In this document: piece by piece, positions 1-64,000 of the stretch
Layout: every line of letters begins with the position of its first letter
Position numbering within the stretch: the first letter of the stretch is position 1
Assembly: GCF_002934605.1 (NCBI RefSeq)
Contig: NZ_PTJC01000005.1
Coordinates: 682,001-746,000, forward strand
Direction: 5' to 3'
Origin: Neolewinella xylanilytica
GTDB taxonomy: Bacteria > Bacteroidota > Bacteroidia > Chitinophagales > Saprospiraceae
DNA length: 64,000 nt
The notes under the pieces: generated by a model
The model's database searches: none
What the model saw: only the letters and a program-made list of their open reading frames with translations
What the model was told of the DNA's origin: nothing
Made by a program: the position numbers and the translations under genes

Positions 1-32
1 ATACCGGCATCCTGTAATAAGTACTTAGCCAT
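1..32 (-). CDS. Start of a small protein, possibly CcoQ (partial, cut by window edge)
   Basis: An ATG lies 7 nt downstream of the ccoNO stop on the same strand, and only about ten codons (MAKYLLQDAG) are inside the window. In Bacteroidota cbb3 operons the small subunit CcoQ/FixQ normally follows ccoN or ccoNO, and a short hydrophilic start before one membrane helix would fit. The fragment is too short to identify by itself; the call rests on position. Confidence 0.45.
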   Translation of the reverse strand, partial: MAKYLLQDAG

Positions 33-39
33 CGGGTCG

Positions 40-2202
40 TTACTTTTTAAGTTTTACCTGGGGTTTGGGCTTGATGTCGGTACCGAGCCGCTGGAGATAG
101 GCGATGATGGCCACGATTTCCTTTTGCTCGAGTTCGGGGTCGTCGACGCCGTTTTCCCGGAGGTTGTTGGCAATGTCCTTCGCCTGGATACGCAGGTCGG
201 CCACCGCGCGCTCGGCGTAGCCGGTGGGGTAGGGGGTGCCGAGCGTTTGCAGGGTGCGGATCTTGGCGGGCAGGTCGCTGATGTCGAGTTTGCGCTCCAG
301 CAGCCATTCGTAGGGGGGCATGATGCTGCCCGGACTGGTGCTCTGGGGGTTCTGCATGTGCTGGTAGTGCCAGCTGTCGAGGTATTTGCCGCCCACCCGG
401 TGGAGGTCGGGGCCGGTACGCTTACTGCCCCAGAGGTGGGGCCGGTCGTAGATGAACTCTCCCGACATGGAGTACTGTCCGTAACGGGCCGTCTCGGAGC
501 GGAAGGGGCGGATCATCTGGCTGTGGCAATTGTTGCAGCCTTCGCGGATGTAGAGGTCCCTTCCCTCCAGTTCCAGCGGGCTGTAGGGGGTGACCGCCTC
601 GATCTTGGGCACGTTGCTCTCCACCATCACCATGGGGAAGACTTCCGCCAGGCCGCCAATAAGGACCACGATCGTGGCGCCCACCAGGAGCTGTACGGGG
701 CGGCGCTCGATCCACCGGTGCCAGTATTCGCCGCGGTGACCGGCGGGGCTGGCCTCCAGCGGCGGCGCGGCGGCGCCTTCGTTGGCGATCAGGCTGCCCT
801 GGCGGACCGTCCGGATGAGGTTGTAGATCATCAGCACCACGCCGGCCACGTAGACCGCGCCGCCGAAGGCCCGCATGGCGTACATCGGCAGGATGGCATT
901 GACCGTTTCGAGGAAATTGCCGTACTGTAGGATGCCTTCGGGCAGGAATTGCTTCCACATCGCGCTCTGCGTCCAACCCGCCCAGTACAGCGGCACGGCG
1001 TAGAACAGCACCCCGAGGGTGGCCATCCAAAAGTGGACGTTGGCCAGCTTCCGGCTGTAGAGTTGGGTGCCGAAGATGCGCGGCAGGATGTAATAGAGCA
1101 CTCCGAAGGTGAGCATGCCGTTCCAGCCGAGGGTGCCGACGTGTACGTGGCCGACCGTCCAGTCCGTATAGTGACTGATCGCGTTCACGCTTTTCAGGGA
1201 GAGCAGCGGCCCCTCGAGGGTAGCCATGCCGTAAGCGGTGACGGCGACTACCATCATTTTTAGTACCGGATCGATGCGCACTTTATCCCAGGCGCCCCGC
1301 AGGGTAAGCAGGCCGTTGAGCATCCCGCCCCAGCTGGGGGCTATCAGCATGATGCTGAAGACGGTACCCAGGCTCTGCGCCCAGGTGGGCAGGCTCGTAT
1401 AGAGTAAGTGGTGGGGCCCCGCCCAGATGTAAATGAAGATGAGCGCCCAGAAGTGAATGATCGACAGCCGGTAGCTAAACACCGGCCGGTTGGCCGCCTT
1501 CGGGAGGAAATAGTACATCAGCCCCAGGTAGGGGGTGGTGAGGAAGAAAGCCACTGCGTTGTGGCCGTACCACCACTGCACCAGCGCGTCCTGTACTCCG
1601 GCGAAGAGGGGGTAGCTCTTCCAGAGGCTGACGGGCAGTTCGAGGCTGTTGCCCACGTGGAGCACGGTGACCGTCACCCAGGTAGCGATGTAAAACCAGA
1701 TGGCTACGTAGAGGTGGCGTTCGCGGCGGCGGGCGATGGTGCCGAACATATTGATGCCGAAGATGATCCACACGAGGGCGATGCCGATGTCGATGGGCCA
1801 CTCCAGCTCGGCGTATTCCTTACTGGTAGTGATGCCCAGCGGCAGCGTCAGTGCCGCCGCCAGGATGATGAGTTGCCAGCCGTAAAAGTGGACGTAGCTC
1901 AGCTTGTCGGAGAACATCCGCGTCTTCAGCAGCCGTTGCAGGCTGTAGTAGACGCCCATGAAGATACCGTTACCGACAAAGGCGAAAATCGCGGCGTTCG
2001 TGTGCAGCGGCCGGATGCGGCCGAAGGTGGTTTCGGCGGTGAAGTTCAGGGCCGGAAAAACCATCTGCAGCGCCGCCAGCAGGCCAACGCTCATGCCTAT
2101 GAGTCCCCAAAAGGAAGTTGCATAGGCGAAGTATTTGACAATCTTGTTGTCGTACGAAAAGTGTTCCAGGCTCGTGGCCGGAGACGTACCGTCAATCATC
2201 AT
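40..2202 (-). CDS. ccoNO: Fused cbb3-type cytochrome c oxidase subunits I and II (CcoN-CcoO)
   Basis: This 720-residue protein joins the catalytic haem-copper subunit CcoN (about residues 1-500, many membrane helices, several conserved His such as HNAV and HVHVG) to the mono-haem cytochrome c subunit CcoO (about 540-720). The CcoO part has one CxxCH haem site near residue 556 (CNNCH) followed by the SQMIRPF motif typical of CcoO. It is the high-affinity oxygen-reducing core of the respiratory chain in the inner membrane. Fusion of the two subunits is common in Bacteroidota, whereas proteobacteria use separate genes. It overlaps ccoS by 11 nt and is transcribed from the paired-box promoter in front of ccoS. 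Confidence 0.95.
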   Translation of the reverse strand: MMIDGTSPATSLEHFSYDNKIVKYFAYATSFWGLIGMSVGLLAALQMVFPALNFTAETTFGRIRPLHTNAAIFAFVGNGIFMGVYYSLQRLLKTRMFSDKLSYVHFYGWQLIILAAALTLPLGITTSKEYAELEWPIDIGIALVWIIFGINMFGTIARRRERHLYVAIWFYIATWVTVTVLHVGNSLELPVSLWKSYPLFAGVQDALVQWWYGHNAVAFFLTTPYLGLMYYFLPKAANRPVFSYRLSIIHFWALIFIYIWAGPHHLLYTSLPTWAQSLGTVFSIMLIAPSWGGMLNGLLTLRGAWDKVRIDPVLKMMVVAVTAYGMATLEGPLLSLKSVNAISHYTDWTVGHVHVGTLGWNGMLTFGVLYYILPRIFGTQLYSRKLANVHFWMATLGVLFYAVPLYWAGWTQSAMWKQFLPEGILQYGNFLETVNAILPMYAMRAFGGAVYVAGVVLMIYNLIRTVRQGSLIANEGAAAPPLEASPAGHRGEYWHRWIERRPVQLLVGATIVVLIGGLAEVFPMVMVESNVPKIEAVTPYSPLELEGRDLYIREGCNNCHSQMIRPFRSETARYGQYSMSGEFIYDRPHLWGSKRTGPDLHRVGGKYLDSWHYQHMQNPQSTSPGSIMPPYEWLLERKLDISDLPAKIRTLQTLGTPYPTGYAERAVADLRIQAKDIANNLRENGVDDPELEQKEIVAIIAYLQRLGTDIKPKPQVKLKK

Positions 2203-2350
2203 TGGTGGTGTATTCGGAGTCGAATAGGATGCGAATGGAAGGGGTGACCTCGTCGTCGTACTGGCCCGTGCCTACCGCCCAGAAAAAGGCCAGCAGGAAG
2301 CCGCCGGCAATCAGCAGGCTCAGCAGGATCAGGAGAAGGATGACGATCAT
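2192..2350 (-). CDS. ccoS: cbb3 oxidase assembly protein CcoS
   Basis: This 52-residue protein has one N-terminal membrane helix (MIVILLLILL...), the FFWAV segment, and a short acidic tail with QYDD typical of CcoS/FixS, which is needed to put cofactors into the cbb3 oxidase. Its stop lies inside the start of ccoNO (ATGATGATTGA), suggesting translational coupling. It is preceded by its own copy of the paired-box promoter module, placing it as first gene of a ccoS-ccoNO transcript. Confidence 0.9.
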   Translation of the reverse strand: MIVILLLILLSLLIAGGFLLAFFWAVGTGQYDDEVTPSIRILFDSEYTTNDD

Positions 2351-2369
2351 GGTGCTTCGTTTACGGTGT

Positions 2370-2434
2370 GCAAGGTCTTGCCACGAGCTCCGCCGATCGG
2401 TGACTCGGGTCAGCTACCCGGGTGATATAAATCA
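2370..2434 (-). promoter_or_regulatory. Paired FixK-like box promoter of ccoS-ccoNO
   Basis: Distal box TGATATAAATCA at 2423-2434, proximal box TGACTCGGGTCA at 2401-2412 (starts 22 bp apart), 23-nt gap, octamer GACCTTGC at 2377-2370, then the ccoS ATG 20 nt on. The distal box lies inside the 3' end of ccoI and the proximal box overlaps its stop codon. The layout matches the seven other modules in the window exactly, which is the main support. Confidence 0.75.
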
Positions 2435-4812
2435 TGTCGGTAAAGGAGGTAAGCGCCCGTACTGGCCACCAGCACGATCGTGATCGAACTGGCCGGCATG
2501 AGGATGGCGGCTACCACCGGACTGAGTGCGCCGGAAACCGCATAGCTGAGTCCGACGAGGTTGTACAGGAGCGCCAGGCCGTACGCGATTCGGGTCACCC
2601 AGCGGAGGCGCCGGCAGGTCAGCAGTACGGAGGGCAGAAATCCTAAACGGCGGGCCGAAACGATGGCGTCGCAGGCGGGGCTGAAGGCCGATTCGTCTTC
2701 ACTGACCGCCATCCCGACGTCCGCCGTACGCAGCGCGCCGGTGTCGTTGAGGCCGTCGCCGACCATCAGTACCCGGTTACCGCTGCGCTGCAGGTCTTCT
2801 ACGAAGGTCTGCTTCGTGAAGGGCGACATGCGGAAGTGTAGTTGATCGGCCGGGAAGTAGGCTTCCCAAAAATTGTCCTTCGGCGGATCGTCGCCGGAAA
2901 GGAGGTATACCTTACCCCGGGTTGAGAGCTCCCGGAGTGCTCCCCGTACGCCGGGACGTAAACGGGGCGGTCGGGTGTCCAGCCGGAGCACCGCTTTTCC
3001 GTCCACCGTGGCGTACGTTCCCGGAGGAAGGTCCTGGAGCCCACAGAAGTCGGCACGGCCAACGCGGTACACCCGCCCCCGCCAGCACAGGTGGAGTCCT
3101 CGCCCTTCCTCCTCGGCCGGGGCGGTGGTAGTTGGTGCCTCCATTCCTTCGGCGGCCAGGGCGGCGGCAATCGCCTGGCTGCGGGGGTGGGTGGAATACC
3201 GGCACATGGCCAGGAAGACCGGCGCTTCCCCCTTCCGTGAGGAATCCATCCAGGTAAGGGCGTGTCCAACACCGGAATCGATAAGGGTCCCCGTTTTGTC
3301 GAAGACGAAGGTATTCACCCCGGCCAGCCGGTCGATGGTGGCCGCGCTACTCAGGTAGTAGCCGGCCCGTCCGAGCAGCCGCTGCAAACTCCCGTAGGCA
3401 AAGGGGGCCGCCAGGGCGATCGCGCAGGGGCAGGCGATGATGAGTACCGACACGGCCGCCCGGTAGGCGGTCGCCGGATCCGAGCGGTACCAAAATATAA
3501 ACGTACACAGGGCAATCAGGAATACGGCCCCGGTAAACACCCCCACCATCCGGTGCGGCGGCCCGACCGGCGCATCACCGGCCCGCCGCCCGTCGCGCCA
3601 CAGTTGCATGAGGTAGCTTTCGTCGGCCGACCGGGTAACCCGCAGGGTCAGTGCCTTTCCGGTCGCGCGGCCCCCGGCGAACACCGCCTGGCCCGGGGCG
3701 GTACGTTTCCGTTTGCTTTCCCCGGTCACGAAGCTGTAGTCGATGCCCGCGCCACTGGCCGCCAGCAGGATGCCATCGGTGGGGATAATCTGGCCGGGAC
3801 GTACGATCAGGACGTCGTCCGTCCGGACGTCCGCGACCGCTACGGCTTCGAGGTTGCCCGCTCCGTCGCGGCGGTAGGCTCCGATCGGAAAATAGTCGTG
3901 GTAATCGCGTTCGAAGGACAGCCGGGTGAAGGTATACGACTGAAACCAGCGTCCGATGAGTAAGAAGAAGACAAAGCCCGCCAGGCTATCCAGGTATCCG
4001 GAGCCACTCCCACCGGCGATCTCGTAAACGGACCGGCCGAAAAGGGCCAGCATCCCCACCACGATCGGAAAGTCGAGGGTGATGCGGCCGAGCCGGAGTC
4101 CGGTGTACGCATCCCGAAAGAACCCGGTGGCTGCATAAAATAGCACCGGCAGGCTCAACAGCAGCATGCCAGGCCCGATAGCCCTTCCGATAAGCGTTGC
4201 ACCTGCGTCCTCGCCCAAACCCAGATATTCCGGGAAACTGAGCAGCATGATGTTGCCGAAGCAGAAGCCGGCCACCCCAATGCGGTAGAGCAGCGACCGA
4301 TCGGCAGCCCCCGCTTGCCGCGTATCGGCTCGCCTCAGCACCGGCGGATATCCGATGTCGGCGAGTAATTCGGCAACGGCCCGTAAGGTGGTTTGGCGGG
4401 GATCGAATTCGATGGTTGCCCGTTTGCGGGTCACGTCCACCTGGCTACGCCGTACACCAGGGAGCAGGTTGGGAAGCCGCTCGAGCAGCCAGACGCAGGC
4501 GATGCAGTGGATGGCCGGCAGCTCCAGCTCCACCCGCCATACTTCCTCGTCGTGGTAGCGGGCCAGCGTGGCGGCGAGGGCCTCCGTTTCCAGCCAGTCG
4601 TAATCGTCGCGTTGGTAACGGCGTTGGCTGCGTCCCGCGGCGGGGTCGAGGCGGTAAAAGTTCTCCATCCCGTGCTCGCGCAGGAGGGTGTAGACCGTGC
4701 GGCAGCCGGAACAGCAGAATCGGGGTACAGCGCCGGGGTGATCGCTTTCGGGGCAATCTTCCCCGCAGTGGGCGCACGTTGTTCGGACGGGCGGGGATAG
4801 GATATAGCTCAT
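2410..4812 (-). CDS. ccoI: Copper-exporting P1B-type ATPase for cbb3 oxidase maturation (CcoI/FixI)
   Basis: This 800-residue P-type ATPase delivers copper for assembly of the CcoN active site. An N-terminal cysteine-rich part (CAHC near residue 14, FCCSGC near 33) is followed by a metal-binding domain with CIAC near residue 105. The ATPase core shows TGES near 362, the CPC membrane motif near 459, the phosphorylation motif DKTGT near 504 and GDGLND near 687. The double Cys N-terminus and length are typical of CcoI rather than CopA. Its ATG overlaps the hemN stop by 4 nt (ATGA), so the two genes are almost certainly co-transcribed from the hemN promoter. Confidence 0.95.
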   Translation of the reverse strand: MSYILSPPVRTTCAHCGEDCPESDHPGAVPRFCCSGCRTVYTLLREHGMENFYRLDPAAGRSQRRYQRDDYDWLETEALAATLARYHDEEVWRVELELPAIHCIACVWLLERLPNLLPGVRRSQVDVTRKRATIEFDPRQTTLRAVAELLADIGYPPVLRRADTRQAGAADRSLLYRIGVAGFCFGNIMLLSFPEYLGLGEDAGATLIGRAIGPGMLLLSLPVLFYAATGFFRDAYTGLRLGRITLDFPIVVGMLALFGRSVYEIAGGSGSGYLDSLAGFVFFLLIGRWFQSYTFTRLSFERDYHDYFPIGAYRRDGAGNLEAVAVADVRTDDVLIVRPGQIIPTDGILLAASGAGIDYSFVTGESKRKRTAPGQAVFAGGRATGKALTLRVTRSADESYLMQLWRDGRRAGDAPVGPPHRMVGVFTGAVFLIALCTFIFWYRSDPATAYRAAVSVLIIACPCAIALAAPFAYGSLQRLLGRAGYYLSSAATIDRLAGVNTFVFDKTGTLIDSGVGHALTWMDSSRKGEAPVFLAMCRYSTHPRSQAIAAALAAEGMEAPTTTAPAEEEGRGLHLCWRGRVYRVGRADFCGLQDLPPGTYATVDGKAVLRLDTRPPRLRPGVRGALRELSTRGKVYLLSGDDPPKDNFWEAYFPADQLHFRMSPFTKQTFVEDLQRSGNRVLMVGDGLNDTGALRTADVGMAVSEDESAFSPACDAIVSARRLGFLPSVLLTCRRLRWVTRIAYGLALLYNLVGLSYAVSGALSPVVAAILMPASSITIVLVASTGAYLLYRHDLYHPGS

Positions 4813-6158
4813 ATGGCCTGGCTGAAGGTGGCCGGGCTGGGGTTGCGCGCCCAGTAGTGGTCGTCGAGGGGCAGGCAGATGTTGCGGAGGAAAGGTTTAC
4901 CCGCCTCGGTAACCTCGACCCGGTAGGGGGATCGGCGGACCAGGCCGTCGAGGGCCATATCGTTCCAGTGCAGGACGGCCCGGTCGATGGCGGAGCAACG
5001 CAGGGATTCCTCGTTCCAGTCGGTATACCCGATGCACATGAGGTTAAGGATGTGGCGGCGGACGGTGCCGTCTTCCGGAGCCAGGGCGTGCCCCTTGACG
5101 ATGGGCAGGCGGCCCTCCAGGAGCACCGCCCGCTGGTACGCTTCGACTTGTTTTTCGTTCTGCACGTACATGTCCCAGCTATCGCCGATCGCCGAACAGC
5201 CGAGGGCCAGGGTAACGGGCGTATTGGCGGTGGTGTAGCCCATGAAGTTGCGGTGCAGGCCGCCGGTGCGGTGGGCGATGGCCAGGTCGTCGGCGGGCAG
5301 CGCGAAGTGGTCCAGCCCGATGTCGTAATAGCCGATGGACTGCAGCAGCCGGCGCCCGGTCTGGTACAGTTGCCACCGTTGTTTGCCCTGGGGCAGGTCC
5401 GCTTCGGAGTAGGCGCATTGGCCGGGGCTATGCCAGGGCACGTGGGCGTAACCGTAGAAGGCGATGCGATCGGGGGCGAATTCCCCTACTTTCTCCGCCG
5501 TACGCACGATGTCGCTGAGCTCCTGCTTCGGCAGTCCGTAAATGAGATCGAAATTGATGGAGGTGTACCCGGCTAGTTGGGCCGCGCAGACGGTGCGGGC
5601 CACGTCCTCCTCCGTCTGCCGGCGGTTGATGAGCCGCATGATCTCCGGGTTGAAATCCTGGACGCCGAGGCTGACCCGCCGGAAGCCCCGGGCGGCCAGG
5701 GTGCTCAGGTGCTCGGCGGTAGTGGTGGCCGGATGGGCTTCGAAACCGAAGCTATAGGTGTCGGCCGGGGAGAGCCGCTCGAGAATGCCGTCGACCAGGC
5801 GGGCCAGGGCGTCCGGGGAGAAGAAGGTGGGGGTGCCGCCGCCGAGGTGCAATTCCTTGAGGTAGGGAGTCACCTCCAGCGACCGCAGGTAAAGGTCTAG
5901 TTCGGCATGCAGGGCGTCGATATAGGGTTCCTCAACGCCGTGGTTCCTGGTGATCCGTTTGTGGCAGCCGCAGTAGGTACACAGTTGCTCACAGAAGGGA
6001 AGGTGGAGGTACAGGCTGATGTCCCGCTCTTCGGAAAGGCGACGGTTTACGGCGCTAAGCCAGGCTTCCTGGCTGGGGGGCTTAGGCTGCCAGTAGGGCA
6101 CGGTGGGGTAGCTCGTATAGCGGGGGACCGGGCGGTTGTACTTTTCGATAAGACTCAC
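4809..6158 (-). CDS. hemN: Oxygen-independent coproporphyrinogen III oxidase
   Basis: A radical SAM enzyme that makes protoporphyrinogen IX without oxygen, supplying haem under hypoxia. It shows the KYNRPVPRYTSYPTVPYW start and the CxxxCxxC cluster (CEQLCTYCGC) that binds the 4Fe-4S centre, and at 449 residues is normal for HemN. I place the start at GTG 6158 (MSLIEKYN), matching family N-termini. A longer reading from TTG 6179 would put the coding start inside the predicted -7 element of its promoter. It is first gene of hemN-ccoI and overlaps ccoI by 4 nt. Confidence 0.93.
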   Translation of the reverse strand: MSLIEKYNRPVPRYTSYPTVPYWQPKPPSQEAWLSAVNRRLSEERDISLYLHLPFCEQLCTYCGCHKRITRNHGVEEPYIDALHAELDLYLRSLEVTPYLKELHLGGGTPTFFSPDALARLVDGILERLSPADTYSFGFEAHPATTTAEHLSTLAARGFRRVSLGVQDFNPEIMRLINRRQTEEDVARTVCAAQLAGYTSINFDLIYGLPKQELSDIVRTAEKVGEFAPDRIAFYGYAHVPWHSPGQCAYSEADLPQGKQRWQLYQTGRRLLQSIGYYDIGLDHFALPADDLAIAHRTGGLHRNFMGYTTANTPVTLALGCSAIGDSWDMYVQNEKQVEAYQRAVLLEGRLPIVKGHALAPEDGTVRRHILNLMCIGYTDWNEESLRCSAIDRAVLHWNDMALDGLVRRSPYRVEVTEAGKPFLRNICLPLDDHYWARNPSPATFSQAI

Positions 6159-6176
6159 GGAGCGCCGAATTTTTTT

Positions 6177-6242
6177 CAAAGGTGGCCGTATCGCTACCGC
6201 CGGAACGGTGACGCGTGTCGTGGCGGGGGATGATCTATGTCA
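6177..6242 (-). promoter_or_regulatory. Paired FixK-like box promoter of hemN-ccoI
   Basis: Read on the minus strand: distal box TGATCTATGTCA (6231-6242), proximal box TGACGCGTGTCG (6209-6220; last base deviates), 24-nt gap, octamer CACCTTTG (6184-6177), GTG start at 6158. The same two boxes, with roles exchanged, serve the divergent plus-strand promoter. Confidence 0.65.
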
Positions 6243-6273
6243 CTCCACGGGGGGGCGGCAACGGTGACCTTTG
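6209..6273 (+). promoter_or_regulatory. Paired FixK-like box promoter of the DUF6544-phosphoketolase operon
   Basis: Distal box 6209-6220, proximal box TGATCTATGTCA 6231-6242, 23-nt gap, octamer GACCTTTG at 6266-6273, then ATG at 6292. The octamer fits the Bacteroidota -7 element at TTTG. The expected transcription start (about 6278) lies downstream of the alternative upstream ATG at 6271, which supports the later start codon. Confidence 0.75.
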
Positions 6274-6291
6274 TGGTATGCTCCCCTGCCT

Positions 6292-7428
6292 ATGCGCACC
6301 TTCCTATTCCTGCTTCTGGCCGTGCACGGCCTACTCCATCTCCTGGGCTTTGCCGCCGCCGTCGGGTATTCCGGTGGAGAATTCACCCTCTTTATCTCCC
6401 GTAGCTGGGGGCTGGGCTGGTTGGCCATCGCCGGCATCCTGCTGTCCGCCGCCGGCTTCCTGGCCGTACGCCATCGTCACTGGTGGACCGCCGCCGGCGT
6501 GGGGGTAGTGCTCTCCCAGATCCTGGTCCTTCGGTTCTGGGTGGATGCCAGTTTCGGCACCATCCCGAACCTGCTGATCCTTGCCTGCCTGGTGGTCACG
6601 TACGGCGCCCGGAAGTTCGACCGGAAGGCGGAGCGCAGCCGGCGGCAACTGCGGAGATCCGTAATCCCCACCCCGGCCCGTACCGACGAAGCCCTGCCCC
6701 CCGTAGTCCGCCGGTGGCTAGCGCGCAGCGGAGCCCTGCACCGTCCGACGCCGTCGTTCCTTCATCTGGAGCAGACACTGGCAATGCAGCTGAAGCCCGA
6801 CCAGCAAATCTGGTACACGGCGGAGGCCACCCAGCTCATTACGGCATCGCCACCCGCCTTTCACTGGGCGGTGCAGGTCCATATGCACCCGCTGCTGACC
6901 GTATACGGAGAGGATAGCCTGGTTAGCGGCCGCGCGGCTATGCGGATGTCGCTGTTCGGGCTGTTGCCGGTGAGCGAGGTACACGACGACGCCAAGGTAG
7001 ACGAGGCAGCCATGCAGCGCTACCTGGCGGAGTTGGCCTGGTTCCCGGCCGCCGCGCGCAGTGCCCCTATCGAATGGGAAGCTTTGGGAGACCACGAAGC
7101 ACGTGCCACCCTCCGGTTGGGGAAGCAAACCGCGTCCGGCATTTTTTCCTTTACCCCCGCCGGCGATTTTCTCCGCTTCGAAACCCGACGTTACCGGGAG
7201 CACGGCCCGGAAGCACAGCGCCTGCCCTGGATCGCGGAAGCCGAGCGATGGGCGACCTTCGACGGGATCCGTGTCCCCTCCCGGCTGCGGGCCAGCTGGA
7301 TGCTCGACGGCAGCATATGGACCTGGCTGCGCATCGAGGTCACCGATCTCCAACAAGCCGATTCCGTAAATGAGCCTGACCCAACCCCGCAGCGCACCAG
7401 CCGCCCCGATCTCCAGTTACACGATTGA
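6292..7428 (+). CDS. Membrane protein with DUF6544/DUF6920-like domain
   Basis: This protein of about 378 residues has four N-terminal membrane helices (roughly residues 1-105) and a soluble C-terminal domain. The soluble part contains the [11 protein letters not shown] segment and a repeated beta pattern that I recognise from the uncharacterised DUF6544/DUF6920 family; no reaction is known to me. It starts 10 nt before the phosphoketolase gene and shares its low-oxygen promoter, so a role in the same response is inferred. I chose ATG 6292 rather than 6271 because the promoter octamer overlaps the earlier codon. Confidence 0.7.
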
Positions 7429-7438
7429 AACAAACCCT

Positions 7439-9796
7439 ATGAGTAACCCTACGACCGATAGCCTGCAATTGCTCGACGCCTACTGGCGCGCGGCGAATTA
7501 CCTCTCCGTAGGGCAGATGTACCTCTGGGATAACCCCCTGCTGCGCCGCCCCCTACGCCACGCCGACCTGAAGCCTACGATCGTGGGCCATTGGGGCTCC
7601 GCGCCCGGCCAGAACTTCGTGTACGTCCACCTCAACCGCATCATCCGACAGTACGATCTGAACATGCTGTACATCTCCGGTCCGGGCCACGCCGGCCAGG
7701 CCATGGTGGGCTGCACCTACCTGGAGGGCACCTACTCCGAGGTGTATCCGGACATCAGCCAGGACGAAGCGGGCCTCAAAAAGCTCTTCCGGCAGTTCTC
7801 CTTCCCCGGCGGCATCGGCAGCCACGTATCCCCCGAGTGCCCGGGCAGCATCCACGAGGGCGGGGAGCTGGGGTATTCCCTCAGCCACGCCTTCGGGGCG
7901 GTTTTCGATAATCCCGACCTGATCGCCGCCTGCGTCATCGGCGACGGCGAGGCCGAAACCGGCGCCCTGGCCACCGCCTGGCACGGCAATAAGTTCCTGA
8001 GCCCCGCCACCGACGGCACCGTCCTCCCCATCCTCCACCTCAACGGCTACAAGATCGCCAACCCCACCGTGCTGGCCCGCATCAGCCCCGAAGAACTCGA
8101 CGACCTTCTGCGCGGCTACGGCTGGACGCCCCACTACGTCGAAGGCGACGATCCGGAGGTGCTGCACCGCGTCATGGCCGACACGCTGGACGCCATCACG
8201 GAGGACATCCTCAACATCCGCCGCCGGGCCCGCGACGAAGGGGATACCGACCGCCCCCGCTGGCCGATGATCGTGCTGCGTACCCCTAAGGGATGGACCG
8301 GACCGAAGCATGCCGGCGGCCACGCCATCGAGGGGACCTTCCGCGCCCACCAGGTGCCCATTACGATCGGCAAGAACGACGACGACGCCCTGCGGCAGCT
8401 CGAGGAATGGATGCAGCGCTACCGCCCCCACGAGCTTTTCGACGAGCAGGGAAAACTCCGCCCCGAACTGGCGGCGCTGTCCCCGGAAGGAGCCCGCCGC
8501 ATGGGATCCAACCCCCACACCAACGGCGGGCAGTTGCTGGAGGACCTGGACCTGCCCGACTACGCCGACCTGGCCGTGGACGTACCCGCACCGGGGCGCG
8601 CCACGGCCGCCGATACCGAGGTGCTGGCCGGCTACCTACGCGAGGTCATCCGCCGCAACGCCGACCGGCGCAACTTCCGCATCTTCGGCGCCGACGAAAC
8701 GCTGTCCAACCGACTGGCCCACGTCTTCGAGGCCACGCAGCGGCAGTGGACGCTGCCCACCGCGGAGCACGACCAGTACCTGGCCACCGACGGCCGCGTC
8801 GTGGAGATGCTCAGCGAGCACCAGTGCCAGGGCTGGCTGGAGGGCTACCTACTCACCGGCCGCCACGGCTTGTTCAACAGCTACGAGGCCTTCATCCACA
8901 TCGTCGATTCCATGGTCAACCAGCACGCTAAATGGCTCAAGCTGACCGCGGAGCTCCCGTGGCGCAAGCCCCTCGCCTCCCTGAATTACCTGTTGGCCTC
9001 CCACGTCTGGCAGCAGGCCCACAACGGCTTCACCCACCAGGATCCCGGCTTCATCGACCACCTCGTCAACAAGAAGGCGGCGATCGTGAGGGTGTACCTT
9101 CCCCCGGACGCCAACTGCCTGCTCTCCGTCTGGGATCACTGCCAGCGCAGCCGCCACTACATCAACGTGGTCATTGCCGGCAAGTACCCCGCCCAGCAGT
9201 GGCTTGACATCGAAGCCGCCAAGGCCCACTGCGCCGCCGGTATCGGCTGCTGGGATTGGGCGGGCTGCGGTACCGACGTCGAGCCGGACGTGGTACTCGC
9301 CTGCTGCGGCGACGTGCCCACCCTGGAGACGCTGGCCGCCGTCAGCATCCTCCGCGACTACCTGCCGGACTTGCAGGTACGCGTGGTCAATGTAGTGGAC
9401 CTGATGAAGCTCCAGGCTCCCACCCAGCATCCCCACGGACTGGAAGAGGCGGAATTCGATACCCTCTTTACCCGCGACCGCCCCGTCATCTTTGCTTTCC
9501 ACGGCTATCCCTTCCTCGTGCACCGGCTGGTCTACCGCCGGCACAACCACGGTAACTTCCACGTCCGCGGCTATAAAGAGGAGGGGGCCATCACCACCTC
9601 CTTCGACATGACGGTGCTCAACGAACTGGATCGCTACCACCTCGCGCTGTCCGCCCTGCAGCACCTGCCGGAGCTGGGACGCGAAGGGGAACGGGTGCGG
9701 GAAGCCCTCGAGGGTAAACTGGCTACCCACCGTACGTACGTAGAGGAGCACGGGGTGGATATGCCGGAGGTGCGCGATTGGCATTGGACGTCCTGA
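7439..9796 (+). CDS. xfp: Phosphoketolase (xylulose 5-phosphate / fructose 6-phosphate)
   Basis: This 785-residue thiamine diphosphate enzyme splits xylulose 5-P or fructose 6-P into acetyl phosphate plus a triose or erythrose 4-P. The family signatures are clear: [29 protein letters not shown], a GDGEAETG thiamine-binding motif and [17 protein letters not shown], and the length is that of the full Xfp family. With acetate kinase (not in the window) it would yield ATP without respiration, which fits its place behind a promoter of the oxygen-responsive type. It follows the DUF6544-like gene after 10 nt. Sequence cannot tell single from dual substrate use. Confidence 0.95.
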
Positions 9797-9852
9797 CCGG
9801 GCCCCGCTCCTGCGCGCCGGCGCCCCGCTTAGGAATGCCAGCCCTACGGAGA

Positions 9853-9917
9853 TGACCTGTTTTATGCCTGCCGATGATTCAGATCATCGTTCGGCGGCAT
9901 GGTAAGACGGAGCTTTA
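9853..9917 (+). promoter_or_regulatory. Paired FixK-like box promoter of the first usp gene
   Basis: Proximal box TGATTCAGATCA at 9875-9886 lies in a longer perfect palindrome (7-bp arms CGATGAT/ATCATCG). The distal position 9853-9864 keeps only the half site TGAC. After a 23-nt gap comes octamer GAGCTTTA (9910-9917), then ATG 9939. Confidence 0.75.
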
Positions 9918-9938
9918 GGAAAACCAACCCGTTCCGTC

Positions 9939-10460
9939 ATGCAAGAAGTTATTGTCCCCGTAGACTTTTCACCCGCCTCGGCAACCGCCCTGCGCTTTGC
10001 CGCCCGGTTGGTGGAAGAATCCGGTATGCAGCTGCGCGTCATTTATCCGTACACCTCGCTGGTCTGCCGTGCCAGCTACGAGCGAAGTCCGGACTACTAC
10101 CTGCGCCGCCTCGAGGTGGCCCTTACCGCCTGGGTGAGCCAACAACTCGGCCCCCCCTACGATGCCGGGCGGGTGGATGTCCGGGTAATCGACAGCGACC
10201 CGGCCGCCTACCTGCTCGCCTCCAGCCAGGAGGCTACGGTGGCCCTGATCGTCATGGGTCTGCCCGAACACCACGAGGGGGGTGGCCGCCTGCCAACGCA
10301 GGCGCTGAGTGAAGCCATCACCGCGGGCGGTGGCTGCCCGGTCATCCTGATTCCGGCCGGCTACGAGGAGCTGGCCGCCACCCAACTGGCCGCCCCCCTC
10401 TGCGGCCGGCAAAGCAAAACCTACCGCCGCCGCAGTCGCCTGCCCGCCGGACTATCCTGA
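9939..10460 (+). CDS. Universal stress protein, single UspA domain
   Basis: This 173-residue cytoplasmic protein begins with the IVPVDFSPAS segment that opens Usp domains and ends the domain with CPVILIPAGY near residue 145, followed by a basic tail (KTYRRRSR). The nucleotide loop after IVMG does not show the G-2x-G-9x-G(S/T) pattern, so ATP binding is doubtful. Its promoter is one of the eight paired-box modules, and it is convergent with the next usp gene across a hairpin terminator. Confidence 0.9.
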   Translation: MQEVIVPVDFSPASATALRFAARLVEESGMQLRVIYPYTSLVCRASYERSPDYYLRRLEVALTAWVSQQLGPPYDAGRVDVRVIDSDPAAYLLASSQEATVALIVMGLPEHHEGGGRLPTQALSEAITAGGGCPVILIPAGYEELAATQLAAPLCGRQSKTYRRRSRLPAGLS

Positions 10461-10479
10461 TCGCTTTGTACCGGATATA

Positions 10480-10512
10480 AAAAAGGCCGGGCTCCCCGTA
10501 GGCAGCCCGGCA
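10480..10512 (-). terminator. Rho-independent terminator of the minus-strand usp gene
   Basis: Inverted repeat GCCGGGCT/AGCCCGGC (10486-10493 and 10504-10511) with a 10-nt loop. On the minus strand the stem is followed by a run of T. On the plus strand there is no T run, so it mainly serves the gene at 10540-11442. Confidence 0.75.
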
Positions 10513-10539
10513 TACATTTACACGGATCGACTATATTCC

Positions 10540-11442
10540 TTAGCTCCCGGCCATGGCATCCATTCCGGCTTCCTCCGCCGAAGCGTTTACCACCACCTCA
10601 TCGGTGAGGATCAGCAGGGGCAGGGGGGTGTGCAGCGCAGCATCCCGGGTGCGGCTGCCCTTCGAAAGCCGGTTCAGCCAGCCGCGTTCCGGGCGGTGCA
10701 TCACGACGAGTTGACAGTCGCGCTCACCGGCGAAGTCGAAGATGGCGCGGGTGACGTGCGGGGACTTGCGTTCGGTAATCGTGGCATGGTAGCCTTTGTC
10801 GGGGCGGTCGAACACTTCGCGGAGGAGTTCCAAGCCGTACTGGGGCACTTTGTCGTCGCCGGTCGTGATGTGGACGAAGTGCATCCTGGGGCTGAAGGGC
10901 CGGAGGGAGCGAAGCAGGCTTCCAGCCTGGAAGGGTGCGGTTCCCTGCAGGTCGGTGGCGAAGCAGATATCGCGGAGCGGCTGGTAAGTAGCCTGTTCGG
11001 GTACGATCAGGATCGGGCAGGGCGCGCGGTTCATGAGGACGCTGGTGTTGGTGCCGAGCAGGTCGTCCCAGGCACCCTGGCTACCGGTGGTGCCCATCAC
11101 GATCAGGTCGTTCTTTTCCCGTTGCACCTGCCGGCGGATGGAATACCGGAGGTCGCCGATCTCGACGTACGTCTGGATGGCGGGGACGTGGCGGAGCTTC
11201 CCCGCTTCCAGGGTGAGCCCCTTGCGGTAGAAGGCGAGCAAATCCTGGCGGGAGTTGTCGATCATCAGGTCGGTGACGTTGACGAAGGAACCGTAACCGG
11301 GGGCGGAAACGGCCGGCGGTAGGGCGAAGAGCAGATGGATCGCCGCGTCCAGTTCGTCCGCCAGCCGGAGGGCATAGCGGTAGGCGTTCATGGCGGCGGG
11401 GGAGAAGTCGGTGGGTACGAGAATGGATTTGACGGGCTTCAT
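10540..11442 (-). CDS. Universal stress protein, tandem Usp domains
   Basis: This 300-residue protein has two Usp domains. Domain 1 (about 1-150) starts ILVPTDFSPAA and carries a complete nucleotide-binding loop G-TT-G-(9)-GT after IVMG. Domain 2 (about 155-290) is shorter and ends PLLILTDE. Tandem Usp proteins of this size are typical of Bacteroidota. The gene is divergent from the usp at 11738 and each has its own paired-box promoter in the shared 295-bp gap. The final residues (NASAEEAGMDAMAGS) form a low-complexity tail. Confidence 0.9.
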   Translation of the reverse strand: MKPVKSILVPTDFSPAAMNAYRYALRLADELDAAIHLLFALPPAVSAPGYGSFVNVTDLMIDNSRQDLLAFYRKGLTLEAGKLRHVPAIQTYVEIGDLRYSIRRQVQREKNDLIVMGTTGSQGAWDDLLGTNTSVLMNRAPCPILIVPEQATYQPLRDICFATDLQGTAPFQAGSLLRSLRPFSPRMHFVHITTGDDKVPQYGLELLREVFDRPDKGYHATITERKSPHVTRAIFDFAGERDCQLVVMHRPERGWLNRLSKGSRTRDAALHTPLPLLILTDEVVVNASAEEAGMDAMAGS

Positions 11443-11465
11443 GGCTTGCGTGCTTTAGTGGACTC

Positions 11466-11530
11466 CCAAGTTGAAGGCTTCGGATTGTCCGTGCGCTGAT
11501 CGAGATCAGCCGACCCGATGATCTGGATCG
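11466..11530 (-). promoter_or_regulatory. Paired FixK-like box promoter of minus-strand usp
   Basis: Proximal box TGATCGAGATCA at 11497-11508 (perfect TGATC-N2-GATCA), distal box TGATCTGGATCG at 11519-11530, 23-nt gap, octamer CAACTTGG at 11473-11466, ATG at 11442. Confidence 0.75.
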
Positions 11531-11627
11531 CCTCCTTGCCGGTTACCGGACCCAAACGGGGCGGTGGGGCGGCGGCGCGCGGGAGCGATAGCCACCCTGG
11601 ACCGGGAAAGCGGATATGGCATCCACC

Positions 11628-11692
11628 CGATAAGCATCATCGCCGGCCATGATCTACATCACCGCGGAGCTCCCGCTGCGCCGTGATCTTTA
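11628..11692 (+). promoter_or_regulatory. Paired FixK-like box promoter of the usp-lipoprotein-usp operon
   Basis: Distal box CGATAAGCATCA (11628-11639), proximal box TGATCTACATCA (11650-11661), 23-nt gap, octamer GATCTTTA (11685-11692), ATG at 11738 after a longer leader of about 40 nt. Confidence 0.75.
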
Positions 11693-11737
11693 CCGGACCG
11701 ACAACGGACGTTCACTTCCGTCAAAACCGACCTAAGC

Positions 11738-12538
11738 ATGCAACATATCCTCATCCCTACCGATTTCAGCCCCGCCGCCGCCCGGGCGATTGCCTACGGC
11801 AGCCTACTGGCCCGCGAGTACGGTGCCAAAGTCACCCTGGCTTACATCCACAGCATGCCGATGGACCCGATGCGGATCGGCGAGGTCAGCTCCGAACTCT
11901 ACCGCGACGGGGAGGCGCTGCTCGAAGACCACGCCGAGCAATTGCGGGCCGAAGGCCTGACCGTAGACACGGAGGTTCAGCTCGGTACGCCCGTATCCCG
12001 CCTCAAAAGCATCATCCTCAAACGGCAGGTCGACCTCGTCGTAATGGGATGTCAGGGCCGGCACCACGTAGCGTCGAATCTTTTCGGCAGCACCACTACC
12101 TCCCTGATGGAGGAAGTGACCGTGCCGATCCTGGCCGTCCCCCTGAACTACCAGCCCCGGAAACCCGAGCGCATCCTATGGGCGGCCGACAGTAAGGTGC
12201 CGAAAGGTTCCGCCATGCTGGAGCCCATGCTCGAGTTGGCCGAACGTAGCGGTAGCGAACTGCAGGTATTCCACTATCAGGAAGCCGACGAGCGGGAGCT
12301 CCCCGATCCGAAATTCAAGGAACTGCTGGCTGACGTCTCCTGCGATATTTACGTACAGGTGGACAACGGACTATCCGTGGATATCGCCATACGCGACTTC
12401 GTGGAAAAGACGGGGGTCGACCTCATTACGGTCATCCACCGTCGCACGGGCTGGCTCAATCGACTGGCGGTCGCTTCCTCCACTCGCAGAGCCGTCTTCA
12501 CCTCAGCGGTACCCATTCTCATTCTCCAGGAAAAATAA
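11738..12538 (+). CDS. Universal stress protein, tandem Usp domains
   Basis: This 266-residue protein starts ILIPTDFSPAAA. Domain 1 has a full nucleotide loop G-CQ-G-(9)-GS (GCQGRHHVASNLFGS) followed by VPILAVP. Domain 2 is degenerate but keeps the shared LDLITVIHRR-like strand (here VDLITVIHRR) and ends VPILILQEK. It heads a cluster usp-lipoprotein-usp with gaps of 11 nt and an overlapping stop/start, so these three are probably co-transcribed. Confidence 0.9.
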   Translation: MQHILIPTDFSPAAARAIAYGSLLAREYGAKVTLAYIHSMPMDPMRIGEVSSELYRDGEALLEDHAEQLRAEGLTVDTEVQLGTPVSRLKSIILKRQVDLVVMGCQGRHHVASNLFGSTTTSLMEEVTVPILAVPLNYQPRKPERILWAADSKVPKGSAMLEPMLELAERSGSELQVFHYQEADERELPDPKFKELLADVSCDIYVQVDNGLSVDIAIRDFVEKTGVDLITVIHRRTGWLNRLAVASSTRRAVFTSAVPILILQEK

Positions 12539-12549
12539 GCCGCGCTACC

Positions 12550-13299
12550 ATGCTACGTATGTCCCTCTACCGTCTCGCCTTTCCCTTACTGTTATTCGCG
12601 TGCCTTACCGGCTGCACCGAAGACTTCTTCGTCGACCTGGAACCCCTCGAGCGCGACCTACTGGGAGTGTGGGTGGCCGCCGAGCGGCAGGACACGACCT
12701 CCCTCAGCATCTTTAACGACCGCGCTCAGCTCATCTGGCGGCGCAACGGTCGCAAGTTTGCCGGCATGACCCTGAGCCGGGAAGAACAAGTCGCTATCCG
12801 GCTCACCGAGGTGTGGATGAAGGGGCTGGACGAAGCGGTGGAATTTCGAAATTTCCGGCAGGTCGACCACCAGCTTGCCCAGCTACACGCCACGCTGCGG
12901 GAATTGCGGGCCCCGCTCGTCGAGGCCCACCCGGCCGACCAACTTTACGCCTTTGACGACCGCTGGGGATGGGTGGAGGAAATCAGTCACGACCAGCTGA
13001 TGTGCCTCGTGGAATGGTCGGAGTACGAGGAGGCCTTTCAGGCCGCGAAAACTACCTGGCGCCATTTCCGGACCCTTGCTCCCGGGCACGCGGAAAACCT
13101 CTTTCCGGGCCTGGCGGCGACGGCCCCCGAAGCTGAAATCACCGCAATTGCCGTGGATGCCGAGCTGGTGTTGTTCGAAGACATCCTTTCGCTGGGTAAC
13201 CACACCCTCACCACCGAAACCTGCGGAACGGTGCGGCAACGCTTCCTGGACCACGTGGCCGTCCTGATCGGCTACCCCGAAGCGGATATCACCCTCTAA
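12550..13299 (+). CDS. Unrecognised lipoprotein in the usp cluster
   Basis: This 249-residue protein has a short basic N-terminus, a hydrophobic stretch and a lipobox (CLTGC, Cys near residue 22), so it is predicted to be lipidated after export. I do not recognise the mature part. It looks mainly alpha-helical and acidic, and has many Trp and Glu (WVEEISHDQLMCLVEW). Its stop overlaps the next usp start (TAATG). A second unrelated-looking lipoprotein of the same size and helical character follows another usp at 15171; the two may be distant paralogues, but I cannot show this by eye. Confidence 0.8.
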   Translation: MLRMSLYRLAFPLLLFACLTGCTEDFFVDLEPLERDLLGVWVAAERQDTTSLSIFNDRAQLIWRRNGRKFAGMTLSREEQVAIRLTEVWMKGLDEAVEFRNFRQVDHQLAQLHATLRELRAPLVEAHPADQLYAFDDRWGWVEEISHDQLMCLVEWSEYEEAFQAAKTTWRHFRTLAPGHAENLFPGLAATAPEAEITAIAVDAELVLFEDILSLGNHTLTTETCGTVRQRFLDHVAVLIGYPEADITL

Positions 13300-14174
13300 T
13301 GACCTTATTCATGCAACAGATAATTGTACCCGTAGATTTCTCCGATACCAGCGCGGCCGCCTTGCGCTTCGCTACGTATTTAGCGGAGGTGATGGATCTT
13401 GACCTCCGGGTGGTCCACGTTTTCGATTCCCTGGTGAGTGTGGCCCAGACGCTCCGGCCGGAAACCAGGGAAAAAGAGCGCAACCGGCTGGAAAGCGAGT
13501 TGACCGCCTTCGCCCGGAAGCATACGGAGCCCGTACTGGCTACCTTCCAGGGCAACCTGGACAGTCTGCCGGTGCTCCGCGCGACGGCCGTGGAAGGTCT
13601 GCCAGCGGCTACCTTGCTCGGGATTAGCGAGCGAGAAGAAACGGCACTAATCGTGATGGGCGGGGTAGGGTCGGGACAGGGGCTGCGTCCGCCGGGTATT
13701 TTCGGGAGCGTGGCCCGCAATCTTGCTACCCGCGGTGGCTGTCCGGTGCTGCTCATTCCCAAGGATTCCGGGTTTCCCGCGGTGGAACGGATGGCCGTCG
13801 CGTTCGAAGAGCCGGCCGACTTGCGCACCTTTACCCCCCTGCTACGCCCATTGATCCGGGGTATCCGCCCCGCGGTGCGTTACGTCCACGTACTCGATGA
13901 GGACGAGAGCCGGGAACGGGACCGAAAAGAGGAATTCGTAGTGGTTTCCTTCGGTCCCGATTTTCCCAGCTACACCTACACCTTTGACGAATTACCGCCC
14001 GGCAGGGTAGTGGACCGGCTGGTGACCTACACCTCCGAAAAGCAAATCGACCTGCTCGTAGTCGGGCGAAAGCGCCGGTCGTTCCTGGAACGTCTTGTTC
14101 ACCCCGATCACCTCTCTCCGGTGGTTAGAGCGGGTTCCGTTCCCCTGCTGATCATTCCCTTTCTCGGTGATTGA
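13299..14174 (+). CDS. Universal stress protein, tandem Usp domains
   Basis: About 290 residues. The start could be ATG 13299, which overlaps the previous stop, or ATG 13311, which gives MQQIIVPVDFS and matches the usp at 9939. Domain 1 ends CPVLLIPKD near residue 150. Its glycine loop (GGVGSGQGLRPPGIFGS) is two residues longer than the consensus G-2x-G-9x-G(S/T). Domain 2 keeps IDLLVVGRKRR and VPLLIIP. The stop codon overlaps the distal box of the promoter of the next usp gene. Confidence 0.9.
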   Translation: MTLFMQQIIVPVDFSDTSAAALRFATYLAEVMDLDLRVVHVFDSLVSVAQTLRPETREKERNRLESELTAFARKHTEPVLATFQGNLDSLPVLRATAVEGLPAATLLGISEREETALIVMGGVGSGQGLRPPGIFGSVARNLATRGGCPVLLIPKDSGFPAVERMAVAFEEPADLRTFTPLLRPLIRGIRPAVRYVHVLDEDESRERDRKEEFVVVSFGPDFPSYTYTFDELPPGRVVDRLVTYTSEKQIDLLVVGRKRRSFLERLVHPDHLSPVVRAGSVPLLIIPFLGD

Positions 14175-14236
14175 TCAAGATCATCCGAAGCGGTGACGCC
14201 CAACACTCCAACGGGAGCGATGGGAACGGAACTTTG
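14172..14236 (+). promoter_or_regulatory. Paired FixK-like box promoter of the last usp gene
   Basis: Distal box TGATCAAGATCA (14172-14183, perfect TGATC-N2-GATCA), proximal box TGACGCCCAACA (14194-14205, weaker), 23-nt gap, octamer GAACTTTG (14229-14236), ATG at 14257. Here the strong box is the distal one. Confidence 0.75.
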
Positions 14237-14256
14237 AGTAAACCAACCCGCCAACC

Positions 14257-15168
14257 ATGACGCACATTCTCATTCCCGTCGATTTCAGCCGCGCCTCCCA
14301 CAACGCCTACCGCTACGGCCTGCACCTGGCCGAGCGCCGGGGATTGCACGTCGTACTGGTGCATTACTACAGCGGCTCGATCGATCCGCGCACCAACCTG
14401 TACATCGGTGGCGACGGGACCATCCAGGGGAGTTTCGAGGCCAGGTTACGGGAGTTCGCCTATTCGAAGGGAGCCTACGGTGACTTGCTGGCCGTAGAAC
14501 CACCCACCGGGGTAGAAGTTACCTACGAGGCCGACGTGAGCCTCCGGCCCGCCTTTGCGATCGGTAAACGGGCGGAGCAGCCGGACATCAGCCTGGTCGT
14601 GATGGCCTCCCGCAGCTCCGAATCGGTGCTAGGAAAATGGCTCGGCAGCACGACGACTACCGTTTCGGAAAGTTGCGACTGTCCCGTCATGATCGTTCCC
14701 CCGGATGTCCGGCACCGCCCCATCCGGGAGGTCGTAGTCGCCAACAATCACGATACCGCCGATCCTGCTCCCCTGGCCTACCTCGAGGAATTATCCGACC
14801 TCTACGGTGGCAGCCGCGTCCATTTCGTGCACGTGGAACGCCTGAATGCGGACGGCGACACCACCTTCGTACCCTGGAAGTTGATGCAATTGATCAAGCG
14901 CCGTGACGCCGGGGCCGGCTTCCCCTTCGAGGTGGTCACGGTCCAGGACGACGACATCAGTGAGGGGCTGCTGAATTTCGCGAACGGTATCGATGCCGAC
15001 CTGATGGTAGTGGTCAACCGGTCGCGGAAACGGTGGCAAGCCTTTTTGCAGGCCACCCTTACCCAGGATTTAGCGCTGCGTTCCACCCTGCCGGTGCTGG
15101 TACTGCACGCCCAGTCGGCCGAGAACCCGCGGGGCAACTACCAATTCGATCACCAAAAAGAAGCCTGA
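14257..15168 (+). CDS. Universal stress protein, tandem Usp domains
   Basis: This 303-residue protein begins ILIPVDFSRAS. Domain 1 ends with the loop ASRSSESVLGKWLGST (the first Gly is Ala and the second Ser, GS kept) and CPVMIVPPD. Domain 2 starts near residue 155 (IREVVVANN), keeps DADLMVVVNRSRK and ends LPVLVLHAQ. It has its own paired-box promoter and is followed 2 nt later by a lipoprotein gene, repeating the usp-lipoprotein arrangement seen upstream. Confidence 0.9.
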   Translation: MTHILIPVDFSRASHNAYRYGLHLAERRGLHVVLVHYYSGSIDPRTNLYIGGDGTIQGSFEARLREFAYSKGAYGDLLAVEPPTGVEVTYEADVSLRPAFAIGKRAEQPDISLVVMASRSSESVLGKWLGSTTTTVSESCDCPVMIVPPDVRHRPIREVVVANNHDTADPAPLAYLEELSDLYGGSRVHFVHVERLNADGDTTFVPWKLMQLIKRRDAGAGFPFEVVTVQDDDISEGLLNFANGIDADLMVVVNRSRKRWQAFLQATLTQDLALRSTLPVLVLHAQSAENPRGNYQFDHQKEA

Positions 15169-15170
15169 TC

Positions 15171-15935
15171 GTGCGGCTCCCCATGCTCCTCCTGCTGATG
15201 CCGCTCTTCTGGTCCGTTGCCTGCAGCGAGGAACAGATCGTCACCGGGGTAGCGGCCGAATCCGCTTTCGTCCGACTCCTTTACGGGCTTACCCACCGGG
15301 ATACGCTGGCCAGTCAGATCGCGGCAACCGAGCTCAACGCTCACCTGCGTTCCCTGCGAACGGTAGGGTACCGCCCGCTGGCCGATGCCGACCTGGATGA
15401 GCGCATGTACCGTTTCGACCGGGCGGAATGCGCCTTTCTGGAGTCCCTGGCATCCATCAACGGCGGAGAACTCGATCTGGCCGCCGTCCAACTCGACCAG
15501 GCCGTATACGAAGTCCGGGCCGCAGACCCCCCGGTATCCGCCGAGCTCTACGTGCTGAACCTGTATGACTTCATCGGGGCATGGCTCGAAGTGGGTACGC
15601 TTTATGCGGACCGGGACGCATTCGTCCAGGAAGGAAGGAACTGTGCGGCAAACGCCCTGCGGGAGTGGGCCTCGATCCGGTATCTGCGACCGGATCCCGT
15701 TGTCTATCCCTCCATTGCCCGGAATCCGCTCCCCTTTCTCGAAGCCCACCTGGCCCTGGAAAGCCGTTTGCGGGAGGTGGAGGGTTTCGTTCACCGCAAC
15801 GATGCGATACCGGAAGCCGTGATGAGGGGCACCAGCGAGGCGCTGTGGAACGTACTCTTACTCTTCGGTGGCGGTGAAACCGCCCGCACTACGCCGAAAG
15901 CGGGTTCGAACACGGTTACACCAGCAGCCCTCTGA
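15171..15935 (+). CDS. Unrecognised lipoprotein following usp
   Basis: About 254 residues from GTG 15171 (MRLPMLLLLMPLFWSVAC), with a lipobox-like WSVAC at residues 14-18; ATG 15183 is an alternative start. The mature part is helical without recognisable motifs, and ends in a Thr/Ala-rich tail. Its GTG lies 2 nt after the usp stop, so it is co-transcribed with it. Its 3' end overlaps the convergent response regulator gene by 20 bp. No function can be given; the neighbourhood suggests an envelope component of the same stress response. Confidence 0.75.
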   Translation: MRLPMLLLLMPLFWSVACSEEQIVTGVAAESAFVRLLYGLTHRDTLASQIAATELNAHLRSLRTVGYRPLADADLDERMYRFDRAECAFLESLASINGGELDLAAVQLDQAVYEVRAADPPVSAELYVLNLYDFIGAWLEVGTLYADRDAFVQEGRNCAANALREWASIRYLRPDPVVYPSIARNPLPFLEAHLALESRLREVEGFVHRNDAIPEAVMRGTSEALWNVLLLFGGGETARTTPKAGSNTVTPAAL

Positions 15936-16962
15936 GCCTGGCGGGCTCGGCAACCGTGATCTGGCGGCCGTCGGTAACGATCAGCCCATCGCGCCGAAAA
16001 TCGGAGAGGGCGCGAATCACGCTTTCCTTCGTCGTTCCGACCATTTGGGCCAGTTCTTCGCGCGACAATTCGATGGCTGTTTCCCCGTACCGTTCGTGCA
16101 GGTCGCAGAGGACCAGCGCGGTCCGGCGGCGCACGCTGTCGTAGGCTTGCTGCACCAGGCGGTCGGACCGTTCAACGGTTTCACCGGCGAGCAGGTGCAT
16201 CAGCGCCTCGGCTACGTGCCGGTCTTGGTTCACCAGTTCCAGTAGCCGGGGGCCGGGTAGGCGGGCACAGCGCACGGTTTTAGTGGCTGCCCGGGCGGTA
16301 TAGTACAGGGGGATGCGTTCGAGGAGGCAAGCGGTGCCGAACAGGTCACCGGGCCCCAGGTCGGCGATGATGTAATCGCGGCCGTACTCGTGGGTACGGG
16401 TGAGGTGGACGTGCCCCTCCTCAATGCGGTATAAAAAATGCGGGTACTCTCCGTCGCGGGCAATGGTTTCTCCCTGATCGTACGTAAGCCGGTTGCCCTG
16501 GTCCGAAAAGGCGGCGAGTAGGGTGTCCATGCCCCTCCCGGGATCGCTGAGGTGAGCGGCGGCCGGGGCGGTGGCCGTGCCGCCGCGGGCGGCCTTCTTC
16601 AGGCGGGTCCGGATGACCTGCAGTAGCTCGTCCTTGTAGAAGGGCTTGGTAATGTAATCGTCGGCGCCCAGGTTCATGCCGCGGCGGATGTCTTCCTTTT
16701 CCGTGCGGGCGGTGATGAATACGAAGGGGATTCCGGCCGTCTGGTCGTTTTCGGAAAGCAGATTGAGCACGCCGTAGCCATCCAGTTCGGGCATCATCAC
16801 GTCGCAGAGGATCAGGTCGGGCGCTTCGGTGAGGGCCAGCTTGACCCCTTCTAGTCCGTGGCGGGCGGTTGACACGCCATAGCCGTACAGCTCGAGAATC
16901 TCGGCGAGGTTTTCGCGTACCTCCTCGTTGTCTTCGATGATGAGGATATTCGTTTTATCCAT
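15916..16962 (-). CDS. Response regulator with Crp/Fnr output (REC-cNBD-HTH)
   Basis: This 348-residue protein is a fusion of a FixJ-like receiver with a FixK-like output. The receiver (about 1-125) has the acidic pocket E10/D11, phospho-acceptor D54 (ILCDVMMP), T84 and K106 (TKPF). A cyclic-nucleotide-binding-like domain follows at about 145-260 (GDLFGTACLL), then a Crp-type winged helix at about 270-345. The recognition helix TTKESVIRAL keeps the Glu (E313) and Arg (R317) that read the TGA core in Crp and Fnr, with Ile where Fnr/FixK have Ser. No N-terminal Fnr cysteine cluster is present. ATG overlaps the kinase stop by 8 nt (ATGGATAA). I infer it binds the paired TGAY-N4-RTCA boxes; that is not shown directly. 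Confidence 0.92.
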   Translation of the reverse strand: MDKTNILIIEDNEEVRENLAEILELYGYGVSTARHGLEGVKLALTEAPDLILCDVMMPELDGYGVLNLLSENDQTAGIPFVFITARTEKEDIRRGMNLGADDYITKPFYKDELLQVIRTRLKKAARGGTATAPAAAHLSDPGRGMDTLLAAFSDQGNRLTYDQGETIARDGEYPHFLYRIEEGHVHLTRTHEYGRDYIIADLGPGDLFGTACLLERIPLYYTARAATKTVRCARLPGPRLLELVNQDRHVAEALMHLLAGETVERSDRLVQQAYDSVRRRTALVLCDLHERYGETAIELSREELAQMVGTTKESVIRALSDFRRDGLIVTDGRQITVAEPARLRGLLV

Positions 16963-18151
16963 GGTTGGGCTGGTTGGAGAGGGAGACGGTAAAGGTCGTG
17001 CCCCGCCCGAGCTCGCTCCGGAAGTCGATGCTGCCCGATAGTAACTCGACGTAATGGCGCACGATGTTGAGCCCCAGCCCGGTTCCCTTGATGTTCTCCA
17101 CGTTGCCGGCCCGGAAGAAGCGATCGAACAGATGGGGCCGGTCCGCCTCCGGGATGCCGATACCCCGGTCCTCCACGGAGATAAGGATCCGGTCGCGGGC
17201 GGCTTCCGCGCGGACGACGATCGGGGCACCCTCCGGGGAATATTTGGCGGCGTTGGAGATGAGGTTCATCAGGACGTGCCGCAACAGCTTGGCGTCGGTG
17301 TATACCGTCCTGACCGTCTCTTCCACGACCATTTCCACACGTTGTCCGGGGCGGAGCTGCCCTTCGCTCGTCTCGATGCTGGTGGCCAGTAGCGCCCGCA
17401 CGTCGATGGAATGTTCGTTGACGGTCACTTCCCCCTGATCGAGTTGGGAGAGGGAAAGGAAGTCGTCGAGCACTTCGGTGAGCTGGCTGACGGCCGATTT
17501 GATGCGGTCCAGGTGGCGCAGGCGTTTGGGTTGCTGCTCGGCTTCCTGGTAGAGTTCGATAATTTCCGCCGAGCTGAGCACCGTGCTCAGCGGCGTCTTG
17601 AATTCGTGGCTGGCCATGCTCAGGAAGCGGCTCTTAAGCTCGTTGAGCTCCCGTTCGCGGCCGAGTGCGCGTTTGAGCTCCACTTCCCGGGCCCGGAGGG
17701 CCGCCGTCCGGTCCTGTACTTTGTTTTCCAGTTCCCGGTTCAGCTCATTGACCCGGTCCTGGGCCTTGTGATATTCGGTGAGGTCGTGTAGAATGCCGGT
17801 GTAGAGCACCCCGTTGTCCAGTTTGACTTCGCTGACCGCGAGGCGTAGGGGGAATTCCCGCCCGCTCTTACACCGCCCGATCACTTCCCGCCCGATCCCG
17901 ATGATGTGGGGTTCCCGCGTACGCTGATACCGCTGGAGGTAGGCGTCGTGGTGTACCCGGTCGTGATCGCCCATCAGCATGTTGACCTTTTGGCCCAGCA
18001 TCTCGGCTACGGTGTAGCCGAAAAGGTCGGCGGCGGCCTTGTTGGCATTTTCGATTACGCCCCGCCCGTTCATGGTGATGATGCCGTCGGTGGCCATTTC
18101 GAAAAGGGCCTTTAGCCTGCGTCCGTCATCCTGCTCCGTGGGGGGTGCCAT
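16955..18151 (-). CDS. FixL-like oxygen-sensing histidine kinase (haem PAS)
   Basis: This 398-residue kinase has a PAS domain at about 14-130, a coiled linker and a full HisKA/HATPase core: H-box SHEFKTP (H182), N-box NLISNAAKYSP (N300), DRGIGIP and GTGLGLNIV. The PAS domain follows the FixL pattern closely. H68 in the HDAYLQRY segment aligns with the haem-ligating His200 of Bradyrhizobium FixL, and R74, H82 and R88 (PHIIGIGR) with its Arg206, His214 and Arg220. No membrane helix is visible, so it is predicted cytoplasmic. Related PAS domains can keep this pattern without proven haem, so oxygen sensing is a strong inference. It is co-encoded with the REC-Crp regulator. Confidence 0.88.
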   Translation of the reverse strand: MAPPTEQDDGRRLKALFEMATDGIITMNGRGVIENANKAAADLFGYTVAEMLGQKVNMLMGDHDRVHHDAYLQRYQRTREPHIIGIGREVIGRCKSGREFPLRLAVSEVKLDNGVLYTGILHDLTEYHKAQDRVNELNRELENKVQDRTAALRAREVELKRALGRERELNELKSRFLSMASHEFKTPLSTVLSSAEIIELYQEAEQQPKRLRHLDRIKSAVSQLTEVLDDFLSLSQLDQGEVTVNEHSIDVRALLATSIETSEGQLRPGQRVEMVVEETVRTVYTDAKLLRHVLMNLISNAAKYSPEGAPIVVRAEAARDRILISVEDRGIGIPEADRPHLFDRFFRAGNVENIKGTGLGLNIVRHYVELLSGSIDFRSELGRGTTFTVSLSNQPNHG

Positions 18152-18187
18152 TTTCTTTATTTCGACCTACGGCGAAGGTAAGAAAGC

Positions 18188-18224
18188 GGGGCGGCTCCGG
18201 GAGGGTTTTCCATTCTGCCGCCCC
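18188..18224 (-). terminator. GC-rich hairpin between the small membrane protein gene and the kinase gene
   Basis: Arms GGGGCGGC (18188-18195) and GCCGCCCC (18217-18224). On the minus strand it is followed only by a short pyrimidine stretch, so it may be a weak terminator that partly separates the kinase operon from the upstream gene. Confidence 0.4.
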
Positions 18225-18277
18225 GGGAACAAGTGAGTGCTTTGATATTCCGGCGAAAACGTCGTTAGCAAAGTCGG

Positions 18278-18511
18278 TTAGGCTGCCTTTTCGAGCTTGC
18301 CTTGCTTGGCCTTCGCCAACGGGAGCACCTTGGAATCCGCGAGAACCGGGACTTCCGGCTTGAAGCTGATACCCAGCACCGCGCTGAGGAAGAGGGGGAG
18401 GGCCAGTCCGGCGATCAGGTAGTATCCGCTGAACATACCCAGCAGTACCACCCCCATCATCAGGTAGAAGCGAATGACGACTTTATCGAAGGTGATTGCG
18501 TAGAAGCGCAT
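18278..18511 (-). CDS. Small two-helix membrane protein of the paired-box regulon
   Basis: This 77-residue protein has two probable membrane helices (about residues 15-30 and 32-48) separated by a GYY turn, and a charged Lys-rich tail (AKAKQGKLEKAA). I do not recognise the family. It is worth annotating because its promoter is one of the eight paired-box modules and it lies just upstream of the FixL-like kinase on the same strand. A longer reading from 18625 would run through both boxes and is rejected. Its role, perhaps in membrane adaptation or in cbb3/regulator partnership, is unknown. Confidence 0.7.
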   Translation of the reverse strand: MRFYAITFDKVVIRFYLMMGVVLLGMFSGYYLIAGLALPLFLSAVLGISFKPEVPVLADSKVLPLAKAKQGKLEKAA

Positions 18512-18535
18512 GGCTGTATTCGTTTGGTGATGGGA

Positions 18536-18600
18536 CAAAGATGCCGCCACCGCCGCGGGCAGGAAATGACCCGGATCACCGCCATCCATGATTTGTAACA
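18536..18600 (-). promoter_or_regulatory. Paired FixK-like box promoter of the small membrane protein
   Basis: Distal box TGATTTGTAACA (18589-18600), proximal box TGACCCGGATCA (18567-18578), 23-nt gap, octamer CATCTTTG (18543-18536), ATG at 18511. Read-through into the kinase and regulator genes would give feedback control. Confidence 0.75.
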
Positions 18601-18688
18601 GCCTCCGCGCTACCCGGAAATGCACCCCCCGGACCGTCCGGAGGGTATAAAGTGCGCACCCCGCGCATGATCGCTCCCTTCTGGACCG

Positions 18689-18718
18689 TTTGCTTACGGG
18701 AACAAGCTTTTAGCTTTA
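18689..18718 (+). promoter_or_regulatory. Probable Bacteroidota sigma-A promoter
   Basis: TTTG at 18689-18692 and TAGCTTTA at 18711-18718, 18 nt apart, lie 20 nt before the ATG at 18739. This fits the TTTG/TANNTTTG promoter of the phylum. Confidence 0.45.
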
Positions 18719-18738
18719 GTCTACGCCTATGAAACCCT

Positions 18739-19965
18739 ATGCGACCATTTATTTACCTGGTCCTGCTGATGGTATGTGGTTTTCACCCCGCCCATAGCCA
18801 GGAAACCATTCTTCATTTTTCGTGGGACGCTTCGGTGACCCAACCGGACGTCGGTCCGGCGGGCCTGACGGCGACTACCATTAGTCCGTACGCTACCATT
18901 GCGGCCGGCGGTGTCGGCGGAACCAACGGGCTCTCCGCCGGTCTCCGCGCCGGGGGCAATGCCGCCAATGCCGGCGATAAGGCCAACATCCATTTGGTGG
19001 TCCCCGCCCACGAGGCCTTCAACGTGGACGGCATCGACATTTCCTTGGATTACCAACGGGACGAGGCCATCGGCACCCTGATCAGCCGCGGCGCGAACTT
19101 CATTTTCGGTACCGCCGCCGGCGCGCAGGTGACGTACCGCCTCCAGGACCCGGAGGAAGGGAACATCACCACCTTCACCTCCCCCGTCTACGAGATCGAT
19201 CTGAACGATAATCGTTTTCACCGACTGCGGTTTGTCTATAACCCCTATTCCGGGGAGGCTAGGCTGAGCATCGACGGATCCGTCGTGTGGACACCAGCCT
19301 TCACCACCCCCGGGCAAACGCTTTACTGGGACAAGACCGCCGACATCCTCATCGGTTACGACATTGACGGTGCCGGGAATAACCGGCCGGTCCTGGATAA
19401 CTTTACCTTCGGGAAGGTCTTACCCGCCTCGCTACCGGTGGATCTGATCGCCTTTTCCGCAACTTCCACCCCGGCGGGCGTCGCACTGGAATGGGAGACC
19501 GCCCGGGAGGAGAATCACGAAACCTTCCTCGTGCAGCGTTCCGTACCAGGCGGCCATTGGAAGACCCTCGCTACCCTGCCCGGGGAAGGCGATCGACCGT
19601 ATGGCCACCGCTATCACTACCTCGATCCGGAATTCGCCGGAGGGACAACCTATTACCGACTCGCTCAGGTCGACGTCTCGGGAGTCACTACCTATTCCGA
19701 AGTGCGCAGTATACACCACGATCAGGCTTACGTCGCGGCTGCCTTCACCGCCTACCCGAACCCAGCCCACGACTATCTATACCTCGATATCGACGCATCG
19801 CCGGGCGAGATCCGGGTCAGCGATTTAAGCGGGACGGACGTCACGGATGCCGTCATCGTTTCCCCCCGTCCGTCCACCGGACTGCAACTCGACCTTCGGA
19901 CCCTGCCGGCAGGGTGGTACGTCATCCACGGGCACTGGGGAAACCGGAAGGTCCTCAAGCGATAG
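18739..19965 (+). CDS. Secreted protein with type IX secretion C-terminal domain
   Basis: This 408-residue protein has a signal peptide (residues 1-20, ending HSQ), an N-terminal concanavalin/LamG-like beta region (about 22-230), a linker domain that resembles the fibronectin-like segment often found before the sorting signal (VDLIAFSATSTPAGVALEWETA), and a C-terminal sorting domain starting at AYPNPAHD near residue 338. This is typical cargo of the type IX system, exported to the cell surface or outside. The substrate is unknown. It is followed 31 nt later by aroA, which has its own promoter. Confidence 0.8.
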   Translation: MRPFIYLVLLMVCGFHPAHSQETILHFSWDASVTQPDVGPAGLTATTISPYATIAAGGVGGTNGLSAGLRAGGNAANAGDKANIHLVVPAHEAFNVDGIDISLDYQRDEAIGTLISRGANFIFGTAAGAQVTYRLQDPEEGNITTFTSPVYEIDLNDNRFHRLRFVYNPYSGEARLSIDGSVVWTPAFTTPGQTLYWDKTADILIGYDIDGAGNNRPVLDNFTFGKVLPASLPVDLIAFSATSTPAGVALEWETAREENHETFLVQRSVPGGHWKTLATLPGEGDRPYGHRYHYLDPEFAGGTTYYRLAQVDVSGVTTYSEVRSIHHDQAYVAAAFTAYPNPAHDYLYLDIDASPGEIRVSDLSGTDVTDAVIVSPRPSTGLQLDLRTLPAGWYVIHGHWGNRKVLKR

Positions 19966-19996
19966 GTTCTTTTCCCTAGCAGCGTACCTTCGCGGC

Positions 19997-21247
19997 ATGG
20001 ATGCCCCCAAAGAGATTACTTACGCCGGCGGACCCCTCCGCGGCCACCTACGCCTGACCGGTTCCAAATCGATTGCCAACCGCGCCCTGCTGATCCGCGC
20101 CCTCACCCCGGGCGGATTTGAAATAAACGGATTGGCCGCCGCCGACGACACCGTGCGGATGCAAAAACTGCTGGAAAGCGAGGACGAGGTGCTGGACTGC
20201 GGACCCGCGGGCACCACCTACCGCTTCCTCACCGGCTACCTCTGCCGCCGCCGCGGCATCCAACTGCTCACCGGCAGTCAACGGATGAAGGAGCGCCCGA
20301 TCGGCATCCTGGTGGACGCGCTCCGTACCCTGGGGGCCGACATCGAATACGCGGAAAAGGAGGGCTACCCACCCCTCCGTATCGGTTACAGCGCGCTAGA
20401 TAAAAGCGACCGCGTCAGCATCGCCGCCGACACCAGCAGCCAATACATTTCCAGCCTACTGATGCTGGCCCCCACGCTGCCCACCGGCCTGAAGCTCACC
20501 CTGGAGGGCGAGATCGTCAGCCTGCCCTACATCCGCATGACCCTGGCGATGATGGAACACTTCGGCGTGCACCACCACTGGGAGGGGCAGACCATCGTAA
20601 TTAATCCGCAGACCTACGATTCCCGTCCCTTCACCGTCGAAGCCGACTGGTCGGCCGCCAGCTACTACTACAGCTTGGCCGCCCTGGCCGAAGAAGCCGA
20701 CCTGCGCATCGACGGCCTCTTCGAGGACAGCCTCCAGGGCGACGCCGTCGTCAGTAAGCTCTACGAGGACTTCGGAGTAACCACCACCTACACCCCGGAA
20801 GGTATTCACATCAAAAAGCCGGCCGGTACCCCCCCCCCCCCCCTCTTCGAGCACGACTTCGTAGAATGCCCCGACATCGCCCAGACCCTGATGGCCACCT
20901 GCGCCGGACTCGGCGTACAGGGGCTCTACTCCGGTCTGCAAACACTCTTTATCAAGGAAACCGACCGCGTAAAGGCCATGAAAGCCGAACTCGGCAAACT
21001 GGGCGTATCCCTCTACAAGATCCCCCCCCGCATGGCGGGCAAGACAGGGATCCAGTACTTCGCCCAGGAGGGGAAGGCGGATTTCGCAGCCGCTACGCCC
21101 ACTTTTTCCACCTACCACGATCACCGCATGGCGATGGCGCTGGCTCCGCTGGCCCTGTTGCACCCGGTGCGGATCGAGCATCCGGAAGTCGTGGAGAAGA
21201 GCTACCCGGATTTTTGGGGGGATTTGGCCGGGTTGGGGATTAGGTAG
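19997..21247 (+). CDS. aroA: 3-phosphoshikimate 1-carboxyvinyltransferase (EPSP synthase)
   Basis: This 416-residue enzyme of the shikimate pathway transfers enolpyruvate from PEP to shikimate 3-phosphate. Motifs seen are GSKSIANRALLIRAL (PEP and substrate binding) near residue 20, DSSQYISSLLM-type segment (TSSQYISSLL), KETDRVKAM and DHRMAMA near the C-terminus. ATG 19997 is chosen because the family N-terminus begins there, and TACCTTCG lies 4 nt upstream. A run of 15 C at 20829-20843 codes for TPPPP and could slip. Confidence 0.95.
   Translation: MDAPKEITYAGGPLRGHLRLTGSKSIANRALLIRALTPGGFEINGLAAADDTVRMQKLLESEDEVLDCGPAGTTYRFLTGYLCRRRGIQLLTGSQRMKERPIGILVDALRTLGADIEYAEKEGYPPLRIGYSALDKSDRVSIAADTSSQYISSLLMLAPTLPTGLKLTLEGEIVSLPYIRMTLAMMEHFGVHHHWEGQTIVINPQTYDSRPFTVEADWSAASYYYSLAALAEEADLRIDGLFEDSLQGDAVVSKLYEDFGVTTTYTPEGIHIKKPAGTPPPPLFEHDFVECPDIAQTLMATCAGLGVQGLYSGLQTLFIKETDRVKAMKAELGKLGVSLYKIPPRMAGKTGIQYFAQEGKADFAAATPTFSTYHDHRMAMALAPLALLHPVRIEHPEVVEKSYPDFWGDLAGLGIR
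20829..20843 (+). repeat. C15 homopolymer inside aroA
   Basis: Fifteen consecutive C encode the end of Thr, four Pro and the start of Leu (TPPPPL). Loss or gain of one base would truncate AroA at about two thirds of its length. Confidence 0.95.
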
Positions 21248-21423
21248 GAGGCGCGAGGCCCTCCACGCGCTGCGCTTGGTGCGGACCTCGCTGGTTAAGG
21301 GCGTCCCTTCCAGGGCCGCGGGGGCGGGGAGCTATCTTCGTCCGGTACAGGCCCGAGTAAGAACCGACCAGCTCACCGGACCTTCTTACTTTGTCCCTCC
21401 TACTTCAAACATTGTCCTTCCCC

Positions 21424-22194
21424 ATGCCCCGCAAAACCGCCGAGCAGCGCACCACCCTCGACCTGAACGGGATGCGGGTGCCCGTACGCATCATCACGGA
21501 GCGGGGGCGGCGGTCCACCATCGCGTCGGTGCGACAACGGGCGCTGTACATCCGATTACCGCACGCATTGGGCGAGAAGGAGCGGCAGCGCCGCATCCAG
21601 GAAATGGTCGACTGGGCCCGCCGGACCGCCGCCGACCGGCCGGAAGCCTTCGCCCACCTGGTAGCCCCGCCCGTAGCGGAAGCCTACACCTTCGATTTTC
21701 GGGGGGAGGAATACCGGATTGCGGTACGAACGCACCCGGGCAAGACGCACACCATTGTACCCACCAACGGACATTCCCTGACCGTCAAGCTTAGTTCCTG
21801 CGCTCCGGCGCCCCAACAAACGAAGGCGATTCCCAAATTGCTGGCGAAATACTTCGCCGGGGGCTGCCTGCCGGAGATCACCCGCCGCGTCCACGAGCTC
21901 AACGACTACCACTTCCAGCGCAAGATCCACGAAGTCAAACTGAGCGACACCTACACCCGCTGGGGCTCCTGCTCCCACCGCGGCAACATCAACCTGGCTA
22001 CTCGGCTCCTGCTGGCCCCGCCCGCCGTGCTGGACGCCGTCATCATTCACGAGCTGGCCCACCTGCTCGAGGCCAACCACGGGCCGAAATTCTGGGGGCA
22101 CGTAGCCCGTGCCCTACCGGAATACAAAGTGCACGACCGGTGGCTACGCGAAAACGGACCCGCCCTGCGTTTCGATCCGGTACCCATACGCTAA
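21424..22194 (+). CDS. YgjP-like (DUF45) zinc metallopeptidase
   Basis: A 256-residue protein of the M48/SprT-related YgjP family. The C-terminal half has WGSCS, the zinc motif HELAH near residue 217 and the third ligand region NHGPKFW. The substrate of the family is not established. It starts at ATG 21424 (MPRKTAEQ); a longer in-frame start at 21391 adds only hydrophobic residues of no family match. It is followed 9 nt later by the OmpA lipoprotein gene. Codons near 21797-21822 contain a GC-rich motif repeated in intergenic DNA of this window and encode a Cys/Ala/Pro insert. Confidence 0.85.
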   Translation: MPRKTAEQRTTLDLNGMRVPVRIITERGRRSTIASVRQRALYIRLPHALGEKERQRRIQEMVDWARRTAADRPEAFAHLVAPPVAEAYTFDFRGEEYRIAVRTHPGKTHTIVPTNGHSLTVKLSSCAPAPQQTKAIPKLLAKYFAGGCLPEITRRVHELNDYHFQRKIHEVKLSDTYTRWGSCSHRGNINLATRLLLAPPAVLDAVIIHELAHLLEANHGPKFWGHVARALPEYKVHDRWLRENGPALRFDPVPIR

Positions 22195-22203
22195 TTTAGC
22201 CCC

Positions 22204-23094
22204 ATGCGTCTACTCCTTACCGGCCTCCTGGCCCTGGCCCTAGCCGGTTGTATCTCCCCGAAAAAGGCGGCCGAACGCTACCAACCGCGGATCGATACCC
22301 TCGACAGCCTGGCCGCCGTTCAGGCCGACTCGATCTACCAACTGACGCTCGCCCTCGAACGCAGCCGCGGTGGTAACGACATGCTGCTCGAAACCCAGAA
22401 CCGCCTGCAGGACCGGCTCCTCGAACAAGACGATCGCATCGAAGCCCTGCAAAGCAACCTCTCCAGCACGAACAGTGAGTTGAACGAACAGCTGGAGAAC
22501 CTGCGCGAAGCCCTCGAGCGCCGAGAAGCCAATCTCGACTCCCTCATCGCCCTCCAGGCGGCCATCATCGATGATTACAGCTCCAGCCTTTCGGCCGTGG
22601 CCAACCGCCTCAGCGACTCCCTGGAGACGAAGCTGGACAGCGGCCAGTATGTCATCCTGGACCGCCCCGGGGAGGTCATCCTGAGCGTCCAGGAGAGCTC
22701 CCTCTTTCGTCCGCGGTCAGTCGGCTACCTCGTCGACGATGCCGCCGCGGTGCTGAAAACCCTGGCGGGCACGCTAGGGACGAACCCCCTGCTTAAACTG
22801 CAGATCGTGGGGCATACCGACAACCAGCCCAATCCCATCCGCAACACCGATAATTGGGAGTACGGAGCCCTGCGCGCCGCCACGCTGGCCGACAAATTGG
22901 CCACGGAGTACTACATTAGCCCGAACCGGATCACCGGTGCCACCCGCGGAGAGTACGGGCCGACCCAGAGCAACGCCACCGAGGAGGGCCGCTACCAGAA
23001 CCGGCGCGTGGAGTTCGTCTTTACCAGCAACGTCGCCAACCTGCTGCGGGAGCTCGACCGCCTCACCGTCCAGTACCAGGGCACCAAACGCTAA
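22204..23094 (+). CDS. OmpA-family lipoprotein with coiled coil
   Basis: This 296-residue protein has a lipobox (LAGC, Cys16), a long heptad-like region (about 30-140) rich in Leu, Gln and Glu, and a C-terminal OmpA/peptidoglycan-binding domain with GHTDNQ and the NRRVEFVF end. It probably anchors the outer membrane to peptidoglycan. The stop codon of the previous gene forms part of a TAATTTAG element 4 nt before this ATG, so a leaderless transcript is possible. Confidence 0.88.
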   Translation: MRLLLTGLLALALAGCISPKKAAERYQPRIDTLDSLAAVQADSIYQLTLALERSRGGNDMLLETQNRLQDRLLEQDDRIEALQSNLSSTNSELNEQLENLREALERREANLDSLIALQAAIIDDYSSSLSAVANRLSDSLETKLDSGQYVILDRPGEVILSVQESSLFRPRSVGYLVDDAAAVLKTLAGTLGTNPLLKLQIVGHTDNQPNPIRNTDNWEYGALRAATLADKLATEYYISPNRITGATRGEYGPTQSNATEEGRYQNRRVEFVFTSNVANLLRELDRLTVQYQGTKR

Positions 23095-23099
23095 CAATT

Positions 23100-23852
23100 A
23101 TGGTTGACCAGATCGACATCACCAAAGTCCTTTTCCTCGACATCGAAACGGTAAGTGGCGCCCCCACCTACACCGATCTGGACGAAAACATGCAGTACCT
23201 CTGGTCGCTCAAGGCCCCCGGCGCGCTGCGGCGGTACGGGGAAACCATCGAAGGCGAAGAACTGGCCGAATCGTACGACGATAAAGCCGGCATCTTCGCC
23301 GAGTTCGGCAAGATCGTCTGCATCAGCGTCGGGGCGGTATACCGCGATTCGGACCGCAAGCTCAAGATCCGCCTCAAATCCTTCGCCAACCGCGACGAGG
23401 CCAAGCTGCTGACCGACTTCAACGAGATGATCGATCAGTATTATGGCGACCCGAACAAGTACTTTCTCTGCGGTCACAACATCAAGGAATTCGACGTCCC
23501 TTATATGTGCCGGCGCATCGTCATCAACCAGCTGCCCATGCCGAAATTGCTCGACATCTCGGGCAAAAAGCCCTGGGAAACCAAGCACCTGGTGGATACG
23601 ATGGAGCTGTGGAAGTTCGGCGATCGAAAATCCTACGTCTCCCTGAAGCTGCTGGCCGGCATCCTGGGCTTCCCCAGTCCGAAAGACGACATCGACGGCG
23701 GCGACGTCGGGCGGGTGTTCTGGGAAGAGGACGACGTGGAGCGCATCGCCGTCTACTGTGAGAAGGACGTACTGGCAACCGCCCAACTGTTCCTGCGCTA
23801 CGCCCGCAAGCCGCTCTTTGCCGAAGACCAGGTCTTCTTCGTGGAACGTTAA
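23100..23852 (+). CDS. PolB-like 3'-5' exonuclease
   Basis: This 250-residue RNase H-fold protein carries the DEDD exonuclease residues: FLDIET near residue 13, GHNIKEFD near 123, and YCEKD near 218. It matches the predicted PolB-like exonuclease family (DNA_pol_B_exo2), stand-alone proofreading-type nucleases of unknown cellular role. It starts 5 nt after the OmpA lipoprotein stop, suggesting co-transcription. Confidence 0.85.
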   Translation: MVDQIDITKVLFLDIETVSGAPTYTDLDENMQYLWSLKAPGALRRYGETIEGEELAESYDDKAGIFAEFGKIVCISVGAVYRDSDRKLKIRLKSFANRDEAKLLTDFNEMIDQYYGDPNKYFLCGHNIKEFDVPYMCRRIVINQLPMPKLLDISGKKPWETKHLVDTMELWKFGDRKSYVSLKLLAGILGFPSPKDDIDGGDVGRVFWEEDDVERIAVYCEKDVLATAQLFLRYARKPLFAEDQVFFVER

Positions 23853-23955
23853 AATCCGGCTCGCTTTCGTCCGTCGAACGACTTGCTTCCCCATTCGCGT
23901 TAGGCTAGTAGCGTCCGGCGTTGCCCGCTGGCCGCCGCATGGTTAATTTGCTCGC

Positions 23956-26900
23956 ATGAGGTGGTTACTCCCGTTGGTATTGTTTTGCTTCGCGGCGTCC
24001 GCCGTCCGGGGCCAGGAAGGGCAACTACCGGCGGTGGAGTTTCTGCGCGCCCGGACCGCCCAGCTGGGGGTGAGCGCCACCGACCTCACCGAGCTGACCG
24101 TGGTGGATCGGTATCCTTCGCCCAGCGGCGTGGAGCATGTATACCTGGGCCAGTCCGTCTACGGTCTCCCCGTCTACAACGCCGGCGCCGCCGTTCACTT
24201 TCGGGGCGATGAGGTGGTACACCATGTTTCCTGGCTGCAGCCCCGGCTGCGGGAGCGGGCCGTAGCGACCGTGCCTAGACTGACCCTGCGGGAAGCGTAC
24301 CAGGCGGGGTACCCGCCTCCGGAAGCGGTGCTGGAGGAAGGCGAACTGGTCTACTTTCCCCTTCCCGACAGCAATGCGGTCCGCCTCTGCTGGCAGCTCA
24401 CGATCGACGACCGCCCGGCCGGCATCCATTACCTCCGCATGGTGGACGCGGTCACGGGGGAGGAGCAGTACCGCAAGGGCCTTTCCATCAACTGCCGGTT
24501 TCCGGAAGCAGGGCGCCGGAGCGCGGGTGCAACGCCTCCCTCCCAACAGCAAGGCAAACGGGTAACGCCCCCCCAGGACGGTGCGATGTACCACGTTTTC
24601 CCCTTTGGCCTGGAGTCTCCGCTGCACGGCGAGCGCCAACTGCTTTTCGAGCCCGCCGATCCGGTTGCCTCTCCCTATGGCTGGCACGACACGGACGGCC
24701 GGCCCGGAGCGGAGTACACGGTCACCCGCGGCAACAACGCCTACGCCTACCGCGACGCGGATGCACGGCCCAATGAACCCGACTCGGGCTACGTGGCCGA
24801 CGGGGGAGCTGCCCTGGACTTCGATTTTCCCTTCCACCCCGACGACGGGCCGGAGTCGCTACTTTCTGCCTCCCTCACCCAGCTGTTCTACAACGCCAAT
24901 GTGCTCCACGACTGGGCTTACGCCCACGGCTTCGACGAGAAGGCGGGTAATTTTCAGCACCATAATTATGGTAATGGCGGCCAGGCGGGGGATCCCGTGC
25001 TGGCCGAAGCCCAGGACGGATCCGGAAGCAACAATGCCACCTTTTATACCCCCCGGGATGGCAAGCCGGGTCGGATGCAGCTCTTTCTGTGGCGGGGCCG
25101 GACGGAGCTGCTCGAAGTGCGGTATCCGGCTTCCGTAGCCGGAAGGTTCCCCAGCGGCGGCGCGGAGTTCGGGATGCCCCTGACCAAAGAACCCGTAGCC
25201 GGCGAATTGGCGATCGGGCTCGACGGGAGTGATCAGCCGGAGCTGGGCTGCGGCTCCTTCGTCAACGCCGCTCACCTGCGGGGCAAGATCGTACTCATCG
25301 ATCGGGGCGTATGCTCCTTCCAACTGAAGGCCTATAACGCCGAGCGGGCTGGCGCACTGGCGGTTATCGTGAGCAACCCCGCTAACGACCTCTTTACAAT
25401 GTCCGCCACGGAAGACGGGGAAGATTATCCGGTGACCATTCCCGTCATCCTGGTCCGGCAAATCGATGCCGAGCCACTCCGCGAAGCTCTCCTGCGGGCC
25501 GAAACGGTGCGCCTGGCCCTGGCGGATTACAGCCGGACGCCCATTGACGGCTCCTTCGACAACGGCATCGTGGCCCATGAGTACGGCCACGGCATCAGCA
25601 ACCGGATCGTCGGCGGACCGAGCAATACCACCTGCCTGCTCAACGACGAGCAGATGGGGGAGGGGTGGTCCGATTTTTTCCTGTTGGCCGCAACGCCGCG
25701 ATCCGCTCACCCGGCACCTACGGGCAGGGAGAAGCGCTCCGTCGGAGTCTACTCCACCGCCGGGCCTACCGATTCGCGGGGATTTCGCAGCCAGTTCTAC
25801 TCCACCGACCCGGCCGTGAACGATCTCACCTACGACCGCGTGATCACGGCCTCCGTACCCCACGGAGTGGGTGAGATCTGGGCGGCCACCCTGTGGGACA
25901 TGTATTGGGCACTGGTCGATACGTACGGCTTCGACGAGGATTTGACACACGGCGACGGCGGCAACAACCGCGCGGTCCGGCTGGTCATCGAGGCCATGAA
26001 GTACACTCGCTGCGGCCCCGGGCTGGTCGATGGCCGTGACGGGCTCCTAGCCGCCGATTCGATCGAGCACGGCGGGGCCGATGCCTGCTTGCTCTGGGAA
26101 GTGTTTCGGCGCCGGGGACTGGGCTTCTCCGCCGAGCAGGGGGAAAGTACGGCCAGCAACGATAACCGCGAGGCCTTCGACCCGAATCCCGCCTGCCTGC
26201 CCACCCTTAAAATCAGTAAAAATGCCCAGCGAAACTTCGTGCGCCCGGGGGATCCGATAGTATATACCCTTACCGTCCGCAACGACAAGCCGGAAGCCGT
26301 GACCGGGCTGACCATTACCGACGAATTGCCCGCCGGCATAACCATCGATACGCACCGCATTGCCGGTGCCGAGGATGTCCGGGTGTCGGGTAGCCAACTG
26401 GCCTATGTTCTGCCCCGCCTCGGACCCGGGGAACGGCACGTGATGCACTATACCGCGGAAACGGATGCCACCCGTTCCCCTACCCGAATTTTCGGGGACG
26501 GTGTGGAGGGCGGACCGGGAAACTGGACTACCGTATCCCGCGGAGGAAATAATGGATGGCAACGCATCGGTTCGGACGCCTTTTCCGGCGATACCGTCTG
26601 GCACGTAGCCAATGTAGGCTCCCAACAGGAGCACATTCTCCAGACGGCGCGGCCGATCCCAATATCCGGACCGGGCCCCGTGCTGCGCTTCTTCACCCGC
26701 TACGATACCGAGCCGGCCTACGACGGGGGCGTCGTGGAGGTATCGACCAATGGTGGGACGGATTGGCGGACACTGAAGGACAAATTCATTCGCCATGGCT
26801 ACCGGGGCAAGCTTTCCGATCGGGGCGCAGCCGTACTACGGGGTAAGCCGAGCTTCTGGGGGGATAGCGACGGGTACCGGGAGGTGATCCTGGACCTGGG

Positions 26901-27393
26901 CGATTACCGGGGGCAGTCGGTCCTGTTCCGCTGGCGATTCGCTTCGGACGCCCAAACCGGCGCGGGAGGTTGGTGGGTCGATCAGGTGGAGGTACTGCCG
27001 GAAGTGGTTACTTACGACGGACTGGCGCGGGTAGCCACGGCGGAAGGCGACCGCGACAGCAGCCGGGTAAACGCTCCCGGCGTAGTAGTCAATTTTTTGA
27101 ACGACGAAATGGTGGGCGTCGCTTCGATCTTCCCCGCTAATGCCTCGATGGACGTATTCCCGAATCCGGCGGCCACCCGTTTACACCTTCGCTTCACAGC
27201 GCTAGGGGTGGGTGCCGGTCGCCTGGAGTTGATCGACGCGAACGGCCGCAGGGTGCTGCAGCAGCATCTTGCGCTGACCGGCAAGCAGCAGGAATACCCG
27301 ATATCGCTAGCTGGATTGCCAGCTGGAATCTATACGCTGATGCTTACCGAGGCAACGGCTAGGACCGCGGTGCGGGTTTCGGTGTTACGGTAA
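23956..27393 (+). CDS. Secreted M36 (fungalysin) metalloprotease with type IX sorting domain
   Basis: This 1145-residue exported protease has a signal peptide (1-20), an FTP-type propeptide (about 30-170), an M36 catalytic domain interrupted by a PA domain (about 400-510), and the zinc site HEYGHGISN near residue 540 with the downstream EGWSDFF glutamate near 573. A DUF11-type repeat (about 750-830), a beta-sandwich region and a sorting domain beginning VFPNPAATR near 1062 follow. It degrades external protein, probably at the cell surface. A TTAATTTG element 5 nt before ATG may give a nearly leaderless mRNA. Confidence 0.92.
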   Translation: MRWLLPLVLFCFAASAVRGQEGQLPAVEFLRARTAQLGVSATDLTELTVVDRYPSPSGVEHVYLGQSVYGLPVYNAGAAVHFRGDEVVHHVSWLQPRLRERAVATVPRLTLREAYQAGYPPPEAVLEEGELVYFPLPDSNAVRLCWQLTIDDRPAGIHYLRMVDAVTGEEQYRKGLSINCRFPEAGRRSAGATPPSQQQGKRVTPPQDGAMYHVFPFGLESPLHGERQLLFEPADPVASPYGWHDTDGRPGAEYTVTRGNNAYAYRDADARPNEPDSGYVADGGAALDFDFPFHPDDGPESLLSASLTQLFYNANVLHDWAYAHGFDEKAGNFQHHNYGNGGQAGDPVLAEAQDGSGSNNATFYTPRDGKPGRMQLFLWRGRTELLEVRYPASVAGRFPSGGAEFGMPLTKEPVAGELAIGLDGSDQPELGCGSFVNAAHLRGKIVLIDRGVCSFQLKAYNAERAGALAVIVSNPANDLFTMSATEDGEDYPVTIPVILVRQIDAEPLREALLRAETVRLALADYSRTPIDGSFDNGIVAHEYGHGISNRIVGGPSNTTCLLNDEQMGEGWSDFFLLAATPRSAHPAPTGREKRSVGVYSTAGPTDSRGFRSQFYSTDPAVNDLTYDRVITASVPHGVGEIWAATLWDMYWALVDTYGFDEDLTHGDGGNNRAVRLVIEAMKYTRCGPGLVDGRDGLLAADSIEHGGADACLLWEVFRRRGLGFSAEQGESTASNDNREAFDPNPACLPTLKISKNAQRNFVRPGDPIVYTLTVRNDKPEAVTGLTITDELPAGITIDTHRIAGAEDVRVSGSQLAYVLPRLGPGERHVMHYTAETDATRSPTRIFGDGVEGGPGNWTTVSRGGNNGWQRIGSDAFSGDTVWHVANVGSQQEHILQTARPIPISGPGPVLRFFTRYDTEPAYDGGVVEVSTNGGTDWRTLKDKFIRHGYRGKLSDRGAAVLRGKPSFWGDSDGYREVILDLGDYRGQSVLFRWRFASDAQTGAGGWWVDQVEVLPEVVTYDGLARVATAEGDRDSSRVNAPGVVVNFLNDEMVGVASIFPANASMDVFPNPAATRLHLRFTALGVGAGRLELIDANGRRVLQQHLALTGKQQEYPISLAGLPAGIYTLMLTEATARTAVRVSVLR

Positions 27394-27396
27394 GAA

Positions 27397-29898
27397 TCAA
27401 AAGGGATACCCCAGACCGATCTGGGGGCGGATCTCGCCGAAGCTGAACCTGCCGAAATCCCGCCAGTAGGTACGTTCCGGATAGATTTCGGAGGAAAGCC
27501 GGTCGATGGGTTCGCCCTGTCCGGTTTGGGGATAATTAAAGCGGAGGGGAACGGCCAGATCGAGGCGGAATACGAAGTAGCTGAGGTCGATGCGCAGGCC
27601 GAAACCCCCTGCCACGGCCAGCTGGCGGTAAAAGGGTTCCTGGTAATAGGAGGTGCCGCTTTCCTGCTCCTGCAGGCGGCCTTCGAGGAGGAACTGGGAA
27701 CCGGGGCGGTCGGTGTCTTGCCCGAAGGTCCAGACGTTCCCGATATCGGTGAATACCGCCCCCCGGAAAAAAGAGAAGAGGTTGAAGCGATATTCGAAGT
27801 TGAGTTCGAGTTGCAGGTCACCGGTCTGGTAGAGCACGTTATTGTTCAGTAGGCCGTCGTCGGTGATGCTGAGCGGATCGACGTACGAGCCGGGCCCCAG
27901 GCCCCGGGGGAGCCAGGCCCGCATAGAATTGGATCCGCCGGCGAAGAACTGCTTCACGTAGGGCACTTCCTGGCTATTGATCAGCGGGCGGGCCACGCCG
28001 ATCAGCAGGCGGGTGGCAAAGCTACGGAGGGGGCTGAATTGTTTGTAATAGCGGACGTCGGCCACGCCGAGGGCATACTGCGCGAATTGATCGTTGGGGT
28101 CCAGCTCGTCTACGAATTGCCGCGCGATCAATACCTCCCCGCCCGTCAGCTCGAACTGTCCGTTGAGGGTAATGGACCGGCCCTGACGGTCGGGGCGGCC
28201 GATGCGGGTGTATTCGATGCTGCGGAAGAGCAGGCTGAGAAAGTACTGGTCGCTGATGCTGCGGCGGAGGCGTTGATTGTTGACCAGGATGGAATCGAAC
28301 TGCGGCTCGATGGTGAAATTCAGAATGTCCAGCGCGGTGTGATTGATCCGGTAGGAGGTCGTGGTCGATTGCCGGAAGTCGTAGCCAAGGCGCGCGTTGG
28401 CGATCGTATAGGTGTAGAAGGTGCGCAGTAACAGGTATTCGTACGCCAGACTGTAGCGGGTACTGGCCCGTTCCTGCAGATTTCGGTAGAAGTTATCCGA
28501 GATGAGCCCGAGCCGTTCCGCAAAGCCGTAAAATCCGAAATCTTTGAAGCGCGGTAGATTCAACGATGCCTCGGCGGCCAGATCGACGGTATTGAAAAAC
28601 TGGGCGGTACTGTCGGGTACCGGATTGACTTCCACCCCCGCCCGGAGGCCGAGGGTGAGCAATTCGGCCCCGCCGAAGACGTTCCGGTTGCGGAAGGTGG
28701 GACTGACGCTAACGCCGATGAGGTTATTGCTCAGGGCCGAGTTGGCCAGCAGTTGGCTGCGGTTGGTATAGTTCAGGTCGAAATCGACGCCGAAGGACAT
28801 CCGCTTATCGGGGCTGAGCTGGATCCGGTAATCGAGCACGTTCGGATCGGCGGGGTTCGGGATCTGGTTGATGCGGACGAAACGGTAGATACCCAGGCCG
28901 CCCAGCGCGCGGGTGGTTTTCTCGTAGGCCTCGCGGCTGTAGAGGCTGTCGGTTTCGAGGAAAATATTTTCGGCGAGGATGTCCGGGCGCATCTGGAAAT
29001 CCGGGGTTGACGACAGGAACCGCATGCCGCTGACTACAGTATCGCCGGGGTAGGCTTCTCCACTCACCTCCCGGGCCGGGCTGTAATCCGTAAGCACCGT
29101 GATCTGACCGATCCGGTATTTCTGGTAGGCATTTTCTTGCTCGGGGGGGAGGATGGTCAAGTAAATGTCCGCGCTACCGTTCCCCTCCGTGGTGTCGATT
29201 TCCAGTTTGTCGAAGTAGTTGTCGGAAAAGTATGCGTAGCCTTCGTCGCGGAGGTATCGTCCGATTCGGACTTTCTCCTCGTCGAAAGCGGTCAGGTTCA
29301 GGGGCTGGCCCGTCTGTAGGGCGCTTTCCTGCTTTAGCACTTGCAGCATACTGTCGACCGCCGGCTCGGGGCTGCTGTAGACCACTGTGTCGATCGTGAA
29401 GCGGGTGCCGGGATCGACGTGGTAGATGAGGTTGACCTTTTTCCGCTTGCGCCGGTCGGCTTCGTGATAAGCCGTAGCGTCGAAGTAGCCCCGGTAGCGC
29501 AAGAAGTCTTCCATCAGGGAGGCCGACCGCCGGCTCAGGCTATCGTTGTAGTAAACGGGGGGCTGGCCGATGGTCTGGCGGAGGAAGCGGTCGATCCGGC
29601 CGCTGTCCTGGGGACTATTGTTGGCGAGGTAGAAAAACTCGCGGGGAAAGAAAAAGAGGAAGTTTCCGTTGGGCTGCTGTTTGGCTAACAGGCCGAGCTC
29701 GTAGACGACTTCCCCCCGTTTGGCGACCTTTGCTCCCTTACGGAGCTCCACGCGCTGGTCGGTGAGGAGTTCCTCATTCTCCGGTATGTATTTCGTAACA
29801 TTGCAGGACGTCAGGAGGACCGCGGCCACCAGCGCCGGACCGACGTAGCGCAGACCCCCCGCCAGTATGCCCCTTAGCTCCGGTACGATAAAATTCAT
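27397..29898 (-). CDS. tamL: TamL-type Omp85 outer-membrane lipoprotein
   Basis: This 833-residue protein has a hydrophobic export signal ending LLTSC (lipobox Cys near 32), POTRA-like domains in the N-terminal half, and a C-terminal 16-strand Omp85 barrel (surface antigen type) with GGSNSMRAWLPRGLGPGSY, the conserved VRGW-like loop region, and an end IGLGYPF. TamL is the Bacteroidota-specific lipoprotein counterpart of TamA, working with TamB. Its start overlaps the divergent methyltransferase start by 32 bp; no other acceptable in-frame start gives a signal peptide. Confidence 0.88.
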   Translation of the reverse strand: MNFIVPELRGILAGGLRYVGPALVAAVLLTSCNVTKYIPENEELLTDQRVELRKGAKVAKRGEVVYELGLLAKQQPNGNFLFFFPREFFYLANNSPQDSGRIDRFLRQTIGQPPVYYNDSLSRRSASLMEDFLRYRGYFDATAYHEADRRKRKKVNLIYHVDPGTRFTIDTVVYSSPEPAVDSMLQVLKQESALQTGQPLNLTAFDEEKVRIGRYLRDEGYAYFSDNYFDKLEIDTTEGNGSADIYLTILPPEQENAYQKYRIGQITVLTDYSPAREVSGEAYPGDTVVSGMRFLSSTPDFQMRPDILAENIFLETDSLYSREAYEKTTRALGGLGIYRFVRINQIPNPADPNVLDYRIQLSPDKRMSFGVDFDLNYTNRSQLLANSALSNNLIGVSVSPTFRNRNVFGGAELLTLGLRAGVEVNPVPDSTAQFFNTVDLAAEASLNLPRFKDFGFYGFAERLGLISDNFYRNLQERASTRYSLAYEYLLLRTFYTYTIANARLGYDFRQSTTTSYRINHTALDILNFTIEPQFDSILVNNQRLRRSISDQYFLSLLFRSIEYTRIGRPDRQGRSITLNGQFELTGGEVLIARQFVDELDPNDQFAQYALGVADVRYYKQFSPLRSFATRLLIGVARPLINSQEVPYVKQFFAGGSNSMRAWLPRGLGPGSYVDPLSITDDGLLNNNVLYQTGDLQLELNFEYRFNLFSFFRGAVFTDIGNVWTFGQDTDRPGSQFLLEGRLQEQESGTSYYQEPFYRQLAVAGGFGLRIDLSYFVFRLDLAVPLRFNYPQTGQGEPIDRLSSEIYPERTYWRDFGRFSFGEIRPQIGLGYPF

Positions 29899-30643
29899 AA
29901 GCAGCCTACGTCAGAAAAAAGTCAGGCAAAAGTACCACAAATTCACCGTCGAGGGCAGCCGCACGGTGGGCGAACTGCTGCGCCAGGATCGCTACGCAGT
30001 AGATGGGATTTACGCCGTGGAACAGTGGGTGGCGGAAGTAGCCCCTGAAATGGACGTCCCTTTAACGGTGGTGACCCCGAAGGAGTTGGACCGGATAAGT
30101 CAGCTAACTACCCCTAACCAGGTTTTAGCGGTAGTATCTATTCCGAAGGAGGAGGCCACTCCGCCATCCGCCCCCGACGGCTGGTGCCTCTACCTCGACG
30201 GTATTCAATCACCGAGTAACTTGGGTGCCTTGTTACGGATCGCCGACTGGTTCGGCTTTCCCAGCGTTTACGGCGGCCCGGGGACGGCCGACCTGTACAA
30301 TTCGAAGAGTATCCAGGCCAGCATGGGCTCTTTTCTACGGATCGATTACCGTACGGCGACCCTCGCCGAGCTGGTTGCTTTGTTGCCCGGGGTGCCGGTC
30401 TTCGGAGCGGACCTCGATGGAGAAACTATTTACCGGGTGGAAGCCCCCCCCGCGGGAATTCTGGTTATCGGGGGGGAAGGCCCCGGTATCCGGGACGAAT
30501 CTGCCAACCTGATACAGCGGAGGCTCACGATCCCCCGCGCCCCGGGTCGGGAAACCGAAAGTCTAAACGCCGCGGTAGCCGCCGGTATACTGATGGGCTG
30601 GTTGGGAGCCGGGCCGGGTCAGCTAGCTACGGGCCGCCGGTAG
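29867..30643 (+). CDS. SpoU/TrmH-family RNA 2'-O-methyltransferase
   Basis: This 258-residue SPOUT methyltransferase has an N-terminal substrate-binding domain (IKFISSLRQKKVRQK, FTVEGSR) and a C-terminal knot with LDGIQSPSNLGALLRIAD, GGEGPGIRD and the IPRAPGRETESLNAAVAA segment that correspond to motifs 1-3. It methylates ribose in rRNA or tRNA; the exact target is not evident. It is divergent from tamL with overlapping 5' ends, and converges with the DUF2306 gene with a 25-bp overlap. Confidence 0.9.
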   Translation: MPLSSGTIKFISSLRQKKVRQKYHKFTVEGSRTVGELLRQDRYAVDGIYAVEQWVAEVAPEMDVPLTVVTPKELDRISQLTTPNQVLAVVSIPKEEATPPSAPDGWCLYLDGIQSPSNLGALLRIADWFGFPSVYGGPGTADLYNSKSIQASMGSFLRIDYRTATLAELVALLPGVPVFGADLDGETIYRVEAPPAGILVIGGEGPGIRDESANLIQRRLTIPRAPGRETESLNAAVAAGILMGWLGAGPGQLATGRR

Positions 30644-31137
30644 CGTGCCGACCACTCATGCTTTTTCCGGTTCCAGAAAAGCTGGGCGGAAACGGCGAAT
30701 ACGGCCGCGGCAACGCCGATACCGATCAGCAGCGGCAAGCTCCGGTCCCGCTCCACGCTCATCAATTCCGGCAGGTGGGCTGCTAACTCTCCGAATAGGG
30801 CCAGGTAGAGCCCGACTACCGACCAGTACATGAAGCTGAAGTGGTAGAGGAGGTAGTTCGCTGCGGGACGCCGCAACAAGACCGGAACCATACCGCCGAT
30901 CAGGGTGAGCGTACTCACTACCGCCAGCCAGTGAAATGGGCCGAAGGTGCCGAAGAGCGCGTAAATCAGGAAAGCCGTGATCAACATCACGATCATCGTT
31001 ACGGCGTAAACGTATCCAATGCGCCGGTGGGTACTGGAGCCTTTGGGCAGATACAGGACGAAGGCCCCCGTAACGAGGGCAAGCAGGGCGGACAGAAAGT
31101 GGATCAGGCCTACGGTATCGTGGATAATTGCGTGCAT
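30619..31137 (-). CDS. DUF2306-type membrane protein
   Basis: This 172-residue protein has four predicted membrane helices, with His residues near helix ends (HDTVGLIHFLSAL, GSSTHRRIGYVYA, FMYWSVVGLY). The pattern HRRIGYVY matches the DUF2306 family of uncharacterised membrane proteins. Nothing in the context defines its job; its 3' end overlaps the methyltransferase gene on the other strand. Confidence 0.8.
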   Translation of the reverse strand: MHAIIHDTVGLIHFLSALLALVTGAFVLYLPKGSSTHRRIGYVYAVTMIVMLITAFLIYALFGTFGPFHWLAVVSTLTLIGGMVPVLLRRPAANYLLYHFSFMYWSVVGLYLALFGELAAHLPELMSVERDRSLPLLIGIGVAAAVFAVSAQLFWNRKKHEWSARYRRPVAS

Positions 31138-31245
31138 CGGTTTGCCGGATTCAGACGACCTAAGTACTCCCGGCCCGGCGGTTTGCCAGATTTAATCGAT
31201 GGGTTAGACGATCCCACCGCTTAACGGCGGCTGGAACCTTACGCA

Positions 31246-31276
31246 GAACGCCCGAAGCGTAGTGCGCCGGGCGTTC
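31246..31276. repeat. Inverted repeat in intergenic DNA
   Basis: Arms GAACGCCCG and CGGGCGTTC with a 13-nt loop. No T run follows on either strand, so a terminator role is doubtful. Confidence 0.5.
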
Positions 31277-31350
31277 GCGGGGATGGCAAGCAAACGGTGC
31301 GCTATTCAGTTTTTCATACGCGCCGACGCCAATCGCTCATCAGCGAACGA

Positions 31351-31609
31351 CTACGGTTTCTTCGCCTGCTCCAGGATGGCGGCCCTGCCGAGGCACTCGT
31401 GGCTTACGCCTTCGTACACCCGAGAGTTGACGTCGACTCCGGCTTCCAGCGGATCGGTTGGAGCGTTGATCTTCGTAGCCGGAAGTCCGCTGAGATCGCC
31501 CGAGGTTAAGGCTGATGAGCGGAGCGTCGGTATCCCGGCATTCGGGACAGTAGTCATGGGCGGCTGAGCAGAACGGCGTTCGCTGCTTATCCAAATAGTT
31601 GCCGTTCAT
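31351..31609 (-). pseudogene. Fossil of an HSL-type alpha/beta hydrolase C-terminus
   Basis: One frame (31497-31351) encodes DLSGLPATKINAPTDPL, then EAGVDVNSRVYEGVSHE and a tail ending EQAKKP. This is the C-terminus of hormone-sensitive-lipase-type esterases: the strand before the catalytic Asp, and the HE/HG position of the catalytic His. The segment normally lying between DPL and the AGV helix is missing. The matching upstream piece (TDAPLISLNL) is in another frame, beginning at 31609. There is thus at least one frameshift and one deletion, and the N-terminal two thirds is gone. The match is from memory of the family. Confidence 0.65.
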
Positions 31610-31708
31610 CCATAAGGGTCCGGTTTAGTGGGTTTTCCCTCTACGGGTTGGCGCACAAAGGGAATATTTGTCCGGTACCGGAGACTTGTCTGCTAACGCA
31701 CCGTGCGC

Positions 31709-33133
31709 TTATTTTCCCTTTCCCTGAATCAGCACCACCAAGGTGTAAAAGAGGATTTTGAAATCCAGGGCCAGGGAGCGGTTCTCAATGTAGAGGATGT
31801 CGAACTTCAGGCGCTGGATCATTTCCTCTACCGTGCTCGCGTAGCCGTATTTGACCTGCCCCCAACTGGTGATTCCCGGCCGAACCCGTAGCAGATGGCG
31901 GTAGTGCGGGGCTTGTTGGCTGATCAGGGTGATGTAGAACTGGCGTTCGGGGCGCGGGCCTACGAGCGACATATCTCCTACCAACACATTCCAGAATTGA
32001 GGCAACTCGTCCAGCCGCCACTTGCGCATGGTAGCGCCCCATGGCGTACAGCGCACGTCTTCGTCCCGGCTAAGCTGCGGACCGTTGTGCTCTGCATCGG
32101 TGTACATCGACCGGAACTTGATGATGCGAAAGGGTTGCCCGTTGAGCCCGATGCGTTCCTGGGTGTAAAGGATAGGGCCTACAGAGGACAAGCGGACACG
32201 GAGCGCCACGTAGGCGTACAGCGGGGAAAGTAAGATCAGCATGATCAGCGAACAGCCTATGTCCAGTGCCCGCTTAGCGGTCCGCTGCCAGCGGGGCATC
32301 AGGTTTTGCCGAATCTCGATGAGTACCGCGCCAAACACGTGATTCATCTTGACGGTACCCAGCATGATGTCGTACATGTCCGGAATGATCTTGACGAGTA
32401 CATTCCGTTCGTAGGTGCTGAGGACGCCGAGTAGCTCCCGCAGGCGGCTGTGCTGGCTCGTATCGATCGCGATAATCACTTCCTCGATGTTTCTATCCTG
32501 GATCAACTGGTCTAAGTCGCCCAACCCGCCTAGCCGGGGCATGCTTCGTTGCAGGGGGGGCGGCTGTTTACGCTGGCCATCCACGAATCCGACGAAGCGA
32601 TACCCCAAACCCTTGGGCCGGGAAACGATGTCTTCGTACAGGGCGACGGCCCGCTCTCCACCACCGACGATGAGGGTATTGAAGGATACCGCACCGGCCT
32701 TTAACCGGCGACTGGCCCCCGTGAGTAAAAACATACGGGCAAAGGCGGTAAGGAAAAAATGGCAGCCGAAGTAAAGTAGCGGGGGCTGGTAGGAGGCCGC
32801 CGCATCACCGGTCCGATCGACGAACCAGATGAAGATGACCGCGACCGTACCCGCAATGGATAAACCCAGGGTTTGGGCCAGCGTAGCCAGTCGACTGAGT
32901 CGGTAGATGTCGCGGTACTGGTCGAACAGGATATATACGGCCAGCCAACCGCCGGCAACGACGATGCCGAGCGGGTCCAGGGCGCGTTCAGGGGTCTCGT
33001 TGAGCCAGTGGAACAATGCCCAGGCCAACCAAGCCATGAGGAGATCCGCGACAATGTAGACGTAGCGGTCGCGCCGCCGCCGCGCGGCGGTGTCCGGCTG
33101 TAAGGTTTGCGTATGGACGATCGGCGGCGTCAT
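31709..33133 (-). CDS. Polyprenyl-phosphate sugar-1-phosphate transferase (WcaJ/WbaP type)
   Basis: This 474-residue membrane enzyme starts exopolysaccharide or O-antigen synthesis by moving a sugar phosphate to undecaprenyl phosphate. It has four N-terminal helices (about 25-150), a Rossmann-like CoA-binding domain (GGGERAVALYEDI near 180), a fifth hydrophobic segment, and the C-terminal catalytic domain with KRALDIGCS, KFRSMYTDAE, LRKWRLDELPQ-like (MRKWRLDELPQFWNVL) and SLVGPRPER. ATG 33133 is preferred to the adjacent GTG; it overlaps the upstream stop by 1 nt (TGATG). No other polysaccharide genes are adjacent except the next two, co-oriented ones. Confidence 0.92.
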   Translation of the reverse strand: MTPPIVHTQTLQPDTAARRRRDRYVYIVADLLMAWLAWALFHWLNETPERALDPLGIVVAGGWLAVYILFDQYRDIYRLSRLATLAQTLGLSIAGTVAVIFIWFVDRTGDAAASYQPPLLYFGCHFFLTAFARMFLLTGASRRLKAGAVSFNTLIVGGGERAVALYEDIVSRPKGLGYRFVGFVDGQRKQPPPLQRSMPRLGGLGDLDQLIQDRNIEEVIIAIDTSQHSRLRELLGVLSTYERNVLVKIIPDMYDIMLGTVKMNHVFGAVLIEIRQNLMPRWQRTAKRALDIGCSLIMLILLSPLYAYVALRVRLSSVGPILYTQERIGLNGQPFRIIKFRSMYTDAEHNGPQLSRDEDVRCTPWGATMRKWRLDELPQFWNVLVGDMSLVGPRPERQFYITLISQQAPHYRHLLRVRPGITSWGQVKYGYASTVEEMIQRLKFDILYIENRSLALDFKILFYTLVVLIQGKGK

Positions 33134-33984
33134 CACGGGGTGAAGTAGAGTAACTTTAGGTTGTCAAGATATACCGTTCCGGCACCAAGCTCGTTCGGGA
33201 GCAGACTGGAGAGGGCGATCCGAAGCTCGGGCAGGTCGGCCGACCCAACGACCGGGCTGAGGTTAAAGTATATCTTGGTCCAGTTGTCGCGGGGTAGAAA
33301 CCCCGGGTCGAAAACCCGTACGATCGACAAATCCCTTTGCCCGATAACTCCGAAAATGGTGGGTGCGTCGGCGAGAAAGTCCACCTCCAACCACACCGTG
33401 ATGGGAACGAGGTTAAGATCCCGGAAGGTCAGGCCGGTAGCCACTTCGGAAAGACGATTCGCATCCGAAAGGACAATGGCTCCTGCCGCTCCGCCGCTGC
33501 GAACCTCGTCCGACTGCACCGCGATGACCCCGCCCGGAGTAAGCGGATCGGTGAATACGCGTTCGAACCCGGGCTCGAAGCCTTCGACGAAGCCGAACGT
33601 CGTCCGGTCTCGGTACCGAATCACCGGGCGGCCCAAGTCAATCGTTTCGCCACCTATGAGGGTAAGGGTTTGCTCTACGGGGGTGTAAAACGGATAGCTA
33701 TCCGGCGTGATACTGCGGCCATCCTGGTGTACGCCCGCTTCCAACCGGATCACCACCTCGCCCGTCCGAAAAACGGGAACGCGGCCGGGTAGCGGGAAAA
33801 CCCCGATAAAGGCTTCGTCCGCGAAGGCCCAAACCTCGGTGATGGCCGAGGTAGCAGCTCCTTCGCCAGCCGTCGTTTCCAACTCGAAACCTTCGATGAA
33901 CAGGTACGAAGGCTCCCGTTCCAGGTCGGGTGGGCAGGAGGTCAGGAAAAGGAGCAGGAGCAGGGGGAACCAGGTACGGCGCAT
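33133..33984 (-). CDS. Unrecognised lipoprotein upstream of the sugar transferase
   Basis: This 283-residue protein has a signal ending LFLTSC (Cys near 16) and a beta-rich mature part of two regions: an N-terminal region with VWAFADEAFIGVFPLPG and a C-terminal carbohydrate-binding-like jelly roll (SGGAAGAIVL, WLEVDFLAD, WTKIYFNLSPVVG). I do not know the family. Tight coupling with a sugar transferase and the jelly-roll-like part suggest a surface role, but this is inference. Confidence 0.75.
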   Translation of the reverse strand: MRRTWFPLLLLLFLTSCPPDLEREPSYLFIEGFELETTAGEGAATSAITEVWAFADEAFIGVFPLPGRVPVFRTGEVVIRLEAGVHQDGRSITPDSYPFYTPVEQTLTLIGGETIDLGRPVIRYRDRTTFGFVEGFEPGFERVFTDPLTPGGVIAVQSDEVRSGGAAGAIVLSDANRLSEVATGLTFRDLNLVPITVWLEVDFLADAPTIFGVIGQRDLSIVRVFDPGFLPRDNWTKIYFNLSPVVGSADLPELRIALSSLLPNELGAGTVYLDNLKLLYFTP

Positions 33985-33986
33985 CG

Positions 33987-34988
33987 TCAGAAGGAGTCGG
34001 TCATGCGGGCCTGTGAGGCGGCCACGGCATCGGTAATCCGCTGGGCCAGCTCCAGGGCCCGGTAGCCGTCTTCGATACTGACGGCTACCGGCTCGCCTTG
34101 CTCGATGCTGCGGGCCAGGCTTTCGAGCTCCATCTGGATGGCATTGACCGGACCGCTCTTCGGCTGGTCGACGTGGATAATGCGCGGGCCACGCGGGGTG
34201 TCGAGGGGGAACTGCTGTCCCCGGTCCGGGATATTCGTACCATCCGAATCGAACAGGCGTACGACTTGGCTTTCCTTTTCGAGCAGATCGAGGCTGAGGT
34301 AGGCGTCGCGCTGAAAGAGCCGCACCTTGCGCATATTCTTGAGGCTTACCCGGGACGCGGTCAGGTTGGCGACCGCGCCGTTGGTGAACTCGATCCGCGC
34401 GTTGACGATATCCGGAGTCGTACTCAGTACGGCTACGCCGCTGGCCCGGACATCGGCCACCTCCGCTCCGGCGAGCTTCAGTACGATGTCGAGATCGTGG
34501 ATCATGAGGTCGAGTACGACACTTACGTCCGTACCGCGCGGATTAAACATCGCCAGCCGGTGAGCTTCGATGAAGTAGGGTTTGACGGGTACGTCTCCGA
34601 GGGCCAGCAGGGCGGGGTTAAAACGTTCGACGTGGCCCACCTGTACCAGTTTGCCGGCTGACCGGCTCAGGGCGATGAGTTCCCGCGCCTCCTCCAGCGT
34701 TTCGGTGAGGGGCTTCTCAACGAAAACGTGGCAGCCGGCTTCGAGCGCTCTTTTAACTACGGAATAGTGGGAGGAAGTCGGGGTGACCACGTCCACCACT
34801 TTTACGGCCTCGATCAGCGCATCCACGGAGGGGAAGGCGTTAACCCCGAACGTCTCTGCTACCTCCTCCGCCAGCTTCCGGTCGGTATCGTAGATGCCGA
34901 CCAGGTCGTAATCGGCGCTGGCCAGTTGAAGGCACTTCAGGTGAATCTTGCCGAGATGGCCAACGCCGATAAGACCGATGGAAAGCAT
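33987..34988 (-). CDS. Gfo/Idh/MocA-family oxidoreductase
   Basis: This 333-residue NAD(P)-dependent dehydrogenase has a Rossmann start IGLIGVGHLGKIH and the HVFVEKPLTET motif with the catalytic-region Lys of the family near residue 94. Sugar or nucleotide-sugar substrates are usual. It starts at ATG 34988 (GTG 35006 would add six residues) and lies 2 nt before the lipoprotein gene, forming a three-gene operon with the sugar transferase; a role in making an activated sugar is possible but unproven. Confidence 0.85.
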   Translation of the reverse strand: MLSIGLIGVGHLGKIHLKCLQLASADYDLVGIYDTDRKLAEEVAETFGVNAFPSVDALIEAVKVVDVVTPTSSHYSVVKRALEAGCHVFVEKPLTETLEEARELIALSRSAGKLVQVGHVERFNPALLALGDVPVKPYFIEAHRLAMFNPRGTDVSVVLDLMIHDLDIVLKLAGAEVADVRASGVAVLSTTPDIVNARIEFTNGAVANLTASRVSLKNMRKVRLFQRDAYLSLDLLEKESQVVRLFDSDGTNIPDRGQQFPLDTPRGPRIIHVDQPKSGPVNAIQMELESLARSIEQGEPVAVSIEDGYRALELAQRITDAVAASQARMTDSF

Positions 34989-35431
34989 GGGAATAGATTG
35001 AGCCACAAAGCTACGGTCCCCGTTCTAAAGCCGAAATCAACGTACCTAAGTGTTAAAATCACCGGTTAAGGAAATTTTAACACTTAAAATCTGCAAAAAA
35101 TTCTTGGATTAAACAGAATGCCGACAGGCAATATTATTCGGTGTCCGCCGGGAGGTTGGCGGTTTGTAAGGTGAGCATCTGTGCGGGCCGACGATCCGTC
35201 GGAAGGGGTAAGGATGCGCCGAATCCAGAACCGAACACCTTAGTTTGTCCGTACGTTAAAAAAGAAAGCGGTGCAGTCCGGCCCTTGATTACCAAGGAGG
35301 AATGCACCTAGCTTTGCATTCACTAGGATTTGGGTATTGGCTCACCTAGATGGATTTAGGGACAGAATTGGTACCCGTTCACGCGTTGCCGGTTGCACCC
35401 GCTGGCGCTATTTTTTAACGAAACAGACACT
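34989..35431. other. Divergent intergenic region, no gene seen
   Basis: About 440 bp between the Gfo/Idh gene and the lytic transglycosylase. It is AT-richer than its surroundings and holds the inverted repeat at 35047-35086. I see no open frame, tRNA or riboswitch I can name. Confidence 0.6.
35047..35086. repeat. 13-bp perfect inverted repeat upstream of the Gfo/Idh gene
   Basis: Arms TAAGTGTTAAAAT (35047-35059) and ATTTTAACACTTA (35074-35086) with a 14-nt loop, 59 bp upstream of the oxidoreductase start. It could be a repressor operator or an RNA hairpin; without a neighbouring regulator gene this stays open. Confidence 0.6.
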
Positions 35432-36541
35432 ATGAGCAAGCTCCGCACGGTGCTTCACCAGTTGCTACTATTGCTACTGGTAACGGTCACCTACACAGCA
35501 CAAGCTTCTCCTACCTCACCCTCAAATTCTAAAATAGAGCGCACCCGCGCCAAGATCGTGAATCGCGTACAGCGGCTCGATCTACCTCTGAAGGTCGCTA
35601 CGACCGACGATTTTACCGACCGTAAAATCAACGAATACCTGGAGTTGGGGCACCGGAGTACCGAACGAATGCTCGGCCGTGCCAACCAGTATTTCCCCGT
35701 ATTCGAGTATTATCTGCGTAAGCACCAGATGCCCGTTTCGCTTAAGTACCTAGCCGTATCCGAGTCGATGCTCGTGCCCGGTGCCGTTTCTCCCGCTCTC
35801 GCCGCCGGCCTCTGGCAGTTGATGCCCGCTACCGCTCGGGAAATGGGCTTGCGGGTCGACAGCATCGTCGACGAGCGGCTGGACCTGTACCGCAGCACCG
35901 AAGCTGCCGTACTGATGCTCAAGCGCCTCCACGAAGAGTTCGGTGACTGGCACCTTGCCCTCGCTGCCTACAACTGTGGAAACGGCCGCGTGCGGAAGGG
36001 AATCCGGCTAGCCGGCAGCAAACAGTACGTAAAGGTGAAGGGGTTTTTGCCCCAGGAAACCCAACGTTACGTAGCCGCCTACGTAGCCGCAGCCTACGCC
36101 GTTAACTATTATGGTGACCACGGCCTAATCCCGCACGAATTGGAAGGCACCGATTACGTCATGATCCACCGTTACATGAACCTGGCAAAGATTGCCAGGG
36201 AATGCGATGTCCGCATCCCTACGCTTCGGCGGCTGAACCCGAACTTTGTCCGGGGTTACGTGCCCTCCACGGTAGAAGGATACCGCCTACGGGTGCCCTC
36301 CCACAAGAAGCAAGCGGTCCAGCTCTTCCTGTGGGGTCGTCCGAACCTGGTCGAGCTTCCACGAAATGCCGATCTGCCCGCCGCCCACGCTACCGCGGCC
36401 ATGATGGGATACGATGCGCAAATGATCCTGTTGGGCGTTTCTTCCGAACGCCTGGTGTACGATCAGCCGGACTGGACCTTCCAGTCGCTCCGTGACGGCT
36501 TACTGATGAGCCTCTACGATAGCTACCAGGCGCTGGTATAA
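35432..36541 (+). CDS. Membrane-bound lytic murein transglycosylase (MltD-like)
   Basis: This 369-residue exported enzyme has a signal peptide (MSKLRTVLHQ...AQA) and an SLT domain at about 75-230. The catalytic Glu is in AVSESMLVPGAVSPALAAGLWQ, followed by MPATAREMGL and the ALAAYNCGNG motif. A single LysM-like region (CDVRIPTLRRLNPN...YRLRVPS) follows near 255-290. It cleaves peptidoglycan glycan strands. ATG 35432 is chosen because it gives a normal signal peptide; a longer frame from 35393 does not. It is convergent with smpB. Confidence 0.9.
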   Translation: MSKLRTVLHQLLLLLLVTVTYTAQASPTSPSNSKIERTRAKIVNRVQRLDLPLKVATTDDFTDRKINEYLELGHRSTERMLGRANQYFPVFEYYLRKHQMPVSLKYLAVSESMLVPGAVSPALAAGLWQLMPATAREMGLRVDSIVDERLDLYRSTEAAVLMLKRLHEEFGDWHLALAAYNCGNGRVRKGIRLAGSKQYVKVKGFLPQETQRYVAAYVAAAYAVNYYGDHGLIPHELEGTDYVMIHRYMNLAKIARECDVRIPTLRRLNPNFVRGYVPSTVEGYRLRVPSHKKQAVQLFLWGRPNLVELPRNADLPAAHATAAMMGYDAQMILLGVSSERLVYDQPDWTFQSLRDGLLMSLYDSYQALV

Positions 36542-36556
36542 GCTCACCGGTTATGC

Positions 36557-37021
36557 TTAGAGGTATTGTTTCTTGATCCGGTCCATGCTTCGCTTACTCT
36601 CGCGTTGCCGGATACTGTCGCGCTTGTCGTAGATCTTCTTACCCTGAACTAACGCTACCTCTACCTTGGCGAGCCCCCGCTCGTTGAGGTAAAGGCGGTA
36701 GGGGATGATGGTAAGTCCTTTCTCCTTCACCTTCTTTTCCCACTTGGTAATCTCCTGCCGCTTCATCAGCAGCTTGCGAGTACGCCGTTCCTCGTGATTG
36801 AACTGGTTCCCCTGCTTGTATTCGCCGATGTAAAGGGATCGAATAAACATCTCACCTCGCTCGATGGAGCAGTAGCCGTCCCGGAGGTTAACGTGGCCTT
36901 CCCGGATCGCCTTGATTTCGGTGCCCTGCAGCTTGATGCCGGCCTCTACGGATTCCAGGAATTCGTATTCGAATTTGGCTTTGCGATTGACGAAGGAGGT
37001 GGATTTATTCTTTTTGGCCAT
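36557..37021 (-). CDS. smpB: SsrA-binding protein SmpB
   Basis: A 154-residue RNA-binding protein that brings tmRNA to stalled ribosomes. Family features are clear: NRKAKFEYEFLESVEAGIKLQGTEIKA-type start, LYIGEYKQGN, and a basic C-terminal tail (KYDKRDSIRQRE-like, ending SMDRIKKQYL). No ssrA gene could be recognised nearby. Confidence 0.95.
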   Translation of the reverse strand: MAKKNKSTSFVNRKAKFEYEFLESVEAGIKLQGTEIKAIREGHVNLRDGYCSIERGEMFIRSLYIGEYKQGNQFNHEERRTRKLLMKRQEITKWEKKVKEKGLTIIPYRLYLNERGLAKVEVALVQGKKIYDKRDSIRQRESKRSMDRIKKQYL

Positions 37022-37036
37022 AGCGGGTTAAGATAA

Positions 37037-37070
37037 GTAAGGCCAGGCGAATCCTATCGCCTGGCCTTAC
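37037..37070. repeat. Perfect 14-bp hairpin in the smpB leader
   Basis: Arms GTAAGGCCAGGCGA and TCGCCTGGCCTTAC with a 6-nt loop, 16 bp upstream of the smpB ATG. On the minus strand it would be a strong stem in the 5' leader. No T run follows, so it may be a regulatory or mRNA-stabilising structure or a mobile palindrome. Confidence 0.7.
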
Positions 37071-37248
37071 CAAATATGAATAGGGTATCAAAACGCCCGA
37101 CCCCGTGCTGGGTTCGGTTTAATTTCGTTCTCCCTTGACCATCCGGGCCCGGTGTCGGGCGTTTGCCGGAGTGATCGAAAAAGAAGCGTCGGGCCGGCTC
37201 GTTATTGTCGACGCGCAGTTGATCGGCCGTAGGATTGGGCCATGCCAT
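37054..37248 (-). pseudogene. Fossil of a type IX secretion C-terminal domain
   Basis: The minus frame reads WPNPTADQLRVDNNEPARRFF, then a SGKR turn, a GRTKLN strand and GVGRFDTLF. This is the outline of a T9SS sorting domain (PNPT start, D-SG turn, QLNLS-like strand, GxY end) with several substitutions, and without any upstream cargo domain. It probably remains from a decayed secreted-protein gene. The match is by eye. Confidence 0.5.
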
Positions 37249-37359
37249 CCGCCTCGTAGAAAGTCGAGAAGCGATCCGGGAGCAGGCCTTTCAATATTTC
37301 GGACACCTTTCATCAACGTTTTTACGCGTTGAACCGAGGCGATTGCCTATCCGGCATAA

Positions 37360-37400
37360 AAAGAGAGGCTACGCCGGGTCATGACGATAGCCTCTCTGTA
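37360..37400 (-). terminator. Rho-independent terminator of the DPP-IV-like gene
   Basis: Arms AGAGAGGCTA (37364-37373) and TAGCCTCTCT (37390-37399). On the minus strand the stem is followed by TTTTT, about 60 bp after the peptidase stop. Confidence 0.8.
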
Positions 37401-37458
37401 TAGGTTTAAACTCTTGTCGTAAGACCTAACGGCCGTTTTAGCTTTAGAGTTCGATGGA

Positions 37459-39651
37459 TTACTTACTCGCGCCCGAAGGTTGGAGACTGTCCATCAGAAA
37501 ATTCGTCATTTTGGTGTAGAGGTGCAGTCGGGTCGGACCACCGTAAATACCGTGGTTCCGGTTGGGGTAAAAGTACGTATCGAACTGCTTATTATTCATG
37601 ATCAGGGCGTTCGCCATTTCCGCGGTATGCTGGAAGTGGACGTTGTCGTCGCCCATGCCGTGCACCAGTAGCAGGTCGCCCTTCAACCGGTCGGCGTAGT
37701 TGATGGGGCTGTTCTCGTCGTAACCCGCACGGTTCTCCTCGTAGGTGCGCATATAGCGCTCGGTGTAGATGCTGTCGTACCACTTCCAGTTGGTCACCGG
37801 AGCAACGGCGATGGCGGCCGCAAAGGTTTCGTTCCCCTGTAGAATAGCGTGCAGCGCCATGAAGCCACCGTAGCTCCAGCCGAAGATGCCGATACGGTCG
37901 GCGTCGATGTAGTCCAGGGAGCCGAGGTACTTGGCGGCGCTGATCTGGTCTTCGGTTTCCTGCTTGCCGAGGGTGAGGTAGGTCTGCTTCTTCAGTTCCT
38001 CGCCGCGGGCGCCGGTGCCGCGGTTATCGACCACGGCGACCACGAAGCCCTTCTGTACCAGCATCTGGAACCAGACCATATTGGAACCCCGCCAGTTATC
38101 GAGCACCTGCTGGCTGCCGGGGCCGCCGTAGACGTGCATCAGCAGCGGGTGCTCCTCGCTGTCGACCATATTGGCCGGCTTGATCATATAGCCGTTCAGT
38201 TCGGTTCCCTCCTCGGTGGTGAAAGTGAAGAATTCGGCGGGTTGGAAACCGGACTGTCCGATGCGTTTCGTGAGGGCCTCATTGGTGACGATGGTACGGA
38301 TCTCCGCGCCGGTCTCGTCCATCACCGTCACCCGGGCGGGGCGGTTGATGTTGGAGTTGGTCAGGACGAAGTAATCGTACTTACCACTAAACTGGGCATC
38401 ATTATACCCGCGCTCCGACGCAATCGGAGCGGGCAGATCCCTTCCGCGAAGGCTCTTCGAGTACACTTCCCGCTGCATGGGGTCCCGTCCGGCGGCCTGA
38501 AAATAGATGCGGCCGTCGTGGACGCCGTAGAACTCGGTGACGTCGTATTCGCCGGAGGTAAGCGGGACGGGCTTGCCCCCTTCCATGTCGTAGTGGTAGA
38601 GCTGGTTGAAGCCGCTTTCTTCGCTGGTCCAGATAAAGCCGTCTTCGAGGAAGGTGAGGTTGTCGGTGACGTCCACGTAGTACTTATTCTCCTCGGTCAG
38701 CAGGCTGCGTTGCTCGTTGTCGTCGACGTCGAAGAGCAGCAGCTCGAGCTTATTCTGATGGCGATTCATGCGCTGGGCGGTGAGCTCATCGTCGTCCAGC
38801 GTCCACTGCACGCGGGGGATGTAGTGCCACTCGCCGCTGTCGTCACCGTTGACGGTTAGCAGGTCGGTGGTTTCGCCGTTCTCGAGTTCGTAGACGTGCA
38901 GGCTCACGGTACTGTTTTCCTCGCCCACCTTCGGATACTTGAAGGTGTTGTACTCGGGGTACATATCGTTGTGAAAGTCGGTGTAGGTGAACTCCGGTAC
39001 GGCACTTTCGTCGAACTTAAGAAAGGCGAGCCGCTCCCCGTCGGGGCTCCAGTAGAGCGCCTTGCTGAAGCCAAATTCCTCTTCGTAGACCCAGTCGGTA
39101 GCACCGTTGATAATGGCGTTGACTTCACCGTCTTCGGTCACCTGCGTGAGATCGCCGGCTTCCAGGTTGCGGATGTAGACGTTGTTGTCCACTACGAAGG
39201 CGACGTTCTCCCCCGTGGGATCGAGGGTGGCGAGGCGGATTTTGCCTTCGGGATAGACCGGGGTGAAGGATTGATCCTCCGTGTCGTACACGAAAAAGTT
39301 GGACTGGGAGCTACGGCGGAAGAGTTGCTCGGTCTCGCTGCTGATCAGGAGCTTGCTCTCGTCGTCACTGAAGGTATAGCTGTCGACGCGGCCGTTGAAG
39401 CCGGCGTCGGTGGGTAAGCTGCTTCCTTGGACGAGGGTGTCGGTCGGTTCACCCGTGGTGATGTCGTAGGTGACGACGGCATTATCGGTCAGCTCGGCGT
39501 ACGAGGTGCCGTCCTGCAGAAAATTAAACCCGCTGACCCCGTCGGGGGAGAAGGCGTAGGTAGACCAGATATCTTCTAGCGTAATGGGGGTTTGCTGCTG
39601 GGCGGTAAGGCTGGTGGCGACGAGTAATAGGAAAGGCAGAAGCAGGCGCAT
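37459..39651 (-). CDS. Prolyl oligopeptidase-family dipeptidyl peptidase IV (S9B)
   Basis: This 730-residue exported serine peptidase has a signal peptide (MRLLLPFLLLVATSLTAQ), a DPP-IV beta-propeller (about 40-480) with the DWVYEEEF segment whose Glu pair binds the substrate amino terminus, and an alpha/beta hydrolase domain. The catalytic residues are Ser in GWSYGG, Asp in GMGDDNVHF and His in NRNHGIYGG. It removes X-Pro or X-Ala dipeptides in the periplasm or at the surface. ATG 39651 is preferred to 39771, which lacks a signal peptide at the start. Confidence 0.93.
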   Translation of the reverse strand: MRLLLPFLLLVATSLTAQQQTPITLEDIWSTYAFSPDGVSGFNFLQDGTSYAELTDNAVVTYDITTGEPTDTLVQGSSLPTDAGFNGRVDSYTFSDDESKLLISSETEQLFRRSSQSNFFVYDTEDQSFTPVYPEGKIRLATLDPTGENVAFVVDNNVYIRNLEAGDLTQVTEDGEVNAIINGATDWVYEEEFGFSKALYWSPDGERLAFLKFDESAVPEFTYTDFHNDMYPEYNTFKYPKVGEENSTVSLHVYELENGETTDLLTVNGDDSGEWHYIPRVQWTLDDDELTAQRMNRHQNKLELLLFDVDDNEQRSLLTEENKYYVDVTDNLTFLEDGFIWTSEESGFNQLYHYDMEGGKPVPLTSGEYDVTEFYGVHDGRIYFQAAGRDPMQREVYSKSLRGRDLPAPIASERGYNDAQFSGKYDYFVLTNSNINRPARVTVMDETGAEIRTIVTNEALTKRIGQSGFQPAEFFTFTTEEGTELNGYMIKPANMVDSEEHPLLMHVYGGPGSQQVLDNWRGSNMVWFQMLVQKGFVVAVVDNRGTGARGEELKKQTYLTLGKQETEDQISAAKYLGSLDYIDADRIGIFGWSYGGFMALHAILQGNETFAAAIAVAPVTNWKWYDSIYTERYMRTYEENRAGYDENSPINYADRLKGDLLLVHGMGDDNVHFQHTAEMANALIMNNKQFDTYFYPNRNHGIYGGPTRLHLYTKMTNFLMDSLQPSGASK

Positions 39652-40135
39652 GCGGTTTATTTGGTTGGGACTAAGGTAAATGGGAAACGGTGCGGGGGGG
39701 TGGGAGGTTTTTGCGTCGGGGCGCGGGAGAAGGGAATTACTCGTCAGACGAACCCCTTGCACTGCGTGCAAGGGGGATTCGGCTGACGAGGGGAGTGCCG
39801 CGGGGCCGGTTGGTTTCCCCAGGCGGCGCGTGGGTATACCTCGGGGGGATGGCCTAATAAGAAAGGAGCCGCAGGCACAGCCACCACCCGCTTACCGCGA
39901 AGTGAAATGCCCGCAGGGCATTCCTAAATCAGCGGAATAGACAACTGTGCAGGAAACCCACGCAGTGGCAGCGAAGCCAATCGAGGCGTAATCCGTGCCT
40001 TAAATCCGTGAAATCGGTGTTTCGCCTAACGAGCCGCAGGCGAGCTGAACCGTAAAGTGCACCACCGGCACAACCCACGAACCGGGAGACCACGAACCAA
40101 CCGTATCTTCCCCGTCCTAACCGAACAACACAAGC
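39652..40135. other. Intergenic stretch with repeat-like DNA
   Basis: 484 bp between divergent peptidase and hydrolase genes. It contains the palindrome at 39740-39790 and, at about 39929-40035 (minus orientation), a sequence related to that at 63765-63870. Short open frames here are judged spurious. Confidence 0.6.
39740..39790. repeat. Imperfect palindrome (REP-like)
   Basis: Outer arms CTCGTCAG (39740-39747) and CTGACGAG (39783-39790) enclose inner arms CCCCTTGCA and TGCAAGGGG. Together they form a long stem with small mismatched loops. Confidence 0.65.
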
Positions 40136-42031
40136 ATGCGACACCAGCTGACCTTACTCCTGGTTATTGTCTTTTTCTCCTGCGCCGCGGCGCAAAAATC
40201 CGAGGCCTACCAGCGCCTGGCCGCCATCGCGGAAGTCGAGCAGAAGGTCATGGTGCCCATGCGCGACGGCAAGCGCCTCGCCACCGACGTGTACCGCCCG
40301 AAGGACGTGGAAAAAGCCCCCATCATCTTCGTCCGCACGCCCTACCAATTCAACGGCTGGGTCGACGGCGAGGAGCAGGAGCGTAACTACGAGCGCGCCT
40401 ACGAGGCCGTGAGCCGCGGCTACGCCTACGTCGTGCAGAACGAGCGCGGCCGCTACTACAGCGAGGGCGAGTGGGATATCCTGGGTGTACCGCTCACCGA
40501 CGGCTACGACGCCATCGAGTGGATGAGCACCCAGTCCTGGAGCAACGGCAACGTCGGCCTCTACGGCTGCAGCTCCACCGCCGAATGGCAGATGGCCGTG
40601 GCCAGTCTGGGTCACCCCGCCCTCAAGGCCATGGTGCCGATGGGCTACGGTGCCGGGGTGGGGCGCATCGGCGACTTCTACGAGCAGGGCAACTGGTACC
40701 GCGGCGGCGCCGGGCAGATGCTCTTCACCAGCTGGCTCTACGGCGTCCAGCACGATCCGGCGGCCCCCCGCATTCCCGAAGGACTGCCGCGGGAAGACCT
40801 GCTCCGCATCCAGCGCTTCTACGACATGGCGCCGGAGTACCCCGATATTTCCAGCAAGGAGATGCTCTCCACGCTGCCCGTACAGGACATCATCTCCGCC
40901 AACAATGGCCCCGAGGGGATCTACGAGGAAATGATCACCCGCAAGCCCAACGACCCGGCCTGGTACGAAGGCGGACTGTACCACGACGATATGCCCTTCG
41001 ACGTGCCGACCTTCTGGTTTACGAGCTGGTACGACGTGAGCATCAGCCCCAACCTCGCGCTCTTCAACCACGTCCGCGAGAACGCCGAATCCGAGGAGGC
41101 CCGCGAAAATCAGTACCTCTGGATCGCGCCGACTCTCCATTGCGCCTACACCCGCGCCGAGGAGAACACCATCGTCGGCGAGCGGAGCGTAGGCGACGCG
41201 CGCTACGACTACGACGGCCTCATCTACGGCTTCTTCGACAAGTGGCTGAAGGAGGAGGAACCTTCCACGATGATCGACACCCTGGCCCGGGTCACCTACT
41301 ACACCATGGGCAGCAACGAGTGGCAGACCACCTCCGCCTGGCCCCCGCCGAGCGCCGAACTGGTTCCCTACTACCTGAGCAGCGGCGGAAACGCCAATAC
41401 GATGTATGGCGACGGAGCGCTGGAAACCAGCCAACCCGCAACCAATACCCAGCAACCAGATACCCTACTTTACGACCCCATGAATCCCGTGGTCAGCTAC
41501 GGCGGCAACGTCTGCTGTACCGGCGACGCCATCGACGGCGGCAGCCTGGACCAGCGTCCGATGGAAGCCCGCAACGATATATTGGTGTATACCTCCGAGC
41601 CCTTCACCGAGGATACGGAGGTGAGCGGTTTCGTGGAGAGCACCCTGTACGTCAGCAGCGACGCCAAGGATACCGACGTGACCCTCAAGCTGATCGTGGT
41701 CGAGGAAGATGGCAGCGCCTATAACCTCGACGAGACCATCCAGCGGCTGCGCTACCGGGAGGGCTACGAGCAAGAAGTGTTCATGGAAGAAGGCGAGGTT
41801 TACCAGGTCGACCTGACGCCGCTGAGCACCAGCAACCTCTTCAAGGCCGGGCAGCGCCTCCGCATCGAGGTGAGCAGCTCCAACTTCCCCCGCTTCGACC
41901 GGAATATGAACACCGGCGGCAATAATTACGACGAGACGGAGGGCGTGGTGGCCCGCAACGTCATTCACCATTCCGCCGAGTACCCGAGCGTGGTGCGCAT
42001 CCCGGTGGTCAGCAAGACGACCAGCCGGTAA
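40136..42031 (+). CDS. CocE/NonD-family hydrolase (X-Pro dipeptidyl-peptidase S15 type)
   Basis: This 631-residue exported hydrolase has a hydrophobic signal ([20 protein letters not shown]), an alpha/beta hydrolase domain (about 35-350) beginning [18 protein letters not shown] and the nucleophile elbow [10 protein letters not shown] in place of the usual GxSYxG, then a C-terminal jelly-roll domain (about 430-625) as in S15 peptidases and cocaine esterase. Substrates may be peptides, esters or beta-lactams; the sequence does not decide. It is followed 10 nt later by an aldolase gene. Confidence 0.85.
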
Positions 42032-42041
42032 CCCCTTACTT

Positions 42042-42785
42042 ATGCAGCTAAAGGCCCGTCTCCGGCAATCCGAACCCCTCCGCAACGTCTTCATGACCCT
42101 GCCCGTACCGGCCCTGGCCGAGCGGATGGGCGTGATGGGCGTGGAGAGTATTACGCTCGACATGCAGCACGGATCCATCGAGGATGCCCACCTGCTTGGG
42201 TTGCTGCAGGCCATCCGGGCGGGCGGTGCCCTGCCACTGGCCCGCCTGGCGTGGAACCGGCCGGAGCTGATCATGAAGGCGCTGGATTACGGCGTGGAGG
42301 GCATTATCTGCCCGATGGTGGACAGCGCCGAGGAAGCCGCGGCATTCGTGCGGGCGGCCAAGTACCCGCCGGTGGGGAATCGTTCGTTCGGTCCCTTTCG
42401 CGCGGATCTCCATCATGGTGGCGACTACTTCGCGGATGCCAACGACGGGACGCTCTGCTTCGTCATGGTGGAAACGGCCGGCGCGGTCGAGCACCTCGAC
42501 GCCATCGCCGCCACCCCCGGCCTGGACGGGCTCTTCATCGGGCCGTGGGATCTAAGCGTCAGTCTCGGGCTGAAGGAACGCGCGAATTTTTCCGATCCCG
42601 ATTTATCCGCCGTGCTAGACCGCGTGGTCGCAGTAAGTAAGCAGCACGGGCTGTTCAGCGGCGTCTTCACCATCCGGCCGTCGGATATGCCGGGGCTCGT
42701 CGGTCGCGGCTTCGACCTGATCACCTGCGGTACGGAAGACGTGATCTTTCAGCGGGGACTGGGGGATTGGATGGGGGCGTGGTAG
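42042..42785 (+). CDS. HpcH/HpaI-family class II aldolase
   Basis: This 247-residue TIM-barrel protein of the HpcH/HpaI/citrate lyase beta family cleaves or condenses 2-keto acids with aldehydes using a divalent metal. Seen are LDMQHGSIED (with the catalytic-type His), an Arg after PLARLAWNRP, MVETAGAVEHLD with the metal-binding Glu, and GLFIGPWDLSVSLG with the second metal ligand Asp. It lies 10 nt after the CocE-type gene and may form an operon with it. Confidence 0.88.
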   Translation: MQLKARLRQSEPLRNVFMTLPVPALAERMGVMGVESITLDMQHGSIEDAHLLGLLQAIRAGGALPLARLAWNRPELIMKALDYGVEGIICPMVDSAEEAAAFVRAAKYPPVGNRSFGPFRADLHHGGDYFADANDGTLCFVMVETAGAVEHLDAIAATPGLDGLFIGPWDLSVSLGLKERANFSDPDLSAVLDRVVAVSKQHGLFSGVFTIRPSDMPGLVGRGFDLITCGTEDVIFQRGLGDWMGAW

Positions 42786-42826
42786 GGTTCCTAAACCTAC
42801 TACCCCCAGCCTCCGTTGCACCATCC

Positions 42827-43873
42827 ATGCCCCTCCTCACCTTCAACGAATGCGGGATCTACTGCGAGCGCGCCGACGTCTACATCGACCCCTGGAAGCC
42901 GGTGGACCGCGCCCTCATCACCCACGGCCACGCCGACCACTCGCGCTGGGGGAATAAGTACTACCTCTGTACCCGGACCGCTGCGCCCGTCATCCGCTAC
43001 CGACTGGGCGACATCAAGCTGGAAACCGTGGAGTTCGGCGAGGTAAAGACAATCAACGGCGTCAAATTCAGCTTCCACCCCGCGGGGCACATCGTCGGCT
43101 CGGCGCAGATCCGCGTAGAATACAAGGGCGAGATCTGGGTCGCCAGCGGCGACTATAAACTGGAGGACGACGGCCTCTCCGAAGCCTACCAGCCGGTCAA
43201 ATGCCAGCACTTCATCACCGAATCCACCTTTGGCCTACCCGTCTACCGCTGGACGCCGCAGGAGGAGGTAATGGCCGACATCAACGACTGGTGGCGGCAG
43301 ATCGCCAGCGAGGGACGTACCGCTATCCTGACCGGCTACGCCCTCGGCAAAGCACAACGCTTACTGAACGGACTGGATACCTCCATCGGTAAGATCTACA
43401 CCCACGGGGCCATCGAGAACACCAACGAGGTGATGCGCCGGCAGGGCGTCAAACTGCCCGCGACCACCCGTGTCACCCGAGAGATCAACAAAAAGGAATA
43501 CCTCGGCAACATCGTCGTGGCCACCCCCGGTGCCATCGGCCAGCCCTGGGTAAAGAAGTTCGGGAACGCCAGTATCGGGGCCGCCTCCGGCTGGATGACG
43601 CTGCGGGGGGCGAGAAGACGCCGGGGAGCCGACCGCGGCTTCGTGCTGAGCGACCACTGCGACTGGCCCTCCCTGCTCGAAGCCATCGACCTCACGGGGG
43701 CGGACAACGTCTACGTGACCCACGGCTACACGGCCATCTTCAGCAAGTACCTCCGCGAGCAGGGGCTGAACGCCGTGGAGTTGCACACCGAATACGAGGG
43801 CGAATTGGCGGAGATCGAAACGAAGGGGAATGCGGAGACGGAGAAGGAAAATTTGGCGGCTGATGCGGAGTGA
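42827..43873 (+). CDS. Ligase-associated DNA exonuclease (metallo-beta-lactamase fold)
   Basis: This 348-residue nuclease of the SNM1/beta-CASP-like group has the metal motif THGHADHSRWG near residue 25 and HPAGHIVGSAQIRVE, ASGDYKLE, and the late LSDHCDWPSL. It matches the exonuclease that accompanies bacterial ATP-dependent ligase and Lhr-type helicase in a DNA repair cluster. ATG 42827 gives the usual MPLLTFNECGIYC-type start. The ligase gene follows after a 129-bp gap filled by a foldback repeat. Confidence 0.9.
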   Translation: MPLLTFNECGIYCERADVYIDPWKPVDRALITHGHADHSRWGNKYYLCTRTAAPVIRYRLGDIKLETVEFGEVKTINGVKFSFHPAGHIVGSAQIRVEYKGEIWVASGDYKLEDDGLSEAYQPVKCQHFITESTFGLPVYRWTPQEEVMADINDWWRQIASEGRTAILTGYALGKAQRLLNGLDTSIGKIYTHGAIENTNEVMRRQGVKLPATTRVTREINKKEYLGNIVVATPGAIGQPWVKKFGNASIGAASGWMTLRGARRRRGADRGFVLSDHCDWPSLLEAIDLTGADNVYVTHGYTAIFSKYLREQGLNAVELHTEYEGELAEIETKGNAETEKENLAADAE

Positions 43874-43986
43874 GGTTCACCACAGAGGTAACGGAGGGTT
43901 TCACGGAGGAATCACGGAGGCTTTTCTTCATGTTGTAAATTCTGTGGACCTCTGTGAAGCCCTCTGGGTCCTCCGTGGTGAACCTC
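43872..43986. repeat. Foldback (MITE-like) element between exonuclease and ligase genes
   Basis: The 17-bp ends GAGGTTCACCACAGAGG (43872-43888) and CCTCCGTGGTGAACCTC (43970-43986) are inverted copies with one mismatch. The inside continues as an imperfect stem built from CACGGAGG/CCTCTGTG units, so nearly the whole 115 bp can fold back. The left end overlaps the exonuclease stop codon. Confidence 0.75.
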
Positions 43987-44002
43987 AGCAACCTCGATAC
44001 CG

Positions 44003-45598
44003 ATGAAGAACTTCGCAGAAATGTTCCGCCGCCTAGACCGCACCACCAAAACCAACGCCAAGGTGGACGCGCTCGCCGACTACTTCCTGCAGGTAGACGA
44101 CGAAGACAAATTGTGGACGGTCGCCCTCCTCAGCCATCGCCGCCCCCGCCGGACCGTCAACTCCAAGCTGCTGCGCGCCTGGGCCTCCGAGTTGAGCGGC
44201 ATCGATACCTGGATCCTGGAAGAGAGTTACCACGTGGTCGGGGACCTGGCCGAGACGATCGCCCTCATCCTGCCGCCGCCGGAGCAGGACTATGACCATA
44301 CCCTGACCCACTGGATCGATTACATCCAGCAGTTTGCCGGCTACGACGAGGAGGGCAAGAAGGAAGCGGTGCAGGAAGCCTGGCGCGGACTCAATACCAC
44401 CGAACGTTATCTGTTCAATAAGCTCATCACGGGCAATTTTCGCGTAGGGGTAAGCCAGAAGCTCATGACGCGCGCCCTCTCCCGGGCCACCGGCATTGAG
44501 GAAACCAACCTGGCCCACCGCCTAATGGGTAACTGGACCCCGAACGATACGACCTTAGAGGACCTGATCCACAGCGAATCGGCCACCGATGACATCTCCC
44601 GTCCCTATCCGTTCTACCTGGCCTACCAGCTGGAGCAGCCGGCGGAGGAACTGGGTAGCCCGGAAGAATGGCAGGCCGAGCACAAATGGGATGGTATCCG
44701 CGGACAAGTCATCGTACGCGATGACGAAGTGTTCGTCTGGTCGCGGGGCGAGGAACTGGTCAACGATAAGTATCCGGAATACCACGTCTTAGCTTCGGCG
44801 ATTCCGAACGGAACGGTGATTGACGGGGAGATCCTGCCGTACCGCGACGGGCAGCCGCTCGGTTTCAATGTGCTACAGACCCGGATCGGCCGGAAGACGG
44901 TTAGCAAAAAACTCCTTAAGGACGCCCCGGTCGTGCTCATGTGTTACGACTTGCTGGAATACGAGGGCCGCGATATCCGTAAACTGCCCATGTCCGACCG
45001 CCGCGAGTTGCTAGAGCGCGTCGTAGCAGAAAACGATACCGGCGGGGTGCTGCAGTTGTCGCCCGTCTTCGCCTTTTCCCACTGGGACGAGCTGGCCGCC
45101 GAGCGGGAAACGGCGCGGGAGAAGTTCAGTGAGGGCATCATGCTGAAGCGCAAGGACAGCGCCTACAGGCAGGGGCGCAAGAAGGGCGACTGGTGGAAGT
45201 GGAAGGTCGATCCCCTGACCATCGACGCCGTCATGATGTATGCCCAGCGGGGGCATGGCCGACGGGCAAACTTGTACACCGACTTCACCTTCGGGGTCTG
45301 GGACGGCGAAGATTTGGTGCCCTTCACCAAGGCCTATTCCGGCCTGACCGACCAGGAATTCAACAAAATCACCGCCTGGGTGCGCCGCAACACCGTCGAC
45401 CGCTTCGGACCGGTACGGAGCGTGAAGCCGAAGCAGGTATTCGAGATCGGCTTCGAGGGAATTCGAAAAAGTACCCGCCACAAATCGGGCGTGGCTTTGC
45501 GCTTTCCGCGGATGCTGCGCTGGCGACAAGACAAGCCCGTGGAGGAGGCCAATACGAAGGATGACCTGGAAGCGCTGCTGGCAACCTACGGGGGGTAA
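44003..45598 (+). CDS. ATP-dependent DNA ligase (LigB/LigC type)
   Basis: This 531-residue ligase has an N-terminal DNA-binding domain (about 1-200), the adenylation domain with motif I EHKWDGIRGQ (catalytic Lys near 230), the DGEILP motif III near 275, EGIMLKRKDS near 374 and WWKWK near 397, then an OB-fold domain. It seals nicks in repair. In many bacteria it is encoded with a helicase, the exonuclease upstream here, and a PdeM-type phosphoesterase; only the exonuclease is next to it in this window. Confidence 0.93.
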   Translation: MKNFAEMFRRLDRTTKTNAKVDALADYFLQVDDEDKLWTVALLSHRRPRRTVNSKLLRAWASELSGIDTWILEESYHVVGDLAETIALILPPPEQDYDHTLTHWIDYIQQFAGYDEEGKKEAVQEAWRGLNTTERYLFNKLITGNFRVGVSQKLMTRALSRATGIEETNLAHRLMGNWTPNDTTLEDLIHSESATDDISRPYPFYLAYQLEQPAEELGSPEEWQAEHKWDGIRGQVIVRDDEVFVWSRGEELVNDKYPEYHVLASAIPNGTVIDGEILPYRDGQPLGFNVLQTRIGRKTVSKKLLKDAPVVLMCYDLLEYEGRDIRKLPMSDRRELLERVVAENDTGGVLQLSPVFAFSHWDELAAERETAREKFSEGIMLKRKDSAYRQGRKKGDWWKWKVDPLTIDAVMMYAQRGHGRRANLYTDFTFGVWDGEDLVPFTKAYSGLTDQEFNKITAWVRRNTVDRFGPVRSVKPKQVFEIGFEGIRKSTRHKSGVALRFPRMLRWRQDKPVEEANTKDDLEALLATYGG

Positions 45599-45806
45599 GC
45601 TCCGTAGTTCATCCGGTCTTGTAAGTTGCTTTGGAAGGGGAAGAAGTTATTTTTCCAAATTTTCTTTGATAGTTGATTGCCAATTGGTTAAGGCTTTCCG
45701 GATGCGCTTTTAACGGCTTTGCCCGTAACAGATCGACGGCAGGATTGAAGCCTTGGCAATAGGTGTTTGCACATATCTTAGGCGGTTCAATCAACTCACT
45801 AGTGCT

Positions 45807-48800
45807 ATGAAACAATTACTACTGGTCCTCTGCGGGCTGGGGCTTTCCGTAAGCCTGGCCGCACAGCGGGTTATCGAAGGAACGATCGCGGACGATGCAG
45901 GAACCCCGCTGATCGGTGCTTCGATTCTCGCGGAAGGAACCACCACCGGCACCGTGTCCGACATCGACGGAAACTTCACCCTGACGGTGGCGGACGAGGT
46001 GCGCAATCTGATCGTCTCCTATACGGGATACGGAACGCAGACGGTGCCCCTCGACGGAAGTACCACCCTGGATATCGTGTTATCAGAAGACGCCGCCCAG
46101 CTATCCGAGGTAGTGGTCGTCGGCTACGGCAAACAAATCCGCAGTACCCTGACCGGCAACGTGGCCCAGATCGACGGGAGCGACATCGAAAACCTCCCCG
46201 TTTCCAGTGTGGAGCAGGCCATGCAGGGGCGCTCGGCGGGCGTTTTCGTCCAGTCGGTAAGCGGCAAACCCGGTGGCCGGATCAACATCCGCGTACGGGG
46301 ATCCTCCTCGATCTCGGCGGGCAACCAGCCGCTCTACGTGGTTGACGGGGTGCCCATCACCAGCGGTACCTTCAGCAGCCCGGGCTCCGGAAGCCAGAAC
46401 TTTTTGGCGGACCTCAACCCGAACGACGTGGAATCCATTGAAATCCTCAAGGACGCCTCGGCGTCGGCTATTTACGGTTCCCGTGCGGCTAACGGGGTGG
46501 TGCTCATCACCACGAAATCCGGACAGAGCGGTAAGGCCCGCATCAACCTCAACCTGAGCGGCGGGGCCAGCGAACCGAGTCGTTACCGGGAATTTCTCAA
46601 CGCCGAGGAGTACGTCCGGTTATTCCGGCAAACCGCCGTCGGAGCCGCCCGCTACGACTTCAATAACCAACTGAACGACTTCGGCCTGGAAGGCGACGAG
46701 TACACCCTGGACAATACCATCGCCGCCTACACCGAGTACGTAGAAGACCGCCTCGATCGCTATAGCGGACCCAGCGACTGGCGTAACAACGAAACCAATA
46801 CCGACTGGCAAGACGAGGCCTTCCAAACGGGAAGGAACCAGAATGCCGATCTGAGTTTGAGCGGGGGTACCGACAAACTGACGTATTACGCAAGCTTTGG
46901 CTACTCCGACCAGGAAGGGATTCTGGCGGGCAACGGCTTCCAGCGTCTCAGCTCCCGCCTGAACCTGGATGCCCAGGGATCGGAAAAGCTCACCTACGGA
47001 CTGCGGTTCGGCTTCAGCCGCAGCGACAACGAGCGGGTCAGTGACGACAACCAGTTCAGCACCCCGCTACAGTTGATCGCGCTTTCGCCCATTACGCCGG
47101 TACGGAATACCACCGGAGAAGACTTCGTGTACGACGGCACCACCTTCGCGCCCGGCCAGCTGTACGACCGGCCGATCACCACCTACTACAACGGATTGGT
47201 CGAATTGGCCAATACCGAAAAGCAATCCATTAGCTACCGGACGCTGGGCAACGTTTACGGACAGTACCAGCTCGCGCAGGGGCTCTCCGTGCGCGCGGAA
47301 GCCGGCATCGACGTGGCCAACATCAAACAGAACCGCTTCCTCGGCCGACTGAGCGACGGCGGGGAGGCCACCAACGGATTCGCCGATAGCCGCTGGGGCA
47401 ATATCGTAAACTACACTACCAAGGCTCTGCTACTGTACGACCGTGGCTTTGAGGGTGGGCATAATGTCGATTTCGTCGGCGGCATCGAATTTCAGAAATC
47501 CACCGAGGAAAATATCGAGGTCGACGCCCAGGAGTTTCCTCTCGATCAGCTACGTACGATTGCCAGCGCGGCCGACATTACGGGCGGAACCACCGATCTT
47601 ACCGAATTCGCCTTCCAGAGTTATTTCGGCCGGGCCAACTACAATTTCGAGCGGAAGTACCTCTTCAGCCTCAGTGCCCGCCTCGATGGCTCGAGCCGTT
47701 TCGGCGCCAACAACCGCTACGGATTCTTTCCCGCGGTGGCCGCCGGCTGGGTGCTGAGCGAGGAAGCCTTCCTAACCGACAACCCCCTGGTAAGCTACCT
47801 GAAACTGCGGACCAGCTACGGGCTTACCGGCAACGCCAATATCGGCAACTTCGAAAGCCTCGGCCTGTACGGGGCATCCAGCTACGGGTTCGTATCCGGC
47901 CTTGCACCTTCGCAGATTCCCAACCCCGACCTGACCTGGGAAACCACGAAGCAGTTCGATATCGGCCTGGACTTCGGATTCTTCAACAACCGGCTGAGTG
48001 GCGAACTCGACTACTACGTTAAGAATACCACGGATTTGCTCCTGAACGTCCCCGTGCCCGGCACGACCGGTTTCCGTACCCAGTTCCGTAACCTCGGCGA
48101 GTTGCAGAACCGTGGAGTGGAGCTGCTCCTCAACGCGGTCGTTTCCGACGGTGCCTTCGGCTGGAGCACCAGCTTCAACTTCGCCTACAACGACAACGAG
48201 ATCAAAGCCCTCGCCCCGGACCAGGAAATCATCGACGACGGCGGCAACCGCTACATGAACGTCGTGAAGGTGGGGGAAAGCCTCGGCTCCTTTTACGGCT
48301 ACGAGTACGCCGGGGTAAATCCGGAGAACGGTGACGGCCTGTTCTACGTAAACGCCACGGACGACGACGGCAACATCGTCGACCCCAACGCCACGACGAA
48401 CGACGCGAACGAGGCGAATTTCGTGATCCTGGGGAACGCGATTCCTACCACCTTGGCGGGCTGGACCAATAATTTCAGTTTCGGAGGCCTAACCCTCGAC
48501 GTTTTCTTTCAGGGCAGCTTCGGCAACGAGGTGCACAACTCGGCGGGCAACTTCCAGAGCTGCGGCGGTTGCTGGTTCGACAACCAAACGCGCGACCAGC
48601 TCGACGCCTGGACGCCGGAGAATACGGATACCGACGTTCCCGAAGCCCGCTTCTACTGGGGTAATGCCGACATCAACCGGAGCAGCCGCTACGTCAGCAG
48701 CGGTGATTTTATCCGGCTCAAAACCCTGACACTGGCTTACGAACTACCCGGAACGGTGTCCGGTCGGCTGGGGCTCAGCCGCCTGCGCTTTTACGTTACC

Positions 48801-48959
48801 GGGCAGAACCTGGCCCTGATCACCGACTACGCGGGCTGGGACCCGGAAGTAGCGGCGGACTTCCTGGCCGACGATTCGCCTAACATCCAGACGAGCGTTG
48901 ATTTTTATACCGCTCCCCAGGCCCGTACCATCATCTTCGGCGTCAACGTCGGTTTGTAG
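45807..48959 (+). CDS. SusC/RagA-type TonB-dependent transporter
   Basis: This 1050-residue outer-membrane transporter has a signal peptide (1-20), a CarboxypepD_reg-like domain (RVIEGTIADDAGTPLIGASI, about 22-100), the SusC plug with VVVGYGKQ near 112 and the SusC signature DASASAIYGSRAANGV near 230, then a 22-strand barrel. It imports an oligosaccharide or peptide together with the SusD partner 25 nt downstream. ATG 45807 is chosen for the signal peptide. A TATCTTAG element about 30 nt upstream may be its -7 site. Confidence 0.95.
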   Translation: MKQLLLVLCGLGLSVSLAAQRVIEGTIADDAGTPLIGASILAEGTTTGTVSDIDGNFTLTVADEVRNLIVSYTGYGTQTVPLDGSTTLDIVLSEDAAQLSEVVVVGYGKQIRSTLTGNVAQIDGSDIENLPVSSVEQAMQGRSAGVFVQSVSGKPGGRINIRVRGSSSISAGNQPLYVVDGVPITSGTFSSPGSGSQNFLADLNPNDVESIEILKDASASAIYGSRAANGVVLITTKSGQSGKARINLNLSGGASEPSRYREFLNAEEYVRLFRQTAVGAARYDFNNQLNDFGLEGDEYTLDNTIAAYTEYVEDRLDRYSGPSDWRNNETNTDWQDEAFQTGRNQNADLSLSGGTDKLTYYASFGYSDQEGILAGNGFQRLSSRLNLDAQGSEKLTYGLRFGFSRSDNERVSDDNQFSTPLQLIALSPITPVRNTTGEDFVYDGTTFAPGQLYDRPITTYYNGLVELANTEKQSISYRTLGNVYGQYQLAQGLSVRAEAGIDVANIKQNRFLGRLSDGGEATNGFADSRWGNIVNYTTKALLLYDRGFEGGHNVDFVGGIEFQKSTEENIEVDAQEFPLDQLRTIASAADITGGTTDLTEFAFQSYFGRANYNFERKYLFSLSARLDGSSRFGANNRYGFFPAVAAGWVLSEEAFLTDNPLVSYLKLRTSYGLTGNANIGNFESLGLYGASSYGFVSGLAPSQIPNPDLTWETTKQFDIGLDFGFFNNRLSGELDYYVKNTTDLLLNVPVPGTTGFRTQFRNLGELQNRGVELLLNAVVSDGAFGWSTSFNFAYNDNEIKALAPDQEIIDDGGNRYMNVVKVGESLGSFYGYEYAGVNPENGDGLFYVNATDDDGNIVDPNATTNDANEANFVILGNAIPTTLAGWTNNFSFGGLTLDVFFQGSFGNEVHNSAGNFQSCGGCWFDNQTRDQLDAWTPENTDTDVPEARFYWGNADINRSSRYVSSGDFIRLKTLTLAYELPGTVSGRLGLSRLRFYVTGQNLALITDYAGWDPEVAADFLADDSPNIQTSVDFYTAPQARTIIFGVNVGL

Positions 48960-48984
48960 TCCCCTCACCAACAAATAATATACC

Positions 48985-50316
48985 ATGATTCAGAAACTAA
49001 CACTGCTGCTGGGGCTGGGCTTCCTGACGGCCTGCGGCGACCAGCTGGAAATACAACCTTTTCAAAGTATCGGCGAGGAGGTGGCCCTTTCTTCCGACGC
49101 AACGGTCAAAGCCGTCCTGGTAGGCGCCTACGACCAAATCAGCAACGGCGACCTCTACGGGGGCAATAACCTGCGCGACGCCGAACTGCTCGGCGGAACC
49201 GGCGAACTGCTGTGGGTAGGCACCTTCAACGCCCCCGATGAAATTGCCCGCAAGCAAATTTCCACCGGCAACGGCGATGCGGAGGAGACCTGGCTGGAAA
49301 GCTACGAAGCCATCAATACGGCCAACAACGTACTGTCGGCCCTTGACGTGGTAGACGCCGACGATCGCGAACGCATCGAAGGCGAAGCCCGCTTCCTCCG
49401 GGGATTGCTGTACTTCGACCTCGTCCGCTTTTACGCCCTGCCCTACGAGGAAGGAACCCAGAACGATCAGCTGGGAGTTCCGATCGTGCTGGAACCCACC
49501 CGCGGCATCAGTGAAGAAACGAACGTGAGCCGCGCAAGTGTGGAGGCCGTTTATCAGCAGGTCATCGACGACCTCACCACAGCCGCCGAGTTACTCCCCG
49601 AAACCAACGGAATATTCGCCGACACCTACACCGCCACGGCCCTGCTCGCCCGGGTATACCTTCAGATGAGCGACTACGCGGCCGCCCGCGACGCCGCCAG
49701 CGAGGTGATCGAAAGCGCCAATTACCTGCTCACCCCGGAGTACGCCGCGGCCTTCATGAATGGCAGCAATTCCACCGAAGACATCTTTGCGATCCAGGTC
49801 AGTAGCCAGGACGGCGTCAACAACATGACCACCTTTTTCTCCGTGCCGGAGTTCGGCGGACGCGACGGCGACATCGAAATCCTGGATGCCCACCTCGCCC
49901 GCTACGAGGAAGGTGATGACCGCCTGGAGCTCTTCTTCCAGCGCGGCGGGGCCACCTTCACGGGTAAGTTCAACGACCAGTTCGCCAACGTGACGATCAT
50001 CCGCCTGGCCGAGATGTACCTCATCCGCGCCGAGGCCAACGAACGCCTCGGTACCGAAGTAGGCGCCACGCCGCTCGAAGACATCAACCGCCTGCGCGAC
50101 CGTGCCGGCCTGGATGACCTGGACGAGGTGGATCTGACCTTTATCCTCGACGAACGCCGGCGGGAACTGGCCTTCGAGGGTTTCCGCATCCACGACATCA
50201 AGCGGTTGCGGGAGACCATCGGTGCCTACGCCTACGATGCGCCGGAACTGATCTTCCCCATTCCCGCCCGGGAACGGGTCGCCAACCCCAACCTGGAGCA
50301 GAACGAAGGCTACTGA
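48985..50316 (+). CDS. SusD/RagB-family surface lipoprotein
   Basis: This 443-residue surface lipoprotein has signal and lipobox LTAC (Cys near 17), followed by the SusD helical repeat domain: NVLSALDVVDADDRERIEGEARFLRG-type segment, LYFDLVRFYALPY, and a C-terminal RDRAGL, ERRRELAFEGFRIHDIKR motif. It acts as the lid that captures substrate for the SusC transporter. A strong terminator follows, so susCD is a two-gene operon. Confidence 0.95.
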   Translation: MIQKLTLLLGLGFLTACGDQLEIQPFQSIGEEVALSSDATVKAVLVGAYDQISNGDLYGGNNLRDAELLGGTGELLWVGTFNAPDEIARKQISTGNGDAEETWLESYEAINTANNVLSALDVVDADDRERIEGEARFLRGLLYFDLVRFYALPYEEGTQNDQLGVPIVLEPTRGISEETNVSRASVEAVYQQVIDDLTTAAELLPETNGIFADTYTATALLARVYLQMSDYAAARDAASEVIESANYLLTPEYAAAFMNGSNSTEDIFAIQVSSQDGVNNMTTFFSVPEFGGRDGDIEILDAHLARYEEGDDRLELFFQRGGATFTGKFNDQFANVTIIRLAEMYLIRAEANERLGTEVGATPLEDINRLRDRAGLDDLDEVDLTFILDERRRELAFEGFRIHDIKRLRETIGAYAYDAPELIFPIPARERVANPNLEQNEGY

Positions 50317-50346
50317 CCGAGCCGCTGCATTTCAGTCTTCTTCTTG

Positions 50347-50389
50347 AATACCTCATCCCGCCGCACGTTCGGGGTGAGGTATTTTTTTT
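50347..50389 (+). terminator. Rho-independent terminator after susD
   Basis: Arms AATACCTCATCCCG and CGGGGTGAGGTATT (50347-50360, 50370-50383) followed by eight T. Confidence 0.88.
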
Positions 50390-50482
50390 GCGCCGGAGCG
50401 CGGGTGCCAAACTCGATCCACCACCCATTGATGGCAGATTACTACCTTTCCCTCCATTCGATCGGGAGCTAAAGGAATAAAT

Positions 50483-50695
50483 ATGATTTGGCGCATCCTC
50501 TTGGAAGCCCTGTTTAGCAATGCCAGTCCGGCGGGGAAGCTGCCCTGCGAGCTACCCAACACTATGAAGGCAGTACGCCACCAGCGGTCGGACGCACCCC
50601 GGGATCAGAACAACCAGCTGTTGGAATATGGGTATGGGATGGAGTACGGTAGGTCCGGCGGAAAGTTGTTTGCCTGCGCTCCGGCGCCACATTAG
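50483..50695 (+). pseudogene. Fossil of a GH3 beta-glucosidase C-terminus
   Basis: A 70-codon frame begins LLEALFSNASPAGKLPCELP, continues with MKAVRHQRSDAP and ends with NQLLEYGYGMEYG. In GH3 glycosidases of Bacteroidota this is the segment after the second catalytic domain (ALLEVLFGDxNPSGKLP, a DVP-type turn, then NPLFxFGYGLxY). Nothing of the preceding 600 or more residues is present, so it is a decayed remnant beside susCD. The match is by eye, but three motifs occur in the right order and spacing. Confidence 0.75.
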
Positions 50696-50757
50696 TTTAC
50701 CGCCTCCAGGCACTATTTGCGTGCCTTCGCTCTTAGCATGGTAGCTAATCCTTCACC

Positions 50758-51231
50758 TTGTACATTAAGCATTCCTTTCCGGCTTTCGGTTTCTACAATA
50801 TGTTGGTGGGAGTGGGTCTTCTGATCATCGCGGGAGTGTTGGTCTGGGTGCATCCCGGCTCCGCCGTTCTTCCGGCGCTAGCGGGGGGCGGCTATCTGTA
50901 TCTCGGGTATCACCTCCGAAATGCGGCAAGCCGGCAGATCGTCGTCTTCACTGCTATCGTCTATGCCGTATGGTTAGCTTACGGTCCGCTTGTTTATCAA
51001 GTGAGGATGAGTCCCGGCATCCTCATCGGCATCTTGCCGGGGAGTTTGGACCTGTCGTTTGATGTGGCCCTGCAGGCTGCTTACAACGCTACTGGCGATG
51101 CACCACCGGCCCTGGGATTCGATTTGCTGGCGCTGATCATACTATTCTACCTCGTGGACCAGTATCCCTTCGTCCCGGAATATCCCGCCCGTCCCCCGGA
51201 GGATATTCCGGACGCCGATTCCCGATCCTAA
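50758..51231 (+). CDS. Unrecognised small membrane protein
   Basis: About 157 residues with a TTG start at 50758, or 143 residues from ATG 50800. Predicted helices lie near residues 13-30, 37-52, 60-80, and 120-136. The tail is acidic and Pro-rich (PEYPARPPEDIPDADSRS). I do not recognise the family. The 3' end overlaps the convergent nadB gene by 4 bp. Confidence 0.65.
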   Translation: MYIKHSFPAFGFYNMLVGVGLLIIAGVLVWVHPGSAVLPALAGGGYLYLGYHLRNAASRQIVVFTAIVYAVWLAYGPLVYQVRMSPGILIGILPGSLDLSFDVALQAAYNATGDAPPALGFDLLALIILFYLVDQYPFVPEYPARPPEDIPDADSRS

Positions 51232-52826
51232 AGCACCGAATACTGCACGAAATCCGCCCGCTCCGGGTAGTCGGTGGTGAAGTGCAACCCGCGGCTCTCC
51301 TTACGTAGCGAGGCCGCTTTCGTGACCAGGTAGCCCACGGTGATGAGGTTACGGAGCTCGCACAGCTGGGGACTGACCAGGCTGCTTTTGTACAGCTCCT
51401 CCGTTTCATCGTGGAGGAGGTCGAGTCGATCCTTGGCGCGCTTCAGTCGCTTATCGCTGCGCACGATGCCCACGTAGCTGGACATCACCTCCTTCAATTC
51501 TTTAATGCTCTGGGTGATGAGTACCTGCTCCTTCGGCTCGGTGGTGCCGGTGCGCTCCCACTGGGGGATGCCGCGTTGCATAGGCTGGTTGTCGATGTTG
51601 GCGGCGATGGAGTGGGCGATGCGGTGGCCGAACACGAGGGCCTCCAGGAGGCTGTTGCTGGCCAGGCGGTTGGCGCCGTGGAGGCCGGTGCTCGTGCATT
51701 CCCCACAGGCGTAAAGCTGGTTGACGGAGGTACGGCCGAACTCGTCCACCTGCACGCCGCCACACATGTAGTGGCAGGCCGGCGTGACGGGGATCAACTG
51801 GCTCATCGGGTCGATGCCCTTTTCCTTGCACTTCTCGTAGATGGTCGGGAAATGGGCGATGAATTTGTCCCGGTCGAGGTGGGTGCAGTCCAGGCACATG
51901 AACTCCGCGCCGGTCAGCTTCATCTCGTTGTCGATGGCGCGGGCCACGATGTCGCGGGGGGCGAGGCTGCCGCGCTCGTCGTATTCGTGCATGAATTCGG
52001 TGCCGTCGGGCCGTTTCAGGATGGCGCCGAAGCCCCGTACCGCCTCGCTGACCAGGAAGGCCTGCCGTTCGATGCCCGGGTTGTAGAGGGCGGTGGGGTG
52101 AAACTGGACGAACTCCATGTTCTCCAGGTGGACCTTGGCGCGGTGGGCCATGGCGATGCCGTCTCCGGTGGCGATCACCGGGTTGGTGGTGCTGCGGTAG
52201 ATCTGTCCGTTGCCCCCGGCGGCCAGTACGGTGGTTCTGGCCTGGATGGTACTGATCTCCCAGTTTTCCTTATTCAGCACGTAGGCGCCGTAGCACTCGA
52301 TGTTCGCCGTCAGGCGGGTCACGATGTGGCCGAGGTGGTGCTGGGTCAGCAGGTCGAGGGCGAAGAAGTGTTCGTGCACGACCAGGTTGTCCAGGGTATC
52401 TGCCTTGGCGCTGAGGGCCCGCTGGATCTCCCAACCGGTGAGGTCCTTGAAGTGGAGGATGCGGTTCTCGGAGTGGCCCCCTTCCCGGCCCAGGTCATAC
52501 TTCTCGAACTGGTCGAGGTCGAAGCGGGTTCCCCACTCGATAATCTCCTCCACGCGCTCCGGTCCTTCTTCCACTACGATGCGGACGATGTGTTCGTCGC
52601 AGAGCCCGGCCCCGGCGTCCAGGGTATCGGCGATGTGCTTCTCGTAGGTATCCGTGCCGTGATCCCACACCGCCGCCACGCCGCCCTGGGCGTAACTGGT
52701 GTTGCTCTCGTGCTCGTTGACCTTGGTCAGTACGTCAATTTTCAGGTCGGGCCGCAGCGTGGCGAGTTTGATGCCGGTGCTGAGGCCGGCTATGCCGGAG
52801 CCTATGATTAGTACGTCGGTGGTCAT
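51228..52826 (-). CDS. nadB: L-aspartate oxidase
   Basis: This 532-residue FAD enzyme of the succinate dehydrogenase flavoprotein family oxidises aspartate to iminoaspartate in NAD synthesis. It has an N-terminal dinucleotide fold VLIIGSGIAGLSTGIKLA, the SYAQGG motif that marks NadB and fumarate reductase, FVQFHPT, ARAIDNEM and a CGECTSTGLHGANRLASNSLLE segment. ATG 52826 is preferred over TTG 52832. nadA and nadC are not in the window. Confidence 0.94.
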   Translation of the reverse strand: MTTDVLIIGSGIAGLSTGIKLATLRPDLKIDVLTKVNEHESNTSYAQGGVAAVWDHGTDTYEKHIADTLDAGAGLCDEHIVRIVVEEGPERVEEIIEWGTRFDLDQFEKYDLGREGGHSENRILHFKDLTGWEIQRALSAKADTLDNLVVHEHFFALDLLTQHHLGHIVTRLTANIECYGAYVLNKENWEISTIQARTTVLAAGGNGQIYRSTTNPVIATGDGIAMAHRAKVHLENMEFVQFHPTALYNPGIERQAFLVSEAVRGFGAILKRPDGTEFMHEYDERGSLAPRDIVARAIDNEMKLTGAEFMCLDCTHLDRDKFIAHFPTIYEKCKEKGIDPMSQLIPVTPACHYMCGGVQVDEFGRTSVNQLYACGECTSTGLHGANRLASNSLLEALVFGHRIAHSIAANIDNQPMQRGIPQWERTGTTEPKEQVLITQSIKELKEVMSSYVGIVRSDKRLKRAKDRLDLLHDETEELYKSSLVSPQLCELRNLITVGYLVTKAASLRKESRGLHFTTDYPERADFVQYSVL

Positions 52827-53180
52827 TTTCAATGGGTGAAGGACTGAATGATTGAATTAGTGAATGGCGGCGTAGGAGCCCGTCGCTGCGCTCCGGGGGA
52901 TTGGGTGAGGGACTGAATTATTGAATTAGTGAATGGCGGCGTAGGAGCCCGTGGCTGCGCTCCGGGTCGTTCTGGTGATGAAGAGCAGGCTTTCAATGTA
53001 GAACGCAGTTTTCAGGAACCAGGCCGGTGGAAGTTGTTTGTGCCGTATGTATGCACGTACGCCGAGCAAAGCAAGGCGAAAATGCACGCATAACCATTCA
53101 AAATTCAGTGCTTCAAAAATTCACTAATTGCCCCTGCATGCGGGCTAATTCATTAATTCAGTCCTTCATTACCTCATCAA
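52827..53180. other. Intergenic repeat-rich stretch between nadB and zwf
   Basis: About 350 bp filled by the direct repeats at 52838-52970 and a related inverted piece at about 53100-53175. I see no gene. Confidence 0.65.
52838..52970. repeat. Two copies of a TGAATTAGTGAATGG-type repeat upstream of nadB
   Basis: Two direct copies of about 68 bp share GGACTGAAT, TTGAATTAGTGAATGGCGG, CGTAGGAGCCCGT and GCTGCGCTCCGG. The core resembles the unit of the large array at 63245-63760. A further copy lies in the opposite orientation at about 53100-53175. Confidence 0.8.
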
Positions 53181-54716
53181 TTACAACTTGGTGTAGTGCT
53201 TATCATCGATCAGCGACTCCGCCGGATTCCGCCAGCTGGCACCGGTGATGCCGTCCCACAGGCGGTCGGCTTCCTCGGGGCCCCAGGTGCCGGCGGTGTA
53301 GCGGGCCAGGGGCGCTTCGTTCTTTTCCCAGGCCTGGAGGATGGGGTCGACGAAGGCCCAGGCCTGTTCGACACTGTCGCCGCGGGCGTAGAGGGTGGGG
53401 TCACCCTTCATGCAGTCGAGTAGGAGGCGGCTGTAGGATTCGGGGACGTCCTTGGTGGTGAGGTCGCGGTAAAAGAAGTCCATATCGACGTTCTTCACGC
53501 GGAAGCCCTCGCCGGGGACCTTCATACCGAACTCCAGCGCCATCCCCTCGTCGGGCTGGATGCGCATGATGAGCTGGTTGTCGCACTTCAGGGCGTAGTC
53601 GTCGTAGCCGGAGAAGAGGGCCTGCGGCGGGTTCTTGAAGGTGATGACCACCTCGGTGACCTTCAGGGGCAGGCATTTACCGGTACGGATGAAGAAGGGG
53701 ACGCCGGCCCAGCGCCAGTTGTCGATGAAGAACTTCATGGCGACGTAGGTCTCGGTCATGCTGTCATCGGGCACGCCCTCCGCTTCGCGGTATCCCTCCA
53801 CGTGACCGTCCTTCGTATCGCCGGCATCGTACTGCGCCCGGACGACCTGCTGCGCCACCTGCTCGCCGGTGATGGCGCGCAGCGACTGGAACAATTTCAT
53901 TTTCTCCCCGCGGATGGAGTAGGCATCGGCCCGGATGGGGGGCTCCATGGCCACGTGGGCCAGCACCTGCAGGAGGTGGTTCTGAATCATGTCGCGGAGC
54001 GCACCACTTTCGTCGTAGTAGCCGCCACGGCTGCCTACCCCTACGGTTTCGGCGGCGGTGATCTGGACCGACTGGATATAGTTGCGGTTCCACAGCGGCT
54101 CGAAGAAGCCGTTGGCGAAGCGGGTAACTAGCAGGTTCTGGACGGTTTCCTTGCCGAGGTAGTGATCGATCCGGTAGATGTCGTTTTCGCGGAAGACCGA
54201 CTGCAGTTCCTCGTTCAGTTGCTTAGCCGATTTCTCGTCGTAGCCGAAGGGTTTTTCCACGACCAGCCGCGACCAGCCGTTTTCGGGCTTATTCAGTCCT
54301 ACTTCGGCCAGCGCCTTGGGAATGGAACTGTACAGTTTAGGGGGCGTGGAGAGGTAGAAGATATAGTTGGATCCCGTTTCGAATTGCTCGCCGAGGTCTT
54401 CGAGTTTCGCTTTCAGCTTTTTGGCGTCTTCCACCCCGTCGTAGGCCTTCAGGTCCTGGTAGAAAAGCAGTTCCGAGAAGGCCTTTAGCTGGTCTTCGTC
54501 GTAGCCATTGCCCTGCATGAACTCGTTCTCGAACAGCACCTTTTCCCGGAAGGCCTCGTCGGTGTAGTCGGTCCGGCTCGCGCCGAGGAGAGCGAATTTT
54601 TCGGGGAGGTATCCCCCGCGGTAGAGATCGAAGACGGCCGGGATCAGTTTTCGCTGGGCCAGGTCGCCGGAAGCACCGTAAATGATCAGGATATGGGGGT
54701 CGATTGGGTTGGCCAT
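53181..54716 (-). CDS. zwf: Glucose-6-phosphate 1-dehydrogenase
   Basis: This 511-residue enzyme starts the oxidative pentose phosphate pathway. The nucleotide-binding start is IYGASGDLAQRKL (GASGDLA), then VVEKPFGYD and the active-site peptide RIDHYLGKETVQNLL near residue 190. It is divergent from rpiB, with gnd just beyond; a pgl gene is not seen in the cluster. Confidence 0.96.
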   Translation of the reverse strand: MANPIDPHILIIYGASGDLAQRKLIPAVFDLYRGGYLPEKFALLGASRTDYTDEAFREKVLFENEFMQGNGYDEDQLKAFSELLFYQDLKAYDGVEDAKKLKAKLEDLGEQFETGSNYIFYLSTPPKLYSSIPKALAEVGLNKPENGWSRLVVEKPFGYDEKSAKQLNEELQSVFRENDIYRIDHYLGKETVQNLLVTRFANGFFEPLWNRNYIQSVQITAAETVGVGSRGGYYDESGALRDMIQNHLLQVLAHVAMEPPIRADAYSIRGEKMKLFQSLRAITGEQVAQQVVRAQYDAGDTKDGHVEGYREAEGVPDDSMTETYVAMKFFIDNWRWAGVPFFIRTGKCLPLKVTEVVITFKNPPQALFSGYDDYALKCDNQLIMRIQPDEGMALEFGMKVPGEGFRVKNVDMDFFYRDLTTKDVPESYSRLLLDCMKGDPTLYARGDSVEQAWAFVDPILQAWEKNEAPLARYTAGTWGPEEADRLWDGITGASWRNPAESLIDDKHYTKL

Positions 54717-54826
54717 GCGTGGGAGGGGAAAGCTTTTAAAATGGTTTCCCTATCAAAGGTCCCACTTTTTATAAGGTTTACGGCCCGTCTAAGGTAATTT
54801 TAGGCCCATCTTACAATACCGACTCT

Positions 54827-55270
54827 ATGACCATTGGCATCGCGACCGACCACGGCGGCATCGAACTCAAACAACAACTCCAGGAATACCTGGAAGAAAA
54901 AGGCTTTACGGTAAAGGACTTCGGGGCCTTCGCCTACGACGCGGCCGACGACTTTCCCGACTTCGTGGTGCCGCTGGCTCGCGCAGTGGGGGAAGGGAAA
55001 GTAGACCGGGGCGTAGCCGTCTGCGGCAGCGGGGTGGGGGCCAGTATCGCCGCCAACAAGATCAAGAACGTACGGGCCTGCCTGATCAACGAGAGCTACA
55101 GCGCGCGCCAGGGCGTGGAGCACGACGACATGAATATGATCTGCCTCGGCGGCCGGGTGATCGGCATCGAGCTGGCTAAGGAACTCCTCGACAATTTCCT
55201 GGGCGCCGAATACCAGAACCTGCCCCGTCAGCAGCGGCGCATGGGTAAGGTGGCGGACCTGGAGCGGTAG
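54827..55270 (+). CDS. rpiB: Ribose 5-phosphate isomerase B
   Basis: This 147-residue isomerase converts ribulose 5-P and ribose 5-P. Seen are ATDHGGIELKQ near residue 5, the catalytic Cys in AVCGSGVGASIAANK (Cys near 66) and HDDMNMICLGGRV. A TAATTTTA element about 25 nt upstream may be its -7 site. Confidence 0.93.
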   Translation: MTIGIATDHGGIELKQQLQEYLEEKGFTVKDFGAFAYDAADDFPDFVVPLARAVGEGKVDRGVAVCGSGVGASIAANKIKNVRACLINESYSARQGVEHDDMNMICLGGRVIGIELAKELLDNFLGAEYQNLPRQQRRMGKVADLER

Positions 55271-55411
55271 CGGCGGCATCAGTCGCCGCGGCTGCGACGG
55301 TTAGGGCCGTGAACGCCCGTCAATCTACTTCCCGCCAACAGCGAACCAATCCAGCACTGAACCTTTACACCTACCTTGCACCCGCGCTCCGGCGCACGAA
55401 AAAATACTCCA

Positions 55412-56923
55412 ATGGACCAGCAACTATATGATTTCGGCATGATCGGCCTCGGCGTTATGGGCCGCAACTTTCTCCTTAACGTGGCCGACGACGGCTTCGG
55501 CGCGCTCGGTACGGACATCGACCAGGAATCCGTCGACGCCCTCAACGAAGAGGGCAAGGAGATGCGCGTGAAGGGGGTCAGCACCCAGAAGGAATTCGTC
55601 AGCCTGCTGAGCCGACCGCGTAAGATCATGATGCTGGTGCCCGCGGGCAAGATCGTCGACAGCGTGATCGAAGGCCTGTTGCCCATTCTGGACGAGGGCG
55701 ATATCCTCATCGATGGGGGCAACAGCCACTACGACGATACCGACCGCCGCTACGAATACCTCAAAACCAAAGGCATCCGCTTTCTCGGCGCGGGGGTTTC
55801 CGGCGGAGCAAAGGGGGCCCGCTTGGGTCCCAGCATCATGCCCGGTGGCGACCGCAGTGCCTGGGAAGACGTCCGGCCGATCCTGGAAACCGTAGCCGCC
55901 AAGGTGAACGGAGATCCCTGCGTGACCTACATCGGCGAAAAAAGTAGTGGCCACTACGTGAAGATGGTCCATAACGGCATCGAGTACGGATTGATGCAGC
56001 TCCTGGCCGAAGCTTACGATATCTTGAAGCGGGTTGGCGGAATGGACAACGACCAGATGTCCGAACTCTTCACCCGCTGGAATAACGGGCGGCTCAACAG
56101 CTACCTGGTCGAGATCACCGCGGCCATCCTGAAATTTCGGGAGGAGGGTAGCGAGACCCACCTGCTGGACGTAATCCTGGATAAGGCCAAGCAGAAGGGA
56201 ACCGGTAAGTGGACGAGCCAGTCGGCGATGGACATCGGCGTTCCGATCCCCACTATTGATTCCGCGGTTACCATGCGGGCCATCTCGGCCTTCAAGGAAT
56301 ACCGGCAGGATAATTCCAAGCTTTACACCGTCGTCCATCCTGACGAGCCGTTGCTGAAGGGAGAAGGACTTGCGGAGGCCGTGGAAAAGGCGCTTTACTT
56401 CGGCTTCGTTTGCTGCTACGCCCAGGGCATGCACCTGCTCGCCGAGGCTAGTGAAGAGATGGACTACAAGCTCGACCTGGAGGGGATTGCCCGTATCTGG
56501 CGGGGCGGCTGCATCATTCGCGCTGAACTATTAGAAACGATTCGCTCCGCCTACGGCAAGCGGGAGGGCTTAAAGAACATGATGGCGACCATCGAGTTCC
56601 GGGAAGACCTGCACGACTGTCGGGACGCAGTAGCGGAGATCGTGCACCAGGCCAACGAGCGCGGGGTGCCATCGATGTGTCTCTCCTCGGCGCTGCAGTA
56701 CTTCGAAGCCTTCCGGTCCGAACGCCTGCCGCTGAACCTGGTGCAGGCCCAGCGCGACTACTTCGGATCCCACACCTACGAGCGACTGGACGAAAAGGGA
56801 ACGTTCCATACCACCTGGGACCCGAAAAAGATACACAAAGCCGGTGACGAAACCGACAGTGCCATCCCCACCGATCCGAACGAGGCGAAGGTGATGGATC
56901 CGCCCAGCGGGGCCGAGGGCTAA
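55412..56923 (+). CDS. gnd: 6-phosphogluconate dehydrogenase, decarboxylating
   Basis: This 503-residue enzyme makes ribulose 5-P, CO2 and NADPH. It has the dinucleotide fold FGMIGLGVMGRNFLLN, GGNSHYDDTDRR, GAGVSGGAKGARLGPSIMPGG and the catalytic region HYVKMVHNGIEYGLMQL. At 503 residues it is the long, NADP-type form. ATG 55412 is preferred; a frame from 55376 would include a dispersed GC-rich motif (CGCGCTCCGGCGC). With zwf and rpiB it forms the pentose phosphate cluster. Confidence 0.95.
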   Translation: MDQQLYDFGMIGLGVMGRNFLLNVADDGFGALGTDIDQESVDALNEEGKEMRVKGVSTQKEFVSLLSRPRKIMMLVPAGKIVDSVIEGLLPILDEGDILIDGGNSHYDDTDRRYEYLKTKGIRFLGAGVSGGAKGARLGPSIMPGGDRSAWEDVRPILETVAAKVNGDPCVTYIGEKSSGHYVKMVHNGIEYGLMQLLAEAYDILKRVGGMDNDQMSELFTRWNNGRLNSYLVEITAAILKFREEGSETHLLDVILDKAKQKGTGKWTSQSAMDIGVPIPTIDSAVTMRAISAFKEYRQDNSKLYTVVHPDEPLLKGEGLAEAVEKALYFGFVCCYAQGMHLLAEASEEMDYKLDLEGIARIWRGGCIIRAELLETIRSAYGKREGLKNMMATIEFREDLHDCRDAVAEIVHQANERGVPSMCLSSALQYFEAFRSERLPLNLVQAQRDYFGSHTYERLDEKGTFHTTWDPKKIHKAGDETDSAIPTDPNEAKVMDPPSGAEG

Positions 56924-56939
56924 AATAAATTACGCGATA

Positions 56940-56957
56940 TTAATGTATATACATTAA
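56940..56957. promoter_or_regulatory. 18-bp perfect palindrome, probable operator of the yceI-like gene
   Basis: TTAATGTATATACATTAA lies 87 bp before the ATG at 57044 and just before a TTTG (56959-56962) that could be the -33 element. Such AT-rich palindromes are typical of MarR- or Rrf2-like repressors. No regulator gene is adjacent. Confidence 0.6.
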
Positions 56958-57043
56958 ATTTGTGCCAACCTTAAACTCTGTGTACCTACACGGGTTATGT
57001 TTTCTTTCACCCTGTAGTATGGTGTTTACTCAACCTCATCATT

Positions 57044-57694
57044 ATGAAAAGCATTTTCCCCGTTTTCCTTCTCGCGTTATTGGTAGCTGCCTGCGGCCCT
57101 TCCGGGACCGAAGTGGAGTCTTCCGACGCCGTAGCGGCCGCTGAGGCCGTTCCCGCCACTGCCACCTTTACCGTTGACACTTCCGCCAGTGAAGTGACCT
57201 GGGAAGGCTCCAAGAAAATTGGTGGCGGCCACGAAGGCATCATTCCCATCGAAAGCGGTACGCTTACCGCCAACGGTGAAGAGCTCGTAGGCGGTCAATT
57301 CGTCCTGGACATCACCCGCCTCGAAAACCGTGACCTCGACGGTGAGGGCAAGGGCAAGCTCGAAGGCCACCTGAAAAGCGCCGACTTCTTCGACGTGGCC
57401 CAGCACCCTACGGCGATGTTCGAAATCACCAGTGTGACCCCGGTTGATGGTGAACAGGACTACAACCACAACATTACCGGCAACCTGACCCTGAAGGGAA
57501 CCTCCCGCAGCATCACCATTCCCGCCAACATCACCATGAGCGGCGGCCAGATCACCGCGTCGACGCCCGACTTCGTGATCGACCGTACGGAATGGGGTAT
57601 GGAATACGGCAGCGGCTCCATCGCCGGCATCGCTCAGGACAACATCATCAACGATGAAGTTGGACTGAATCTGAGCCTGGTAGCCCGGCAGTAA
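57044..57694 (+). CDS. YceI-family lipoprotein
   Basis: This 216-residue exported protein has a lipobox LVAAC (Cys near 17), an Ala/Glu-rich linker and a YceI lipocalin-like domain (about 45-216) that binds isoprenoid or other apolar molecules. The family pattern is seen in FTVDTSASEVTWEGSK, GHLKSADFFDVAQHPTAMFE, NLTLKGTSRSITIPA and FVIDRTEWGMEYGS. It is monocistronic, with an upstream palindrome and a downstream terminator. Confidence 0.93.
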   Translation: MKSIFPVFLLALLVAACGPSGTEVESSDAVAAAEAVPATATFTVDTSASEVTWEGSKKIGGGHEGIIPIESGTLTANGEELVGGQFVLDITRLENRDLDGEGKGKLEGHLKSADFFDVAQHPTAMFEITSVTPVDGEQDYNHNITGNLTLKGTSRSITIPANITMSGGQITASTPDFVIDRTEWGMEYGSGSIAGIAQDNIINDEVGLNLSLVARQ

Positions 57695-57713
57695 GCTATC
57701 ATTATCCAATCTG

Positions 57714-57757
57714 GAAGAGGTTGTCCGCCGCGGTGGGCAACCTCTTCTTTATTTTTG
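57714..57757 (+). terminator. Terminator of the yceI-like gene, also carrying the tsaE -7 element
   Basis: Arms GAAGAGGTTG and CAACCTCTTC (57714-57723, 57738-57747), then a T-rich tract. The tract contains TATTTTTG (57750-57757), a perfect TANNTTTG, 4 nt before the tsaE ATG. Confidence 0.8.
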
Positions 57758-57761
57758 CACC

Positions 57762-58184
57762 ATGAAGATCACCTATGCCCTGGACGCGGTACCCGAGGTG
57801 GCCGCTCGGCTGCTCCGGGAGGTCGGCACCGACCGAATCTACGCCCTGGAGGGTGCCCTGGGGGCGGGCAAGACGACCCTGGTGCGGGAAATTTGTCGGC
57901 AGCTGGGGGTTACGGACCCGGTTTCCAGTCCTACCTTCAGTATTGTCAACACCTACAGCAGTCCCGCGGGGGTTATTTATCACTTGGATTGCTACCGGTT
58001 GGAGTGCGTGGAGGAAGCGATCGATGCCGGGATCGAGGAGCTACTTGAAACGGCGGAATCGGCCGTCTTCGTAGAATGGCCGGCCGTGATAGAACCCTTA
58101 TTGCCGGACGACGTTGTTTTTCTGCGCTTCGACCATGATGCTACCGATCCGGAACGGCGCCACCTCCAAATCACCACGGGCTAG
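57762..58184 (+). CDS. tsaE: tRNA threonylcarbamoyladenosine biosynthesis protein TsaE
   Basis: This 140-residue P-loop ATPase of the t6A37 tRNA modification complex has a Walker A GALGAGKTTLVREI near residue 35, SSPTFSIVNTY, a HLDCYRL motif and FVEWP. It works with TsaB and TsaD, which are not in the window. The alanine dehydrogenase gene follows 14 nt later. Its start is 4 nt after a TANNTTTG element, so the mRNA may have almost no leader. Confidence 0.94.
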   Translation: MKITYALDAVPEVAARLLREVGTDRIYALEGALGAGKTTLVREICRQLGVTDPVSSPTFSIVNTYSSPAGVIYHLDCYRLECVEEAIDAGIEELLETAESAVFVEWPAVIEPLLPDDVVFLRFDHDATDPERRHLQITTG

Positions 58185-58198
58185 CCCTAAGCTTCACT

Positions 58199-59434
58199 AT
58201 GAGCAGCAAGGAAAAGGAAAAGATTGATCTCCCCAAGGAGCTGACGTCCACTTACGGACAGACCCAAACGGAGACTCTGGCCGTGGAATCGAAATCGGAG
58301 GAACTATTCATCGGTATCCCAAAGGAAATTATCCTCCAGGAAAAACGGGTGGCTATCGTTCCCAGTGGCGTCCATACGCTCACTAGCCGCGGCCACCGGG
58401 TACTGGTGGAAACCCAGGCCGGCGTGCCGAGCAGCTTTTCCGACCACGACTTTAGCGAGTGCGGGGCGGAGATCGCGTATTCCGCTCAGGAAGTGTACCG
58501 GCGCGCCCGCGTCATCGTGAAGGTAGCACCACCTACGCTGGAAGAGATCGACATGATGCAGGAGGGTAGCGTGCTGATCAGTCCGCTGCAGCTCCCCACC
58601 ATTAACGCCGAATACCTCTACCGCCTGAAGCACAAGCGAATTATCGCCCTCGCCATGGAATATATGCAGGACGACGAGGGTAGCTTCCCGATCGTGCGCA
58701 TCATGAGCGAAATGGCCGGTATTTGCGCCATTCAGACCGCTTCCGAGCTGCTCAGTACGAGTCACGGCGGTCCGGGTACCCTCCTCGGTGGCATCTCCGG
58801 TGTGCCCAGCGCGAAAGTGGTCATCCTCGGTGGAGGCGTGGTGGCCGAATACGCTACCCGTGCGGCCCTCGGCATGGGGGCGGAGGTACGCGTTTTCGAC
58901 GACAACATCCACAAGCTGATGCGGCTGCAAAATTCCGTAGGCCGGCAGCTCTACACCTCGGCTATGAACCCGGTGTACCTACGGCGTGAGCTTCTGGATG
59001 CGGATGTCGCCATCGGTGCGATCCATTCCGAAACCGGCCGTACGCCGGTGGTGGTGAGCGAGGAGATGGTACGGGCCATGAAACCCCATTCCGTAATTAT
59101 CGATATCAGTATCGATCAGGGTGGCTGCTTCGCCACGAGTGAGCTCACTACTCTCGACCGGCCCGTGTTTCACAAGCACGACGTGGTGCACTATTGTGTT
59201 CCCAATATCGCCAGCCGGGTAGGGCGGACGGCCTCCATCGCCGTCAGTAATATCCTCACCCCTATTCTGTTACGGACGGAAGGCGCCCGTAACTTCGAGC
59301 ACTTCCTGTGCCATCACGCCGGTCTCCGACACGGTATTTACACCTTCCGGGGTTGCCTCACCAACCGCTACCTCGGGCAGCGCTTCGAGATGCGGCATAC
59401 GGATATCGATCTGTTGATGACCAGCGGATTGTAA
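58199..59434 (+). CDS. ald: Alanine dehydrogenase
   Basis: This 411-residue NAD-dependent enzyme converts alanine to pyruvate and ammonia. It has the family start FIGIPKEI and KRVAIVPSGV (substrate-binding Arg and Lys region), then GGVVAEYATRAALGMGAEVRVFD as NAD-binding fold, SIDQGGCF and the VPNIASRVGRTAS segment. About 37 residues precede the usual start, a hydrophilic extension of unknown role often seen in Bacteroidota homologues. Distinction from AlaDH/PNT-like paralogues is not certain. Confidence 0.85.
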   Translation: MSSKEKEKIDLPKELTSTYGQTQTETLAVESKSEELFIGIPKEIILQEKRVAIVPSGVHTLTSRGHRVLVETQAGVPSSFSDHDFSECGAEIAYSAQEVYRRARVIVKVAPPTLEEIDMMQEGSVLISPLQLPTINAEYLYRLKHKRIIALAMEYMQDDEGSFPIVRIMSEMAGICAIQTASELLSTSHGGPGTLLGGISGVPSAKVVILGGGVVAEYATRAALGMGAEVRVFDDNIHKLMRLQNSVGRQLYTSAMNPVYLRRELLDADVAIGAIHSETGRTPVVVSEEMVRAMKPHSVIIDISIDQGGCFATSELTTLDRPVFHKHDVVHYCVPNIASRVGRTASIAVSNILTPILLRTEGARNFEHFLCHHAGLRHGIYTFRGCLTNRYLGQRFEMRHTDIDLLMTSGL

Positions 59435-59507
59435 CCTACTCTCATCCGGCGCTACAAGCCCCCCAATTCTTTCCCCGTCCCCAAAAGGGACGTCTACCCC
59501 TTAGCGA

Positions 59508-59538
59508 AGGCATCCTCCAGCGCAGCGAAGGGATGCCT
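59508..59538. repeat. Hairpin between convergent genes
   Basis: Arms AGGCATCC (59508-59515) and GGATGCCT (59531-59538). No T run follows; it may act as a weak bidirectional terminator. Confidence 0.5.
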
Positions 59539-59550
59539 AGCGCATTACCG

Positions 59551-62500
59551 CTAAAAATCCAGTCCTAAAGAAAGGTGCAATTTACCCGGCTGCCGGTTGC
59601 TGGTTTCTACCCCCCAACCGTAATCCGCCCGGATAAAGTAACCGAAAAGGGTAGTGCGCAAGCCGGCACCGTATCCATATACGATAGGCTCCCGGAAGCG
59701 GCGCACCCGCACCCGTACCGGACTGTAGCCATCGGCACTCTGATCGGGATACTCGGTGATGTTGACGGGATTGTCTTCGTCGAAGGGGTCCTTACCCGCC
59801 CAGGCGGTACCGATATCGAAGAAACCGACCAGCTGGAAGTCCCGCAGGAACGCGGATCGCAGGTTGTTGAACAGGTAGTTGAATACGGGTACCCGGAGTT
59901 CGGCGTTGGAAAGCAGGTACGTGCCGCCATTACGGATGTTGATATCGAAGCCACGCAGGGGGTTGGCAAGGTCCTGGAACACGAATTCGCCCGTTTGCGG
60001 GGTAGGGATGGCGTCGTTGAAGTTATTGACGACGCTGTTATCGGCACCTCCCAGGTAATACAGGATCTTCTGCTGCCCCAGGTTAGTGGCCCCGGCGAAC
60101 CGCAATGCCAGGATGCTGCGCTTCAGAATGCGTTGGTAGTGTCGGGCATCTATCCCGACCACTCCCAGCATACCCGGTTCGAACTGGGAATCCACCCCCT
60201 CGTCGAAGGAGATATTGAAGCTCTTGTAAACGTCACCGTAGAATTTATAGCGCGTGCCCATCCGCAGATTGGTGCCTAACAGGAGGGTATTGTCGAAAAC
60301 GTATTCGAGGCGCAGTCCGATTCGCTCCGTACTCAGGGGCTCGCTCCGGAGAGCCGCCAATTCGGTGGGCAACGTTTGGACGCGATCACGGCGCAGGGTT
60401 CCGATGGCGCGGACGCTGCGGAAGATATCGAGTGGATACCGCAGTCCGTACTGGGCCATCAGGGTATTCTCTTCCACCAGCCGGGGCTGGTTGAAAATGG
60501 AATTACTGTAAGCCCCCTCCTGGATGCGGCGGTTACGCCGGTAGAAAGTATACGTCCGATCGAGCCGGTGCTTCAGGTCGGAGCCGGTCAGGAAGTATTC
60601 CGTACCGTTAAAGCTGGTCGGGATACGCACGCCACCGGTAATGGAGTAATCCTCGAGTAGGTCCGTCAGGTTTCCCTTGAGCAAGATGCCGACCGGTTGT
60701 TGCGTATAGCCGTCGGGGTTTGCCACCAGCGCGTTCATCCCGTTGAAGAGCGGCTCGTTGTCGACCGTAGTTTTCACGTAGTTGACACGGAAGGTCGTGC
60801 GGTAAGCCGTTACCTGCCCCGGGCGAAAGCGATAGATCCGGTTCAACTGGGCCACCGGCCGTTCGCCCTGGAACACCGATCCGGCTCCCCGTCGGGGTTG
60901 GTCGCGGCCCACGATCGTCAATGGCGGACGCGTTCCCGTCGAATCCGGTCGTGCCGCCGGAACACCGTCGATATCCGTGGTGGCGGGGTCGGCGAGGATG
61001 TCTTCGGGTAGTTGTTCGACGGGCGGCGGTGCGACCGTATCCTCGAAGCGCGTCTGAAACAGCAGCCCCTCCTCATTGGTGGCCGTTTCCGGATTGATCT
61101 TGTTGGGGCGCATAATCCCGTCCCGCTGCTGTTGCACCTGGCTGGTAAACTCCGGCACGACTTGCCCGGCGGCCTGGTAACTCCGCCTGCGGTAGGCGGT
61201 AGGCGTCAGGTTGCGGATGGCCAGGGTGTCGAAGGTGAAGCGGCGCACGTAGGTGGTCCCCCCGTCGATAAAGCTTTCTACCCCGACGTTCACTTTCCGG
61301 CTGCCGTCCAGGCGCAGCACGTTGGTGCCGTAATCCGTAGTGGCTTCCGTAACGGCCCGTTCCATGTAGATCGGCCGAATCACGATGGAGTCCACCTTCA
61401 TGGTGTCGAGTGCCTCAAGCGTGGAATCTCCGTGCATCACGATCTCCGTTCCGTCCGGTAAGTAAATCGTCTGCTCGTAGTGGTCCAGGTAGGTTTCCAG
61501 GTGCGCCTGGTAGCGGTTGTAAATGCCGTTGGCGTCGCTCAAATAGGCGAAGTGCTCGTCATCGATGGGGGCCGGTTCCCGCTCGTCAGCCAGCGGGGTA
61601 TCCGTAATGCGGACCAAGGTTCCCGGCGTATTCTCCAAGTCGTAATAGAACAGGTCGAAATGCCCGATGGGCAGGAGGGTATCGAGGCGGGTAGCCAGCA
61701 GGGAAGTGTCGGGGCGATTGCTGGAAAAGACGACACCGCGACGTCCGCGTACATTCACCGGGGTGGCGTCGAGGTCGTCCCAATGGTCGTTGGTCAGATT
61801 AACGGCCTGTCGGGAAGCGGGGTAATACGTATACACGTCGCTGAATCCGTTGGCAATCGCGCTGATGAGAAAGCTACCCGGGTCGGCGTACTTCATGCTC
61901 AGCACCCGATCCAGTCGGATCCCGAGAATGTCGGTGGTCGACTTACCGGTGTTGAGATCGTGCAGCAGCAACTTCGGCTGATCCCGGAACTCGTACAGGA
62001 TCGCCACTTCCTGGTTGGTGGGGGAGAAATCGACGAGGGGATAGGCGTAATCCGTGGCCTGCAGGAGGTTGCGTTGTCCGCCCTTTAACAGCAATTTGCG
62101 CTCGCCGGTATTGACATCCTGTAGGTAGACCTTGTACTTCCCGATCTCGTTCAGGACGTAGGCGATACGCTGGCCGTCCGGACTCACCTTCAACTGGGTG
62201 ATCGGTAGCTGCCGTTTGTTTTTGATCTCCAGCAATCCGTCGGTGGGCAGGTTGCGGCCCCGGGCGTCTTCGTTGTACCGGTTGGTGTAGAATTCCTGCC
62301 AGTTGTAGAGGACGGTTTCGTAATTACTGCCCAAGACGTATAGGAATCCGTTCTCTACGGAGCGGTTAATCCGCGTCAGGTACAGCAGGTTGGAAACCGT
62401 CGGCCGACCGAGATTTTCGGCGATATAGTACCACATGGAGTGGCCGGCCAGTCGTGGGTAATCGGCGGCGAGGTCCTGAAAATCTTCGTATTCTCCGGTA

Positions 62501-63123
62501 GCCAGTAGATCCCGGAGCTGATCGTCGAGTTCGGAGCTCCATTCCTGGCCGAGGTAGCTGACCAGTCCGGGCTTGAACCAGGTAGGCAGATTCAGCAATA
62601 CGGCATTTTGCACCACTTCCTGGACGGTCGATCCGTAAAGCAGTTGCTCGATGTACACGCTGGCCATGGCTTCCCGTACCTGCCGCCGCAGATCGGTGTG
62701 ATCGCCGTTGAAGTAAACGAAGGCCTTGTTACCCAGGAATTTCGCCTGGGTGCCGGTCAGGTAGCTGGTATTGGTATTCAGCGACTGGTTGCCCACCAGT
62801 TCGAATACCTCCTCGTTGCCGATGTTGCTCTGCTTAACGTCGGTGATGTCCTGGTAGGTGATCAGTTGCACCTTCTCGTTCAACCGGCTCTCCAGCATCT
62901 TCTGGATGTAAGCAAAATCGTACTCCGCAAACTGGACGACCGCCTGGCCGATACCCTGGTTGTTGCCGTACCAGTACGTGATGAAGTTATCGGATTCGTA
63001 CTTCTCCCAATCCTCGAAATCGTCGTGGTACTGCACCCGGTTCTTGCCGAACTCCACGCGGGAAGTCTGGGCCGGAAGCGCCGAAAATGCGCAGCAGACA
63101 AGAAAAAAGAGTAGAATACGCAT
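59551..63123 (-). CDS. Giant exported protein: peptidase-like N-terminus, TolB-like propeller, Omp85-like barrel
   Basis: This 1190-residue protein has a signal peptide (MRILLFFLVCCAFSALPAQ). An N-terminal region (about 30-280) resembles the peptidase-MA fold but lacks an HExxH site (REAMASVYIEQLL at the corresponding place). A TolB-like beta-propeller follows (about 300-560; SPDGQRIAYVLN, FSPTNQEVAILYE), then a linker with Pro-rich segments, and a C-terminal bacterial surface antigen barrel (about 850-1190, ending LHLSLGLDF). This layout occurs across Bacteroidota; its function is not known to me. ATG 63123 is chosen for the signal peptide. Confidence 0.8.
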   Translation of the reverse strand: MRILLFFLVCCAFSALPAQTSRVEFGKNRVQYHDDFEDWEKYESDNFITYWYGNNQGIGQAVVQFAEYDFAYIQKMLESRLNEKVQLITYQDITDVKQSNIGNEEVFELVGNQSLNTNTSYLTGTQAKFLGNKAFVYFNGDHTDLRRQVREAMASVYIEQLLYGSTVQEVVQNAVLLNLPTWFKPGLVSYLGQEWSSELDDQLRDLLATGEYEDFQDLAADYPRLAGHSMWYYIAENLGRPTVSNLLYLTRINRSVENGFLYVLGSNYETVLYNWQEFYTNRYNEDARGRNLPTDGLLEIKNKRQLPITQLKVSPDGQRIAYVLNEIGKYKVYLQDVNTGERKLLLKGGQRNLLQATDYAYPLVDFSPTNQEVAILYEFRDQPKLLLHDLNTGKSTTDILGIRLDRVLSMKYADPGSFLISAIANGFSDVYTYYPASRQAVNLTNDHWDDLDATPVNVRGRRGVVFSSNRPDTSLLATRLDTLLPIGHFDLFYYDLENTPGTLVRITDTPLADEREPAPIDDEHFAYLSDANGIYNRYQAHLETYLDHYEQTIYLPDGTEIVMHGDSTLEALDTMKVDSIVIRPIYMERAVTEATTDYGTNVLRLDGSRKVNVGVESFIDGGTTYVRRFTFDTLAIRNLTPTAYRRRSYQAAGQVVPEFTSQVQQQRDGIMRPNKINPETATNEEGLLFQTRFEDTVAPPPVEQLPEDILADPATTDIDGVPAARPDSTGTRPPLTIVGRDQPRRGAGSVFQGERPVAQLNRIYRFRPGQVTAYRTTFRVNYVKTTVDNEPLFNGMNALVANPDGYTQQPVGILLKGNLTDLLEDYSITGGVRIPTSFNGTEYFLTGSDLKHRLDRTYTFYRRNRRIQEGAYSNSIFNQPRLVEENTLMAQYGLRYPLDIFRSVRAIGTLRRDRVQTLPTELAALRSEPLSTERIGLRLEYVFDNTLLLGTNLRMGTRYKFYGDVYKSFNISFDEGVDSQFEPGMLGVVGIDARHYQRILKRSILALRFAGATNLGQQKILYYLGGADNSVVNNFNDAIPTPQTGEFVFQDLANPLRGFDINIRNGGTYLLSNAELRVPVFNYLFNNLRSAFLRDFQLVGFFDIGTAWAGKDPFDEDNPVNITEYPDQSADGYSPVRVRVRRFREPIVYGYGAGLRTTLFGYFIRADYGWGVETSNRQPGKLHLSLGLDF

Positions 63124-64000
63124 GGAAGACCGTTTACATCGTTTGCCTGGCGCGATCCCCACATATGGGAAGGCCGTCAAGCAAGATAACGGAAAAGCCG
63201 GCGATAGGTTAGCGTTTAACTTCGGTTTGGTCGGGGGGAGGGAGGAGTGAATGGTTGAAGGGCTGAGTTAGTGAATGGTGGAGGTGCTCGCCTTCGGCTC
63301 GTGGGGGGGAGGAGTGAATGGTTGAAGGGCTGAATTAGTGAATGGTGGAGGTGCTCGCCTTCGGCTCGAGGAGGGAGGAGTGAATGGTTGAAGGGCTGAG
63401 TTAGTGAATGGTGGAGGTGCTCGCCTTCGGCTCGTGGGGGGAGGAGTGAATGGTTGAAGGGCTGAATTAGTGAATGGTGGAGGTGCTCGCCTTCGGCTCG
63501 TGGGGGGGAGGAGTGAATGGTTGAAGGGCTGAATTAGTGAATGGTGGAGATGCTCGCCTTCGGCTCGTGGGGGGAGGAGTGAATGGTTGAATGGCTGAAT
63601 TAGTGAATGGTGGAGGTGCTCGCCTTCGGCTCGTGGGGGGAGGAGTGAATGGTTGAAGGGCTGAATTAGTGGAGATGCTCGCCTTCGGCTCGTGGGGGGA
63701 GGAGTGAATGGTTGAAGGGCTGAATTAGTGAATGGTGGAGATGCTCGCCTTCGGCTCGTTTTTCTTAACACCGATTGACTTCGTCGCTGCCTTCGGCGGT
63801 TCGGGCACAGATTATACACAGATTGGCTGCGCCGCTACTTCGTGGTTTCCCGCAGCACTAATCCGTCGGCGGACGAGCAAAGCTCGGCAGACGACGGATC
63901 CCCGAGCGAAGCGAGCCGGACGACCGAAAATCCGTATCCATCCGTGCCGGCGCAGCCGGTCTATGTTGGTTATCCCACACGAGCGGAGCGAGCTACTCCT
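63124..64000. other. Repeat-rich intergenic DNA to the window edge
   Basis: After the promoter region of the giant gene come the tandem array, then 63760-64000 with several short GC palindromes (GAGCGAAGCGAGC, GAGCGGAGCGAGC, CGAGCAAAGCTCGGC) and a segment (63765-63870) related to DNA at 39929-40035. No gene was seen. Confidence 0.65.
63245..63760. repeat. Eight-copy tandem repeat of a 66-67 bp unit
   Basis: Units start at 63245, 63312, 63378, 63444, 63511, 63577, 63643 and 63702 with the word GAGTGAATGGTTGAA. Each holds GGGCTGARTTAGTGAATGGTGG and GCTCGCCTTCGGCTCG, then a G-run. The seventh copy lacks 7 bp. Units differ at few sites. An open frame of 183 codons on the minus strand reads through the array, but it is repetitive and begins in flanking DNA, so I treat it as chance. 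Confidence 0.95.

Follow-up and report, generated by a model that had tools for sequence, protein, structure and literature searches.

A gene island in a 64,000-nucleotide stretch of Neolewinella xylanilytica DNA (hereafter the window) contains paired boxes upstream of respiratory and stress genes, which raises the question of whether these pairs form a single promoter architecture and which regulator reads it. A check of the coordinates identified seven box pairs of the FNR/FixK-type pattern TGAY-N4-RTCA in the island, serving eight promoters. The two boxes start 22 bp apart in all seven pairs, and a -7-like octamer follows the pair after a gap of 23 nt at every island promoter except hemN, where the gap is 24 nt. 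The original prediction of eight promoters with the same geometry was thus correct in all coordinates, the spacing and the gaps, but the pairs number seven, one of them being shared divergently. Each box is 12 bp long and is parsed as TGAT-N4-ATCA. TGATC-N2-GATCA, previously put forward as the best box, is one valid filling of this pattern, but was rejected as the true motif because the four central bases are weakly constrained in the profile.

The promoter of the ccoS-like gene and ccoNO contains a box pair at 2401..2434 on the minus strand (distal box TGATTTATATCA, 2423-2434; proximal box TGACCCGAGTCA, 2401-2412) and, after a gap of 23, the octamer GACCTTGC (2370..2377, -). Its target is a fused CcoNO (cbb3 oxidase subunits I/II; NCBIfam) encoded at 40..2202 (-). 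The pair at 6209..6242, with boxes starting at 6209 and 6231, is common to hemN (-) and DUF6544-xfp (+) and is read in opposite directions, with the octamers CACCTTTG (6177..6184, -; gap 24) for hemN and GACCTTTG (6266..6273, +; gap 23) for DUF6544-xfp. The targets are hemN (4809..6158, -; TIGR00538), which has a GTG start, and the phosphoketolase gene xfp (7370..9796, +), reached via the DUF6544 gene (6292-7428) just upstream. Universal stress protein (usp) genes are served by the pairs at 9853..9886 (+; gene 9939-10460; octamer GAGCTTTA, 9910..9917, +), 11497..11530 (-; gene 10540-11442, -; octamer CAACTTGG, 11466..11473, -), 11628..11661 (+; gene 11738-12538; octamer GATCTTTA, 11685..11692, +) and 14172..14205 (+; gene 14257-15168; octamer GAACTTTG, 14229..14236, +), each with a gap of 23. 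The distal box of the pair at 14172..14205 starts on the stop codon of the usp gene before it. The pair at 18567..18600 (-), with the octamer CATCTTTG (18536..18543, -; gap 23), belongs to a gene at 18278-18511 (-) that yielded no family match and is named a small membrane-protein gene from its composition. The island modules sit immediately before end targets, and FixK/FNR-like boxes precede both the cbb3 and hemN genes. An extra weak pair (6/8 + 6/8) is present at 23410/23432, away from any claimed promoter.

Such constant spacing had been argued to be hard to obtain by chance, and a scan of the 5.38-Mb genome bears this out, as the full module (at most two mismatches) was found at 11 places compared with none in the backwards control. 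These 11 places include all seven island promoters with a gap of 23, among them the six best, and the geometry together with this enrichment rules out a chance pattern. Beyond the island, the full module matched at four places, each with two mismatches and each overlapping ORFs of at least 100 aa in part or in full, and these were therefore left out of the regulon. The pair pattern with at most one mismatch occurred at eight places in the genome versus three in the control, with seven in the island and one within long overlapping ORFs. Relaxing the limit to two mismatches gave 109 genome matches versus 56 in the control, and the greater part of the 109 lies outside the island as an unexplained excess.

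Neither the spacing of 22 nor the gap of 23 was presupposed, yet both emerged among relatives in the genus and in 80 named loci of Bacteroidota. The genus set comprises 31 stretches, which underlie the genus counts of octamer forms, partner boxes and profiles given below and include eight linked to pairs: L131-L135 were fetched for pairs seen there beforehand, and the flanking L121, L125 and L128 lie where pairs were listed. In the 23 stretches (443 kb) that remain when these are set aside, 22 pairs with both boxes matching at least 7/8 were found at spacing 22 and no more than two at any other spacing from 10 to 70. The octamer followed the proximal box at offset 23 in 48 cases and at 24 in seven, with at most two cases at any other offset below 100, and 42 of 48 modules had it at 23 or 24. 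All 31 stretches together contain 34 pairs at spacing 22 and 65 octamers at offset 23. The named loci, the best 80 of 583, were picked solely by the receiver-CRP protein (REC-Crp) described below, and contain 27 TGAYN4RTCA pairs at spacing 22, 12 at 23 and 12 at all remaining spacings from 10 to 70 combined; with both boxes at 8/8, there are two pairs at 22 and one each at five other spacings. Their octamers number 46 at offset 23, seven at 24 and five or fewer at any other offset, and 45 of 62 modules have one at 23 or 24. The first ORFs that follow modules in these loci, 85 of them distinct, include 13 for cbb3 oxidase, 11 for Usp, seven for histidine kinases, four each for Hsp20 and P-type ATPases, and three for REC-Crp. 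The spacing peak was absent in nine family loci around REC-Crp (one pair at 22, two at 54). Among the matches listed for 61 family genomes, 131 places in 10 genomes were counted (strands merged and two rows of G257 left out), of which 22 were at spacing 22 and the next most frequent, 11, at 36, and three of the 10 genomes were without any pair at spacing 22.

In the available text on Flavobacterium, the Bacteroidota sigma-A -7 box is placed at -12 to -5 (PMC9723704), and taking the octamer as this element puts the box centres at -41.5 and -63.5. The octamer is a variant of TAnnTTTG, the usual Bacteroidota sigma-A -7 box, and a novel -7 element was rejected for this reason. The first T of the box is replaced by G or C in 66 of 75 genus cases and is T in 76 of 110 cases outside the genus, and the TTGC form was present in all seven ccoN-like genus modules found. 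The eight hemN-like genus modules found have a gap of 24 in three cases (the window, L047 and L116) and of 23 in five. If the octamer lies at -12 to -5, the promoters would combine a class II site at -41.5 with an abutting second site at -63.5; the proximal box would then centre at the classical -41.5, and on this placement the promoters would not depart from it. No -33 element was detected in the profile of 65 genus modules, and 50 of the 65 have a purine at the predicted +1. Position -41.5 is the classical activating position, and class II CRP/FNR promoters likewise need no -35/-33 element, but the island promoters differ from these in the spacing-locked second site, predicted at -63.5 and near obligate in the genus, and in the Bacteroidota-type -7 box. 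The location of a site does not by itself reveal whether it activates or represses, and the boxes might instead be repressor or dual sites of the same regulator, at which occupancy of -41.5 blocks the polymerase in oxygen. This is highly improbable given the activating position, the absence of a -33 element, as in activator-dependent promoters, and targets that are microoxic-respiration genes.

The pair had also been described as obligate-looking. Within the genus this nearly holds, as 45 of 49 sites with proximal box and octamer have a partner of at least 5/8 at 22 bp. It does not hold for the phylum at large: outside the genus, such a partner is present in 49 and absent in 62 of 111 sites, and nine of the 111 have a partner of at least 6/8 at 23. 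The 62 sites without a partner would fit an explanation in which the proximal -41.5 box alone is functional, the second being a leftover from divergent promoters or a weak auxiliary site. So would the bidirectional pairs, which require two boxes anyway and make up 13 of the 69 octamer-bearing pairs in the genus. However, 56 of the 69 have the octamer on a single side, yet the partner is retained at nearly all genus sites, and in the profile the distal box carries as much information as the proximal one, although the modules behind it were chosen on the sum of both boxes. We thus regard a functional role of the proximal box alone as very unlikely.

A 348-aa protein encoded at 15916..16962 (-) is the best candidate for the reader of the pairs. 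It combines REC, cNMP_binding and HTH_Crp_2 domains (Pfam), so that the island has no separate FixJ and FixK. The gene overlaps by 8 bp with that of a PAS-HisKA-HATPase kinase (16955..18151, -) whose PAS domain is, by sequence, of the FixL haem type; PAS residues 12-141 match FixL chains (E 1e-29), and the HD.Y His and IIGIGR Arg, two residues with haem roles in FixL-type PAS domains, are aligned. Of the 69 best PAS matches in the 80 named loci, only 20 passed the FixL-type motif test, so lineages may not all share the same input signal. An alignment of 25 regulator sequences revealed D54, K106, E313 and R317 to be invariant. A conserved Cys set for a 4Fe-4S cluster was absent from this alignment, in which the only invariant Cys is C53 inside the receiver, ruling out an Fe-S FNR as the identity of the regulator.

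With REC-Crp carriers called at a cut-off of E 1e-40, the exact pair was found at the order level in 94 of 126 carriers versus 28 of 72 non-carriers, and in the phylum sample in 38 of 56 carriers versus 13 of 339 non-carriers (p 4e-28, related species not being independent). Among carriers, it was absent from 32 of the 126 in the order and from 18 of the 56 in the phylum sample. A general phylum feature is ruled out, since the exact pair occurs in 51 of 395 phylum genomes, 44 of which belong to the organism's own class. The pairs without REC-Crp point either to relatives that fall short of the cut-off or to use of the pair by another CRP/FNR protein. Such a protein (Fe-S FNR-like or cAMP-CRP-like) could also be the reader in the island, with the REC-Crp gene merely a neighbour: TGAT-N4-ATCA is a generic FNR/FixK half-site too, and genome G000 contains four more places that exceed the Pfam cut-off for HTH_Crp_2, of which two include an internal stop. 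This remains unlikely, as pair and REC-Crp co-occur at genus, order and phylum level, and modules precede the REC-Crp or kinase gene in some relatives. Furthermore, the complete genome G147 of the same genus lacks REC-Crp and has no excess of pairs (5 versus 5 in the control), although two further HTH_Crp places in it still score above the cut-off; its CcoNO match is partial, with only 22% identity.

In the reading that we consider probable, the module serves as operator and promoter for a microoxic regulon controlled by a FixL-like kinase and a receiver-CRP regulator of which two dimers would bind side by side, presumably on one helical face. Loss of oxygen would relieve the haem-PAS histidine kinase, which would phosphorylate Asp54 of the adjoining regulator, and active dimers would then occupy the two abutting TGAY-N4-RTCA boxes. 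The proximal dimer (centre ~-41.5), acting as a class II activator, would stand in for the missing -33 element and touch sigma-A RNA polymerase, while the distal dimer (~-63.5) might stabilise it via dimer-dimer contact and/or touch the C-terminal domain of polymerase alpha. The cbb3 oxidase, hemN and universal stress proteins would thereby be switched on. Each box is nearly palindromic, as is the pair as a whole, which would let a single pair drive two divergent promoters with the roles of the dimers swapped.

As far as the available text describes it, the FixL-FixJ-FixK system of Alphaproteobacteria (PMC4999443) shares with the island a FixL-type PAS kinase, a receiver, FixK/FNR-like half-sites, CRP-family DNA binding without Fe-S cysteines and the targets cbb3 oxidase and hemN, whereas two boxes at fixed spacing and universal stress protein targets distinguish the island. 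In the accessible parts on the rhizobial hFixL-FxkR-FixK system (PMC4999443, PMC7888657), a FixL-type kinase is likewise combined with a regulator other than FixJ, but FxkR works via FixK, whereas the island response regulator itself would bind FixK-like sites. DevS/DosT-DevR (DosR) of Mycobacterium, with its dormancy regulon, and OsdKR of Streptomyces are also hypoxia two-component systems with closely packed sites, of which, in the sections available, the proximal lies over the -35 element and the second is bound cooperatively (PMC3029386, PMC5069765); for the island, conservation of the spacing suggests cooperativity. Two sites for divergent promoters, Usp and heat-shock targets and the clustering of many targets near the regulator are further likenesses within these same excerpts. 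However, DevR is there described as a NarL-subfamily regulator with another motif (PMC3029386, PMC5069765), whereas the island regulator is CRP-type with TGAY-N4-RTCA boxes, and the resemblance would be convergent.

A literature search, with subscription journals mostly outside it and sources available in part, retrieved no description of tandem boxes or receiver-CRP regulators in Bacteroidota, nor of a comparable low-oxygen regulator and regulon. It is likely that numerous lineages of the class share a promoter code based on a response regulator of the CRP family, two abutting dimers of which are held at -41.5/-63.5 on a symmetric operator that is bidirectional in some cases. FixJ and FixK would then be collapsed into one protein, and a DosR-like tandem logic would have arisen independently. 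The rigid two-box pad recurs in many related bacteria bearing the receiver-CRP fusion, and the fusion shows a way to shorten the FixL-J-K cascade. The spacing-locked tandem offers a study system for activator-activator cooperativity on Bacteroidota sigma-A promoters. Its grammar of boxes 22 bp apart and 23 nt to the -7 box is computable and can assign regulon members in new genomes, and the proposed regulon would tie universal stress proteins and the cbb3 oxidase to a single switch.

Reading the sequence and extracting each site confirmed all coordinates of the original prediction. The FNR/FixK-type boxes, parsed as 12-mers (TGAT-N4-ATCA), precede eight promoters with starts 22 bp apart, as proposed, yet they form seven pairs rather than eight, because the hemN and DUF6544-phosphoketolase (xfp) promoters use a common pair (starts 6209/6231) in opposite directions. 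Predicted targets in the window comprise ccoNO, preceded by a small ORF positioned like ccoS (2401/2423), hemN, DUF6544-phosphoketolase, four usp promoters (9853/9875, 11497/11519, 11628/11650 and 14172/14194) and a small membrane protein (18567/18589); the labels "ccoS" and "small membrane protein" derive from position and composition, with a family match to neither. The gap between proximal box and octamer, proposed to be constant, is 23 nt at all window promoters except hemN (24 nt), and eight hemN-like modules of the genus have a gap of 24 (three) or 23 (five). At the fourth usp promoter, the distal box starts on the TGA stop codon (14172-14174) of the preceding usp gene. A lone perfect TGATCAACATCA box is located at 30978-30989, where 22 bp to either side scores only 2/8 matching positions.

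Six perfect (8/8) boxes occur in the window compared to 0.25 expected under a first-order Markov model, which moreover underpredicts weak boxes (233 boxes of 6/8 vs. 130 expected), and five of the six lie in the island, the part of the window with the module promoters and the regulator and kinase genes. Throughout the 5.38-Mb genome, TGA-N6-TCA-N10-TGA-N6-TCA with at most one mismatch was found at eight places (vs. three in a backwards control), namely the seven island pairs plus one site within long overlapping ORFs. At two mismatches, there were 109 places vs. 56 in the control, an excess that may stem from additional weak pairs or from a control that is too low for this codon usage. With up to two mismatches allowed, the full module including the -7 core was present at 11 places vs. 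none in the control. The seven island promoters with a 23-nt gap represent all six one-mismatch places and one of the five two-mismatch places, while hemN falls outside the pattern, which takes a gap of 23; the other four places overlap ORFs that are 100 aa or longer. The genome-wide counts therefore do not refute the module in the way originally envisaged, namely by its being equally frequent in coding DNA.

The spacing is conserved in the genus. In 23 genus stretches (443 kb) chosen without regard to pairs, and with no spacing assumed, boxes of at least 7/8 formed 22 pairs at a spacing of 22; no other spacing between 10 and 70 had more than two. The octamer in these stretches was offset from the proximal box by 23 nt (48 times) or 24 nt (seven times), with at most two occurrences at each other offset below 100 nt, and was present in 42 of 48 modules. 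Ten relatives' stretches, fetched before pair searches in relatives, contained eight pairs at 22 and at most one elsewhere. Nine family loci surrounding the regulator lacked a spacing peak (one pair at 22, two at 54). Within the order, a search of 79 genomes for two perfect boxes with 4–34 nt between them gave 37 places, 18 of which have a spacing of 22, and the exact pair occurred 321 times in 122 of 198 genomes vs. three times for the backwards control. Among 80 named Bacteroidota loci (best 80 of 583), fetched by regulator alone, TGAYN4RTCA pairs numbered 27 at 22, 12 at 23 and 12 summed over the remaining spacings of 10–70, and the octamer offset was 23 (46 times) or 24 (seven times); pairs with both boxes perfect (two at 22, one each at five other spacings) are too few to compare.

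In the genus, a partner box scoring 5/8 or better lies at the 22-bp spacing in 45/49 sites that combine a good proximal box with an octamer (other spacings average 1.6), vs. 49/111 such sites in the named loci (average 5.3). Thus, the pair is close to obligate in the genus and elsewhere common, but not universal. Octamers flank both sides of 13/69 genus pairs with an octamer and 10/73 in the named loci, and divergent promoters can share one symmetric pair, as predicted for hemN/xfp in the window. Runs of three boxes stepped by 22 bp, with every box at 6/8 or better, were observed in five loci (L132:9742, L135:9995, L161:1501, L179:7628 and L240:12004), suggesting longer arrays of dimers; those of L132 and L135 precede a 469-aa ORF.

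One study places the sigma-A -7 box of Flavobacterium psychrophilum, TAnnTTTG, at -12 to -5 (PMC9723704). The octamer fits this consensus except that the first T is replaced by G or C in 66/75 genus sites; outside the genus it is kept in 76/110. With the octamer set at -12, the boxes are predicted to be centred at -41.5 and -63.5. A -33 element was not found in a profile of 65 genus modules, 50 of which have a purine at the predicted +1, a combination as expected of a putative activator-dependent class II promoter. All seven ccoN-like genus modules found (window 2370-2377 and loci L047, L053, L054, L121, L125 and L127) carry a TTGC octamer, and C occupies the last position in just 7/75 gap-23 genus octamers. 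This form resembles the Flavobacterium SM5 -7 box (TAnnTTGY) in the same study (PMC9723704), while the ccoN-like modules listed from elsewhere in the phylum carry TTTG or TTTA, so that a promoter-specific -7 subtype may operate at ccoN-like modules.

The candidate reader (gene at 15916-16962) contains receiver, cyclic-nucleotide-binding and CRP-type HTH domains. Receiver residues Asp54 and Lys106 and recognition-helix residues Glu313 and Arg317 are invariant in 25 aligned relatives, an alignment in which the FNR-type cysteine set was not found in the regulator. A PAS histidine kinase gene (16955-18151) overlaps the regulator gene by 8 bp, and its PAS domain is similar to FixL structures at E 1e-29, an alignment that includes the positions of the His and Arg that in FixL bind haem and sense oxygen. 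Kinase or regulator genes are preceded by modules in some relatives, which suggests autoregulation there. Presence of the exact pair follows that of the regulator in the order (94/126 carriers, 28/72 non-carriers) and in a phylum sample (38/56 and 13/339), comparisons in which related species inflate p-values. In the genus, 18/18 carriers exceed the control in pairs with at most one mismatch (260 vs. 55 in total). The complete genome G147 of the same genus lacks the regulator, has five pairs vs. five in the control and contains only a partial CcoNO match (22% identity), a combination that fits a one-step loss of the entire system; it still has two other HTH_Crp places above the cut-off. The remaining genus non-carriers, G209 (88% complete, 4 vs. 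3 pairs) and G210 (55% complete, 8 vs. 3 pairs), are therefore little informative. A FixL-type motif test applied to the best PAS matches of the named loci (69, mostly just upstream of the regulator) was passed by only 20, so the sensed signal may differ in other lineages. At least two PAS types occur in these loci, FixL-like (IIGIGRE; 20/69) and MGxGRDL-like, and a His is frequently retained at a comparable position, so that the second type may also bind haem.

The first ORFs downstream of modules in the named loci were picked by a simple rule that will have misassigned some; Pfam matches among the 85 distinct ones included cbb3 oxidase (13), Usp (11), PAS kinase (7), Hsp20, P-type ATPase and ATPase metal-binding domains (4 each) and REC-Crp, CBS and hemerythrin/ScdA (3 each). 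A description of the system was not found in the open-access literature searched. DevR/DosR combines closely packed sites, the proximal one over the -35 element and the second cooperative, with divergent promoters sharing sites and Usp targets (PMC3029386, PMC5069765). The module system, read here from sequence, resembles it in close sites, divergent sharing and Usp targets, and would also share the proximal placement and the cooperative second site, but is not a member, having another output domain and another motif. With FixL-FixJ-FixK (PMC4999443) it has in common the type of sensor, the type of box and the core targets, but receiver and CRP-type DNA binding are fused in one protein here. 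We infer sensing, phosphotransfer, binding and activation from sequence, conservation and association. Upon loss of oxygen from its haem, the kinase would phosphorylate the regulator, two dimers of which would bind the abutting boxes, the proximal dimer acting as a class II activator and the distal one adding cooperativity, a scheme that we consider probable as a whole.
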